Below, one piece after another: positions 1 through 64,000 of a DNA stretch of 64,000 nucleotides (position 1 is the first letter of the stretch; each line of letters begins with the position of its first letter). The DNA is from Triatoma infestans. Its lineage: Eukaryota > Arthropoda > Insecta > Hemiptera > Reduviidae. Below the pieces are notes generated by a model. That model did no database searches, was not told the DNA's origin, and saw only the letters and a list, made by a program, of their open reading frames with translations. The DNA lies in NCBI GenBank assembly GCA_011037195.1, contig JAAEAF010003085.1, positions 1-64,000 of the forward strand, written 5' to 3'. The position numbers and the translations under genes were made by a program.

Positions 1-194
1 AATTAGAAATAAATAGATGGCTAAAATTCCAAGTTTCAAGGAAATTAATTAACCGGAAGTGCGCTTTTACTGAACAGTTTTTTTTCAGTTTTCCGACGAA
101 TTTCATTAATTTGGTACAAAACTATAAAATTTGTCAATTATAATTTTGAGAACTGAAGTAAGAGAAAGTTGTGTGAGTGTTACACACGATTTTT
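1..194 (-). repeat. Family A repeat, 5'-part, minus copy
   Basis: This is the reverse complement of the first ~190 bases of the long repeats at 10907, 31925 and 55334. Read on the minus strand it has the shared opening (GTGTGAAACACTCACACAAC type), then CTTTCTCTTAC, then a module ending at CACTTCCGGTTT. The window edge cuts it. No coding capacity is visible. Identity to the other copies is clear by eye over the whole stretch. Confidence 0.8.
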
Positions 195-254
195 TTTCTT
201 TTACCACAATCAACTAATGTTTTGCTTGTTTGATTAACAACGGCCAAACATAAC

Positions 255-450
255 TACTGTTCGTGTCAAAATGCTTTGGTAGATCTAAACGGAATACCTA
301 CATTTAACTTCCTGACGATTTTTCTTTTTTTTTAAGAAATTCTGTTAAAACATACACACGCACACCAAGTATTTCCAGTGTGTATTTTTGAAAATTTGAC
401 ACGGATCGATATACTTCCTCTTGAGCAGGCCCAGGAGTAAGTGAAAGTAA
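255..450 (+). repeat. Family A repeat, 3'-part
   Basis: This carries the end signature of family A in order: 'ctaaacggaat', an A/C-rich stretch, a decayed 'tttccggtgaaaa' block (here tttccagtgtgta), 'gaaaatttgacac', 'atacttcctctt' and 'agtaagtgaaagta'. It follows an opposite-orientation 5' fragment, so the two are separate insertions or one rearranged copy. Confidence 0.65.
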
Positions 451-2379
451 TACAATAAGAATCAAAATAAAAAAGAATCAGAAATTAGGTAGTATTGATT
501 TTATGATACTAAATTTCCCCGTTACCCTTTTCTTCGAAGAAAAACAAAATAAAAAAGAAAATAAGAAAATCATGAAGGCGTTGTCGTCCACCAAAGAAGT
601 TAAATAAAAAATATATATATCTTATCGAAAAAGTTTTCTTTTCCTAATTTTCACTTTCACCACAAGAAAAAACTTAATCTTTCTTTCCTAATTACGTTTC
701 GTTTTTCCATGAATAATTATTAACGTCAATAGTAATTTAGTAAAAAAGAAAAACAGGTAGGTACGAAGGAGAGGGACAATTAGGCTATAAAAGTTTTCGC
801 TTTTCTTTATGTTTTATTTTTTTAAATTCTCTCTCTGTGACAAATTTTCCTTATATTTAAACTTTTCCTTTAACTTTTCTTTACGATATCTTTTATTTTT
901 ATGTTTGCCATTGTTTTATTTACTACTTTCTTTTTTTCCCCATTTCCTCGTTAATGATAAAACGAAACAAGGAAAATTGCTCGTTTCTTATTAAAAAAAA
1001 GTCTTCTTACTGGAATAGGAATAATAAATAGTTTCAAACTACCGTATGACATATTATTATTATTATTATTATGGAAATTTCTAAGATATTTGAGAATTAT
1101 TTCTATTAGTCTACATATAAACAAATAATTTAGTATGGAACACTCATATGACTTTCTCAGCATTATATATAAATAAAGATAGTGTATTATATTTGACCCG
1201 GTTTACCTGATTGCTGTATTGTATGGCTTCGCCCCCCGCCCCCTCAAACTTAAACTTTAAGAAAACTTGTAATGCCAGCTTACAATGTAAATTTTGAGCA
1301 CATAGATTGGCCCCCAGATACCACAAAATAAAAACCTATTCTGTAAACCTGCTGCACTTTCGGTTAACCGATTTTCTTTAACTTTGATATTTTAGTAAAT
1401 GCATTTATTGAATTTAACATTTATGTAGGTGGTAGAACCATGCATCGTACTGAAGTGGCACATTACAGGAAAGCTAATGTTGCTACTTCCCCAAACTTTT
1501 AATACTACTTTAATTTTTGACCTTTTAATTATTCATTCATCAATATGTGTTATCATTTACTATGATAACGTCTTGAAGTAGAAATGAAACTGTCACCATC
1601 AAAACAGTGAAAAATAATTAGTATAAAATTATAACTATAAAATCCATTACAATTTATTATACTTAATTGTCTGGCAAATTTTTCAGTTTTTACAGCTTAT
1701 AATTTATAATTAATTTGTGCCAATAATAATAATAATAATTCAAAATAAACTTACCCTAAGAAGTTAATAAGTTTAAAAATTTTTTTTATCCAAAATCTTA
1801 CCTGCAAAAGAGAAAAACAGATTTAGTAATAATATTTAATTAAAAAACAAAAAAATTAATCTAAAAATAAATGCCTACTGAGTATTTACAAATATCTTTG
1901 CAAAAACACTACAAACTTTGTCACAAACTGTAAAAGAAACGAGAACCAAGAAATTGGTGTACAGAGAATGCAGGGACCCGAGAGACCTTAGGCAGAGATC
2001 TCAGAGAACTCTGTCGGTCAAAAAAAAGTGTTATTCCCCTTACAGCCAGAATGTGTTGTAAGATTATCCATGGATCTTGTTTCGTTTTTATACGGAAAGC
2101 AAGGGAAATGAAATTATTTTTGTGGCAAGAAAAGATGGGGAAAAGTCAAATTAATTTTCCCAAGGAAAAAGGCAAGTTCCATCTGCTTTTCCTCGAGAAA
2201 TATAGATGTCGAGGAATATAGACGATATTGATAGGAAATATACTATATGATGGAGGGACAAATACTAATCTACCAATAGAGGCAGACAGAGTGAAAGATA
2301 TTGTAAAGCGAATAATGAATAAACACATTTGAATTTTAAAGTCTAAGATTCCTCAGAACCACTTCACAACAATTTCTTT
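451..2379. other. AT-rich DNA without a recognisable gene
   Basis: The stretch is AT-rich with A/T homopolymers and short (TTA)n and (AAT)n tracts near 1050 and 1725. Family-A-like phrases occur around 1350-1500 ('gcactttcggttaaccgatttt'-type). Short frames are open by chance only. I see no splice-supported gene, tRNA or other RNA gene. Confidence 0.5.
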
Positions 2380-2770
2380 TTTTTCAGAAAAATGTTTCAA
2401 ATAAACTTGATACGTTTCTGGCACTTCAGCAAGCTTTCCAAGTGTAGAGAAAATTGTAGTAACCGTTTACGAGAAAAATCACGAAAAAAATGAATTAAAA
2501 AAAAAACCATTCAATAAAGCCGCACTTCCGGTTGATGAATTTTGCCAGAAATCTTCTTGTCTGATGAGCTGATAGTACCTAAACGGAAGACTAAGTTTGA
2601 ACATCCTGCGACCTTTAGTTTTTATGATATTCTGTTAACAAAAAAAAAACACACACATATACAACACACAGACTATTCGCTAAAAACATTTTTTTCGTAT
2701 TCAGGGGACCCCAAAATATATATTTTTCCGGTGAAAACTCAATTTAGAAAATCTGAAAAGATTTAGTAAA
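2380..2770 (+). repeat. Family A repeat, 3'-module
   Basis: The module runs from 'gcacttccggttgatgaattt' (near 2523) through 'ctaaacggaa', an A/C-rich tract and 'tttccggtgaaaactcaattt' to 'agaaaatctgaaaag'. This is the same order as the ends of the copies at 10.9, 31.9 and 55.3 kb. A chance open frame crosses it and is not a gene. Confidence 0.7.
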
Positions 2771-4016
2771 AATAATAACCGAAAAAATAAAAATAATAAC
2801 CGAAAAAATCTCCGATAATTCAAATTTGATATTATATTTGGCTACGAACAGGGGATTTCGTCGTCAAAATCATTTAAGTGGGAATACCACATTTGTGGAG
2901 GGGGAGAAGGGGCCGGTTGCACTGCGACCCACACTATACCAGCAGACTTCTAGTTTCTTTTCTTTCTTTTTTTAGGTTGTATGAGATTATTCTAGAAAAT
3001 GGTTACGTAGATTTTCATTAAATGTTATATAGTTACTATATGTGAATGTAGGTCTTTAACCTTTTATCTGAAATCATTATTACACGGAAATTGATTATAT
3101 GGGAGTTTCAGAAACTGTGACTTCAAGCTTTCATCTAAAGTACCAACGCGATTACAATATATTATTATATCTATATAATACTAAACACAACCTACTAGTA
3201 CAACTGCCTTTATTATACGAGTACTTGTAATATTGAACGCAACTAAATGATTATAATAACTTACAGTTTAAAGAAACTCTACCAATTACAATTATTAAAA
3301 TTGCAGTAGGAGAAATTATTGCGATTGTGTCAACATTTCGAGACTACATTTCCATCGGAAATCCTTGTCTTGAGGTCTACGGAATAATGTGGAAAATCGC
3401 AGGAAGTTTAAACTTATAATTACATTTAGGTATCATTAAAGGAGCCGAAGTATTCCGTTCTTTTGTTTTGTTTTCTTTTTTAAACTAAGAGCAGTTCCCA
3501 AGCCCACAAAAGATAGCGCTACAATTAATAAAGAAAAACCCGAAACGAATTAATCAAGCAAGGCCAGACACATAAAATCATAAAGATTTTCAAGCATCTC
3601 TGTACGTATATACTTTATATTTTCCCATTTTATATTTTGGAGAGAACTGGTCTAACATATGCTATAAACGTCTATTCCTTTACTTATCTAATGACACTAA
3701 ACTAACCTCCACCCTGGGAGGAGCCACTTTACTAAACGTAAGCTTAAACCTACGAAACATAGTTGAATCTCATATAGATGTCGAGGATGTCACATATTGT
3801 GTGGCATTCTAGGAGAGCGATGAATTCAGGCTTCTATATCTAATGTGTCATTTCGACATGCCATACATCTATTAACTATAAAAAAACAGGAAGCAATTAC
3901 GTCTATTTAAATATAATACAAAGTTTGATAGAAATCGGTAAAACGGAAATGCTGTTTTTTTTCTTTTCTATTTTTCACGTTTTTAAATACTTCCAAAGAT
4001 TTCACTTAGCCTTCTA
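2771..4016. other. AT-rich DNA, nothing recognised
   Basis: No open frame, RNA gene or terminal repeat stands out. There is a small GC-richer patch near 2900 and short AT microsatellites near 3160. It is probably decayed repeats and spacer. Confidence 0.4.
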
Positions 4017-5152
4017 TACATGGTCCATCACCCTCTTTCATTGAATGTACGCCAGATAAGAAAAAATTTCAAGTATTCTGATTTTGTAACCAATTTTCTT
4101 ATTTCAAATTAGAGCTCATATATATTTTTCTTTAATGAATTCTTAAAATAAGCTTCTTTTTTTCATGATACATGGTTGCTGACGAGAAAAATCCGTTGAA
4201 TATTCGCGGAGACATTTAATTTTGAATATAGAGAAATTCTCTGCCTACAGGATTGCAACTATCGTACACATTCCACACTGTCTTTTGAATTTATAGTCAA
4301 ATAAGGCAAAAATATTTTCACACTAACTGTCCAAAATGGGCGCCATCAAGTGGTAACAAGGTTTTATGTTGCCCATTAACTTTATTTTTTAGGTATCCTC
4401 AAGAGAAAGTAATCCAAAGGCGTCAAATCTGGAGCCATTGAATAGGACAGTGCGGTGCCAATTTATCCCGGTGCAACCTAGATAACACCTTAAAATGCTC
4501 GCATTATGAGCTGAATGTACATAAATTGCCGGCATACTAGAGGGACATTTTCAAGCAGATTTGCGAGAACTTCATTTAAGAAATGAAGATAAATGTCTGC
4601 GTTGAATATTTCAGCGTAAAAATACAGACCTACAAGTTGATACCCTATTAGGCCGCAACACAAGTTTATCGAAATTATTGTCTGAGTCCTTGTCCGATAT
4701 ATAATATTTGGAATTTTATCTGCCCATATTCGGAAATTCCAATCTAATAATCATTATTCGTAAAGTTTACATTCATTACTACATAAAATACGTTTTTGCC
4801 TTATTTGACTATAAGCTTAAAAACAATATGGAATAATAGCAACCAGAAGGCAGAGAAGTTCTCTACATGTAAAACTGAATATCTCAACGAACGTTCAACG
4901 GATTTTTTCTCGTTCAATAACCATTTTTCATGAATATATATGTACTTTAAGAAATCGTTAAAAAAGTAATTATAGTCCAATTTGAAATAAGAAAATTAGT
5001 TTTAAGATCCCTTATTTCTGCCGCTTAAAAAAAGTAACTGATCACATATTTGGAGTACTTAAAAAATTAAGGTAACTTTTGGAATTATTTTCCTATCTGG
5101 CGTACTTTCCAAGACAAGTGTGTGAGGGCATGTTAAAATGGTCCACCATGTA
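4017..5152 (-). mobile_element. Mariner-like DNA transposon relic with long terminal inverted repeats
   Basis: The ends TACATGGT and ACCATGTA are inverted and flanked by TA (4015-4016 and 5153-5154), the target duplication of the Tc1/mariner superfamily. The inverted repeats run on for about 300 bases: both arms hold 'acgccagata' and, deeper, 'atagtcaaataaggcaaaaa'. The middle, read on the minus strand, holds decayed transposase. One frame gives NADIYLHFLNEVLANLLENV around 4555-4615, and another gives APDLTPLDYFL around 4400-4440. The latter is the conserved SPDLTPLDFFLWG-type block before the last catalytic Asp. Frameshifts and stops show it is dead. Superfamily assignment is strong and the exact family is not determined. 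Confidence 0.8.
4400..4680 (-). pseudogene. Mariner-type transposase remnant
   Basis: Pieces of the C-terminal half of a DDE/D transposase survive in two frames, separated by at least one frameshift. The recognisable blocks are FLNEVLANLLENVP, then a region where the family has its DGAPAH motif (here AHNA), then APDLTPLDYFL. The upstream DNA-binding half is missing. The long inverted repeats around it also occupy much of the space a full ~350-codon gene would need. No product is expected. Confidence 0.7.
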
Positions 5153-5154
5153 TA

Positions 5155-6920
5155 ATGTCATAAATAAACCAATTAGAAGTAAGGTTTCACCACCTGTGTG
5201 GCATGGTTTAGGGAACTTAATAATTAATAAAATGTTTATTAAGACTTTTACGAATATTTGTCAAACAAAGTTGACAGGATTGCACGAATAAAGTCTGTGT
5301 TCTCCAAATTTTGTTTCTTTTTTAACAAAATAATCTCATTTCTTGTCACATTTATTATTTAAAGCAAAGAAATAATTGGAAAAATGCGAATTAGTTGCTA
5401 GAAAAAAAGTCATAAAGAATAATAATAATACGAAGATTTTGTGATTAAAATCAACTGAAGACTCTGTTTAATGAACTAGTTTTTTTTTCAGTTTTCCAGT
5501 TTTCATGATATTTTTCCAAAAAGAAAAAGTTTTTAAAATATGGTGTTCTATTTTGTACAAAAATATTTCAGCCTAATAATAATTTTATATAGTAAATTAT
5601 AAAAATAAATAATTACTTAATTAATATGAGAACAGGTAAGCTTTTTGTTTTTAATTTAAAGGTAAGGATCTAGGAGTTAAATGTATGAAATCATAGGAGA
5701 ATAGATAAACAACTCGTCTAGACGTTGAAGGGATGTTTGGCTATTTTTAACCCGACCAGGAGTGGAGACTGGAAACAAGCTCTATACGAGAGTGAGGATG
5801 TAATTTAAGTGTGGAGAGATAGTTATAGTTCCGGGATAGTAATAGAGCCCCGGCCTACTAAGGAAACTAGCGTACCTAATGCAATTCTAAAAAGCTTTAG
5901 GTGTATATGTATATATATAATTCATCATCAAGTGGCTATGGCGACGTAATCGCAAACACACAATTTAGATAAAAATCATCTGAAGAAAAAAAAAAAACCA
6001 CAAGTGGAACAACCTAGGTGTACCACTATGTTCCACTTTTTGGTACGCCTACACGTGTAAACGATACACTCAGCTGACTTGGAAACTAACTTGAAAAAAA
6101 ACAACAAATTGTCTAGTTCCATTAACTCCCACCAGTTGGTTGAACTCGTACGTTCTAATATTGAAGGCAATGGTGAGGGAAAGAGTGAGGGAGAGAGAGA
6201 GAGACAGTAAAGGCGCCAAAAGTCTTGGCTATCCAACGGAAACCACATTAGAAACAATTTTTAAATCTTTTATTGAAGAGATTTTGGAATAGTTTTCGAG
6301 TAAAGTCCGAAAAAAACTTAGAAATCCACTCAGTAAATTCGCACTTTCGGTTAAAATGATTTTTCATTTCGCTGTATCGGGGATTTGTTTTGTTCTTGTT
6401 TTCGCGTATTGCCGCTAGATGTCTGGTTAATTAGAATTGAATAATGTTACTTTCACACACTAGTGAAAGAAAGTAGTGTGTAACTCACTTGTGTGTGAAA
6501 ATTGAACTTAAATCACTAAATTTTGTGTAATAATCGTCACATGTATAGCTCGTCACGCGAAAGCAAAAAAAAAATTATTTTTTTTTTAACCCAGCAGTAC
6601 TAAAGATATATATTTCCAGGAAGTGAGGATTGGATAATCTATAGTCTATATAATCGATATTTTCTTTTTGCAATAACAGTAAAAAAATATAAAAAAGTTG
6701 CAAAAAAAAAAGAGTCATTTCTTTCTTTAGCTACAGGGAAACTGTCACTTGTCTGGACCATAAAATGTAAGTGGGGGAACCACCTGGCAACAACTAATCC
6801 TTAATAATATCATAATATTACAGACATGGAATAAAGAGACATTGTTGAATGTAATAACAACAAAGAGAGGGGGGAGACTAGATGTTTCTTGTCTCTTCTT
6901 CTTAAAGTAGATTTTTTTTT
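5155..6920. other. AT-rich spacer with a few repeat fragments
   Basis: No supported gene. A family-A-like phrase lies near 6340 ('cgcactttcggttaaaatgattttt'). A purine-rich (GA)n tract lies near 6185-6205. A 120-base GC-richer stretch near 5740-5880 is not recognised. Confidence 0.4.
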
Positions 6921-6929
6921 TAGCCATAC

Positions 6930-7110
6930 ATGGGCAAGATGGCGGCTGTATACTGGAGGAAATTGATTGGATTGTAGGAGAGACGAAGTGTAGGCCTATC
7001 TCGCAGTCATTTAAGGCGGGGGCGGCAAGATATATATATATATATATATATATATATCCTATATGGCGGGAAACTAAGCGAGACAGAGTGGAAGGCGGGA
7101 CACTTTGTTG
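6930..7110. promoter_or_regulatory. GC-rich promoter-like island (YY1-, GC-box- and E2F-like motifs)
   Basis: This ~180-base patch is GC- and CpG-richer than its surroundings. It holds a perfect YY1-type site AAGATGGCGGC at 6936, a GGCGGGGGCGG GC box at 7015, GGCGGGAAA (E2F-like) at 7065 and another GGCGGGA at 7094. A (TA)n run (about 7030-7057) splits it. No open reading frame of note starts on either side. It could be the promoter of a host gene whose exons lie outside or are too short to see, or the internal promoter of an old retrotransposon. Confidence 0.35.
7030..7057. repeat. (TA)n microsatellite
   Basis: About 14 uninterrupted TA dinucleotides inside the GC-rich island. Confidence 0.95.
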
Positions 7111-8690
7111 ACCTGCTCAACTTGCCCTTTACAGTGTACGCTTTTAGACGTCACTGTTACCAACTATCTATATAAATAAAAAAAGAGATTTTTTATTTAT
7201 TTCTGACTGACAGTTGGTATTCCTGTTTAATGGATGTTTTTAAACTATTTTTTTTTAAATAGGCTGTGGATTTTAAAAATTTAATATAATAAAATAATCC
7301 ATTTTATTCCTTGAGTAATTTTGACTTTCTGTGTTACAAGAATAGATATTGGAAGATGTTGGAGGTCAGCATAGAGAATGGCTAGACTTGCTAACACATT
7401 ACGACCTGAAGGAAATCTATTGTGGGTGGCTCTCTTAGGAACTGTAATTATGAGTGTGTGTGTATAAGTTTGAGATAAAATGTGCCGTTGTTGGTTCGCT
7501 AAACCCATGTAATTGTATGCATTTACTACCTATGCTGTCTGACTAGGAATTTTATATGAATATTGGACTTTATAAAAGTTGTTGATCCACCCTGTCGGCG
7601 TGACATTCCTTCCCACGCTATGGGAAGAGAAAGTACTATTTTTCTCATACAATGTTGTCTATGTATGTAATGTTATCAAAAAGAGGGGGGAAAAAATCAC
7701 AGAAAGTTCAGACTTGATATTCTATAACAGCTGGGACTGCCTAATCTTTTTTTTATCACTTAAATAACTGAAGATTAATTTATGTTTTCGACGATTTTAT
7801 TGGGCATTAAATATTTCTATAAACCGTTGATACCGATGAAGTATTTCTTTTCATTTTTTGTTTTTGTTTTTACTTTCTCTTACTCCTCTAGTAAGATGAA
7901 ATATTGGGGTCGTGTCAAATTTTCGGAAATTGAGTTTTTACCGGAAATATATGTATTGAGGTCCCATAAGGTCGAAAAAATGGTAAAATTAAAATTTCTA
8001 ATAATCCTAAAAGTGAAATAATTTTTTTTTTGGAAGTGAGCTAGTAATTTTTAAGCCGATCTAATAAATGAAAAAAAAGAAGATAAAAATGTTACAGTTC
8101 CCAAAGTATTTTTACGAATTCAACTGTTGAAATACACATTAATATGAATAAAATTTTTTTTAAAGAAAAAAAAGCTAAAAAACAAAAGAGAATTTTTTAA
8201 GAAATAAAAAACTAAAAAAAAAAATTATAAGAGGGGATAAATATATCTAAAAATAGCCAATGGGGGGGCACTGAATATGGAAAAGAGGGCAATGAATATA
8301 AAGAGCGACAAAAAAAAAATACATTGAAGGACATTTACAGTCTTTATGTATTTTATTTTTTGTTTGATTATTTACTTCTCACTTTTTTTTAATCTATCCT
8401 GGAAATGTCACAAATATAAAATCGAGCACTCATACTGATAAACAATTAAAACCTGTCAACTTTAGTTAGGCAGGCTTTAGTTTTTTTTTTTTTTGTTTAA
8501 GAAGTTATATATTTGTCAAGGGTCTCTCAGAGAGCATTTTTACGAGCGGTTTAATGTCAGGATGGGTTTCTTCATTATGATATTTTAGTGAATTCAAAAA
8601 GCTGACAAGAGCTTGTCTCCACTGAGCTTCACTATGGCCGTTTACTATATAGTGTTTTATTTTGAAAATAGTAAAGTAAAGCATATTACT
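7111..8690. other. AT-rich spacer with family A fragments
   Basis: A minus-strand family A end lies at about 7895-7985: read in reverse it contains 'ggaccc(t)caata', 'ccggtaaaaactcaatttccg' and 'tttgacacga'. The rest is AT-rich with A-runs and shows no recognised gene. Confidence 0.5.
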
Positions 8691-8699
8691 TTCTCATAT

Positions 8700-9110
8700 T
8701 GTTGGTAAGAAAAAGGGAAATACTACGATCGTGTCCAATTTTCGATATAGTGCTTTCACCGGAAATACATGTTTTGAGGTCTCCTGATGTCTCTCTCTCT
8801 CTTTCACTCTCTCACTCAGTCTCTCTCCCTTTTTCACTCTCTTGCTCAGTCTCTCTCTCTCTCTCTCTATATATATATACACATATGAGTGTGTGAACAA
8901 AATGTCTTAAAAACAAAAAATTAGCCGGAAGCTGAAACTTGATATTCTGTTTAGGGAACTGCCACCGTATCTGATACGAAGGTTTCGGGCAAAATCCATC
9001 AACCGGAAATGCAATTTACAGAATCTTTGTTTCTTTTTTGTCAGTTTTTTTTGCAATTTTCTCGCAAACGACTCCAATTTCTTTCCAGTCGTAAACACAC
9101 ACATAAACAT
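8700..9110 (-). repeat. Family A repeat, 3'-half, minus copy, with expanded (CT)n
   Basis: Reverse order of the family A end: 'gggaaatactacgatcgtgtcc', then 'caccggaaatacatg', then the variable low-complexity tract (here an 85-base CT/AT expansion, 8790-8882), then 'ttagggaactgcc', then 'catcaaccggaaatgc'. Other copies carry an A/C or T/G microsatellite at the same internal place, so the tract is a hotspot within the family. The open frames crossing it on both strands are low-complexity artefacts. Confidence 0.75.
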
Positions 9111-9309
9111 GATGTATTATATTTATTTGAAACATTTGTTTGGGGGAAAGTTTATTTTATTGAAGTTTACTGGGAGAGGGGGGTAACCGCAACATTGAAC
9201 TTTCCTTTTCTTTGTGTAGAGTTTTCCTTTAGTGGAGACTGAAGGAAATAATTGAAGCTACAATAAAAAAAAAAACTAAAAAAAAACGAGAAAAACAAAA
9301 CAAAAAAGA

Positions 9310-9430
9310 AAGTAAATTCGCACTCCCGGTTAACAGATTTTGATGGAACCTTTGGGACGTATCCCTCAAATGGAACATCAAGTTCGAGTTTCTGGCGATT
9401 TTTTTTGGTGTTTGTGATATTTTGCTTTGT
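9310..9430 (+). repeat. Family A repeat fragment
   Basis: The block 'cgcactcccggttaacagattttga' followed by 'aaatggaacatcaagttcgag' matches the last module of the longer copies. Confidence 0.6.
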
Positions 9431-9459
9431 ATGTACATACATACATTACGGTAGATTGT

Positions 9460-9722
9460 AGATTGTGTAGGAGATTATTGCACTGCGACACGAAAGATCT
9501 AATGTGCCCCCCGGAGCCTTCACCAATGCACAGCCGGTCTCCAAGCAGTGTTCTCTAGCTACAGATAACACTGCCCGGACAGTGAGTTGTAGAGGCTCCT
9601 AGGAAAAGAAAATCTAAGGCCAGCATGCTGGATTCAAACCCGAGACCTCCGCGTTGCTAGACCAGCTCGCTACCACTGAGCTAATCCCTTCCTTCTCTCT
9701 TGGCTTTCGCCAATTAACTAGG
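9460..9722 (-). mobile_element. tRNA-derived SINE (copy S1)
   Basis: On the minus strand the element opens near 9722 and has a pol III box A (TAGCTCAGTGGTAG, 9670-9684) and a box B (GGTTTGAATCC, 9630-9640) at tRNA spacing. After the tRNA-like head come a central body containing CCTAGGAGCCTCTACAACTC (9580s-9600s) and a tail 'ttcgtgtcgcagtgcaataatc'. The head resembles an alanine-type tRNA (GGGATTAGCTCAGTGG), though the source tRNA is uncertain. It is non-autonomous and the sequence alone does not show whether it is transcribed. Confidence 0.85.
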
Positions 9723-10377
9723 GACGGAAACCCTAGTTTGTGTACTATGTTTGTCCTTGTCTGTAAAGTGTAGAGTGTATGTAGTTTAAGTGTATTATGT
9801 ACAGTTGTGACGAAGTGCATGGAATACTGAGCTGTGGTAACCCTTGGAGTCGCTACTCCTCAAGTAACTGCATGTGACAAATACCCCTTGCGGTAAGTAA
9901 GCTGGATGATAGATCAAGAAAATTTTGGCTTGGTATATGTCGCATGAAATTAAAGAAAACGAGGTAGACCGGAAATAAAATGCGAAAAAAGTAATGCTGA
10001 GGTGCGCTGGAGATGGTTCATGGAAATGTGTTGCAGAAAGAATGAGTATGGCGTATATGGGAAGTCTGGCTGAAAGAAAAACAAAAAAGAAGAGTTTATT
10101 AGTGATACGGTGATAATAAAAGAAATTTGGCGATTATAAATAATGTATGAGTCATGTGTATCATATAAAAAGCTGCTACTAAATACCTAATTGTTCAATA
10201 AATTTTTCATTGAAACAATAAGACAATCGTAATAAAATTTCAGATAAAAAAATTATTATTTGTTAGAACTTTAAAGAGGATTTCTGTATTATATGTTCAT
10301 ATTTTTTTGGTATTACTGAATTTTATAAATTTCTATAAATAAAAAAAATGTATAGTCTAACAAATTTATTTATAAAC

Positions 10378-10906
10378 AAACTTTATTTAAAAGTAAATAA
10401 CTGTATTTAATTGTTTTTATAAAAAAAAAAGAAGAAAGAAGTAAAACATAAAATAAAACAAAATAAAACTTAAAAACAACTCATTCTTATACTCCAATTC
10501 AACTCTAATTTTAATTCTTCTAACTTTAATTCTTTCCAATGATCCATTGGCTGCGGCCAAAGCTTTGGTTAATTGGAACATTATTTTTGTTTATAATTTG
10601 TTATATGTTTACAATATTTGAAAAATGATACTCTATTCTATATACACATGTATATATATATATATGTACTACACTATACTTTGAAATAGCTTTTTTTTTC
10701 AGCATATTAGGCCTTAAAATATGTATTTTCAATGTAAAAGTCAATTTAGAAAATTTCGAAAACACGAACGCAATAATTCATCCAATTAGGGGAAAGGAAA
10801 ATTCGAAAGTGAAATCATTAAATTGATGACATTTTCGTGTTGATAAAATACCCTCCATCCTAAAATAAACTGAATATATAAACAATGTAATAATTAAAAA
10901 AAAAAA
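10378..10906. repeat. 0.53-kb direct repeat, copy 1
   Basis: The segment recurs at 11921-12441 with roughly 90% identity by eye. Shared landmarks are 'aaactttatt' at the start, 'ccaatgatccattggctgcgg' and 'ccaaagctttggttaatt' in the middle, 'attaaattgatgacattttc' and the closing A-run. The core contains two small perfect palindromes (CCAATGATCCATTGG and CCAAAGCTTTGG). It has no coding potential. Confidence 0.85.
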
Positions 10907-11905
10907 TCTGTTGTGAAACACTCACATATTTCTCTTACTCCAGTTCGCAAAATTATAATTGACAAATTTTATAGATAGTGTTCCAAATTTAATGAAATTC
11001 GTCGAAAACTAAAAAGACTGTTCAGCAAAAGCCCACTTCCGGTTTACTAATTTTCTTGTAACTCAGATTTTTAGCCTTCTATATTTATTACTAATTAATT
11101 TTGTTTGGATGATAGAATTGTATAATCAACTATGATAACACTTTAGAGAAAAACATAACCCCACACACCTCTCCTAAAAGTGCCCTAAAATGAATTTTCC
11201 CAGAGAAAAGTTTTAAAAAAATGTTATAGATCTTTGTATGTGTAGTTTAAATACGATGTTTCAAAAACATGATCGGAGCCATTTTTGAGAAAATCGCGAA
11301 AAAGTGAAAAAATTATTTAGTAATGTAGTTAGAGTAAACGCACTTCCGGTCAACCGACTTTTTTCAAATTCGGAATTTCAACAACATATCTAATTCTAAT
11401 TAACATTATTTAGATGATTGAATTGTCTAATAAACTGAAATAACACTTTAGAGGAAGCCGTAACATCACCCTTTCCCCAAAATTACCCTTAAATGAATTT
11501 TTCCGGAGAAATGTTTCAAATAAAAGTTGTAGCTCTTTCTATGTATAGTTGATATAGTAACATGTCAAAAAAAATCGTCGGAGCCACTTTTGAGGAAATC
11601 GCAAGAAAGTAAAAAAAACGAAACGAGTAAAGTGGTACTTCCGGTTGAGGATTTTGACAGATAACGTACTGTCAGATCCGATGGGGATATCTAAACGGAA
11701 TATCAAGTTTCAACTTTCTACAGTTTTTCGTTTTTGAGCTATGCTGTTCACATACATACATACACACACACGCACACACACACCATTTTCTAAGAACCAC
11801 TTTTTGGGACTCAGGGAACCTCAAAACGGATATTTCCGGTGAAAACTCGATATCAAATATTGACCGATTACAATACTTCCTCTTACTAAGAGTAAGAGAA
11901 AGTAA
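10907..11905 (+). repeat. Family A interspersed repeat, near full length (copy A1)
   Basis: It starts TCTGTTGTGAAACACTCAC and ends CTTCCTCTTACTAAGAGTAAGAGAAAGTA, where the last part forms a short hairpin. The same CTTTCTCTTACTCC string appears inverted near the start. It contains three module starts marked (C/G/T)ACTTCCGGT near 11034, 11340 and 11637, about 300 bases apart, and a (CA)n tract near 11760. Collinear copies lie at 31925-32897 and 55334-56349. I see no protein domain. Its class (a non-autonomous transposon of unknown type) is open. Confidence 0.85.
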
Positions 11906-11920
11906 AAAATTAATTAAATC

Positions 11921-12441
11921 AAACTTTATTAAAAAGTAAATAATTTTATTTAAATTACTAAAAAAGAAGAAGAAAGAAGTAAAATATAAAATAAAAACAG
12001 AATAAAACTTAAAAACAACTAATTCTTATACTCCAATTCAACTCTAATTCTAATTCTTCTAACTTTAATTCCTATACTCGTAATTCCAATGATCCATTGG
12101 CTGCGGCCAAAGCTTTGGTTAATTGAAATATTGTCTGTTTATAATTAATTAAATGTTTACAATATGTATATAGAATGATATTCTATTCTATATATAGATA
12201 TATGTATATATACGGCACTCGTATACTGCACTATTCTCTGAAACAGCTTTTTATTTCAAATGAAAAGTTCAATTTAAACAATTTCTAAAACACGAACGTA
12301 ATAATTCCTCCAATCAACAGTAAGGGGAAAGAAAAACTCAAAATTAAAATTATTAAATTGATGACATTTTCAAGTTGATAAAATACCCTTCATCCTAAAA
12401 TAAACTGGATATATAAAAAAATGTAATAATTAAAAAAAAAA
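11921..12441. repeat. 0.52-kb direct repeat, copy 2
   Basis: Second copy of the segment at 10378-10906, in the same orientation, lying directly after the family A copy. The pair therefore flanks a ~1-kb repeat like long direct repeats. A tandem duplication of the host segment, with family A inserted or included, is the simplest reading. Confidence 0.85.
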
Positions 12442-13006
12442 TTACCTAATTTATTATGAATATAGCAATTTTCCAAAGCAGTTGGAAAGCTAATGAAAAA
12501 AAGTAAAAATATATTGAAAAGTTATTTTATCTTGAATTGGTTTTATTAGCAGAGATATTTGAAAAAAAAAATCTAACCAATCTAATCTACCCACTGAAAT
12601 CGATTATACTAATCGATAATTACTTTTTTATTTTTTATAAAGAAGATAAAAAAAAAAAACGCAACAGCTTGAAGGGAATTACAAACTGGACTTACTAGCT
12701 AGCCTATTACATATATACACACACATATTAGTATTGTAAGATAGTCCCTCTCTACGAAAATCTCCTTTATTTGTCCTTGACAGATCTATCTTAGAATTAG
12801 AGACTGCCCTACGTAACAAGTCCTTGAGGCTGGTTTTCTATCCATGTGTAAGATTTGTTTAGAAAGTATTTATTTATTTTTTGTTTATTTTTTTATTTTT
12901 TCTAATCCTAATCATTATATAATCTAGTTTCAGCACTAGGTAGTTTAGTAGAATTTTTCATCAGTTTTCCACAGAGAAAAAAGGGGAAAATAAGCCGGCT
13001 TTAATG

Positions 13007-13054
<48 letters not shown>

Positions 13055-14211
13055 TAAAATATGTATGTTTGTGTTGTGAATTCCAAAATGAAGCTTAGAA
13101 GAAATGGCAAGAAAAAATTCTAAAGTCCGTTGAATACGAAAAAATTGAAAAAAATTAAAAAAAAAAAAAAATTCAGGGCTAAAGAAGAGCCCTTCTAATA
13201 TATAATGTACGGTTCTTCCACCAGTATATTTTTATTAAATACATACTGCTAGAATTCCCAATTTGATGGGAAATTGGTTGATTGAAAGTATGATTACATT
13301 GAATAGGATTCCAAGTTATTCATAATTTTCTCGAAACTGCTAACTGCATTTTTCTCAAAGTTTTTCATTTGTTTAAAACCCTGCAGTAAGAGAAATCTCG
13401 TTAGAGATGTTACACAACTCGGCTTTTTTTTCTTTTTTTTTTTTTAATATTTTTTTGTTGACCACCAACAGTTACATAGATAATGTAAATATAGAAAACA
13501 CCAATCGCTAAAAACTTTCTTTCATACCCAAAAGACCCAAAATATGCAGTGCGCAGTGAATACTCAATTTTAAAAATTTTACACAATCGTCTACACTATC
13601 TTTCCATGCAGTTTTCATCATAGAGAAACAAAAAAATAATAAAAAATAAACAAATTTCTTATAACTTGAAATTTTACTTATTTTCCCTAAGTGAGAGGGT
13701 ACCAGCACTTATCCATGAAGTGATTACATTACAGTCCCGAAAAGGCAGCGTCAAAAATATTGAACAATCCAAATAACATTTTCCGGAAATTGGTTCATAT
13801 AAAAGAGGATAAATTAGTGGGCAAGTAACATTTCATATTTGAAGCCGTTTTTTGAGATAAAAATCTCCAAAAATTGAAAAAAATCAATCCTATAAAAAAG
13901 CGTTTCCCGTTAACCGATTTTTTTTTTCTACTGCATCAGTTACTATATTAACAGCGATAAACCATGGTCTTATTTTTGAACAGTCTGTGATATAAATTTG
14001 TCCAAAAAAGAAAGAAGAAAGATGTATATATATAATAATATTACGCCTCTAAATCCGGATATTATTATTGTAAAGTCCTTCCCATTGGACCATCCTAATG
14101 ACAGCAAATATATTGCAAAATAAAATAGCGTATGTGTTAAAGTAAGATAGGTCCTTGAAAGATCAAAGTAATGTCGTATGTTACATTAGACAAGTATCCT
14201 CCTCACTTACA

Positions 14212-14243
<32 letters not shown>

Positions 14244-14500
14244 GTTCAGGGAGTCAGTAAGATATTTTTGGCCAAACTAAATCTAAAGATGTATATATGT
14301 ACTATTATCAATCTGTAGCCAGCATCAAAAGCCTAAAGATTTGATCATTTCTGGTTACATTTTTTTTTTTTTTTCTCGGTTAAATAAATTATTACAATTT
14401 TTCATTGGTATTTCCTTTATTATTGTAGCATTATTAAATTAAGAGAAGAAAGGGAAAGGGTGGGAACAAATAATCAAAATGAACTGAGCTTAAAATTGCG
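12442..14500. other. AT-rich spacer with microsatellites
   Basis: It contains a (TA)n(TG)n compound microsatellite (13006-13053), a (CT)n run (14215-14243) and long A or T runs. Weak family-A-like fragments lie near 13080-13130 and 13890. No gene is supported. Confidence 0.5.
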
Positions 14501-14519
14501 TGATTTCACTTCCTTTCTT

Positions 14520-14640
14520 AAGTAACAGGAAGTATTCCCGATCGTGTCAAATTTTCCGAAATAGAATTTTCACCGGAAATACATGTATTGAGGTCCCCTG
14601 AGTACGGAAAAAATTGTTTTTAGCGAACGGTCAGTATGCG
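14520..14640 (-). repeat. Family A 3'-end, minus copy
   Basis: Reverse-complement signature: 'gatcgtgtcaaattttccg', then 'caccggaaatacatg', then 'aggtcccctgagtacg'. It faces a plus copy at 14690-14830, so the two ends are arranged head to head around a TG-rich spacer. Confidence 0.7.
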
Positions 14641-14689
14641 GGTATGTGTGTATGTGTGTCAGATTTGTGTGTGAACAAAATAATTCAAA

Positions 14690-14830
14690 ATTGAAAAGTT
14701 GTGGGAAATTCAATATTGAAATTACGTTTACATAACACCCACCAAAATCACCTCAGAAAACCTCAAAACACGTATTTCCGGTGAAAACACAATTTAGAGA
14801 ATTTGACACGATCGCATAAAAATACTACCA
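14690..14830 (+). repeat. Family A 3'-end, plus copy
   Basis: Contains 'ctcagaaaacctcaaaacacg', 'tatttccggtgaaaac' and 'gaatttgacacgatcgca', in the usual order. Confidence 0.7.
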
Positions 14831-14954
14831 TAATTTCAGATTTTGGAATTAAAGTAAAAAATTTTTTTGTGCCGATGAATGGCTAAGGCCGAGATGTTTA
14901 GATTTTTTGGCTTACAATAACAGGTTCGCTAATAAGTAGAGAGTAGGTTGTTGT

Positions 14955-15182
14955 TGGGCATTATTGCAGTGCGACCTGAAAGATCTATTGGGCCCCTGGA
15001 AGCCTTCTCCAATGCACTGCCGGCCTCCAAGCAGTGATCTCTATCTACAGATCACGCTGCTCATCATCGGAAAGTGAGTTGTAGAGGCTCCTAGGAAGAG
15101 AAAATCTAAGGGCAGCATGCTGACTAATCTAGCGCGCTACCACTGAGCTAATCCCTTCCTTCTCCCTTGGCTTAGGCCAATT
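14955..15182 (-). mobile_element. tRNA-derived SINE (copy S2) with box B deleted
   Basis: It aligns with S1 (9460-9722) from the tail ('tcaggtcgcactgcaataatg') through the central body to the box A head (TAGCTCAGTGGTAG, near 15138-15151). About 30 bases holding box B and the anticodon-arm equivalent are missing between 15120 and 15132. Without box B it should not be an efficient pol III template. Its 5' side abuts the target duplication of the palindromic element that follows. Confidence 0.85.
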
Positions 15183-15331
15183 AACTAGGTATAGTTTATC
15201 AGAAGATTTTCTTGTCGGCCGTTAGTTGTAATATGAAACCAAGAATTAGTTGGCTTCTCGACCAATTCAAGGTAAAAAACAAAAAACCAAAAAATAAATT
15301 TTGTAATTGTCTTTTAATAATTGACAAGTTC

Positions 15332-15364
15332 GACGTTTCGACAAACTTTGTTTGCCTTCTTCAG
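15332..15364 (-). ncRNA. Minimal hammerhead ribozyme motif (family 3, left arm)
   Basis: Read on the minus strand: core CTGAAGA, one extra A, stem II GGCAAAC/GTTTGTC (7 bp with one G-U) closed by AAA, then GAAAC and the cleavage triplet GTC. Stem III is only the self-complementary ACGT. In published Penelope-associated hammerheads such short stems work through dimer formation. All the required core bases are present here, apart from the extra nucleotide before stem II. Confidence 0.7.
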
Positions 15365-15544
15365 GAACAATACAAAAATAAAGAGAAAAAATTATAACAT
15401 AAAACACAAACAAAAAACACATTACATTGGTGCGATTACATTAATCATTACAGACTTAGCATTCCTATTGTAATCGCATCAATGTATTTTGTTTTTTGTT
15501 AGTGTTTTATGTTATAATTTTTTCTCTTTATTTTTGTATTGTTC

Positions 15545-15577
15545 CTGAAGAAGGCAAACAAAATTTGTCGAAACGTC
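15545..15577 (+). ncRNA. Minimal hammerhead ribozyme motif (family 3, right arm)
   Basis: Core CTGAAGA, an extra A, stem II GGCAAA/TTTGTC with a CAAAA loop, then GAAAC and GTC. Stem III is ACGT, self-complementary. This arm and its mirror are the only pair in the window where both cores remain intact. Confidence 0.7.
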
Positions 15578-16269
15578 GAACTTGTCAATTATTAAAAAAC
15601 AATTACAAAATTTATTTTTTGGTTTTTTGTTTTTTACCTTGAATTGGTCGAGAAGCCAACTAGGTATAGTTTAGTAGCTAATAAGTATATTTTTTAGTAG
15701 CTAATGAGTAACTCACTAGTTTCTCTCAAAGACATGGGTCGGTCAATCAGGAACGCTGTGACCACTATTCGCTAACCAAAAGCGAATGCTCCTCCCAGTA
15801 GATCATAATCCCGCGCTCATAACTACCCGTGGGGATAATTTTAAAAAACTATTATTATTATTTTAATTATTTTAAGAAATGTTGTTCAGACAGTAGAGAC
15901 ATAAAATTTTTCAATATCAATATATAATGGGTAATATTACTATAACATAATAGTAACCGCTATCACAAAATAGTAACTATACACGTAACTTAGCCATATT
16001 TTATGTAGAATATTTTAGCCACGTTAAAGATATATATATATATATATAAGCACACTTTAATATATACAACATAATAATCTTTTTAAAAACACTTGGAGAA
16101 AACAGTCTCAGATAAGCATGCAAGTTGATATAGTGCAATACTTTATTTAAATTTTTTTTAAAAATTATAAAGAAACATTTTCAGAGCGTAATTGTGGTTG
16201 ACATTGTAAAAATAAAACAATTGCTTTCATGCTTTTCTTATTTTTATTTCTTTTTTTTTTTTTTTTTTA

Positions 16270-16540
16270 ACGTGTAACATGAGCTCTCCCCGACCTAGCT
16301 GTAGTTGGGTCACAATATCGTGGTTTAGTACACACACCATGACCCATACAGCAGTCACGGTCTGCAAGATACACGTGGACTGGCGGGCGGCTCCTAGGCG
16401 GACGTCCTACTTTCTCCTACAAAAACACTGGCTGGCCCGGCTATTATGGTTGTATGTGTGTGCTGTGAAGAGTGGTGGGAGGCTGTGAGAGGTTCTGTAC
16501 TGACAGTTAAACATTGTACATGGTGAGTAGTATAGGGTGG
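16270..16540 (+). other. GC-rich patch, possible first exon or retroelement fragment
   Basis: This stretch is clearly richer in G, C and CpG than the flanks (which are T-runs and AT-rich). It has one 69-codon open frame with no recognisable domain. At its 3' side the bases 'acATGgtgagtag' combine a start codon with a good 5' splice site. That would suit a 5' exon, but I can point to no downstream exon. An unrecognised transposon piece is equally possible. Confidence 0.25.
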
Positions 16541-17094
16541 GGAGGGCACCTTGCAAAAGTCTCTCTGCGACTAGACAGACTACACAATGTTTATTTACTA
16601 ATGCAATTTTATTATTCCATCTTCTCTTTGTACTTTAGTTTAACTATTATATAGTTTAACTATTTATTGTTATGTAGTTTCATTTTCGAAACAGCATTTT
16701 CACCGGAAGTATATGTTCCAATCTAATGTGAAACACTCAAGAAGACTTTCTTTTATTGCTGTTAATAAAATATCTATAAAAATGGCAAATTTCCGTTAAA
16801 CTTCAAAATTTATGCATTTTTTCTTACATTAATAATACAGAGATGGAATAACAGGGTTAGAATAAGACCAGTATAAAAGTGATTATACATTACTGAAGTG
16901 TTACTCCAAAGAAAAACTAAATATAACCTTTGTTGAATTCTATTCATTAATAATTAATAATACAATAATGGATCTATAAAACTTTATTTTACCTTTAGCT
17001 AAAGTTACAAAAATATTTTTATAATAAACCTCAATTAATTATCATATGATGTTTCCATAAGAAACTGTGCTTCCAATTTAACATACACAACAAT
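16541..17094. other. AT-rich spacer
   Basis: Fragments resembling family A occur near 16690 ('tttcaccggaagtatatg'). Nothing else is recognised. Confidence 0.4.
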
Positions 17095-17425
17095 ATTCCT
17101 TTCTAAATAGGATCTTCTACGTCTTGCACACGTCATTTCCACATATATCAACTTTAACCACATAGTGTAGTCCCTGCTTCCGAACTATCTTCCCGAATTT
17201 CCGTTTCTCACCTTTGTTCGGGTACTACCATCTCATTGCTACAGCATCCCCTACTTGGAATGATCGTGGCCCCTTGAATTGATCTTTTTCTATTAAGCCA
17301 TTTTCCTTCTCCTTGATCCATTCCGCTTCTGGGCACACTAGGTCTAGGACGACTAGGAATATTCCTTTCCAGAAACAATGCTGCTGGAGGTTGGCCGGTA
17401 ATGGCATGTGGTGTCAGGCTAACAG
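17095..17425 (-). pseudogene. Gypsy-type LTR retrotransposon, integrase C-terminal remnant
   Basis: The minus strand encodes TPHAITGQPPAALFLERNI at the upstream side (right end). After a frameshift come WIKEKENGLIEKDQF and GPRSFQVGDAVAMRW, then a stop and KFGKIVRKQGLHYVVKVD. This is the order at the end of Gypsy pol: the 'TG.SPAELLFGR' block, a basic linker, then the 'F..GD.V..R' and 'G.I....G...Y.V' GPY/F-type module. At least one frameshift and one stop show it is dead. No LTRs, reverse transcriptase or protease are visible nearby. Confidence 0.8.
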
Positions 17426-17972
17426 GAATTTACAAATTATAATTATAATTTAAGACAAGCGAACATTTAGTTAAGTTTTAAGAACTTATTGTGTCATTTA
17501 TAGTTCTGTAAACTGCGGTAAGTCGTTTGAGTGTTTCACACCAGATTTTTTGTTTTCTTTTTATTTATAGTAAATCAAAATGGCAGAAACAGGACAAAGT
17601 AGTTGTTAAAATTCTTACAGTTGATCTAGATTCTTAAGGTTAAGAAAGAGTCGTCCATTATACTGTTTTTATTTTCTATACGAAAGAAATCCTTGAATGT
17701 GATTCAAATAATTTGTTACAGTCCAAAACAAACAATAATAATAGAAAATTAAATTGAATTGTTTTTTCAAAATCTAATTAATTTTTAGTTTTTTTTTTAA
17801 GATTGGTACTGTTGTTCAATATCATTAATTATACAATATATAAATAATTAAAAAAACCGCAGTGATACACTGAATAATATCTCATACAATCATTATTTTT
17901 GTTTATTTATTTTCAAACCGATTTAACATAATATCTTATCATAGCAGTCTAATCCATAGTAGTATGCAGGCG

Positions 17973-18009
<37 letters not shown>

Positions 18010-19485
18010 TTTTGCTTATGTGTAAGCTAAAGCCAAGTAGTTAAACACACGTAACACATTAACTAATCACTTCAGCGTCTCCTGTATGTATTGTGTTACT
18101 GATATGAGTGGTAATGTTGTCCATGCCGTTAAGTGGAAATATCCACAGGAATGACAAGATTCTAAAGGCAGTAGATAACCCACTCACTGTCTTCATATGT
18201 GATTATCTAATCAGGAACTGAATCTAGATGCAGCAACTCACTATTTTTTTTCCTCAATTACGATTAACTTAAAATCCAGCTAGACTTTACTTGTTATTTT
18301 GGAATATAAATTCGTGGGATCACTTAAAATTTGCATCACTGAATCCAGAAGGGGCGAATCTAGGTCGGGAAAAATGCCAGGAGGTTGGAAATGTCCCAGT
18401 GGCGAGTAAATGCATGCGACATGGATAGTTGGAACAATTATCTGGTAGGAGCCAAGGCTGGCGGAGAGCTCTAATGACGTGGATGTAGGTATGTATATAT
18501 CTTTAAGTTTGATGATGTTCCACTATTAGAAAATGGGCTGAATTCATTGGATGAGTTGCAGAACTTGAAACTGGGAGAATAATGCGCCCTTTAATGTCAG
18601 TGACTGTACCTTATCGTTCCGCGAAATTCCACACATGACTTCGGATCTATGAATGGGAGGAAACGTAGAAGCTCTCTTCTATTTAAGAAAATAAGAGAAG
18701 ACTGTCAATGCGTAGATCACTGTGCTAAGTGCCAAAATAACAGAGTACTAATGTACTGGAAAGATCATCAGCTGGGGGCCCAAAAAATTCGGCAACATTC
18801 TTCTCAGCTTCTCTAAAGATATGCAGATAGAAAGATACAGATTAGAAATAACAAAAATTAAAGTAAACAGGAAAAAGAAGAAAAATCCAATCCTTCGGCT
18901 CATCACAATCCGTTACATCTCCATTTTAAGAATAGATTACAATTTGTTACCTATATCAGCACATAGATATCTGCTTGTAACCTTTCAAAAAGTATAAAAA
19001 TATATTTTCTCGCAAGAAAAAAAAAAATAATGTTTTCCCTATCAAAAAATAAAATAATACTATCGATATAAAATATAGTAAAAAAAAATTTTTAAAAAAC
19101 TCGGTCAAGGATGAGTCCTGGCAAGTTTACGAGCAAATGTCCTTGATTATGTGCTAAAACTGTAAACTTCGTATTTTATACTGTATATATATATAAAATT
19201 TATCTATTTACTTTAATATTTATTTCTAAAGCAAGTATATTTATTTTCTTATTTATTTATTTGTATAAGATACGATATTCAACTTTAAAGCAGTGAAATG
19301 GTATTAAGAATGCTGATACAATGTTTTTCACTTCTTTAGAAGCTTACCCCTTTTAATGTTAAATCCCAGGATGCTCTTAAAAAAGTCAAGATAGATTTAT
19401 TAGCGAAAGTCAAGATAGATATTCTATAACGAATAGTTATAGTTTATCAATTTTAAAGAATCCTCATTGGTGTCTTTATAGAGAA
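17426..19485. other. Spacer with GC-richer unclassified segment
   Basis: A fragment of a family A opening lies near 17535-17560 (minus orientation, 'gagtgtttcacaccagatttttt'). A (GT)n run occupies 17973-18006. The segment 18330-18830 is less AT-rich and looks like decayed coding sequence (one frame reads CQCVDHCAKCQNN), but I cannot assign it to a family. The rest is AT-rich. Confidence 0.4.
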
Positions 19486-19790
19486 AATTTCAGAAAACTG
19501 AAAAAGAAAATCTGTTCAGAGTGGTCGCACTTCCGGTCAAATGATATTCTTCAAACTCAGAATGTTAATAGTATATTTAATTTTTATTATTATTATATAG
19601 TTATTAAAACTGTATAATATAGCCAAATAAAGAACTTTAGAAAAAAGTCTAACATCACAATCACCTTTAAGATAGTCGTAAAATGAATGTAATCAGTAAC
19701 ATAAAAGTGTTTGTTGTGGTGGTTGGTTCCGCAGAGCTGGAAAGCATCAGAGACACTTTCCGTGGTAGCCTGCTTCATTTTGTGGTCATC

Positions 19791-19820
19791 GACCGGTTTT
19801 TGGCGTTCGCCCATCTTCAG
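19791..19820 (-). ncRNA. Hammerhead motif, mutated (PH1 left arm)
   Basis: Minus strand: CTGAAGA is intact and GGCG..CGCC stem remnants remain. The GAAA block reads AAAA because of changes at the stem II/core junction, so the catalytic G is gone. Expected to be inactive. Confidence 0.65.
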
Positions 19821-19940
19821 GATGCGTTTTTTCAGACAGTGTGACAACACAGACTTGCACAGAGCACTAGTGAAAGAGTTAGTGTGAAACTAAGTTGCTC
19901 TGTGCGAGTCTATGTTGTCACACTGTCTGAAAAACGCATC

Positions 19941-19970
19941 CTGATGATGGGCGAACGCCCGAAACCGGTC
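19941..19970 (+). ncRNA. Minimal hammerhead ribozyme motif (PH1 right arm)
   Basis: CTGATGA (the textbook core), an extra T, stem II GGGC-GAAC-GCCC, GAAAC, then CGGTC with GTC as the predicted cleavage triplet. Stem III is the self-complementary ACCGGT with no loop, which suits intermolecular pairing. It is the most canonical core in the window. Confidence 0.75.
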
Positions 19971-20739
19971 GATGACCACAAAATGAAGCAGGCTACCACG
20001 GAAAATGTCTCTGAAACATAAAAGTGTGTTTGAAATAAAAGTGATAGGGCAAAATATATGTAACGGATATATAAAGTTCAAAGAAAATTGTTGAAAGCCC
20101 TCACGGAAAAAAACGCATAAAAAGAGAAAAAAATCCATTCAAAAGTAAAGTGCTACTTCCGGCTGACCGATTTTAATAGAAAATGAAAATAGAAGAATGT
20201 AAAAAACGTTACTATGGAACATAAACTGAATATTTCATTTTTGAAATTCCTGTGATTTTTTTCCCCCATTTTTTAATTACGCTGACTTATGCAAGTCAAT
20301 TTCTAAAACTCATTTTTACTCTAGGAACCTCAAAGTGTGTATTTCCGGTGAAAATTCTCATCGAAAATTTGAAACGATGTTTCTTGCTAAGAAAAGGAGA
20401 AACTGACTATTTTTCATGAAATGGAAACATTTGTAAAATGTTTGCTAAGGCCAAATTAGCGACTATTTCTACTGGTTTTAATCATCATAATCATCATAAT
20501 CGTGCGCCTCTTCTACCGCCTTGGCGGTGTGAGGCCCCCTTCCTGGTTTTAATACTAAAAAAAAAAACAAACAAAAAAAACAGACGTTTCAACCTAATGA
20601 GGCCATTAAATATTGAAAACAGTAATTACATTTGCAACATAACCTTATTTATAATACATATTTGTATCTCTAGAGGTTATATGAGCAATCTGGTTTACTT
20701 ATTTACTAACTAAACTAACATAACACAGGACAGGTTTGA

Positions 20740-21062
20740 GGACCTGGTGGGGGTAGTCACTTGTTTAACATAGGGAGGACTTCTAGTCCCAATTGTCGGA
20801 ACTGCGACGGAGTCAGGGAAACGGTGTACCACTACTTATGTCAGTGACCCCGTTTCGCTGGTATTAGGTTTCGCGTATTTGGAAGGACACCACTCTCGCA
20901 GGATTGCCTGGGCGAGTTGGAGTTTAGAGATATCTTGGGAAATTGCAGACTAACCGGTAAGCTACCGAGGGAGATCAATTAAGGGAATATGGGGGGTATC
21001 GGGGGGATAAAAGCCACTAGGCTTAGGTCCCACGCCATTAGGCACCCGGAATAATAATAATA
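20740..21062 (+). pseudogene. Non-LTR retrotransposon C-terminal Cys-His tail with (TAA)n end
   Basis: The frame from ~20752 to the TAA at 20980 gives HLFNIGRTSSPNCRNCDGV, then RETVYHYLCQ, then a stop where the family has its next residue, then PRF..IRFRVFG. This is the CxxC..ETxxHLLxxCP zinc-knuckle tail that follows the RNase H domain in I/R1/Jockey-type elements. An in-frame TGA marks it as dead. After a ~70-base 3' untranslated part the copy ends in an AAT/TAA repeat, as is typical of some non-LTR clades. The rest is 5'-truncated. Confidence 0.8.
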
Positions 21063-21239
21063 AACATAACATAAATTCAATTGCGATTTTTCAAAGATAA
21101 ACAAAAATTATATATATTTATATTTGCAATATTCCCATTGAATTGATGGACTATTGCTCAAGTAACCTCCAGAGATACAAATATATATTTTAACAATTAA
21201 TAAGGTTATGTTGCAAATGTAATTACTCTATTACTACTA

Positions 21240-21270
21240 CTGAGGATGGCCTCATTAGGCCGAAACGTGC
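21240..21270 (+). ncRNA. Hammerhead-like motif (family 4 right arm)
   Basis: CTGAGGA, an extra T, stem II GGCC-TCATTA-GGCC, then GAAAC followed by GTG rather than GTC. A G at the cleavage position normally blocks activity, so this is probably a decayed member. The mirror motif at 20583-20610 keeps GAAACGTC but has lost CTGANGA. Confidence 0.55.
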
Positions 21271-22089
21271 AATTTTTTTAGTGTAAAAACCGGAAGAAAT
21301 AGGCACCAATTTGTCACTAATGCAAGAAACCAAAATTTGTGGAATATATTTATTTCTTTTTTAAGAAAGAAAACTGTCAAATTTGTCTGTGAAATATGAT
21401 ATAAAATTTGATTCTTAATTTAAATATTTCGAAGGCACAATTACATAATATAAAATCATCATGTGATGGTAGGTATTGTTAAAAAAACAGAAAAAGCTTC
21501 TCTCCATTATAAAATCAATTGTACAATTATAATTAATTCATAACCACAAAATTTTATTAAAAGTTTAATTTGTATAAATTAAAAAAAATAAAGCCTCCAC
21601 GATCCAGAACGGTTGTAAATGATATACAATAAATTCATTCGATGAAATGTACCTACTATATTTATGAAAATTTAATTTTTTTTTTGCATTGATCAAAAAT
21701 CGATGACATGTGGTTTAAAACATCGCTTAGCAGCTCAAAGAAGTATATTTTCTTCTTGATTTAACAATAAAAATCATTCTCATTTCATATCGATTTCGAC
21801 AGATCCAACAAAAAACAAAAGAGGTATTTTCTATGTAAAAACAAATCAATTAAATGAAATAAATAAATTAGCACAAATACAATATTCACATCCGATTTCA
21901 AAATAGGTAGACGGTAATTAGGAAGCGTAAGGTTATATAAGAGCAGAGGCAAACGAGGAAGACGTCCATTATGACTAGGCAAGGCGAAGAACGAAACTGG
22001 TGTAAGACTGTCAGAACCTGGGAGAGGCTACACAAAGTTCCACCTGCTCGCACTATTTAGGCGATCTGGGATATCCAGGTGATATATAT

Positions 22090-22459
22090 GTAACCGGCAA
22101 AGTATGAAATTCAGGCATTCTATAGAATGCCTAGGCATTTCGTATAATACCATGCGTGGTTTATACTCAGATACCAGATTGTATTTCTTATGATAAATTT
22201 TGTGTATTTGAAAAATATTCTTTTAAATATTCCTATTATTCATTTGTTAGCTTGGGGAAATTTTATTGTAGTGTTTCAGTATAATAAATCATGATATTCC
22301 AAATGGTGTTTCAATAGTTCTGGTACTTTAAGTAAAATAATTTAACTTTTAAATGATTACTATTAAAATATATTTTGAAATCGGGATGTAATAAAATAAA
22401 TGGGGGGTCGTCCGGGATGAATTTCATATTCTGCCTGAATTTCATACATTGCCGGTAAC
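22090..22459. mobile_element. Short TIR element (MITE), unassigned superfamily
   Basis: The ends are inverted copies of GTAACCGGCAAAGTATGAAA (one mismatch) and the match continues through TTCAGGCA. The flanks ATATATAT and ATATACAT would be an 8-bp target duplication with one mismatch, though they are low-complexity. The element is 370 bases long with no coding. Just inside the left end lies a small perfect palindrome, GCATTCTATAGAATGC. Confidence 0.7.
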
Positions 22460-22734
22460 ATATACATAACCTAATTATTGACGATTATCCTTAAGATATA
22501 CATTAATACATATTTTTTTTTTTTAAGACTATTTTTAACTGTGTATAATTGTGAATTTGGCAAAGTTAATTTGAGATATTCTGATGAACCTAACATCTCT
22601 TTTTACATATTCACTGGTGACAGACACAACAATTCTCCCCGCCAAATCTTGATCCTATCAAAATAACCAGTATTTCTGGTATTTGAAAATTAAAGTAAAC
22701 ATAGGCAAAACGGATCCTCTAATTTAACTCAAGA

Positions 22735-23190
22735 GAATATCCATTCTTCCAGCTGATCATGTGCGTTATGTTGGACTATTCGTGGACAAGAAACTGAACT
22801 GGAACCCTTCATACACGGCTCAAACGCTCTGAGGTGAAAACAATTTTCAGACTTCTTTCCAAACTATTGCATCAAATTGTCACTCTCCAACAAAACACTC
22901 GTTCACAGTGCTGACCAATACAGATTTTTGGACTTAAACTGAAGCGTATCCAAATTAACCAATTCATAATCATTTTCACCTTATTAATAATATTCTCTTC
23001 TACGTATCCCATCCTAAATCCAAACAGTAATATTGTGGCAAAAACGCGGGATAAACAAAATTCACAATAAACTAAAATTCTTTTGCCGAAGCTCTCAGCC
23101 TCATATTCCCTCCCCGGTAATCCTCAACAACGCTTAAAAAACGTCGTTGGTTTCAGGACCTTAAAATATCTCTCTAATAAAGAGGCACAG
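22735..23190 (+). pseudogene. Jockey-type LINE, reverse-transcriptase C-terminal remnant
   Basis: One frame gives YVGLFVDKKLNWNP (22767-22808), matching the 'YLGV.lD..L.W..H' block just after the reverse-transcriptase palm. Downstream frames give KTIFRLLSKLLHQIVTLSNK and then a decayed thumb region. There are several stops and frame changes. Endonuclease and the main reverse-transcriptase motifs are absent. Confidence 0.65.
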
Positions 23191-25849
23191 TGGAAGCTCC
23201 AAGGTAAATAGGTGAAGTGGCATAAGTGAGACGCGCAATACAAAACTATGTATAGAATTAATTTGCTGTTGATGGGCATTTTGTGCTACAACCAAAACTT
23301 TTGCGTTTGAAATCTATTGTAGCTGTTAAGTGTATATCCTCTCTGAATATGTAGACTTTGCGAATGTTTGCCTGGTTTTACTAAAAATCCAAAGTGTAGA
23401 AATATCAATAAAAGGAATGTTTCTTGCTTTTTAGGCTAGGGGATTCACCTAGGGATCTTATGATCACGATAGCATTGCTCAAGTCCATTAATATTACAAC
23501 ATTAAGTTGCAAACAAAAAACTACTATAATTTGCAAAATTACATTTTTACGTTTGTGTATCGGTACAGTTATAAAAAAGTAATAAAACAGTAAATAGTAT
23601 ACAAAAAAATTAAAGACGTCACGAGTTTTTGAACTGTTAAAATTATTGCAGTCCTGCAGTAAGTTTTTTTTACTTTTGACATTAATTTGCCGTTAGCAAT
23701 TCTTTTTTTTTTATATATATATATATATTTTGACATTTTATTGTATTTTTCATATTGATCAAATGAGCTGTTTATATGTTTACATGGAAGGGAGGCTGCA
23801 CTCCAAAAAAAAAAAGAAAAGTTTTTGAAAAGAGAGCCGTTGTTAATTTTTTGTTGTTTCTTTCTTTCTTTATTTTTTCTATACCACATAACGGACAGGA
23901 TGGTCCTCTATACTGAAGTGGTACACTGTGAACGGAAGCAGTAAAGGATCTCTTCTGTGCAGCATCACACAAAACATGCACCTTCTTCTCTCTACTCTTC
24001 ACAGACAACCTGCTAGCCGTTCTATTGTCAAAAAGAACAAAAAAAAAAATCGGAACTCTGGCCATTCTATACTACAAACAAAATGAGATGGAAAGTAAAA
24101 AAAAAAAAATAAAAGAGAAGACCAATTCCTTCAGGTTATTTGTCTGTCTGTAGTTATAACAGAAGAATAATAAAGGAACTTCATGTTCTTGCTCCGTGTA
24201 CTCGTCAAGGGCGTAAAACTAAGACAGAGAAAGAATAAAAAAAAAAAGGATAGGAAAGGAAGAAGAAGATCCTTTTGAAGGGGGCGTTCTATATATCGCT
24301 TAAGGGCCCCATTTAATAAAAATTGGTCACTTAGGTGCACCCACAAAAAAAAGAAAGAAATCGTATAGGGTCAAGTTTTTAATATTAATACTTATTATAC
24401 ATAACAAAATATGTGGGAACATACGTATCTACAATGACATATAATAACTGGAGCTTATCAATTTATATAATATATAATAATATATACATAAAAAGTAGAA
24501 AGATGAATGAAAGATATCTTTCAAAAGAAGGGATGCTGGTAGAGCAAAGATCCCCCCCTCCCAATCATACTAACTAACCAGTCACTATCGCATTCCCTTT
24601 CTCTCTCTCATCATACTTGGTACATTCACAAAAAGAAAGGACGGACAACTTGTTTGTTTGTTTGTCAGTTACACTACAGTGTGGTATATGTATATATAGT
24701 ATATCACTATCAAGTAAAACAACTTCCACTACTTGTCTACTTAACCACTATAAAAAACTATAATTCGCCCACCTTTCAAATACCGCCAACAACCTCCCCC
24801 TAGCCCGCTGCCAGTTATGAATATTATAAAATATATTTGGAAGAAGGGGGGATGGAAAATAAGACGTCGTCAAGCTTTATTTCACGGAGGGTAAGTAGCG
24901 GCTTTGCATTATAAGTATGTATTAAAAATATTGCCCTAAAGCGATTATCACCCTTTCTTAGATCGAAATTTTCAATATTTATTTATTTTTTTTTCTATTC
25001 ACAAAAAAATGTTTTTTAAATAAATTATAAGCAAACTGAAATAGCGTTTAAAGTACCCTATTTCATTTCTCAACTTCGAAACGGATAATTTATTTTCAAA
25101 CGTGCAACGATAATGGTAGCAGAACTGAGTGACTGTTTTGGTGAAAATGAATGTAATTGATGAACACATGGGCAAGTATCAAACTAATAATAAATATTTG
25201 AACGATTTTACTGAATAAGAAGAGAAGAGATAAGAGAGGTAAAATGGCCGAGCGAAGAGTATGGTTGGTAGCGTGGTGAAATTAGAATGGCGTAGCGTTG
25301 ATGTCGTGAAGTATGGCTGGCTGATTACTCTTGCTTGTTCTTAGTATGATGAGCTAGTGTGGCTAGACTTGGTGAGCATTTTAAGATTTAAGTTATTATG
25401 GCAAATCTTTCAAGTTAAAAAATGGCAACTGGCTAAACTCTTCAGAAGTGAATTGTTGATACGCTACTACTCTTTTAAGTAAAGCTAATTACTGGGCTTT
25501 AAATCCCTCAAGATGGTCAGCTCATAATCGTTTGTCTAAAGCTAGAGAGAGGTGAATGATTGGGTTAGTAGTTGAAATTCCCATTCGCCACCACACTGTT
25601 TTGTGCGTGACCAGAAGGTGTAATGCGCAGTTGACGTGCGCCTTGGAGCACGGTAGCGGTACCTTGATGTGGTTGCTAATAGAACTATTGAGTCTAGCTT
25701 TTTTGTGGCAAAATTGCTCGCTATTAAATTGCTCGCTATTGACTCCATTAAACTCAGTATTGCAACTACTTTAATTTGACTTAAACATAGGATGTATGTA
25801 AAATTCGTATGAATAATTTTGAAAAAATTGTTGTTTGGGTTTCGCTCTC
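23191..25849. other. AT-rich spacer, unclassified
   Basis: There are long A and T runs, a (TA)n run near 23716 and purine-rich tracts. The segment 25240-25750 is less AT-rich, with short tandem words such as 'ttgctcgctatt' repeated at 25712-25740. Long-looking frames here are composition-driven and match nothing I know. Confidence 0.4.
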
Positions 25850-26225
25850 ACATGCTCAAAACACATAAACAATGATAATCACTGAACGGCAAGAGAGAGA
25901 ACACAAGCCCGACCGAGAGAAAGCAGACTCTCTCTGGTACTCTCTGACTTAAGCAGGCTAGAGTGGAAGAACCTGTATATAAGCCAGTGAGAATCTACCT
26001 AAAGGGATATATATATATATCTATCTATCAGATTCAACCATATACATCGCATCGTGTCATATCTCTACTCTCACCTTATTCTGTAAAATCATTACAAGTC
26101 CAGGGCAGTCAGTGTAAACTTATAGCTATATTATAACAGTGTCTTCATATCTCGTCTAATTAATCAAACCTAATTTCTCTCCTCATCAACTCCATTATAT
26201 CACACTTGTTAGCTAATAGGTTCAT
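25850..26225 (+). promoter_or_regulatory. Possible LTR or promoter remnant with TATA box
   Basis: A purine/pyrimidine-rich upstream part precedes a good TATA sequence (gtatataagcc, near 25975). Downstream lies a run resembling an untranslated leader. The arrangement recalls the U3/R part of an LTR, but I could not find a partner copy or clear TG...CA ends. Confidence 0.2.
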
Positions 26226-26269
26226 CTCTTCATTTATTTTTTGCACTATGAGAAAATGAAATACGACTT

Positions 26270-26760
26270 AGGACTGGCTTTTTGAAGCAGAAGTGACTTT
26301 ATGTTTCCTCTAAAGTGCTATACTATATTCTATTATTAATTCATTTAAATAATATTAATTTCAAATCAAATATGTTGCCAAAATTCCATAATGGAAAAAA
26401 GATCGATGATCGGAAGGGCGTTTTTACTGCGTTTTTTTTTCAGTTATCTGCAATTTTCTCCTTAAAAATAACGATGTAATTCATTAAATTTGGTATACTA
26501 ACTCTGCATACATAAACCTATCACTTTTGTCGGGAATTTTTTTGCCCGAGAAAGTTCATTTAAGGTGTTGTTGAGAGGAAATAAGATTAAGCTTTAGTTT
26601 TAATTTTAAAACAAATTGTTTTTATTAAGATTTTAAATTCTCCACTGGTAAAACATTCTCATAACCACTACACCAACATCCGCCCCTTCAAAAACATATA
26701 CATTTCCTGTGAAAACAAAAATCAGACACGATCGCCCGATACTTCATCAAAGCAACGGTA
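26270..26760. repeat. Family A fragments in mixed orientation
   Basis: The words 'gatcggaagggcgtttttactg', 'tcagttatctgcaattttct' and 'atttcctgtgaaaac' / 'cagacacgatcgc' belong to family A modules, rearranged and diverged. Confidence 0.5.
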
Positions 26761-27562
26761 TGGAAGAATTTTAAAAACATATCAATATATAATGACTTAT
26801 TTATTTATAAAATAGAAATTTATCACATAAATACTGGATAAACACTTTAAAAGATACATTTCATAACATTTTTAGCCAGAAAGCGGTTTTTTTTATTTAT
26901 TTTTATAAATGTTAAAAAAAAAATTTATTAACATCTTAATCAAAGTAGAATTTCCGGTAAAGATAAAAGTAAATGACTAAAATAAAACTCGTACAGGAAC
27001 GAGAGAAGGATGGCAAGAAGTAGGAATTAAAAAAAAAGATGATCTATATAAAAAGGTCGATCTTGGAACAACTTTTTATTCTGTGTTTTTTATTTTCTTT
27101 TCAATTCGCTGAATTCTTTTCCATGAATGATATTTATGAAAGACATATAAAAGAAAATCTTTGATAATTTTTAAATAATAAAGAGGAACCGAAATATCAT
27201 TGAATTCTTATTAATAACATTTCTGCCAATGGTGAGCTTAAATTTTCAATAGAAAATATTTCCAAGATTTATCAATATTTCATTGTAAAAAAGAGAAAGT
27301 AAAACAAATTAATTAATAAAACATTATAAGCTAAAAAGGAAAGGATTAGCTCAAGGCAGAGAGCTGGACTAGCATCGCGGAAGTGCCAGGTTCGAATCCA
27401 GCTGTGCTGTCCTTAGATTTTTCTGTTCATAGGAACCTCTTAAGGTGGTTACACACGTAATTGCATACTTGAACGGTATACATGCACAGGTCTTTTGCGC
27501 AAGTATACATGTGATCCACAAGGGTCATGTATACTTGAAGAGTGTTAGCAGATGCTTGAAAT

Positions 27563-27706
27563 ATGGCGACGATTGACGAAGACAACGCGCTCGCTTTAGC
27601 TGCTCTTGTTTTAATTTACAAAAGAAAAAGTCAACGAAAAGATCGTTCTTTGTGGTGTAAAGAATGGCTGAAGAAACGAAAAAGCTATTCAACATTAATT
27701 TATTAA
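27563..27706 (+). pseudogene. Harbinger transposase N-terminal fragment
   Basis: The 47-codon frame starts MATIDEDNALALAAL and contains DRSLWCKEWLKKRKSYST. That fits the 'R..W....W...R...G.F..L' block at the start of HARBI1-like nucleases. It stops immediately before the palindromic element. The expected downstream residues and the DDE triad are absent, so it is a broken gene. Confidence 0.65.
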
Positions 27707-27762
27707 GTGTTGGATAACATCCGGTATTTTATCCGTCGTAGCCTGCATATTGGTTTTTTCCT

Positions 27763-27792
27763 GACCGGTTTCGGATATTCATCCATTGTCAG
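27763..27792 (-). ncRNA. Hammerhead motif, mutated (family 2a left arm)
   Basis: Minus strand: CTGACAA instead of CTGANGA (the conserved G is A), stem II GGAT-GAAT-ATCC, GAAAC, CGGTC. Loss of the core G should abolish activity. Confidence 0.65.
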
Positions 27793-27966
27793 AGCAAATT
27801 CACCAAGTTCGTATAGAGAGTTCACTTCAACGAAATGTTTCTGTAGATTTACACGAGTTGGTTGTATATCAACAAGTGATATACAGTTGATATACAACCA
27901 AAAAGTGTGAGTGTACAGAAACATTTCGTTGAAGTGAACTCTCTACACGAACTTGGTGAATTTGCT

Positions 27967-27996
27967 CTGACGATGGATGAATATCCGAAACCGGTC
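27967..27996 (+). ncRNA. Minimal hammerhead ribozyme motif (family 2a right arm)
   Basis: CTGACGA, an extra T, stem II GGAT-GAAT-ATCC, GAAAC and CGGTC. All core bases are present. Stem III is ACCGGT, as in family 1, although stem II and the surrounding arm differ. Confidence 0.72.
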
Positions 27997-28589
27997 AGGA
28001 ACAAAACCAATATGCATGTTAGGACGGATAAAATACCGTAAATTAATAGTGTTCTCTTTCATAAATGTGAATAAATTCTTCCATAATTTCTCTGTGACCC
28101 TTCCTAAAATCAACCGACATAATGATAAAATAATATGGACTCGAAAAGTAAAACAAACGCTTGGCTCTGACGTGCACGAGACTGACACAGAGGTTGCACA
28201 AGTCTGCTACACACGTTCAGTTGAACATGAACAAGATGGCGCGCACAAGTATGCAGTATGAAAGTTTAAACATTTTCTGACTTGTGCAAGTTTTTCATAC
28301 AAACGATTAAGTATGCCTGTACAAGCCGACGACTGCGCATGTATACCGTCAAGTGTGCAGTGTAGCCAGCTTTACAACTCACTGTCCAGTGATGGACAAT
28401 TTCTCTAATTAGAGAAAAACTGCTTAGATGGAGGCTGGCAGTGCACTGATAAAGTTTCGGGAGGTACAATATATCTTTTCGGTCGCAGTGCTCAAAAACA
28501 ATTCTACAGTTGGCAGAACGCCGCTAATCAGGACTTGAGGGAACTTAGTCCTCTTTTCTATTTTATTTGGCTAATTCCGAAAATAAATT

Positions 28590-28700
28590 TTTTTAAACCT
28601 TATCTGTAAAAGTCACACACTTCCGGTTGAATTCTTCTCACTTCAATATTTAAAATCAACGAATTACTTCTAGAAATAATTTTAACTTTTATATTTCTCA
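28590..28700 (+). repeat. Family A module fragment
   Basis: Contains 'cacacttccggttgaattctt' and the following AT-rich module start. Confidence 0.5.
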
Positions 28701-28838
28701 GCCGGTTGTATTATAAAAAAAAAATTATAATAAATAAATAAATCCAAACATTCAACAGTCGATGAAAAAGTATAAACCATTAAGTTTGTTCATGATTCAG
28801 AGACTAAGTCTAGACGTCTCGGTCATTACCACCTGTAC

Positions 28839-28841
<3 letters not shown>

Positions 28842-28872
<31 letters not shown>
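28842..28872. repeat. (AC)n microsatellite
   Basis: Uninterrupted run of about 15 AC units. Confidence 0.95.
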
Positions 28873-28874
<2 letters not shown>

Positions 28875-30228
28875 GTATGTTGGCTGTGTTTTATTGTGCA
28901 TTTACAAACATGTAGATTGTTGTATAAGTGGGCAATTTAAAGAGAGAACTATTAGCGCGCCTAGTAGTTAATTCCATTCATATCATAATGAAGTAATTTT
29001 TTAATTATACAAAAAAAAATTATCTGTAAGAGAAATTAATAAAATCTGGTGTAAAACACATATTTTAATTTAATTTATAAATTTTGGAAGAAAGTAGCGA
29101 TGATTACAAATGTTTGGTTGGATATACCATGAAAAAAAAAAATGTTAGCGGTAATGAGAGATATACTTGGCCGTGTACCTTGACTCTAAATTTGGTCAAC
29201 TCTGGCCCCAATTAACATAACAAAGCTTACACTGGCAAAATTTGAACATAACTGATACGCGGATGCCCTAGGGAGAAACTCCTAAAATGTATTTTTCCGG
29301 ATAAATGATTCAAGTAAAAGTAGTATGTTTATATATTATCGTTTTCGAGAAAATTCTCCCCCCCCCCAAAAAAAAACAAAAGTTTGTGGTTCCTGCGATT
29401 CGAAATCTTTTCGCTGATATTTTGTTCACAAACACATCGCTTACATACATAAGAAACAACAAGAGTGTTCGTATTGAAAACTATATTTTTTTCGTATTTA
29501 GCTGGCGTTAATACAAAAATTTCTTAAATATCGATTATTATGTAAAAACTCAATATCGATTACATGATCGCAATACATATTCTCCTACACTACTAAGAGA
29601 AAATAATACATTCTGTGTTTGCTCGTCGATAAATAAATAATTTATTTAAAGAGACATCTCTCCCCCTCCCCCCCCACGGAGGAGGGTGAAACTTGTTACT
29701 TGACTGGTTACTATGGAAATTCGATTTATTTCTTTTTTTTAACGGCTCAGAATTATAATTTGATATAAACTTACTGTTTTTTTTTTCCTTTGAGTTTTGT
29801 TAATATGTCAATATGTTTATTATTACTCTATTATACAGTAAAAATAAAAACTGATGTGAAACACTCGCCCGACTTTCTCTTTATTGTTGTTAATACAATT
29901 ATATAATAAAATTGCAATTTTTTTTTTTATAAACTTCAAATTTAACTCAAAATTATGCTAACATAAACATAAATGTGGGGGGTGAGTGACAACAACCTAC
30001 TACCCAGGAAGGTAATAGAAATGATTATAGTGTAGTCCAGAACAAAGCGCCAATAACATTAACCAAGACCATAAAACATTTGAATTGTAACGTCATAAAT
30101 TCACCGGAACTATAACCTAAAATCAACTTTTACGAGAAAAGTATTTCAAATAAACAAGTGATAATATGTGAAATTAGCGTCAAGTTTAAAGAACACATTC
30201 CAAAAAAACTCAAAAATTTGTTCTATAA

Positions 30229-30899
30229 AGCAGCGCCCTCAGACAATCAGTAATATTGTCAATATATTGAAGGATTTTTGGGGTCCTGAAAATACTCGTC
30301 AATATTTTAGGCGGAGCTAATCATATTGATGAAATATTGATCGTTCGTACGCAAGGTTTACAATATTGGGTTAGTTCATCTGTAACTATGACGGAAAAAT
30401 GCTTCGTCCCGTTATCGCCCGACCCAGTGAATGAAGATGAAAATGAACGGGAATTATTGAAAAACTTTATAAACACAACTGTAGAATACGTCATCAGATC
30501 TATGTTACAACAGAGTTAAGAAAAAAAGGACGAACCAAATATAGCATCTGTTCATATATTTCGCTATTCATCCAAAAGTAATTTTTATAATCATCAGATT
30601 CCTTTTGCCTAATATATTGTATAAGATTCAGGTGATTGAACTTTTTTCTTTTTGATATCCATTTTTTTTTACCCAACGTCTTTTCATCACTTTTTCTGCA
30701 CACCCAGATATGCCAAAATAATAGCAATTCACGCTTTTTCCTAATTATTCATTTTTAGCAGGAACATCACACGCACAAATCTTTTCACAATTAAATATTG
30801 ATTGTATATGTATTGACCGTGTCAGGTCATTTTCAACATATTGATGAAATATTGTCAATAAAAGATATTGACAATAATATTGATCGTCTGAGGGCCGCT
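30229..30899. mobile_element. PIF/Harbinger-type DNA transposon inserted in family A
   Basis: Inverted ends AGCAGCGCCCTCAGAC and AGCGGCCCTCAGAC are followed on both sides by 'gatcaatattattgtcaatat'-like sequence. The target duplication is TAA (30226-30228 and 30900-30902). The minus strand carries a transposase fragment. A plus-strand frame (30337-30519) containing NEDENERELLKNF is not recognised and may be the tail of the same or the second Harbinger protein. Internal deletion has removed the catalytic region. Confidence 0.8.
30500..30727 (-). pseudogene. Harbinger transposase N-terminal fragment
   Basis: The 75-codon frame contains KKWISKRKKFNHLNLIQY followed by ESDDYKNYFWMNSEIYEQML and YLVRPFF. 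This follows the family order: a basic 'W....R...G....L..EL' block, then 'D...F.nF.RM....F..LL..i.P.i'. The DDE catalytic domain that should follow is missing. A truncated, non-functional remnant. Confidence 0.7.
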
Positions 30900-31924
30900 T
30901 AATGTTGCACTTCCGTTTAGTCGATTTCCTCACAGTGATCCCCACAGTGATAGTCAAACTTGAACTTTCTGTGATATTTCGTTTTTGAACTTTTGTTGTT
31001 CATATAATCATTCACAGAGATTATTTTCTAAAAACCACCTTACCAGACTCAGGGACCCTAAAAACGTGTATTTCCGGTAAAAAACTCAATACGGAAAATT
31101 GTGACACAATCACAATTACCAGGAATATGAGAATGTAAAATAAAACTAAAGATAAAATCCAAACAATAGAAATTTTTCTTTCCTTATTAATTTTATATTT
31201 TTTTGAAGAAACAGCTGATTTTTAAAAATAATATAGTGTAAATGATAAAAAGATGATTATGTGTTGGAGAAAGAAGTGAGGCCCGTGCACGGTTACTACT
31301 TTTATGTCTTTGAAAACTAAAAACAAAACAAAAAAAAGATAGTTAAACAATGGAAACACGAACTTGATTAATTCCATGTTCGTACCAATAAGGAGGTATT
31401 TATAAGGAAGATACGACATGGGTAGCTAAGTAAGTGAGCGCGGGTGTCGCTACACGCTATGACTCAATTTCTAAGAAAACTTTAATATTAAAAAAGATAC
31501 AATAATCATAGTATAATAGTCCATTTATTCGTATTTTTATGGCTTTATAAACAAAACAACTCCTAAAAAAAAAAAATAGACATTTTACTCCAGACACGAA
31601 ATTTCTCTTACACAATTCCAAATTAATCGATAACTACCTAGATTTAATCGATAAATCCTCTTCTAACCGAAAAAAAATGTGTATGCGATTATTCGACTGG
31701 CCTTAAAATTTAAAAGAAAAAAAGTTTCATCCAATAGTGATTACAATTTACTGTGTCTCTAGTCCTCAGTAAAATTTTCAACAGCTGCCTGAAAGTTAGC
31801 ACTAACGCAATAGTCAAATTATTGAAAAAATCCGGTGTGGAACAGACAGAAATCCATTAAATACAAATTATTAATAAATTTCCTGTAAAACTGCAACATT
31901 TACAATCTTTGTTTAAAAAAAATA

Positions 31925-32897
31925 TGTTGTGAAACACTCACACAACTTTCTCTTACTCCAGTTCTCAAAATTGAAATTGATAAATTTTATAGTTTTTGTA
32001 CCAAATTTAATGAAATTCGACCAAAACTGAAAAAACTGTTCAGTAAAAGCGCACTCCTGCTTTACTAATTTTCTTCAAACTTAGAAATTTGGCCCTCTAT
32101 TTATTTCTAATTAATTCTGTTTGGATGATAGAATTGTATAATCAACTATGATACCACTTTAGAGCAAAACATTCCAACCCTCCCCTAAAAGTGCCCTCAA
32201 ATGAATTTTCCCAGAGAAAAGTTTTAAACAAAAGTTATAGATCATTGTATGTTTAGTTTATATATATGAAGTTTCAAGAAAATAGCGAAAAAGTGAAAAA
32301 ATAATCATTTAGTAAAGTGGTAAAGTAAACACACTTCCGGTCATCCGATTTTCAAACTCGGAATTTAAAACAACATATTTATTTCTAATTAACATTAATT
32401 ATATGACAAAATTGTCTAATAAACGGAAATAGCACTTCAGATGAAAACCTAATCATTCCTCTCACTTAAAAGTTCCCTAAAATGAATTTTCCCAGAGAAA
32501 TGTTTCGAATAAAAGTTGTAGCAGTTTGCATGGGTAGTTGATATTACAAGTTCAAAGAAAATTGTCGGAGCCATTTTTGAGAAAATCGCAAAAAAGTAAA
32601 AAAAAACTAACTAGTAAAGTGGTACTTCCGGTTGAGGAATTTTGACAGATAACGTACTGTGAGACTCCATGGTGATACCTAAACGGAATATCAAGTTTCA
32701 ACTTTCTACGGTTTTTCGTCTTTGAGCTATGCTTTTCACATACACACACACACACACACACATACACACACAGGCCATTTGCTAAAAACACTTTTTTGGA
32801 CTCAAGGGGATCTCAAAACGGATATTTCCGGTGAAAACTGGATATCGAAAATTTGGCACTATTACAATACTTCCTCTTACTAGGAGCAAGAGAAAGT
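31925..32897 (+). repeat. Family A interspersed repeat, near full length (copy A2)
   Basis: Collinear with A1 from GTTGTGAAACACTCACAC to CTAGGAGCAAGAGAAAGTA. Module starts lie at ~32054 (cgcactcctgctt), 32333 (acacttccggtcatcc) and 32623 (gtacttccggttgagg). A (CA)n tract lies at ~32741-32772. No coding domain is present; frames on the minus strand through the CA tract are artefacts. Confidence 0.85.
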
Positions 32898-35090
32898 AAA
32901 AAAAGAGCGTAGGGGTTATACTTGTATACCTGAGCAAACTTGTGGGAAGCAACAGTGTTTAAACCAACAAAGCCTGCAGTAGTTCAAATGCCATACCTCA
33001 CCCTCCAAAATCGATGTAAAATCACTTTTTTCCGGAAAAACGTATCAAAAATTAAACTGTAACGTTTATATATGCAAGAAAATCACACTGTACTTTAGAG
33101 GAAATCATAACGGTACGGTTTCCTCAGAAAACCACCCCTAAAAAATAAATTTTCTCTAGGAAAATATTTCAGATAAAAAGTGATAGGTATTTGTAGGCGT
33201 AGATGTATTCGAAGTTTAAGGAAAAGCTTCATGTTGGAACCATTTTCAAGAAAATCTTGAAAAAAAAAACTTGAAGCAAAAATGGATTCACGAAAAATCC
33301 ATAAAAGAAATTTCGAATGAAACTTTGTGTGCTTTCCGCCCTGCCAACACACATACAATTATTTAACCACAATTTTGCTGTACAAAATTTGTAAAATAAT
33401 CAGGGCATAAAATATACATTTATACCTGCATTCAAATACCGAAGCGTAGAAAAAAAAATGTAACTAAAAAATACTAACTTCGAAAAATAAAGTGTGTGAT
33501 AAGTAAAGTATTTGAGACTCAGGAACGCAGAAGCAAAGTTATGCCATAAACGGGAGAATGGACGCAGTGAGCAAGTAAAGAAGACAACTTTGAAGATGAT
33601 CATCAGCTACGAAGATGAAGATAGAATGACAAAAAAAAGTACATGTCCTTTTGGTCCATAGTAAGAGGATACCAAAGATTCCCACAAAAGGGGAATTTCC
33701 TAATTAAATTTATTATTACTTTTTTTTTTCTAACTTGAAGCAATAAAGTAAAAAGAAAATTATAAATAAAATTCCATAATAAAATAGAACATAAAATACG
33801 CAGTTGGGAAAAAATTCAATGATAAAGAAGACCCACGATAATATGTTTTGACAAATCATGAATGGCTTCATTGTAGTTTAGCGTGCACTAGACAGGGTGC
33901 ATTTGCATATTTCTACTACTGGAATACTAGTTTGTAAATATACACCACTACTTAGTAGTATAAAAAAAAAAAGTAGTAAAATCCTAGTATAAACACTATT
34001 TTCATAGTAACAAAAAAGTAATCTTTAACTAACACAAATTTGTTACTATTTGAATTTTTTTATTTTATTTTAACAAATAGTAAGAATGTAGAATAGAATT
34101 TAAAGAGTTTTTAGTAAGAGGGTGTAATAAAAGTGTTCATAAAAAAAAGGATTCATTGCAACCCTTCCCATTTTTTGTTTGTTTGTTTTCTTTCTGTAAA
34201 CAGGACTACAAGAAAAAAAAGGGACAAAAAGAGAGAACAAGCAAGTTCCCAACCAATAAGGGACAAATGTAAATTTTCTACTAATATATCTCCATTAATG
34301 TCCCATAGGACATATATTGAGCCCTATTTTACATGACATAATCACTATAAAAAGTGTCCCTTTATTAGAATAAAAGAAACGAGAGAAAATAAAATGGGAA
34401 TGGCTTTTTTTTAAAAAAAAAAAAAAATATATATATAATAAAATGTAACCAATCCCTTCGGGGGATTTGAACCAGCCACCCGCTGACTGGACACATACAC
34501 ACATGATAGACAGATTTAAGTCTGACTGACAGGTTTCGTTAGAAATGTCTCAAAACAAGATCATACAATAGGTGAACGTAATGCAATACTATATATAAAA
34601 AAAATTAAAAAAAGAAGACGTGCAAAAAAACTTAAGAAAGGAAAGCTCAGTTTTTTGTTTCTCTTTTGGACGTGTATACGTTACATGTTTCCAGGAATAG
34701 GGCTCCCCCCCCCCCCCCGTGTTCACAGCTTAATACTACACTAGTAAAACATCGGCATGTATTATTAAATAAGCCATTAAATTGTATTTAAACGTATTTA
34801 ACCCCTTAATACATAAAAAATATATACATAAATGAGGATGAGTCTGTTACATAATATTTCACAGTATTTAAACAATAAGGATTCTTAACGGAATTCTTTG
34901 GAGGACCAAGGGTTTACTGAAAAAACTAGGAAGGAGTATTAGGGCGTCCTTATTAAGACATTTTTATTTACTTATTCAAAAGCCAAAGGAAAAACTTTCC
35001 CATAGAAGAAATGGATGAACTTCGACGAAACACGTGTTTCATGCACTCTATGGACCAGGACTGGCTGAGAAAAGCACAGAATTTTCCCAA
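32898..35090. other. Spacer with family A fragments and homopolymers
   Basis: Family-A-like phrases recur at 33000-33250 ('tttccggaaaaacgtatcaaa', 'aggaaaatatttcagataaaa'). A poly-C run of 16 lies near 34707-34722. A tRNA-like box B on the minus strand near 34455-34475 (GGTTCAAATCC) lacks a matching box A. No gene is supported. Confidence 0.4.
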
Positions 35091-35099
35091 CCCAATTTA

Positions 35100-35825
35100 G
35101 GAGTTTATAAACAAAACTTTCTTAAAAGATTTTTTGTAAAATTCAAATTGGCTCATTTGTTGTAAAGTAAATACAGAAATGGCGGGAGGACAAGTAACAA
35201 CCTACCAACCTAAGCAGGTGGGAAATGAACAGCGCCCTTATCACTTCATCACTTTTAACTGAAAATTTTCCTGGGAAATTTGATTTTTTGGGAGGTTCTG
35301 GGGGGAAAAGTAGCATTAAGCTTTCCTCTAAAGTACGACTTGAGTACAATGTATAAGTTTATACCACCTACATAATATTTATTTACATTAGAAGTATTGG
35401 TAGAATTCCAAATTTAAAGAAAATCGTGTGCCCCAAAAGTGCGGCTTTACAGAATAGGTTTTTGAGTTTTTTGGGGGGCGTGGGGAATTTTATCGAACAT
35501 GACTATAACGATATCCTTTAAACTTGGAATGATAACTGCATAGATATGATCTTATCACTTTTATTTATAACATTTATTCCAAAAAAAATAAAATAAATTA
35601 TTTAGGCAATTCTTGTGAATTTGTTAAATTTCAAATTCATTGGGCTTGGTCTACTATCTGCCTGGGTAGGTACTTGTCCCCCCAAACCACCTCTACATTT
35701 ATATATTGGGCAATTGAGTAAAATTCGAAATTTAAATAAAATGTATCTATCTACGTAGATAATTTATTATAACAGCAGTCAGAGAAAGTTGTGTGAGTGT
35801 TTCACAACAGATTTTGTTTGTTTGT
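35100..35825 (-). repeat. Family A copy, minus orientation, diverged
   Basis: It ends on the right with 'gagaaagttgtgtgagtgtttcacaacagatttt', the complement of the family A opening. Module sequences precede it ('aatcgtgtgccccaaaagtgcgg'). Confidence 0.65.
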
Positions 35826-37110
35826 TTTGTACTCAGGAGGTTATAATTAAAATATTTACAATTGGATGCCCAATAAGGCTAATCGATAATGCAACCATGC
35901 AAGTATATTTTAAAATACTGCTTGAAAATGTACTTAAAAAAATTAAAGAAAAATCGTTGTCTCTAAGGAGAGTTAAATTTCATATTTCCTGGGCATTGAT
36001 TTCATCTTAGACCGGAAATTGAGAACAATGAAAGTTTGCTTCATCTGTGACATCATGATGGATGAATCCATCCGGAGGTCAGAAAAGCTCTCTGATCAAG
36101 TCTTTTTTTTCTCACACCACCTTTTTTGAAGACTAGAACACTCCTCTCCCCCCCACACCGACAACTTTTCAACACCTTTAAATAGCCCAGATGATCGAAC
36201 GATTTTGGCCGAGCAGTTCTATGAATTTATAATGAATAAAATGCATTTCTATTTTCTCCAACAGTAAATACACTGCGGGACAAAAGGGATTATCATTCAT
36301 ACAATGTCATACTTTATTTTCCTGAACGTCTTATATGGAAATATCAACCTAAATGACCTGCGCAAACATAAAAAAACATTCACACTTGACATTTGGAGCG
36401 GTGGTTAAGGTGTAATTACTTAGATTTTGAGCCTTAACCGCTCATGATGATCATATGCACTCTTGCTACCATCTGCATATTCCCAGGACAGCACGACTAT
36501 TTCCAAATATAGCTATCATAGGCGAGCAAAAGAGCCACATATAAATTTTTAGACTGCTTAAAGAATTTCACAGTTTATCAATAAAAAGCATTTTGTTATT
36601 AGGATTTTGGAAATAATATTAATTTTATGTAACTACCACTAAGCGGTAGTTATTGGAATTCTAATGAAAGTGACTGCAAAAGGTTGAGCTAAGAGATTTT
36701 TAGTGGCTCCTTTTGTGTCAAAGTTTGTACATAAAAAATAACCGTCTGTAAAGTGAAAAAAGGAAAAGGGAAAGTAAAAATGGAGTAAATGTGACTCACT
36801 TTCCTATACGAGGAAGTCAACAGGAAACACTTCTAAAGGGAGCTAGCCGTTCCAGCTGGTATTACCAGCCTCACAACACGAAAAACTGACACCTTCAAAT
36901 AACACCCACAGGATCTGCAGAGGTAGTTGTAAACTACTTAACTAACACCAAATTGTTACACTTACATCAAGTAATTTTGATGGTATTTCCTTTGTGTAGG
37001 TTATTAATGCTGGAAATGTAAATACAAGTGTTCTTCTTGCAGGTATGCCAAGATCTGTGAAAAACTATCTAGTCTCACATACGAGGAGCCTCATAGGCTT
37101 AAAGAGTAAC
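35826..37110. other. Spacer, unclassified
   Basis: There is a small inverted repeat GAGCGG..GGTTAAGG / CCTTAACCGCTC (about 36395-36444). No recognisable gene or element ends are visible. Confidence 0.35.
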
Positions 37111-37124
37111 CAGTCAGTTATCGT

Positions 37125-37270
37125 ACTTTCCTAGAAGCCTCGACAGCTCACTGTCCGGTGATTGGCGGTGTTGTCTGTAATGAGAGAACACTGACCGGAA
37201 GCCGGCAGTGCAGTGAGAAGGCTCCAGGCGCCAATGATCATAAATGTTTACGGGCCTTAAAAAAAAAGTA
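37125..37270 (+). mobile_element. SINE body without a recognisable head (copy S4)
   Basis: It contains the same central block as the tRNA-headed SINEs (CCTAGAAGCCTCGACAGCTC, ACTGTCCGG, GAGAACACTG, CCGGCAGTGCAGTGAGAAGG, CTCC). It then has a different tail, 'gggccttaaaaaaaaa', ending in poly-A. No box A or B is seen upstream. It forms a second SINE type together with S5 at 52.3 kb. Confidence 0.65.
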
Positions 37271-39060
37271 AATATTTATATATACATATTCACCACCAAA
37301 TACTTTGTGTTCATGAAAACCAACTATTTCTTTTTTATTATTATTAATACAGATGAAATCTTGTTGCAATTTTAATTTCCTACCCAATTAATAAACAGAA
37401 ATGAAACAAAAGACAAATAAAGATCTCATTAGCACTTTAGTTTTACAAGAAATTTTCTATTAAAAAAATCGATATACCTTTTTCTTTTTTTTTAATGTTT
37501 CGCAATTTTCTCAAACATGGCGGCATCGATTTTTTTTTCACATCACTTTAAACATACTAATTAAACATACATACGTCTATGGTTATTTCTTTTTTTTTCT
37601 AAAAGAGCTGTTGGCAATTATTCCACTAAAATTAATTAGTGGACTTTCGAATTGTTGCCACCTTGCAATTGAACATAATTTAAAGTTTGCATAAAATTGA
37701 TAAAATATATTAATAACATTAAAATAAAGTAGAAATTAAACAAGTTAACAATAAATTAAATATTAAAAAAAAAAAACATAATATAATTTGGATTGTATTT
37801 AACCTAATAATGTTCGACAACCTTTGTGTAGGTAACCTTCCCATTTCAATGGACATCATTCTCTCAAAGGTTTTCTTATATGTCTTACCAATTTTACCTT
37901 CTTTTTTTTTAATTGTTTCATTGTTGTAGAAAAAATATATATAGTATAATGCGTGGGTAAAACTCTGAAAATTTTCATTCAGTTGTATGAGTTAGGCAAA
38001 CCGGGAACCAGTGTGTGTAAGAATGGCACGGGATCAATTCTACGAGGTTAAAATTTCTGGTTCGTATTAGTAGCATTAAATGAAGTGCTGAAATTTCAAA
38101 ATCAGAAGAAATTTGCCCAATCTGTAGTCCAACCTTTCTGTCCGGTCTACTGTATATGGTTCCACCACCACTATATTTAGCCTACTAAACGTTTAGTGAT
38201 AATGCAGAAGAGGAAATCTTGTAAATAAAAATTAAATGCAGATAATTTTTTTGTTTGTTTAATTTCTATAAACATTAATTTTTATTTAAGTTAATAATAT
38301 CGCCACTAATGAACAAACGGTTTATATAATACTTTCATATATATATATAAATAATAAATAAAACATTGCAATTATGTAAATGAACTTTTTTTTTTTATAT
38401 AATGGACGGTTTGAAAGATAGTTTGAGAGGTAATAAAGTGCACTCTAAATAAATTACTATATATAGAGCATATTAAATTAATTAATGTCACGTGATATTA
38501 CTCTTTTATTTACGAATAAAAAAAAATTAAAAATTATAACCACCATTTTGTATTTTATTATCATTTATTTATATCATTTTTCCGTTTTTTTTTTTTTTAT
38601 TACTCATTTATTAATTACATTCCATTTTTTCTTTTTTAATTGCAACACTGATGCATTATTTATAGATTTAATACTTATAATTGATTCAATTAACATTTAA
38701 TGAAAAAAAAGACTAATGTCGTAATGAATTTCATAGTTTAATTTAATTAGTTCAATTATTCTCTGTTATTAATGATTCTTTATAGTATCGCAATTATTTA
38801 GAGGAAGTATACGTTTGGAGAATACATAAATCTAAAAAATTATGTTTTCTTTTTGTATAAATGAAACTAAGATTTACAAGCGTGATTTACAATAGAGAAA
38901 TTTAAATTTCATATTCTAGATAGACATAACGAGATAAGATTCAAATTATTCGATGCATAAGGGGATCCAATTTTCAGTTTTCACTTTCTCTGTTTAACTC
39001 CGCTATGAGAAAAGGAAGTATTGCGATAATATAAAATCTTCGATATTGAGTTTTCACCAG
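37271..39060. other. AT-rich spacer
   Basis: Homopolymers and weak family-A-like pieces (38100-38200; minus end at 38960-39060 with 'tcttcgatattgagttttcacc'). No gene is visible. Confidence 0.4.
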
Positions 39061-39064
39061 AAAA

Positions 39065-39570
39065 ATATGTGTCACCTGAGTCTGCAGTGCCCCGTAGGGA
39101 TACGGATCTTGTTCCTACTCAAGACTGATGCAGGTTTTCGACCTTTCCTGGTAATAACCTCCAGATCTGCCTCAGTCCCGGGATGGTGTTCCAGAGACGA
39201 GCTCTTTTCACCCCCTCCTCCTAATTGATTTCTTCTAAGAATACTTGGTCGCTAACTCCGCAAAAGGGCTCAGGTCCAAAGAGAGGAGATGCAGCGGCCT
39301 TCTTTTTCCAGGGTGTCGGCCACCTCATTACCTTCCACGCCGACATGTCCCGGTACCCAGAATAGGGTGACTTTATTTCTTCTGCCTAGGTTATTGAAGC
39401 TTACCTAGGCATCCCCATATCATTTTAGGACTGATAACATAGGAGCTCAGTCCTTTAATGACAGCCTCACTATCGGATACGATAACTATCTCCTGATTCC
39501 GATATCATCTGTCAAGGTTCAACTGAACGCACCTTCCAATAGCGTGAATTTCTATCTGGAAGATGCTGGG
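39065..39570 (-). pseudogene. LINE RNase H domain and C-terminal remnant
   Basis: On the minus strand, from right to left: SIFQIEIHAIGRC and IVSDSEAAIKGL give the Glu- and Asp-bearing blocks of an RNase H fold. The clear motif WVPGHVGVEGNEVADT (39312-39372) follows, and further on SRNKIRIPTGHCRLR matches the 'LTGHC.L..H' block before the Cys-His tail. Frameshifts separate the parts. This order is that of I/R1/Jockey-type non-LTR elements carrying RNase H. The copy is inactive and incomplete on both sides. Confidence 0.85.
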
Positions 39571-41030
39571 AAAAAAATATACTAATAACTTTTACTAAAT
39601 GTTTGTCTGATTTCAATTTTTTATGAGCTTAAACTTAATAAATGACTTTTGTATTTGCTGTTTTATTATTATGACTTTTGCCCGGGGCGTGCTAGAATTA
39701 TTTAAATTGTTTTGAGTTAACAATGGCGCTGGAGGTACTTTTTATGTATTTTTTTAAGAAATTAGAAAATTTATGTGAATTTATCTATATTTTTTAGTTG
39801 AAATATACGTGGATAACTGTGTTTTGTTTATTTCCCATAAAGATATAGTAGCAAATAATTGTTGAATATGTGGTTGGGGGTCCACAACGCTGGATAAAAT
39901 CATGGATAAAAAATAATTACCAAAAAAGTCTAACATTTATTATGAAAAGTCTTCTTCAATATTGAAACTTCACCGGGAATATGAAGAGAATTAAAAGCTA
40001 ATCAAAATAAAATTTCCAGTCACTTTGTCTTTTTTTATTAGGGACTGAACAGTCTTGTAAATTTTAAGAATTTCGTTTAGTTTTTGAAAATTTGTTCACT
40101 TAAATCTATATATATATATATGTATATGTATATATATATATAAACTGCAGTAAGAGAAAATCGTGTGAGTGTTTCACACCAGACTTTTTTTTAATAGAAT
40201 TTGTGCTCGATTAGATTTTAAATGTTATTGGGTTTTGATCTATGCTCTGCCTTCTAGATTACAATCATATTTCAAGTAACTATTGAATGCTTTGGGAAAC
40301 AAATCAACTGTCAAACAAAAAAACTAATCAATTTTGTTTCCAGCTTGTTTTCATTGCTTATTTTTATTTAATTTAAAGTTTTACAACATTCAGGGCGCTT
40401 CACTAGGGCCTATAGGGGCTATATGGGCACTCCCAGGTTTGGTGTAACTGCACCAGGTAAATTTCACTTCACCATCACACCTGGCCCCGTCCAGGGACCA
40501 TTATTACTACATTTTATCACCTGATTTTACAAGTTTTTCCTCCAATCGAGGAAGTACTGAAGAAAGATGATTTGGATATAATGGATAACTTCCACTGTTG
40601 AAATAAGAGACAGTTAAAATGGGGCCTTTATAAAAGCGGTTGAATAAATTGTGAAAGTTATTTAAAAACAAAAAAAACGAAAAAAGTAATCCCTATAAGT
40701 TAATGATAGTTTCTCTCTAACCGGTAGTGAAGCTAGCCAACCGTATGAGAAAAAAAAAATAAATAAATAAATAAAATAATTGAGTTTAGCGCTCCGAGGT
40801 AAAATGGGGTGAAAATATTTCCTCGATGGCGCAAATAAACCTTCTATTTATATTTATATCGGTTGTGGAATAAAAAAGCACAGTTATTTATAAACTATTC
40901 CCAGATGGTTTGGCCATAGTCCAGTTGGGACAAAGTCCCCTATAATCTGTATATAATGCAAAATATTTTTCTTCCCAATAATTTTGAGAAAATAATGATA
41001 ATAATTAAATTCAGATAGATATATTGAAAC
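39571..41030. other. Spacer with family A ends
   Basis: A minus-strand family A opening lies at 40140-40195 ('cagtaagagaaaatcgtgtgagtgtttcac'), next to a (TA)n tract (about 40110-40140). A ~150-base GC-richer piece at 40390-40540 is not recognised. Confidence 0.4.
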
Positions 41031-41760
41031 ACTCAATGAATTTTTCTAAACTACAATTCAAAAGAAAATTTAACAATATTTTGGGAGACAAAAAAAAAAA
41101 TTGATAACATAGAAGATTTGTGCAAAAATGCGGGCAAAAAGATTCTGTAAAGTGGTACTTATAGATTCACTAATGCGGTTGAAACACATACATAAGAATC
41201 ATTCGCTAAGTATACAGAATAATTATTCGAAAATAATAATTGGCAATATTTTCTTCGATCTTGGAGTTTTTACTAAACGATTTAGCTAGTCTTAGTAATG
41301 GTATTTAAATATATATATATGTGGTGCGGGTTATGTTTGTTGGTTTTTTGGATATAAGGATTTCAGGAATGTGGCTCAATGTATTAGCTCTAAGGCCTAT
41401 ATTAGCTCTAAGCAAAACCCGTAATAGTGTTTTAATGATAAGCCTTATATAGAGATCCCTCCAGAATCAAATTTCCGGGAAAATGTAATATAAAAATCGT
41501 TGGAAAAATAAAAAACCTAATTATGTAAAGTCACATTTCCATCCAATCGATTTTCTTCAGACTTGCTCTAAATCAATTCTAGCAAATGTTCTAAATGTTA
41601 CTTTAATATTATTATAAATAGGTGTAAACCCTTAAAATACGACGAACAAATAATAGCCCCCTTTAATAAATAATAAACCAAAAGCCCCCTTAAATGAATT
41701 TTCCCCAGAATAATGTTTCAAATAAAAGCTGAAGCTCTTTTCAAGATTAATTGGTATACG

Positions 41761-41794
<34 letters not shown>

Positions 41795-42085
41795 AGTGCT
41801 ACCATTTGTCGAGAAAATCCTCCAAAAATTGAAAAATGTACTAAATGAAAGATATATCTGATCTGATACGATTCTGATCAAAATCTTATTGTGGTATGTA
41901 TGCTCTGGTAGCATCTAACGGAATTTTGAGCTGTTTAAACAGATACACAACATACGATAACATTTCTTAAATACAATTTTTTCGGACTCAGTGGACCTCA
42001 AAACATATACTTTCGTCGAAAAATTTGTTTCCAAAATTTGACATGATCGTAATACTTTCTCTTACTAGGGGTAAGAAAAAGTAAA
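41030..42085 (+). repeat. Family A copy, diverged, near full length
   Basis: It opens with 'attgaaacactcaatgaatttttctaaac' and has module phrases ('cacatttccatccaatcgattttcttca', 'aatgaattttccccagaataatgtttcaaataaaa'). It closes with 'tttgacatgatcgtaatactttctcttactaggggtaagaaaaagta'. A 30-base A run interrupts it (41765-41793). Confidence 0.75.
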
Positions 42086-44950
42086 ATAAATAAATAATTA
42101 TTTAAATGTAGAATTTGGTAGTAATTTGTCATGGCAGAAAGCAATCTCTCTGCACAGCACTGCAGTTAGAAAGCCAGCTTATTCAGTAAACCAAGACAAT
42201 AAAACCGTGAAGCTTTAGTTAGTTATACCAATGAATCCTTGGTGATTAAATACCAGTAAAACTTAGAGAATATAGCAGCCAAAATTTCACCTTCTTTAAA
42301 CCAAAAAAAAAGTAAAAAATTGCACGCATGATAATCCTTGACCTTCATGGGCTTAATATACGTCAAAAGTTTTTAAAAGTTCACTAACGATTATTTCATA
42401 GAGAGGCTATCACTTTATATAGCAAATTTAAATTGCCAAACTCTAAAAATTTTTTCCTTTTTTTATTTCGCAAATCTATTTTTTTTCTCTTCACTTCTAG
42501 GCAATAACTAATCAATTCATTCATTTAAGTTAATAACCATTAAAAAAATGACCAATTCTCCAGTGATAAATTCGGAAAATTATATTTAATCTTAAATCAA
42601 TCCATCACATAAGATAAATTTTAATTTACTTGATTTTTCCCAAGAAAAATGATGAACTGAAATTACAACCACGTGGCTGACATAAAATCAGTAAAGGACT
42701 TTTATGGTTTTTATTTAAATATATGCTGATAATAATTGATATTATTTAATGCAATTCTATTATCACATTAAACATGCGCAAACAGTATTTCTTATCATTA
42801 TACTTATCAAACTTTTTATCAATATATATATATATATATATTGTATATATAAAATTATCATTATGTAATTATATTCCTTTTTTTTTTTTTATTAATAAAT
42901 GAAGCAAATAATTAAAGATTTCTATAAAGTTAAGTTTGTGACCCCAAAGTGCTGCAATTTCGTGAGGCTTTGGTCCAAATCTGGATTTTGTCCTTAGAAA
43001 AAGTACCTAACTTGACGATATACGTAGATGGACATTTTATATCACTTTATACTTTTTAGATATTTTTCAAAAAAAAAAAAAAAAAAGCAAAGAATGGCAT
43101 GTGAAATGTAATGAAAACTTTTCCGATATATATATATATATATATAAAGGGTGACCTTTAAAAAAAATGCGTATGTCAAGAGATACTTTAGGGAGAAATT
43201 GTGTGTTGGAGGTCTGCAGAGGCAGAGACAATACGTAAACTTGACATCAACACAAATAACTTGACTAGTGAGATATAGCAGACGATTTCCGAATATCGAA
43301 ATCGATAACTCAAAAACTCATTGTTTGAAAAAACTTATTTTGACAAAAATATTTCGGAGTTCAAAAGTTAACTTAATAAGTCCGATATTCCTGAATTTTT
43401 TATTTTTAAGTATGCTGTTTTCAAACACAAAACTTCTCGCCTCGAGGAGGAGACTTCAAAATATGTAAAAAAGAAACAAATTACATTCTTTTAATCCTCT
43501 TCCGGCAATAAAAGCAAGTACAAAGAAAAAAAAATCTAAGCGGGATATAACTGTAAGTGAATTTTACAGAATATAAACTGCAAAAATGAAACCACACATT
43601 TTCTGGCTTAAATTCAAATAAAATTTTAAATGATATAAAAAACACATTAATATAAAATAAAAATAAGATTAAGTTTTTATTAGGCAGGACAGTTGGGGAG
43701 GAGGGGGAATAAATATAACCTCAGAATGGCGTTGACATAGTACGGACAATTTAGTTTAAGGAGTGTTTTTTAATTTTTAGTTTAATAATGAGAAATTATA
43801 GCAGTTCCCCCATTATTTATTAACAAGTGTAATTTATCTTTTTTTATTTTTTTTAAGTAAAATAATATTCATGCACTTTATCATTGCGTTCACATTAATT
43901 AAGCACTTGACTGCATCCAACTGCGCAAGCCATTAAATAATTATTAACAATTTGTTCACTGCATATTTCCAACTAGTTTACACACTCCGCTGAAGAATTC
44001 CTCCTAAGAGCATCCATAGAATGAATTATCAATTTTACGCTCTGCCACTTTCACATGTGTTTGAGGAATTTTTTCTCCTGTTTCCACAGTTCCTCTCCCC
44101 CCACAACACCCAATTCAGTTCCCCCTCCAGCAAACGACACAATTTTATAATACGAGAATTTTAGCAAACATTAATATTAATGTTAATAATTAACATTAAT
44201 AATAACATTAATAATTAATATTGCTGGAAGTTTTTATAGCCGATTATTTAATATTCAATATTATTCAGGAAAACGACATGAACTATAATCTGACAACAAA
44301 AGACTCTCTTCATGGTATCTTCATAGTGCATTAACCCTTTTGTGGATGTAGAATGAATTAGCGCCAAAAAAGCTCCAAAAAGCATTGTTCTGGAGAACTC
44401 TTCCGAAAGCAGGATACTACTACATAGGTTAGCATTGACAAGAAATGATTTGAGGCGCAAAAACAATGCTAACAACGAGTTATTATTCCTCATTGGGTAT
44501 TATATAAACTCAGAAGCAAACTCAGAAGGAAATGGACTCCTCTATGGAACTGGACACTTCTATGGGAAGTTAGAGGAAACACCCAACACACCTATCCGGA
44601 TGAACTACAACCTATCATCTAGAAAAAGTATTTAAAAGTCTAGGTACGTACCGGTTAGGCCACAGAGAAGGCCTCTCTAGAACCTTTGCACGTCATAAAA
44701 TTTCCAAAACAAATAGATCTGCTAGAACTGCTTATAGTATCCAGAACTATAATTTCCAATACTGAGGCACATCGTAGATCTTGAAGGTAGTAGGGCTCTC
44801 TAGACTACCGAAAAAAAATCTATCTCTCCAAAAAGTACTTTGTCCATTTTCAACCGATGTCACGGATGTGAGGATAGCCAACATAAGGAAATAAGTACTA
44901 AAGGTAATGTAATAAAGGTATGTATACTTAAACAATAGGTATGTACAGAA
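42086..44950. other. AT-rich spacer, unclassified
   Basis: (TA)n tracts lie near 42822 and 43128. A 'gggtgacctttaaaaaaaatgcg' motif at ~43149 resembles a transposon end, but no partner is found. There is a self-complementary ATTAATA-rich stretch near 44160-44225. No gene is supported, although a few 60-80 codon frames exist. Confidence 0.4.
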
Positions 44951-44970
44951 ATACAATAACGAATGAAATT

Positions 44971-45159
44971 GTGGTGATTGGTTCCGCAGAGCTGGAAAGC
45001 ATTGAGCAAATTCAGTTTACACACTCTTGAGTAAACTGAATTTTGTCTGTGCAAGTCTGTGTTGTCACACTGTCTGAAAAACGCATCCTGAAGATGGGCA
45101 AACGCCCGAAACCGGTCGATGACCAGAAAATGAAGCAGCTACCACGGAAAATGGCACTG
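44971..45159 (+). mobile_element. Palindromic hammerhead element, family 1, left arm deleted (PH2)
   Basis: Flanked by the identical 12-mer ACGAATGAAATT (44959-44970 and 45160-45171). The head GTGGTGATTGGTTCCGCAGA is present. The left arm is cut after 'gctggaaagcat' and jumps to the centre ('gagcaaattcagtttacac'). The right arm is complete with its ribozyme but ends 'aaaatggcactg'. The preserved duplication shows the shortened form either inserted as such or was deleted later. Confidence 0.88.
45088..45117 (+). ncRNA. Minimal hammerhead ribozyme motif (PH2)
   Basis: CTGAAGA, an extra T, stem II GGGC-AAAC-GCCC, GAAAC, CGGTC. With the opposing arm gone, this transcript could not fold the ribozyme into a long hairpin. 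It is therefore the best placed of the copies to fold as a ribozyme, if transcribed. Confidence 0.72.
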
Positions 45160-45475
45160 ACGAATGAAATTATTTTTCCTCCTTCAGTTTCTAAAGTTAT
45201 AACTTTTTTTAATCACTGCAAAGTAAAAATAAAGAGTATCAAGGGACTCAGGAAACCGTAAAACATTTATTTCCAGAGAAAGGTGAACATCGAAAATTTG
45301 CAGTAAGAGAAAGGACAAAAGGTGAACATTTTATTCAAATGAGAAAGTATGTTTACGTGAAATAATTTTTTTTTAAACTGACCAATTTATTCATTTACCT
45401 CCTTTAAATTTAGCTTGTAGCCCTTCTTTATATGAATATGAGATGCGTTGTTTCATTTCTCTTGAAAAAGTTTTT

Positions 45476-45479
<4 letters not shown>

Positions 45480-45511
<32 letters not shown>

Positions 45512-45546
45512 CTATATATATATATATATATATAGATATATATATA
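45480..45546. repeat. (CT)n(TA)n compound microsatellite
   Basis: About 13 CT units followed by an interrupted TA run. A frame of arginine/glutamate and tyrosine/isoleucine repeats crosses it and is an artefact. Confidence 0.95.
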
Positions 45547-46497
45547 CATGTTCGCTCTAATATTCGATAATATAAACACAAACACATATACAGAAAACAC
45601 TCCCTTTTACAAATGTAAAAACTTACCTAACAATTTTATAAAAACCATTGGTTTAACCACAGGTGTTTGTTGTTAGTTCTATATTTTATTAAATATTTAC
45701 AACTATTAAAAACTTTACCATTAATTTCCATTTTATATTTTAACATTAGCTCTCGTAACATGTAACCGATGGAAAGTTTATGTTCCTTTTTTATTGCATT
45801 GCCACATTGTTATCCACCCCATAGCATGAACATAACAAAAGAGTTTATTCATTATTACATGAATTAAGCTAATTAATTACCCAGTTATTATTGAACTTTC
45901 AATAAACCACTAAATCAACTTTAAAATTGCAAATTTTAATCAATTTTGTGGCAGCCATTTTACTTAGAACAGTTAATATTTACGGTAATATTTCAAATTT
46001 AATTACCCGAATCAATATCCTAAAACCAACCCATTACTATTCAAATATTTCAATCCACTTTATTTAATACAAACCAGATGAAAGCAATAAGAAACGTTTA
46101 TACTATTTTAGGGAACTCAATGCCCTATTTAAATAGTAATAAATTTCTGTAGCTTAGATCAACCATGTAAAAAGACTCAACCCCCCCCCCAGACCCATTA
46201 AATCTGGTGTAAAACACTCACATGTCCTTACTCTAATTAATACAATTTAATTAACAAGTTTTTCTTAAACATGCAATGTTTTCAATGTTTAGTAAAGCTG
46301 GGCATTTACTGGTCCGGGACTTGTGTGAAGCGCTCTCTGTCAGAATCAACAAAAGTTGTACAGTTTAAATTTAAACCTAACTGGACAAATTCGCAAAAAA
46401 CGTATCAAAAATAATTTGGGGGGAGAACGTTTCAAATAAAAGTGATACATGTTAATCTGGGCAGTAAAAAAATCCAAGTTTAAAAAAAAAAATTGTT

Positions 46498-46802
46498 TCA
46501 GAGACATTTTCCGTGGTAGCCTGCTTCATTTTGTGGCCATCGAACGGTTTTGAGGTTTGCCCATCTTCAAATACAGATAAAATCATCTTCAGTTAAAAAC
46601 ATCTTCATGTTGAAATACAGTTGAAAACACCAGTCAGTGTGTAAACAAAATTTGCTGTGTGCCTGTGTTGTCACACTGTCTGAAAAACGCATCCTGAAGA
46701 TGGGCGAACGCCCGAAACCGGTCGATGACCACAAAATGAAGCAGGCTACCAAGGAAAATGTCTCTGATGCTTTCCAGCTCTGCGGAACCAACCACCACAA
46801 CC
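46498..46802. mobile_element. Palindromic hammerhead element, family 1, reverse orientation (PH3)
   Basis: Target duplication AAAAAATTGTT (46487-46497 and 46803-46813). Here the headless arm end TCAGAGACATTTTCC is on the left and the head (complement of GGTTGTGGTGGTTGGTTCC) on the right. It is therefore inserted the other way round from PH1, PH2, PH4 and PH5. The left arm is diverged with an internal replacement ('aaatacagataaaatcatctt'); the right arm is well preserved. A 105-codon frame through the right arm is a repeat artefact. Confidence 0.88.
46694..46723 (+). ncRNA. Minimal hammerhead ribozyme motif (PH3 right arm)
   Basis: CTGAAGA, an extra T, stem II GGGC-GAAC-GCCC, GAAAC, CGGTC. 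All core bases are intact. The mirror copy in the left arm (about 46541-46570, minus) has TTGAAGA and TCAAAAC in place of the core and is broken. Confidence 0.73.
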
Positions 46803-47405
46803 AAAAAATTGTTATAGGCGTTTTCAAGAAAATTCCCCCCCCAAAAAAAGAACTCATTAAACGCAATTCTGAAAAGTCTTATTTCCGGGTTACCCCCATT
46901 TTATACAAATCTGGAATTTTAGCAATTCTTGTTAAGTATATTAATATTATATAGGTGGCAGAACTACGCGTTTATATTGCACTGTAGTGGTCCCTTAAAA
47001 AAAATGTATAACGCTAATGCTCTATCAGAACCCCGTAAAATTCAGTTTATACATAGTAAATATACAGAAGATAGATATGAAAGGTAGTCAGATAGTATAC
47101 AAAGTTTAAAAAAAAAAATAATCGTTGAAGCTGTTTTCAAGAAAATCGCGAAAAACTAGAAAGAAAGAATATTCAATAAATTCGCATTTCCGGTTGATAG
47201 ATTTTCCCCGAAAACTTTGTGCCACATGAGGCGTAGCACCAAGATTTATCATGTTTGAACTTCCTGTGATTTTATCCAGCATTCGCTAGAAAATTATTTT
47301 GTCTACTTTGGCGACCGACCTTGGACCAAGTATTTCCTCTGAAAACTCAATTTCAATAAATTGACCAAATCGCAATGCTTCCTCTATTACGAGGAGAAAA
47401 AGAAA

Positions 47406-49750
47406 ATAAAGCATCAAACAAACTTCAAATAGTGATTTAATAAATATACGCGTTCAGTTAAAAAAAAAAAATACTTAAAGAAAATAATTGACTGGAAATT
47501 TCAATTTTCTCACAACGATAATAAAAGCAGACAAGAAAAAGAAATATAAAGCTGATAGAAGACAAAAGAAGATATATAGACGGTTAGCTTTTTAAAGCTG
47601 TACGTGAAGAAGTATGTGTCCTTAAGAAATGTGAATGACAGCAATTTATACCAAGACATAGGCGCAAGTTGAAAAAGAGAGGGGAGGTTAAAACAAAGAG
47701 CCAAGTGATGAATTAAACACATCTTATCATTCCCTCCTCCCCCCCCCCCCACATTCACATAACACACCACCTCTGAACTCTGGATATATTCACTGTGCTG
47801 CGCACCGAACATCTCATATGTCTTCGACGTGAGAGGAGAGGGGGGAAAAAAACGTTTTATGTACTGGAAAGAATGCTTTTATCTTAAATTGATTTTTTAT
47901 AAAATAAGATTACTAATTATCTCATTAAATATGAAGAGGTTTAATTTTTTTTTAATTTAATAAAAAAAAAAACCATATTATTTATATAGTTTTATTATCA
48001 GCTGTTGCCTTTGTGAACATGTGTTTAATGAAAATTAAACTAAACAAAATATATACCAACACTCTGAACTCTAATGATTGATATCGCCCTTGGTAATATG
48101 TTTTATGAGATGACATTACTAAATAATACTAGCATTTCTTTTATTTAGACATGTTTTTGGTTCAAAAACCTGCACCAGGATAATAGAAATTAGAAAAAAA
48201 AAGTCTGATGTGAAATACTACATAACTGTTTTCTTCTTTTGTAATTATTATAAGTGACAAATTTTATTAACTTTAAATTTTACATTTTGTCCAACAATAA
48301 GACAGAGGTAGTGAGAGAACAATTACCTATCCTGGCAGGTAGTACTAGTCCCACCCTAGATTAATACTGTAGTCCAGGAGAGAGTCATACATTTACGCCA
48401 CAAGATTTCCTCCACAACTAAATAAATCATTTTGCAAGTATTTAAAGGAAATCTTATAGTGTTTTTCCGAGCAAATAAAAATAAAAAAACATATTCGTTA
48501 ATACCGCATTTCCGTTTATATCGATTTTCTTTAAAATTGAAACTTTTACCATTGCTTTTAATGTATATTCTCAATATTACATAGTAGTAGGAACCATACT
48601 TGCACGAAGTGTACTTTAGTAAAAAGCTAAACATACTTCTCCCTCTCCAGAGAACCCTAAAAAAAAAACAAAACAAAAAAAAACTGACTTTCCGATTGAA
48701 ATAGATATAAGAAGTTTAAAGAACTCGACGGCAACCGTTGTCAGAAAATCGGCGAGCCACTACCAATCATTCGGAATATCAAGTTTTGAACTTTTCTGCA
48801 CACACACATTTTAGTTTTTTGTCATCCTTATTCCATATGAGTAAAATAAATTTAAACTAAGCAGTAGTAAAGGAACGAAACAGAAAGCAGAGCTGCATAT
48901 TAAAAATTATTAAAACATAAACCAATTTTTTAATAATTTATTCCAATAACAAAGCCAAGTTGAACAACAGATAACCTCAATTAACTTTTTCCCCAACCCA
49001 ATAAGATTGACAGATAAATAAGTCCTACAGCTCTTGCAACACGGGTAAGTATGAGAGACCATTATTAATAATATGTAATATGTATCATGTTCTATAAATA
49101 ATTGAAGAGTGGACAGTGAATTTCTGAGTCTTGTTTGAACGCGCAGAATTTCGCTGTTCAAGAGGGATCCCTAGATATCGGCACTATTTCTACAGGCTCG
49201 CTTTACCTCTTTGTTTACACTTATAACCAAATGCTGCTAACTTATTAACAAACCCTCATTGGTTCTCTGTTAACCACGTACACTTCTAATAATTTACCAC
49301 CGGAGTGATGCTTGTCACGAACCCACCTTAATAATATATATATATATATATAATCTTTCATCTTTCTACAACGCGTAGGTGTGAAATATATTACCTTAAC
49401 TAAATCAAATGGTAAAAGCGATCGAATATTTCTAACAGTTTAAATAATAACTTACTCATATGGAATACTGCAGACCAGGGAGGCCTTCTCAAGTGCAGTA
49501 GCAAGCGCTGCTCTTAGAGTTTCAAGAGCTCACAGCTGCATCATTTCGTGATAGGCACGGCGCTCTATGCTAGAGAGAATCGGCCCCACAGCTGTTCGTG
49601 CAGTAAAAACCTCTGGTCCAATGTGATTGGTTCCGTATTTATTTCCTCCATTTATCAAGTTTATTGGTAATAGCCTTGGGTTTGTCTTCTATTCTTGAAT
49701 TACAATAGAAACCAATGAAAACTTACACAACTTACTCTTGCATTTTCTCA
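47406..49750. other. Spacer with family A fragments and a GC-richer patch
   Basis: Family A pieces occur at ~48190-48820 ('gtctgatgtgaaatactac', 'gcatttccgtttatatcgattt'). A poly-C run lies near 47741-47751 and a (TA)n run near 49336. The segment 49465-49620 is GC-richer and unrecognised. Confidence 0.4.
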
Positions 49751-49845
49751 AACTTCAACCCTTAATTGTTGTGATGGTTGGTTCCGCAGATCTGGAAAGC
49801 ATCAGAGACATTTTCCGTGGAAGCCTGCTTCATTTTGTGGTCATC

Positions 49846-49875
49846 GACCGGTTTCGGGCGTTCGCCCATCTTCAG
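49846..49875 (-). ncRNA. Minimal hammerhead ribozyme motif (PH4 left arm)
   Basis: Minus strand: CTGAAGA, an extra T, stem II GGGC-GAAC-GCCC, GAAAC, CGGTC, all intact. Confidence 0.73.
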
Positions 49876-50055
49876 GATGCGCTTTTCAGACAGTGTGCCA
49901 ACACAGACTCGTACAGAGACTTAGTTTCACACTAACTGAGGTGTATATTTAAAATATGTTTTAAAATATGTGTATGTTTTAAACATACACCTCAGTTAGT
50001 GTGAAACTAAGTCTCTGTACGAGTCTGTGTTGGCACACTGTCTGAAAAGCGCATC

Positions 50056-50085
50056 CTGAAGGTGGGCGAACGCCCGAAACCGGTC
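50056..50085 (+). ncRNA. Hammerhead motif with core change (PH4 right arm)
   Basis: CTGAAGG in place of CTGAAGA: the conserved last A is G. Stem II, GAAAC and CGGTC are intact. Activity is likely reduced or lost. The one-base difference from the mirror arm is among the few asymmetries of this palindrome. Confidence 0.65.
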
Positions 50086-50309
50086 GATGACCACAAAATG
50101 AAGCAGGCTTCCACGGAAAATGTCTCTGATTCAACCATTAAATTTACTAGAAACTAGGAATTATAATAAATTCAAGTGTCCTTAAAATTATTTCATAATT
50201 TAGTGATGCTAAATGATAGGTCAGAAAGATAAGCCTTACGTCATCTCAAGTCAACGGAATAATATCAAGTCAACGGAATATCTCGTAGCTGCATATTTTT
50301 GATATTTCT

Positions 50310-50339
50310 GACCGGTTTCGGATTTTCATCCATCGTCAT
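50310..50339 (-). ncRNA. Hammerhead motif, mutated (family 2b left arm)
   Basis: Minus strand: ATGACGA in place of CTGACGA (core C lost), stem II GGAT-GAAA-ATCC, GAAAC, CGGTC. Confidence 0.6.
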
Positions 50340-50368
50340 ATTAAGACTCTGTACTTGAAAGCCTTACC

Positions 50369-50398
50369 CTGACGATTGATGAAAATCCGAAACCGGTT
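50369..50398 (+). ncRNA. Hammerhead motif (family 2b right arm)
   Basis: CTGACGA core intact and GAAAC intact. Stem II has one broken pair (TGAT versus ATCC), and the cleavage triplet is GTT instead of GTC, which is permitted but usually slower. Confidence 0.6.
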
Positions 50399-50429
50399 AG
50401 GAACATCACAAACATGCATGCTACGACGC

Positions 50430-51955
50430 AAAAAACCCAGATATTATCTGCGGATCCATCCACATATTCAATAGAGGACTGATGACTCCATTAAAGTATC
50501 ATTTCAACAACTACTACATTCATCACCATTGATCACCATTTTACTATCTAATAAGGTCCTTAAAGTAAAAGGAACCTAATAATAAGAATTTCACAGCAAA
50601 CGGGAAAGATAAAAAATGCTATAGCGACTGACAGATAAAACGTGTTCTACAAAATAGCCCAACCAATGAAATTCTAGGAACAGTTGTCAAAAATAATCTG
50701 TATGGATAATAATCTATCTCGTTCAAAACTGGCGGAACACCTAGATTAAGTACGTATTAATATATGTTTCACACATTTTGCACAAACATAATAACTGTTT
50801 ACTAATATTGATGTATTATAAATATGAACGAACTATTTTTTTTTTTTTGAAGAGGGGAGGACCCATTCTTGAATACTGTTTATCATAACGGCACTGTTCT
50901 ATGAAATAATATACATCCATTATTATAATATTAAAAAAAATAAAATGAAGTGGGGTCAAAAAAGAAAAGAAAAAGACTATATCGTTTCTTTCAAACATGT
51001 TTCACACTCAATTACACGCTTTGTTAATAATTTTATATGAATAGAAGAAGATATTTTTGGGGTTTTCCGAAATGACGTTTTGGTATCAACTTAGAAAACC
51101 ACCTCGTTCAAACCTATATGCACTGCACATTCTCCGGGTGCGCCCCTCTACGCCAGGGGTTCAGCCCTTAGGTACTTGAAGTGTTGTAGAAGGAGTAGTG
51201 GAGACACAACCCTTGCTGTGTGCGGCGAAGGTTACCTACAGGTCAGAGGACACGGCTACCCTCTATTGAAGGGGGCCAAAGGGGGCTCTTGTGCTTGCAC
51301 CCTGCCATCGGCTTGAGAAGAGAGCTTGGCTCTGAAAGAAAAGAGAGACAGAGAGCTTTAAATCCCCAAAAGGAGAAGACATATGAGGGAGAAATATAAC
51401 CCCTTCATATTTTCTTTTATTTTTCTATACAGCCTCTTGAATCATTTGTTACTAATAATGTCAAACACTTCACACTCCATTTAGAAAAAAAAACTATACC
51501 TAAATACACCTGGTACAGGATTGCCTAGACATGAACTTGTCACTGACATCATAATTATATTCACTGGTCGACCAAAACTTGTATGAGAGATTAAAAATAT
51601 AACTGACAATCTTTCTCATACCATTCTTTATTTAAAATTATTATTAATATTTTTTAACGTAAATTTACAGCAATCTTGATAAATTGCATCAAGATCTAAC
51701 GTTTCTTAGGCGTCACATATGATGGTTGAAAAGCTACTTTTTCTTAAATTGGTAACTCGTCTAATTGTAAAACTAAATTTTACTTGATTTGACCGGTAAT
51801 TTACTAAGAAATTTCGGTTTTGAAGTAGGCGCAGCTTCAGTTTCCTCAATCAAAATAAAGGAGGACAGAGAGAGCTGTAAGCATAATTTGACTCAGAAGT
51901 TTCGAAAAAAATGTTCAAGCGCCAAGAATAGAAGATAACCAACGTCTCTACCAAT
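50430..51955. other. Spacer with a GC-rich unclassified segment
   Basis: AT-rich except 51115-51360, which is GC-rich and contains 'gaagggggccaaagggggctc'. I could not assign it; a retrotransposon untranslated region is possible. Confidence 0.35.
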
Positions 51956-51959
51956 TAAA

Positions 51960-52215
51960 CTTCATGAACTCTTCATGAAATAGAGGAAAATACGAAACCG
52001 GTCATATTGGACTAGGGGACTTTTCAGTGCAGGACCAGCCTGCGGGCAGAATTTCGAGATTCTTTTCTGTGACAGCCTGCCTGAATTTGTGATCAACGAT
52101 CGGTTTCAGATGTTCATCTAACTTCTGGATTTCTGGGCAAACATAGCGATAACATTGATTGTATACGTCAAAATAAATTTTGAAACTGAGAGCTCTTGTT
52201 AGCAGTTCCACATTT
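51960..52215. mobile_element. Eroded family 1-like palindromic element (PH6)
   Basis: The minus strand from ~52140 to 52030 parallels family 1 word by word: a ribozyme-like region, 'gttgatcacaaattcaggcagg' and 'ctgtcacagaaaagaatctcg'. At the left, 'atacgaaaccggtcatattgg' (51987) is part of a plus-strand arm. The ribozyme region has CAGAAGT for CTGAAGA, but stem II is AGAT-GAAC-ATCT, fully paired with different bases from family 1. A distant or old relative. Confidence 0.55.
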
Positions 52216-52334
52216 AATAAATAAATAAAATCACGTTATGTCCTATTGTCTGTAAAAGAGAAAAGTCTCAACTGGCAAAACATTCTTCAACAACTGGACA
52301 TGCAATAAATGCTGAACACACCAGAGTCACCAGA

Positions 52335-52455
52335 GTTCCTAGGAGCCTCTACAGCTCACTGTTCGAGACAACACTGTCCGGAGGCCGACAGTGCACTGAG
52401 AAGGCTCCGAGCCATAGATGTTGAAGCGCCTTAAATTTAAAAAAAAAAAAAACAC
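52335..52455 (+). mobile_element. SINE body without a recognisable head (copy S5)
   Basis: Central block CCTAGGAGCCTCTACAGCTC, ACTGTCCGGAGGCCGACAGT and GCACTGAGAAGGCTCC, then the tail 'gaagcgccttaaatttaaaaaa'. Same type as S4 (37.1 kb). The upstream tRNA-like part is missing or 5'-truncated. Confidence 0.65.
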
Positions 52456-52905
52456 ACTAGAGTCCTTGCCTAAGTAAACAATGTTATGAATATGGCGTAA
52501 GAGTAGAATCAGAAATTGAGAAAAAGACAGACTGTTTAAATTGAGATGATGGACACCGTCTGAGCAGAAGACGGTTCCTCTGCTCAGAGAAAAAAGAGAT
52601 CAATGAAAAGGTTTTCCTGATTAAATGCTGTAGAACTTTAACGGAAGCGCGGTGGGAGGGAAGACTTAAACATAGTCACCCAATCACATGCATGGAAGGA
52701 AGAATTAATCTCCCAAAATAACTACATCCACAACACTACCCTAAAGAAGCCTACTGAAATAATACAGAAAAGTCGGTTTATAAAAAAAAAAAAAGTATTT
52801 CGACCAATGGCACGATCACATTTCGGAAACCTACATGCTTTGCACTATATACGTTATTTGAATTGTCGCTTACCAATCGTCCGTTTTAAATGATATTAAA
52901 AACTT
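52456..52905. other. Spacer, nothing recognised
   Basis: A repeated word 'gagcagaagacggttcctctgctc' near 52560 forms a small inverted repeat. No gene or element was identified. Confidence 0.3.
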
Positions 52906-53224
52906 TCTGTCCAAATATTCAAAACTGAATTATCACCGGATATGTGTGAATTAAAATCCCCTAAGTTAAACAAATATTTTGAGCAAATGGTCTAATGTGT
53001 TCGTAACAAAAAACAAAAAATCACACATGAAGAGCAAACTTGACAATCCGTTTAGTTAACACCAAGGACATCCAATACCACATTGAGGTAAATATCCTTC
53101 ACTTCCTGGCATTGCAATTTACTGATTTTCTTTTCCAGTTCCCCGCGATGAACTTTGAAACTGTTTCAAAAATCCCATTTTGAAGAAATCGGATTAACTG
53201 GGAATGTGCAACTTTATTGAATAG

Positions 53225-54130
53225 TTCTTTTTTTTACTTTCTGTTACTCCTAGTAACGTGATCAAATTTGATCGTGATTTGCGATCATCACAAATTTTTG
53301 AAATTGAGTTTTCACCGGAAACACATGATTTCACGATTCCTAGTTGTGAAAAAAAAAAATTAAAAATGAAAAATCGCAGGAAGCTCAGACTCGTTATTTC
53401 CTCAGCCTAGATACTAACACCGCATCTGACACGAAAGTTTCGGGGCAAACACCATCAACCGGAAGTGCGACTTTACGGAATTTTTTTCATTTTTTTTTTT
53501 AACGATTTTCTTGCAACTTCGTATACTTTTTAAACAGATAAATGCCTATTATTTTTGTTTAAACCTTTCTCTAGAAAAATTGGTTTGAGGCGGGGAGTTG
53601 TGGGTGAAAAAGTAGCGTTAATCTTACCACTAATTACCATTTCAATATTGTGTGTATGGTTCTGATACTAGTTTAATACTAATATGTGCTAGAAATATTG
53701 TTGGAATTCCCAATTTAAAAAAAAAGATCGGTTAACCGGAAGTGTAACTTTAAAGAATAGGTTTTTTTCAGTTTTTTTTTGGAATTTTCATGAAAACGAC
53801 TAAAACGATTTCCATTAAACTTGGAAAGCTAAGTACTTATATATAAACCTATCACTATTATTTATAACTCTCCCCCCCATAAATTTGGATTTTTAGATAG
53901 TTCTGCGTGGAATTTGTGGCATTAAATTTCAAATATTATATGTGGGGTTGGTTCATTATTATTGGCTCGATCTTTTGGTCTACAATAAAGTCATAAAGTC
54001 ACTTCTCTAACTGTCTGGATTGGTAGAATGGTATTTGCCCCACATCACCATCTCTATATGTTATGACGAATGAATGAAATTGCCAGATAGGTGTATAGAA
54101 AAGGTCTGGTGTGAGTGTTTCACGCCAGAT
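53225..54130 (-). repeat. Family A interspersed repeat, minus copy, near full length
   Basis: Reading right to left: the opening complement 'gtctggtgtgagtgtttcacgcc' (54105-54125), then modules with CCGGAAGT at 53735 and 53460. The end 'tttcaccggaaacacatg' (53310) and 'actttctgttactcctagtaacg' closes the copy. Confidence 0.75.
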
Positions 54131-55330
54131 TTTGTTTTTATTTTATTTGTTATTTTTCAAGTTTTTTTGTGATTTCTCTGAAAATGACTCGAATGGATGG
54201 ATTTCCTATAGATTTGTTATACTAAATACACATATTAAGGGGTAATACTTTTATTTAAAACACTATATCATCGGAAAATTGATTTTTCCAATCAGAAGAA
54301 ACTGGGACGTTTAAATTGCGGTATTCGATAGAATATAAAATTCCTATTACCGGTCAACTAAACTCTGAATACGAAAATGTTGTGTTAATGATACCGTATT
54401 TTTTGTTTTGTTTTTTGTTTTGTTTTTTTTAAATTCAAAAAAGCCGAATACAAACTGAACTATTTTTAACGACAATTTGGACACAGTTAAGTCCAAACTA
54501 AGTAAAAAATGAATATATGTGTACACCTACATATATATCACAAACTAAATCCATTTAAAGAAATTTATGATAGTTTGTAAGGTAATTTTTTTCCATGTTT
54601 ATTAATTTTTTTTCACATTATTAAATATAAAAAGGCAAACAAAAAGTAAATAAATAAATAAATAAATTTATAGTTTCTAAACAAATAAATTTTAAATGAT
54701 TTCATTTTATTATCAATTATTGTCAAAAAAGAAAAAAAAAAACATCAAACAGAACGAAGAAGAAGAACAGATACAATAATAAAAGAAGAAGAAATAAAAA
54801 AGAATATATATATATACAAATCCCCATAAATTGGATCGTAAAATGTAACCTTGAAACAATCTAAAATAATAAAAAGAAGTTGACATAATTCTTTCTCTTT
54901 CTACCAATCATAGAAGAAGAGATAGTTTAGCCAAAGCGTTTCTCTATTTTATTATTATTACTATAGTTTTATTTAATTTTTTTTTTTTTTTAATAAAAAA
55001 ATTAAAAATAAATATTTAAAAATCGTAAAAATAAAATACGAGAATAAAAAAAAGATTTTTTTTATCATTTTTTTTTTTTAATTAATTTTTATATGTTTTA
55101 CAATTTTCTTATCAAAAAATTTTGCAAGAGAATGATGATTATCTCCCATTCTTATTAGCTAACCATTCCTGGTATCTATTTATTTTAGGATAAACAAACA
55201 GAAGAAGAAATAAATTTCAAATAAAAAGTTAAATTAATGACAAAATAAAAAAAAAAAAAAAACAATATTTCTTACATTATTCCAATAGCTAAATCGATAA
55301 ACAACAGATATTGTGTTTTCAATATAAAAA
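54131..55330. other. AT-rich, low-complexity spacer
   Basis: Very long A/T-rich stretch with (AAT)n-like and A-run repeats and no supported features. Confidence 0.5.
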
Positions 55331-55333
55331 AAA

Positions 55334-56349
55334 TCTGGTGTAAAACACTCACACAACTTTCTCTTACTCTAGTTCTCAAAATTATAATTGACAAAAATTT
55401 TATAGTTTGTGTATCAAATTTAATGAAATTCGTCGAAAACTAAAAAGAAAACTGTTCAGTAAAAGCCCACTTTCGGTTTATTAATTTTCTTGCAACTCGG
55501 ATTTTTGGCCCTCTATTATTTATTTCTAATTAATTTTGTTTGGAGATAGAATTGTATAATCAACTACATGATAGCATTTTAGAGAAAAACATAATCCCAC
55601 ACAACTCCCTTACTTAAAAGTGTCCTTGAATGAATTTTTCCAGAGAAAAGTTTTAAATAAAAGTTATAGATCATTTTATGTTTAGTTTATATAAGAAGTT
55701 TCAAGAAAATCGTCGTAGTCATTTTTGAGAAAATCGCGAAAAAGAAAAAAAAAAATCATTTAGTAAAGTGGTAAAGTAAACGCACTTCCGGTTATCCGAT
55801 TTTTTCAAATTCGGAATTTCAACAACATATTTTATTCCAATTAACAGTATTTAGATGACAGAATTGTCTTATAAACTGAAATAGCACTATAGATGAAAAC
55901 CTAACCCCACCCTTCCCCCAAAAGTGCCCTTAAATAAATTTTCCCACAGAAATGTTTCAAATAAAAGTTGTAGCACTTTGTATGTGTAGTTGATATACGT
56001 ATCAAGTTTGAAGAAAATCGTCGGAGCCATTGCTGAGAAAATCGCAAAAAAGTATAAAAATTAACTACTAAAGTGGTACTTCCGGTTGAGGAATATTGAC
56101 AGATAACGTACTGACAGAACCTATGGTGATACTAAACGGAATATCAAGTTTCAACTTTCTACGGTTTTTCGTCTTTGAGCTATGCTTTTCACATAAATAC
56201 ACACACACATTCACACACACACAGACCATTGCTAAAAACCACTTTTTTGGACTCAGGGGGACCTCAAAACGGATATTACCGGTGAAAACTCGATATCAAA
56301 AATTTGACACGATTACAGTACTTCCTCTTACTAGTAGTAAGAGAAAGTA
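55334..56349 (+). repeat. Family A interspersed repeat, near full length (copy A3)
   Basis: Collinear with A1 and A2. It opens TCTGGTGTAAAACACTCAC. Modules begin at ~55470 (cccactttcggttt), 55784 (gcacttccggttatcc) and 56077 (gtacttccggttgagg). There is a CA-rich tract near 56196-56225. It ends CTTCCTCTTACTAGTAGTAAGAGAAAGTA, where the two halves pair as a hairpin. The strong similarity among A1-A3 suggests fairly recent spread. Confidence 0.88.
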
Positions 56350-56997
56350 AAAATGTTATTACTTGGGTAAGCATACGAAGTTTTAAACATACATTTAAAA
56401 AAACAATGAACAACAAACTGAATGTTTAGAAAAAAAAAAAACAATTTTCTTATTGTAAAGAAAAATAGAAGTTTTTTTTTTAAATTTTCTTTTTCAAATC
56501 ACGTTTCCTGAAAACAGAAAGAGTTTTACTGTAAACTATAAAGTAAAATGGGGTGATTCGGTAATATTACTTTTCTTAACGGTTTTTAACGGTTAAGACA
56601 TTTTTATTGTCTTTTTTTTTATTGCTTTAAATGGAAGTATTAAGATCGTGTCAAATTTTTCAAATTGTGTTTTAACCAGACAACATACTTGTTTTGAGCT
56701 CCCATGAGTAGGAAAAAAGCCATTTTAAGCAATATTCAGGGTGTGTGTAAAATAGAATTGTTATAAAGACAACAAATCCGAAAAATCCGGAGAATGCTTT
56801 AAACTTTAATATTCGTTTTGGTATCACCAGGAAAATTGAATTTCTTGGTCATAATCCGTTATCCATTATGTGTTTTAGGCTATTAGTAAAGGCTATTTAT
56901 TTTTTCAGCTTCGTTATTTTCAACATATGGTCCATGATATTCTTTAAACTTATGTACTAATTATACGCATAACTAACTTTATATGTTATCAATTTTA

Positions 56998-57583
56998 TCA
57001 ATAGGAATGCCGAGGCAAACTTCATGACCTGGACAGAAATAATAGCACACCCTCTTTTGGGCGCCTAGAACATGTTGGCCTAAAAAGTTATGAAAAGGTC
57101 GTGGCTCTACCAAAGCAAGGTCTTAACTAAACCAGTCTTGACATCGGGAAACCATTTTATGTGATAAGATTCCAGTCCTTCCAAGAAGTGCTCAGAATGA
57201 GGAGGAAGTCAATGCTATGTTTAACCCTCCCAGAGATTGAAGCTTTTACTGGGCAGCGACATTCGGAAAAGTGCTGAGACTTGTATCAAGATCTGAGCAT
57301 CTACTGCCGCTTCGTAAGTGTGATAGGTTGCTTCACAGGACATTTTAGGATCCGGGTGACATCTGAAGAAGTTCGACCTAAAATGCTATAGCACCTGTAA
57401 ATTTTATGGGTGATGGAGGGATTCCAATTCTCCTACAGGCTGCCGAGGCTATCATCCAGAGCAGGTATCAAGTCTGGGCGCATTCTGGGTATTAAAAGAG
57501 GAAATATCTTCCCTAGAACTGTCCCAGATCATGAAATTTGGAGAGTTGGAGAAATGGATTTTGTGAAGGGTGCTATTAGTTGA
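56998..57583 (+). pseudogene. Decayed non-LTR retrotransposon C-terminus
   Basis: One frame gives VIGCFTGHFRIRVTSEEV around 57320-57380, close to the 'lvG.LTGHf.l..H' block. Downstream comes RILGIKRGNIFPRTVPDHEI then WRVGEMDFVKGAIS before a stop, like the 'R...lG' tail that closes such ORFs. Stops interrupt it, and the Cys residues of the zinc knuckle are not clear. Less certain than the other LINE ends. Confidence 0.45.
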
Positions 57584-58094
57584 AAGATCAAAAAAAAAGA
57601 AGCCTCTATACATAAACAGTTTTCCTGAAAAGTTTATATTTTGGCGGGTTCTAGACATGCAGTAAGTAATCTCTAGCTTGTAAAGTGTAAAAGTATCGGA
57701 ATAAGGTATAAGCCAATGGAAATGAGTGTTTGTATCGTTTGCCGGAGTTTGCCAGCGGATACGCTAAACCTAATAATTTGCAATTCCAACCGTATTTGCT
57801 GGGCCTAAGTTCAGTGGGTGGTTTGGATGGTGTCAAGGTTAGCGATATTTATTTCATTAGACACTGGGAAAGAACTCTGAATATGTAGATAGTATAATTT
57901 TCCATACCGAAGTTTACATCGATGCTGCATTTTGCCAAGTGAGTCTGGCATAATTAAAAGTCCATGAGAATGAATATGTCCAAATGAATTCTCCTGGGTT
58001 AAAGTGTTAGATTAGATTAGATTCTGTAAGATTTGGTTATTAGCTTACGCCCTTGCGACCACTATGGGTCTAATGTGGTACCAACAAGTTAGAC

Positions 58095-58262
58095 TACCAT
58101 AGCCTGTCCGGTCTGTTTAATTAGACTTAGAACTCTGGAGAAAGGGAGACTCCTGGATGAAGCTTGAAGGCACTCACAAGTTAGAGTACACTTTCCCATC
58201 CTGTCTGTTTAATTAGACTTTGGAATCAGGAGAAAGACACCTGGATGGAACTTGAAGGCGTG
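58095..58262. repeat. Two-copy tandem repeat (~90 bp unit)
   Basis: 'cctgtc(cgg)tctgtttaattagact' followed by 'ggagaaag...ctcctggatg.a.cttgaaggc' occurs twice in a row, with small indels between the copies. Confidence 0.6.
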
Positions 58263-58887
58263 AGTTTCTTCTCCACAAAGAGGAGAAATCTTAGCCACAT
58301 AAGTCTCTCATATTGATACAGTAAGTGCAAAACCTATACATGCTATTCGTTGTCAGGCTTATATGATATATGTGCTGGCTTAAAAAGTTAATCAATTAAC
58401 TTCTTCTTGGCAATTTCATTACAGAGCATGGCTTCTCAAAAGGCATGATTTTGCATACCATTTTGCGCGAGATGAACTTTCACACTGGGCTAATGTGAGA
58501 CCATATCATTAATAATAATAATAATGGGCTATAAACAACTATTGGAAATGATATTCATTTTATTCAAAATTATAATTCATTTGAATTCATCAAATTTTCG
58601 AGCAGATTTGAACTAGAGAAAAAAAGGTAGTTATCTTTTCAGGATTTAATGAAATGGAAAATGCCAGCAATGTCGTGATCTAAACCCAGTAGGATCGATA
58701 AGTCTGATCAAGCTAAATGTAAACAATAATAAATAAAATCTCCAAGGATAAGTACCAGTCAAACAAGTAAATAGAAATAAAGAGTTCAATATGATCAGCC
58801 TTATAAACATTAGCAGGGTCTTATTTACATTCAACAGTCCAGACACTAATGCGACTTTAATAAGTTTCCAAATTGTTTATTAACCCC

Positions 58888-58918
<31 letters not shown>

Positions 58919-59810
58919 GGGGGACATTATTTATCATTTACGTCACTGAACCCCCCCACTACTAGAAGCTTTTAGAGATAATTGAGTAAATTGTCCCCGG
59001 TAAACCTTGGAAATTCTAGCACAATTTTATTATTTATGTTTCAATAACTTATTCATTTCTTGCTTCAACAATTATTATACTTTTCAAATTCATTGTAGAT
59101 TAAAATGGAACAATAGTAATATTTAATATTTTCATCTCTAGAGACTTCAAAAGAAAGAAGAGCTCATGAAAGTTTCAAGTTGGAAAAAGGAGGGCATTAA
59201 TTTAATTACTGTATTTCGTCTGGGATAGAAAAGAAATTACAAAAAAAGATAACTATTTTAATTCTAAAGTAATTGCAAATATTACCTCAAAGTCCCCCTT
59301 GTTTAGAACAAATCGCTCTTCGTTCAGTGGGGAAAAAGGAAAAACTAAGAAAAAACATCAACTTAAGGCAATTTTCGAAATTCTATTTAATAATTTTCTC
59401 CAAAAACTGGAGTTTGTAATAAGTTTAGGTTATCTTTAATATCGGAGCTGGAGTCCCAACTATAAGCATCAATCCACCCCATCTTAAGCAAAAGAACGAA
59501 AGGGGAAAACTGCTCAATATAAAAAGGGCAGCCTCCTTCCTTCATTATCTTCTATCGCTCTGTCGTTCTAAGACCTTATCCACTATATACTATTATTGCA
59601 GAATACGCAAATTACTTGTTAGCATGGAATTAAAACAATATGAGTTAATCTTTACTAAATTCAGTTTCTTTTTAAATGGCATCAGTTCACACTACTAGCC
59701 AGAGAATGTTTTCTTCATAGTTCTAAGAAAGTGTTTTCTTCATAGGTCCTAAAAGCTTAGGGTAAGACTACTAATGAAGTGGACCAGTTCTTCGAAAGCT
59801 ATTCTATTCT
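58263..59810. other. Spacer, unclassified
   Basis: A (TA)n tract lies near 58890 and a short (AAT)n near 58515. Nothing else is recognised. Confidence 0.4.
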
Positions 59811-59814
59811 TCAG

Positions 59815-60200
59815 TATACTAGGGTACGTTATGTTTACCTGCAACAGATTTCTTAAATTTTTCAAGAGCAGGTTTCTGATGCGTGTATATTTGGAGCACG
59901 TCATGACAATGTGTTCAATTCTTCTGGACAGTTACAAGTTGTACAAAGGGGGGATATTTCTTTACCTATTTTATGTAGATATTTCTTACATATGAAATGA
60001 TTCGGGGTCTACTGAAATAGTGACAAATAGTTTAGAAAATGAACCATCGCGAAACCAAGGTTTATGACCTGCTACAGGGACTAACAATTTATAAAATTGA
60101 CCCTTAGGAGACTCTGTGTAAGTCCTTTGCCACGTTTCGTTTATTTTCCTTTTAATATAGGCTTTAAAAATCAGAATGAGGCAGAGACACGATAAATTCA
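59815..60200 (-). pseudogene. Non-LTR retrotransposon C-terminal remnant (RNase H-downstream region)
   Basis: The minus strand gives KAYIKRKINETWQRTY, then GQFYKLLVPVAGHKPWF, then KLFVTI. After a stop, PPLCTTCNCPEELNTLS follows. This matches the pattern 'W...W......G..l..i.p.....PWF.....', ending in a CxxC..E..H-like block. The reading frame breaks near 59990. Clade not assigned. Confidence 0.55.
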
Positions 60201-60209
60201 TTTAATAAA

Positions 60210-60760
60210 CTCTTAGTAAGAGAAAGTATTTATTACGATCATCAAACTGTGGAAACTGTGAAACTAGACATACATGTTTTGTGGTCCCCTGAGTACGAAA
60301 AAAGTTTTAGCAAATGGTCTGTGTGTGTGTGTGTGTGTGTGTGTGTATAAAAAAAGATCTCAGAAACGAAACACTGCAAGAAGCTCAAACTTGGTGTTCC
60401 ATTTAGGTACACTACCACACCGACATATGACAAGGTTTCGGACAAAATCCATCAACTGAAAGTGCAACTTACTGACTGCTTTTCTTCAGTTTTATGCGAG
60501 TTCCTTTGAACTTAGTGTACTATAAATGTGCACATAAGTAGTGCACTTTTATTTGGAGTCCTTCAGAAGGAACAGTGACATTAAGCTTTCCTCTAATGTA
60601 CCACTTCAATAAATCTACGGTTCTCTAAAAGCTTATAATATTAAAATACGATAGAAGCAATGCTACAACTACAAATTAAACGTATCACTTTTATTTGAAA
60701 CATCTGACCGAAAAAAAAGCAGCGATTTTAAATATACAGAATTTGTTTCGTTAAATTTCA
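60210..60760 (-). repeat. Family A copy, minus orientation
   Basis: Contains 'cttagtaagagaaagtatttattacgatcat', then 'catgttttgtggtcccctgagtacg', a (TG)n run (60320-60347) at the family's usual microsatellite place, and 'aggtttcggacaaaatccatcaac'. Confidence 0.7.
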
Positions 60761-60944
60761 AATGTTTTTTGTTTTCAAATTTGTTTGCGCGGTGAATAGA
60801 GTAAATCTAATTATATTGTTATTACTTGTCTGGGTACAGACATTCCAGCCTCATCCATCACCTCTGTATTAATTTATGTTCAGACACATGAGTAATATTT
60901 TTTTAAAGAAAATTTGTCATTTTATATATATATACATATTAGAT

Positions 60945-61400
60945 TAGAAATGGGGGAGGCGAGCTCATTCCACTGCGACCTGCAAGTCGAGGTCTATTGT
61001 GGATCCCCTTGAATTGTAGCAAAACCACCAGCCTTGCCCTCCTAATCAATCCTAGCAAAGCTGAGAGCGGCTCCGTCATGAAGCTTCTAGCTTCAGGATT
61101 GCCTGTCCCCAATTGAAGAAACCTAATCCACGCCAGGCCGTGAATGCGCGCCAGGGGTTTCTTCTTCTATCTTGCAGAATCGGCATACCGCACTATCCGC
61201 AAGTTGTAGATGGTGCATGTGTCGGTTCAGCCTACAATGCCCTGTTAGTAGACCCACAATTAGCCTTATATCCCTTCGGGTATGGCTCAGTAGATCTCTG
61301 GTAAATTTAGTCAAACGCCTTTTGATGAAGAGCTTTGCCTGCCTCTGTCCTGGTGTTCTCTCCCACCAATGCAGACGCTGTTCTTCTATCTAATCCCTGA
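60945..61400 (-). pseudogene. Non-LTR retrotransposon C-terminus and 3' end
   Basis: An open stretch of ~84 residues on the minus strand (61395-61125) includes LHWWERTPGQRQAKLF, then DLLSHTRRDIRLIVGLLTGH, then CRLNRHMHHLQLADS and CRFCKIEEETPGAH. This is the 'll.LsR...R..vGLLTGHC.L..HL' and 'CRFC.eEEET' tail of RNase H-bearing LINEs. The frame is then lost. The 3' untranslated part, down to ~60950, ends with 'cttgcaggtcgcagtggaatgag', which resembles the SINE tail at 9.5 and 15.0 kb. The copy is 5'-truncated. Confidence 0.8.
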
Positions 61401-61429
61401 TAGAAGTCTGAATGAGGCTCCTGGACATA

Positions 61430-61580
61430 TATATAATAAAGGAAAGTCCTGTGAGTATTTCAGACGACCGGATATTTTTTTTTTTGTTTCGTATTCATCG
61501 AATGATCTCAAGACATGAATTTCCAGAGGAAACTCAATTTAGTAAAATTCGCTCGATTACAATACTTCCTCTTATAGCAA
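61430..61580 (+). repeat. Family A fragment (start joined to end)
   Basis: 'gaaagtcctgtgagtatttcagacgaccgg', then 'catgaatttccagaggaaactcaattt' and 'cgctcgattacaatacttcctctta'. An internally deleted copy. Confidence 0.6.
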
Positions 61581-62230
61581 TCAGTCAGAAAAAAAAAACG
61601 CTTAATTTTCGTGTCAACCCGGGAAACTGAATTTTATTTTATATTTTGAAATCCTCTTTTTATTTGTTTTATAAAAATCTCTGAATTAGAATTATATTAT
61701 TATCCAACTGATCCCATTATTGCCATAAAAATCTTCCTTGTAGATCAAATAAAAATTAAAAATTAAAAAATATACACTATAGGCCTATTAGAAATTATAA
61801 TATTTTGAAAGATTTTTGTATAAAAAAAAAAGAAAAAAGAAAAAAAAGAAAAAGAAAAGTTATAAACTGTAAAGAGTATGCGATCCTATAATATTATTAA
61901 TAAAAATGTACATAGAGCATATTTTAGTGTTTCACTGTTTTGGCAGAATGCCTTTACATCTTCTACTTCTCAGGCTGGATTCCCCAGTGTGTAACATAAA
62001 CTATAAAATATTTTCTAGAAAGAGGGAAAACAGAAGGGGTGAGTGGTAAAGAGAGAGAATAAAGGAGAGAGAGAGAGAGAGAGAAAACTAGAGATGAAGA
62101 AACATTACGGTCATTTACATGGTTTGAAAGCTGTAATTATACTCGTATATATACCTATATAAAACAAGGTTTCAACCAAACAAAAATAAATAATATGCTC
62201 ATAATTAATTTTAGCATAAATTTTTCAGCT
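61581..62230. other. AT-rich spacer with (GA)n
   Basis: A- and GA-rich runs (62066-62084) and no gene. Confidence 0.45.
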
Positions 62231-62240
62231 TTATTAAATG

Positions 62241-62559
62241 GTGTGGTGGTTGGTTCCGCAGAGCTGGAAAGCATCAGAGAGACATTTTCCGTGGTACCTG
62301 CTTCATTTTGTGGTCATCGACCGGTTTCACGGCGTATTCGCCCAGCCGTCAGGATGCGTTTTTCAGACGTGTTGAACAGAGCTGTGCACCAGAGCAAACG
62401 TAGTTTCCACAAATGCAGCTGAGTCAGTGTGTACACTAAGTTTTGCTCTGTGCACTTCTGTGTTTCACACTTCTGAAACGCATCCTGAAGATGGTCGAAC
62501 TCCCGAACCACCGGCGATGGACCACAAAACAAAGCAGCTACCACGGAAAATGTCTCTGA
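62241..62559. mobile_element. Palindromic hammerhead element, family 1, diverged (PH5)
   Basis: Head GTGTGGTGGTTGGTTCCGCA at the left and terminal AATGTCTCTGA at the right. The target duplication is short or imperfect (TTATTAAATG versus TTATTAAGTTG). Both arms have point changes and one-base indels. Left ribozyme (minus, ~62319-62354): CTGACGG..GTGAAACC. Right ribozyme (62485-62515): CTGAAGA intact but GAACCAC for GAAACC. Both are probably inactive. Confidence 0.8.
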
Positions 62560-62599
62560 TTATTAAGTTGTTTTTTGTTTTTTCGGTTTATCCCTAATT

Positions 62600-62623
62600 T
62601 GCAAAAAAAAAAAAAAAAAAAAA
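62600..62623. repeat. Poly-A run
   Basis: About 24 consecutive A residues. Confidence 0.9.
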
Positions 62624-62839
62624 TCATATAGAAATAGTAGGTACAGCCTATTCAAAAAATTAGCTTACGAAATGATTTATCTTATTCTATATTTAATACA
62701 ATTATACCTATATAAAATCACTAGTTTATCTTTTAAGCTTCAAATTTTAATCCTTTATACTAAACAAACATATATAGAGGTGCTAGCGGGAAGCACGTAG
62801 CGTATATAAGTGATCATATCATAATCCGAACCAAACGCA

Positions 62840-63400
62840 TTTAACATTTGAAAATTAACACAATGCGCCACAATGTGTCGCAGAACTAACTAAATAACGG
62901 TAGGTTTCTTTACAGTGCAGCGACCATTCCAAGTTTAAAGAAAATCGTTACAGCTGCTTAAGGAGAAAATACCCCCATCCACCCCCAAAACTCAAAAACC
63001 TATTCTGTAAAGTCCCACTTCCGGTTAATCGATTTTCATCAACTTTGGAAAATTCTAGAAATACTCTAATTTATATTAATGTTATTTAGGTACGGTAAAA
63101 ACCATATAATTATACTGAAGTGGGTACTTTAGAGGAAGAGCATAATGCTACTGTACCCCCCAGCACGCCTGAGAAATCGATTTCCCCGGGAAAATGGTTC
63201 AAATAAAAGTAAGTAGGTATGAAAAGTGTGTACGTAATATGTATGATGTCTATTGAAAATCTTTGGAACCGTTTTTGAGAAAATCATTGAATACTGCGTT
63301 GGAGCTGGAGGGGAAAAACAAGTAAAATTGCAGATCCAGTGAATGGATTCTTGAAAACAAAAATCTTGCTGTTGAATCCTCTGATTATATCTAGCAGGAA
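62840..63400 (+). repeat. Family A copy, diverged
   Basis: 'cccacttccggttaatcgattttcatc' (63014) with preceding and following module phrases ('ccgggaaaatggttcaaataaaagt', 'ggaaccgtttttgagaaaatc'). Confidence 0.7.
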
Positions 63401-64000
63401 AATACGAGATAAATATATATATTTTTATAAATTTTAAATAAAACCAACATCATGAGGGCAGCCGTATCCGATCGTGAATCGTCAGGCTAAAAAAGAAAAT
63501 TCAATATTCGATATTTAAGTTCTCGATAATGCAAAGTTAAATAATAAAGCCGAAATACAAAATTAGCATCCTTCCATTGATACCCCCATATAAATTTTTA
63601 TTAAAAAAACAAGTCAGATTTAATTTTTTATTACTAATTATTTCTCGACTTTTTTCTTTTTTCAAATGTAAAATATTAAAACTTTAATGTCAAAGAAAAA
63701 ATAAATAATAAATAACTTGAAGAGAGAAATTGCTGAAGTAGTAAATTTTTTTCATTCAAAGTTTTTTAAAACTTTGTTCAATAATCCCCCATCCACAAGC
63801 GAATACAAATTTATATAATTACTAAGAAATTCAATTTGTATGAATTTAAATTAATTAAAATAAGAACTTATAAAATCAAATTAAATGAAAAAAAGAAGTA
63901 GAAGCATCATTTTATTATTCATTAATTTTATATTTAATATTAATTAAATTTAAAAAAAAAAAAAAAAATTGAAAGATACCATCACCGAATATTAATTAAT
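63401..64000. other. AT-rich DNA to window end
   Basis: Low-complexity A/T-rich sequence with no recognised feature. Confidence 0.5.

Follow-up and report, generated by a model that had tools for sequence, protein, structure and literature searches.

Five palindromic insertions, PH1 to PH5, lie in the window, the 64,000-nucleotide stretch of Triatoma infestans DNA analysed here (Table 1). All five are present where the first-pass annotation had placed them. As it had proposed, each has a head on one side only, followed by an arm, a centre and the arm again in inverted form. The head begins about 5 bases (TTGTT or a variant) 5' of GTGGTGG, slightly shifted from the start first given. The other end is fixed and reads AATGTCTCTGA exactly in PH1, PH3, PH4 and PH5, four copies instead of the three claimed; PH2 ends AATGGCACTGA instead. 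The target-site duplications (TSDs) agree with the earlier description. Those of PH1-PH3, called exact and 11-13 bp long, measure 13, 12 and 11 bp, that of PH4 has the single mismatch reported in about 12 bp, and that of PH5 is weak, with 7 bp exact inside a weak longer match. The one copy described as reversed is PH3.

Table 1. Positions of the palindromic insertions and associated features in the window.
Feature	Position	Strand	Description
PH1 TSD, left	19698..19710		13 bp, AACATAAAAGTGT; exact repeat at 20015-20027
PH1 insertion	19711..20014	+	Tail/head ~19711-19746; left (antisense) arm to ~19864; centre; right (sense) arm ~19879-20014
PH1 TSD, right	20015..20027		Exact copy of the left one
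PH1 minimal hammerhead, overlapping ORF start	19941..19970	+	CTGATGA-T-stem II-GAAACCGGTC; motif scan
PH2 TSD, left	44959..44970		12 bp, ACGAATGAAATT; exact repeat at 45160-45171
PH2 insertion	44971..45160	+	Left arm: tail jumps to leader; right arm ends AATGGCACTGA
PH2 hammerhead motif	45088..45117	+	Motif scan
PH3 TSD	46487..46497		11 bp, AAAAAATTGTT; exact repeat at 46803-46813
PH3 insertion, reversed	46498..46802	-	Tail 46768-46802; its + reading continues the arm ORF ...ENVSDAFQLCGTNHHN
PH3 hammerhead motif, in tail-bearing arm	46694..46723	+	Motif scan
PH4 TSD, left	49754..49765		12 bp, one mismatch to 50130-50141
PH4 insertion, young	49766..50129	+	Arms ~99% alike, reading past the putative cap site
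PH4 hammerhead motif, left arm	49846..49875	-	Sense on - strand; motif scan
PH5 insertion with weak flanking duplication	62231..62566	+	Insert ~62241-62559; TTATTAA at 62231-62237 and 62560-62566
Degenerate fragment of a PH arm	52063..52130		~75% identity

A hammerhead-like motif has six matches in the window and none in 20 block shuffles. Four are located in PH arms and two in another palindrome at 15,247-15,662. The first-pass annotation had assigned a Penelope-type hammerhead to every arm. The motif is of this type, but it is intact in only 4 of the 10 PH arms, and on either strand one arm per copy carries the sense hammerhead while the opposite arm is its antisense. It is identical in three subfamily consensuses except for one gap (14 of 44 arms were left unclassified by the subfamily classifier). 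By motif anatomy it is a minimal, dimer-type hammerhead in a pseudo-LTR (pLTR) at the start of an ORF, as in Penelope-like elements (PLEs). The call rests on this anatomy because no hammerhead was matched in Rfam, either at the gathering score or at E <= 5. Sub-threshold Rfam miRNA matches in the palindromes were taken as hairpin artefacts. The 28-nt hammerhead/ORF-start string had no exact match in viral contigs (one of eight scans), and distant blastn found no match in plasmid records.

Genome-wide, the head 15-mer has 10,542 matches compared to 1 for the reversed control, and the arm-end 15-mer has 23,761 compared to 2. The ends of the copies are fixed. The right end was mapped in 44 rows of a set chosen by the head, and 38 of these stop at 0 to +7 of TCTCTGA without a tail. 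TSDs were found in 33 of 40 testable rows (of 55 in all), with a rate of 1.1% in 7,791 shuffled controls. They are AT-rich and, as in PLEs, short and variable, from 8 to 15 nt, with 28 of the 33 falling in 11-14. The initial suggestion of a retroelement inserted by target priming is supported. The many copies, fixed ends and duplications are what the proposed genome-wide check had looked for.

The arms revealed the identity of the element. The hammerhead overlaps the start of an ORF (MGERPKPV...), placing the arm at the 5' end of a PLE mRNA. The arms are inverted PLE pLTRs, made of the 5' leader and the first codons. The reverse-complemented head extends the arm ORF, and it is therefore the known optional PLE "tail". 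PMC3846280 describes inverted pLTRs, a one-sided tail and TSDs for PLEs, and PMC11167929 describes the tail and hammerhead. The earlier suggestion of a SINE-like family with an undescribed plan is replaced by these documented parts.

Two larger copies, L041 and L026, have the head, end, target duplication and pLTR of the palindromes around PLE coding sequence. Between these ends, L041 contains the RT motif RYVDD and a GIY-YIG domain, and L026 contains a downstream part with GIY-YIG. The Pfam score for GIY-YIG is above the cut-off of 22.6 bits in L041 (23.7) and just below it in L026 (21.7). RVT_1 scores 12.7 bits on the L041 RT fragment, below the cut-off of 29.6; a 189-aa query is 53% identical over 83% to an 844-aa protein (P0001) that passes RVT_1. 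RT and GIY-YIG were scored as belonging to one ORF, as in EN+ PLEs, with frames broken in the copies read and an intact two-domain ORF not seen there. Weak sub-threshold Pfam matches of four PLE fragments (Rimk_N, DUF2023, DUF3797) were taken as chance. The search for a Penelope-like RT gene with matching ends, recommended in the first-pass annotation, thus yielded coding sequence between the same ends, but no intact full-length PLE among the copies read.

A further set of 22 palindromes was sampled without using the tail as a criterion. Of these, 20 have a tail at exactly one end and none has it at both ends (P = 1.4e-4). With the exact head alone, a tail is detected in 10 of the 22; the count of 20 was reached with an end-plus-tail list matched by eye. 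The other two have no visible tail. A single element, L046, carries tails at both ends. Overall, the copies have the PLE form of a pLTR, often inverted, with an optional tail of 30-40 bp at one end. Another PLE-like family in the genome also has a one-sided tail, in four of four copies read by eye.

Inverted arms and flanking duplications could also indicate a foldback DNA transposon or a MITE with long inverted repeats. Such elements have mirror-image terminal inverted repeats and a TSD of fixed length. Here the one-sided tail prevents the ends from being mirror images, the duplication length is not constant and the centres vary. The arms themselves are PLE leader and ORF start and run into PLE coding sequence. 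We consider this origin extremely improbable.

The copies differ in their internal structure. The distance from head to end is 87-394 nt in compact copies and 2,949 nt in L041. The centres differ from copy to copy by eye, in 29 printed copies and further ones read. Each arm is truncated independently of the other, the two differing by more than 20 nt in 22 of 44 rows, a few of which are artefact rows. Each copy whose centre was read has its own centre and truncations, and such copies therefore seem to have arisen separately from a parent PLE and not as daughters of a palindromic master.

The alternative is a SINE-like non-autonomous family, in which a palindromic master is transcribed and copied whole by PLE enzymes. 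Many copies with constant ends, the lack of coding sequence in most sampled copies (by our reading, some is present in 7 of 50) and a few paired extra-G sites with equal gap lengths, described below, agree with it. However, the variable centres, distances and truncations are not those of one conserved body copied as a unit, and the same ends are found on coding PLE copies. ARAGORN with bacterial settings found no tRNA gene in the window. We regard a SINE-like master as very unlikely.

The arm ends carry information on the template. Within a 400-nt span they pile up at TC|AGT, which resembles the initiator motif of arthropod promoters and is a putative transcription start. Of 95 arms, 29 end within 5 nt of the initiator A; most end elsewhere, 44 inside this site and 22 upstream. 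An extra G absent from the template is found in 16 of 26 non-read-through arms ending at the putative cap site, compared to 7 of 39 at internal ends (P = 4e-4). The test rests on these 26 arms, from a sample chosen by the head, and the base at issue is the one preceding AGTTAGTGTGAAACTAAG (also AGTGTGTAAACTGAATTT). The position-strict count gives 8 of 11 left arms and 8 of 15 right arms; a looser count gives 22 of 32. L012, L030 and L034 have the G on both arms. GAGTTAGTGTGAAACTAAG occurs 830 times in the genome. Among the first 100 places listed, 15 close opposed pairs were counted, with 6-44 nt between the two G's. Three of these pairs have an equal gap of 33 nt and two a gap of 13 nt, compared by length only, and some may share centres. 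Copying of a cap could be imitated if the RT added an untemplated C on reaching a blunt template end; run-off at the end would still be implied.

Self-priming could also generate a palindrome. One strand, for example on an antisense PLE transcript as proposed in PMC3846280, would fold back at a palindrome and copy itself. Judged by eye, the centres of some copies (PH4, L018) are palindromic, and arms within a copy are on average closer than arms of different copies (0.075 compared to 0.114 in 22 copies; 0 of 5,000 shuffles). The latter result also counts for the dual priming favored below, although in 7 of the 22 copies the partner is less close than more than 30% of the other arms. L002, left out of this comparison because of an error in mapping its right end, has arms of two different subfamilies, which counts against self-priming and is also a difficulty for dual priming. 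Arms often halt at different points (L003, L027, L035, L026). Both arms stop separately at the putative cap site and separately carry the extra G, and the tail is confined to one end in 20 of 22 palindromes. The evidence argues against the published self-priming hypothesis, which we consider unlikely for these elements.

We therefore favor, with a probability of about 0.8, the reading that PH1-PH5 are insertions of an abundant GIY-YIG-type PLE that hold its pLTR part only, both target strands having primed on sense capped mRNA. The mRNA would start at the initiator-like TC|AGT in the pLTR. A staggered cut would be made in AT-rich DNA, presumably by the PLE endonuclease; the duplications and AT content are observed. 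The two target 3' ends would each prime the RT within the first ~35 codons of the sense RNA. One would use a distal start site, producing the tail or head, and the other a proximal site ~36 nt upstream, producing ...AATGTCTCTGA. By homology to the anole PLE of PMC11167929, the two end positions may represent RT starts. Both cDNAs would proceed toward the RNA 5' end, many halting at the putative cap site and often gaining an untemplated G. Their joining with variable filler would create the inverted repeat, flanked by a duplication of mostly 11-14 bp. The hammerheads would be opposed because one RNA region is copied from both sides. With reverse transcription beginning so close to the ORF start, a single mRNA would return the 5' leader only; coding copies would probably need a transcript reading through from an upstream tandem unit.

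A more general proposal is that PLEs as a rule insert by an asymmetric twin reaction. Both strands would be cut by a dimeric complex, and each would prime on capped sense mRNA, with the distal start site used by one strand and the proximal site by the other. We give this even odds. If true, leader-only palindromes are the normal product of monomeric mRNA and gene copying requires tandem read-through RNA. A single scheme would then account for the inverted pLTRs, the tail at one end only, the tendency of PLEs to occur in tandem and the great number of palindromes without coding sequence.

Annotators should be cautious in naming new SINE or MITE families from palindromes like PH1-PH5, which are PLE products. 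PMC3846280 left the origin of PLE inverted terminal repeats with a one-sided tail unresolved ('further experiments are required'), and in PMC11167929 the later PLE insertion steps still await validation. With over 10,000 head sites, this genome contains thousands of natural PLE end products. The copies allow a direct reading of where RT began, where the RNA had its 5' end and how the two cDNAs were joined, and therefore sense versus antisense templates and one versus two priming events are testable by counting.

Metazoan retrozymes with type I hammerheads, as described in PMC7229834, are likewise small non-coding repeats with weak-stem-III hammerheads. Unlike the inverted arms here, which are continuous with PLE coding sequence, they are direct tandem repeats with circular RNA. 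Among the matches listed (100 arm ends), we counted 22 inward-facing pairs within 3 kb compared to 3 same-strand neighbours 1.2-2.1 kb apart.

The Poseidon PLE PAc of Anolis carolinensis (PMC11167929) is closer. The overlap of hammerhead and ORF is 24 nt here, counted from the A of the ATG. In PAc, RT begins at two places inside the ORF, ~110 bp from its start, with the tail between them. Its targets are AT-rich as well. Both target strands are cleaved and extended in vitro. RT start showed no apparent strand difference in vitro, whereas here the tail is mostly one-ended, as if each end had one start site.

PLEs of Adineta vaga (Pen2a_Av and others; PMC3846280) share a pLTR with the first ORF codons, an insert completed by an inverted pLTR and a 31-bp one-sided tail extending the ORF. 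Palindromes at the inverted junctions are also found there, and in a few cases unrelated DNA has inserted between the pLTRs. They have very few copies compared to the number of head sites here, and TSDs of 8-10 bp, shorter than ours. The authors preferred self-priming, perhaps on antisense RNA, whereas the arm ends and the extra G here favor dual priming on sense capped mRNA.

All five palindromic copies described by the first-pass annotation (PH1-PH5, each a one-sided head, an arm, a centre and an inverted arm) were located where it had placed them. Its account of the target-site duplications (TSDs) also held: they are exact in PH1 (13 bp), PH2 (12 bp) and PH3 (11 bp), carry one mismatch over 12 bp in PH4, and comprise just 7 exact bases in PH5. 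A minimal hammerhead had been claimed in each arm. The motif, CTGANGA-T-GGGCG AA CGCCC-GAAACCGGTC^GATG, whose stem III (ACCGGT) is self-complementary, is present, but it is intact in 4 of the 10 arms. A motif scan gave six matches in the window and 0 in 20 block shuffles; two of the six lie in a separate palindrome (third family in the table). The PH hammerhead was not called by the Rfam search. Minimal hammerheads without a proper helix III are reported from Penelope-like elements (PLEs), where they may work as dimers (PMC7229834, PMC7761336).

The window lies in contig C2996 of a 941-Mb genome, from which we fetched 48 loci (L numbers) by a 15-mer of the head, covering the first 50 of 100 listed head sites. 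One of these loci, L041, carries PLE reverse transcriptase (RT) sequence. Between the same ends, it contains the head, the RT motif RYVDDLFLIL, the GIY-YIG sequence NIYVGQTGR, a 3' region and the pseudo-LTR (pLTR), in a broken frame and with a 12-bp TSD. L026 shares this plan, starts downstream of the RT motif and has a 13-bp TSD. The GIY-YIG Pfam cut-off is exceeded in L041 and narrowly missed in L026, and the RVT_1 match on the short L041 RT fragment is under the cut-off. The L026 fragment matched four proteins; the best, of 844 aa (53% identity over 83% of the query), passes RVT_1. Read by eye against a reference that spans the ORF in part only, 7 of 50 sampled copies retain some coding sequence (L013, L017, L025, L026, L036, L041, L043), and no intact frame was seen. 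Exact genome matches number 10,542 for the head 15-mer (reversed control, 1), 23,761 for the end 15-mer (control, 2) and 9,217 for the end plus first tail bases (control, 0). True copy numbers are probably higher, since the head 15-mer is exact in only 3 of the 5 window copies.

The arm and head are parts of one reading frame. In the hammerhead sense of the arm, an ORF starts within stem II (ATG GGC GAA CGC CCG AAA CCG GTC...). As read from PH1 and PH3, its frame is carried on by the reverse complement of the head (MGERPKPVDDHKMKQATTENVSDAFQLCGTNHHN). The head, or tail in PLE terms, thus prolongs this ORF by ~36 nt and is not a foreign leader.

Ends and TSDs were mapped in 55 rows, the 50 fetched copies and five window copies. 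Right ends were mapped in 44 rows, and 38 of them lie at 0 to +7 of the motif TCTCTGA. The six outliers comprise two rows of L046, which are one element with a tail at both ends viewed from either side, two alignment artefacts (L021 and L028+315), a chance extension (L002), and L007, which stops 10 nt early. TSDs scoring at least 8 are found in 33 of 40 testable rows, compared to 1.1% of 7,791 shuffled pairings. They are 8-15 bp long (11-14 in 28 of the 33) and 76% A+T. The head-to-end distance is 87-394 nt in compact copies and 2,949 in L041. Centres differ by eye in all 29 copies of a first set and in further copies read. Left and right arms differ in length by more than 20 nt in 22 of 44 rows, including a few artefact rows. 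In L014, ~130 nt between the arms are unrelated to the reference, as are ~750 nt in L047 (head at 800, minus orientation). Such foreign DNA was probably taken up as the copies inserted, because they retain a 12-bp TSD with one mismatch and an exact 14-bp TSD, respectively.

In most palindromes the tail is found at one end only. Fetched copies were picked by head and are biased in this respect, so position lists were used. The first 100 of the 23,761 end-motif places (contigs C1-C15) form 22 inward pairs within 3 kb; in the 56 single places the partner is presumably missing, mutated or more distant. By the exact head alone, 10 of the 22 pairs have one tail and 12 have none. With the eye-matched end-plus-tail list added, 20 have a tail at just one of their ends, two (C8:205821, C9:255887) lack it at either, and no pair is double-tailed. 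If 20 tails are dealt randomly over 44 ends, zero double-tailed pairs occur at P = 1.4e-4. Among the first 100 end-plus-tail places (to C54), the only pairs that look double-tailed are C25:79531/79586 (L046) and possibly C41:264441/265966. The rare element L046:4003-4138 is an exception to the one-tail rule, with arms meeting near the ORF start.

Inner arm ends, placed on references made from long copies, accumulate at the putative cap site, an initiator-like TCAGT in the pLTR leader. Of 95 ends, 29 are at most 5 nt from the A, 44 are inside and 22 upstream. Ends at '+4' represent the same site, since they match a subfamily whose leader is four bases shorter (AGTGTG after TC, instead of AGTTAGTGTG). 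In the strict set, TC precedes AGT in 25 of 51 arms, in read-through copies. The other 26 have G (16), A (4), T (3) or C (3) before AGT, with G in 8 of 11 left arms and in 8 of 15 on the right; a few misaligned sites dilute this set. Under a looser definition, which admits some neighboring sites, the bases are G 22, T 6, C 2 and A 2 (n=32). Elsewhere, arm ends have G in 7 of 39 (Fisher P 4e-4 against the AGT site). The G is an added base, because the template has C there. Such a base is best known to arise when the cap guanosine is copied; non-templated addition by RT is the alternative. Either source indicates that the cDNA ran off the 5' end of the RNA. The G-bearing string GAGTTAGTGTGAAACTAAG, counted alone, has 830 genome matches (control, 0). 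Among the first 100, the two G's are separated by 6-44 nt in 15 opposed pairs and by ~240 nt in two more; judged by position alone, a 33-nt gap is common to three pairs and a 13-nt gap to two.

The two arms of a copy tend to share a source or to have similar ones, since mean divergence is 0.075 within and 0.114 between copies (22 copies whose arms were both of sufficient length; 0 of 5,000 shuffles as low). The partner is the nearest arm in 6 of the 22, and in 7 of the 22, PH5 and L011 being the worst, over 30% of the other arms are nearer. In L002, which a mis-mapped right end kept out of this set, an arm of subfamily A is joined to one of subfamily B; its arms may thus come from two RNAs or from a template switch.

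Additional repeats are found in the window. The second PLE-like family has a hammerhead-like core (CTGACGA...GAAACCGGTC) and an ORF start, MDEYPKPV, similar by eye to MGERPKPV. Four copies were read, part of the matches in fetched loci (window 27,722; L021; L045 twice); by eye the tail is one-sided in all four, and an exact 13-bp TSD flanks one of them. The three direct repeats represent an unrelated dispersed repeat.

Other repeats in the window
Feature	Position	Description	TSD
Third hammerhead-bearing palindrome family, region	15183-15673		
Third family, palindrome	15,247-15,662	Arms 94-96% alike; hammerhead motif (GAAACGTC) in both, palindromic ACGT stem III; one-sided head ~48 nt	16 bp, AACTAGGTATAGTTTA
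Second PLE-like family, palindrome	27,722-28,038		
Second PLE-like family, palindrome	50,283-50,426		
~1-kb direct repeat	10899-11916	83-86% alike; shorter internal repeats	
~1-kb direct repeat	31914-32902	As above	
~1-kb direct repeat	55326-56361	As above	

We propose that two target-primed cDNAs, one per cut strand, would be templated by sense capped RNA. They would start at two nested sites, stop at the cap or short of it, and then be joined. This scheme, with its putative enzyme, promoter and joining step, fits the observed fixed ends, TSDs, asymmetry, cap-site pile-up, G excess and unequal arms. Since RT starts ~35 codons into the ORF, a monomeric mRNA would give the leader only. For the gene to be copied, RNA would have to read through from a unit upstream; the ORF and 3' region of such a unit lie beyond the cap site in L041, L026, L025 and L017.

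No report of a cap-derived base or of a one-of-each end rule for PLEs was recognised in the open literature, most subscription papers lying outside it. PLEs, inverted pLTRs, tails and hammerheads are already known. The head/arm/inverted-arm plan had been considered an undescribed SINE-like one. It is instead a PLE plan: the arm ORF continues into the head, and rotifer PLEs have inverted pLTRs, a 31-bp one-sided tail and TSDs (PMC3846280).
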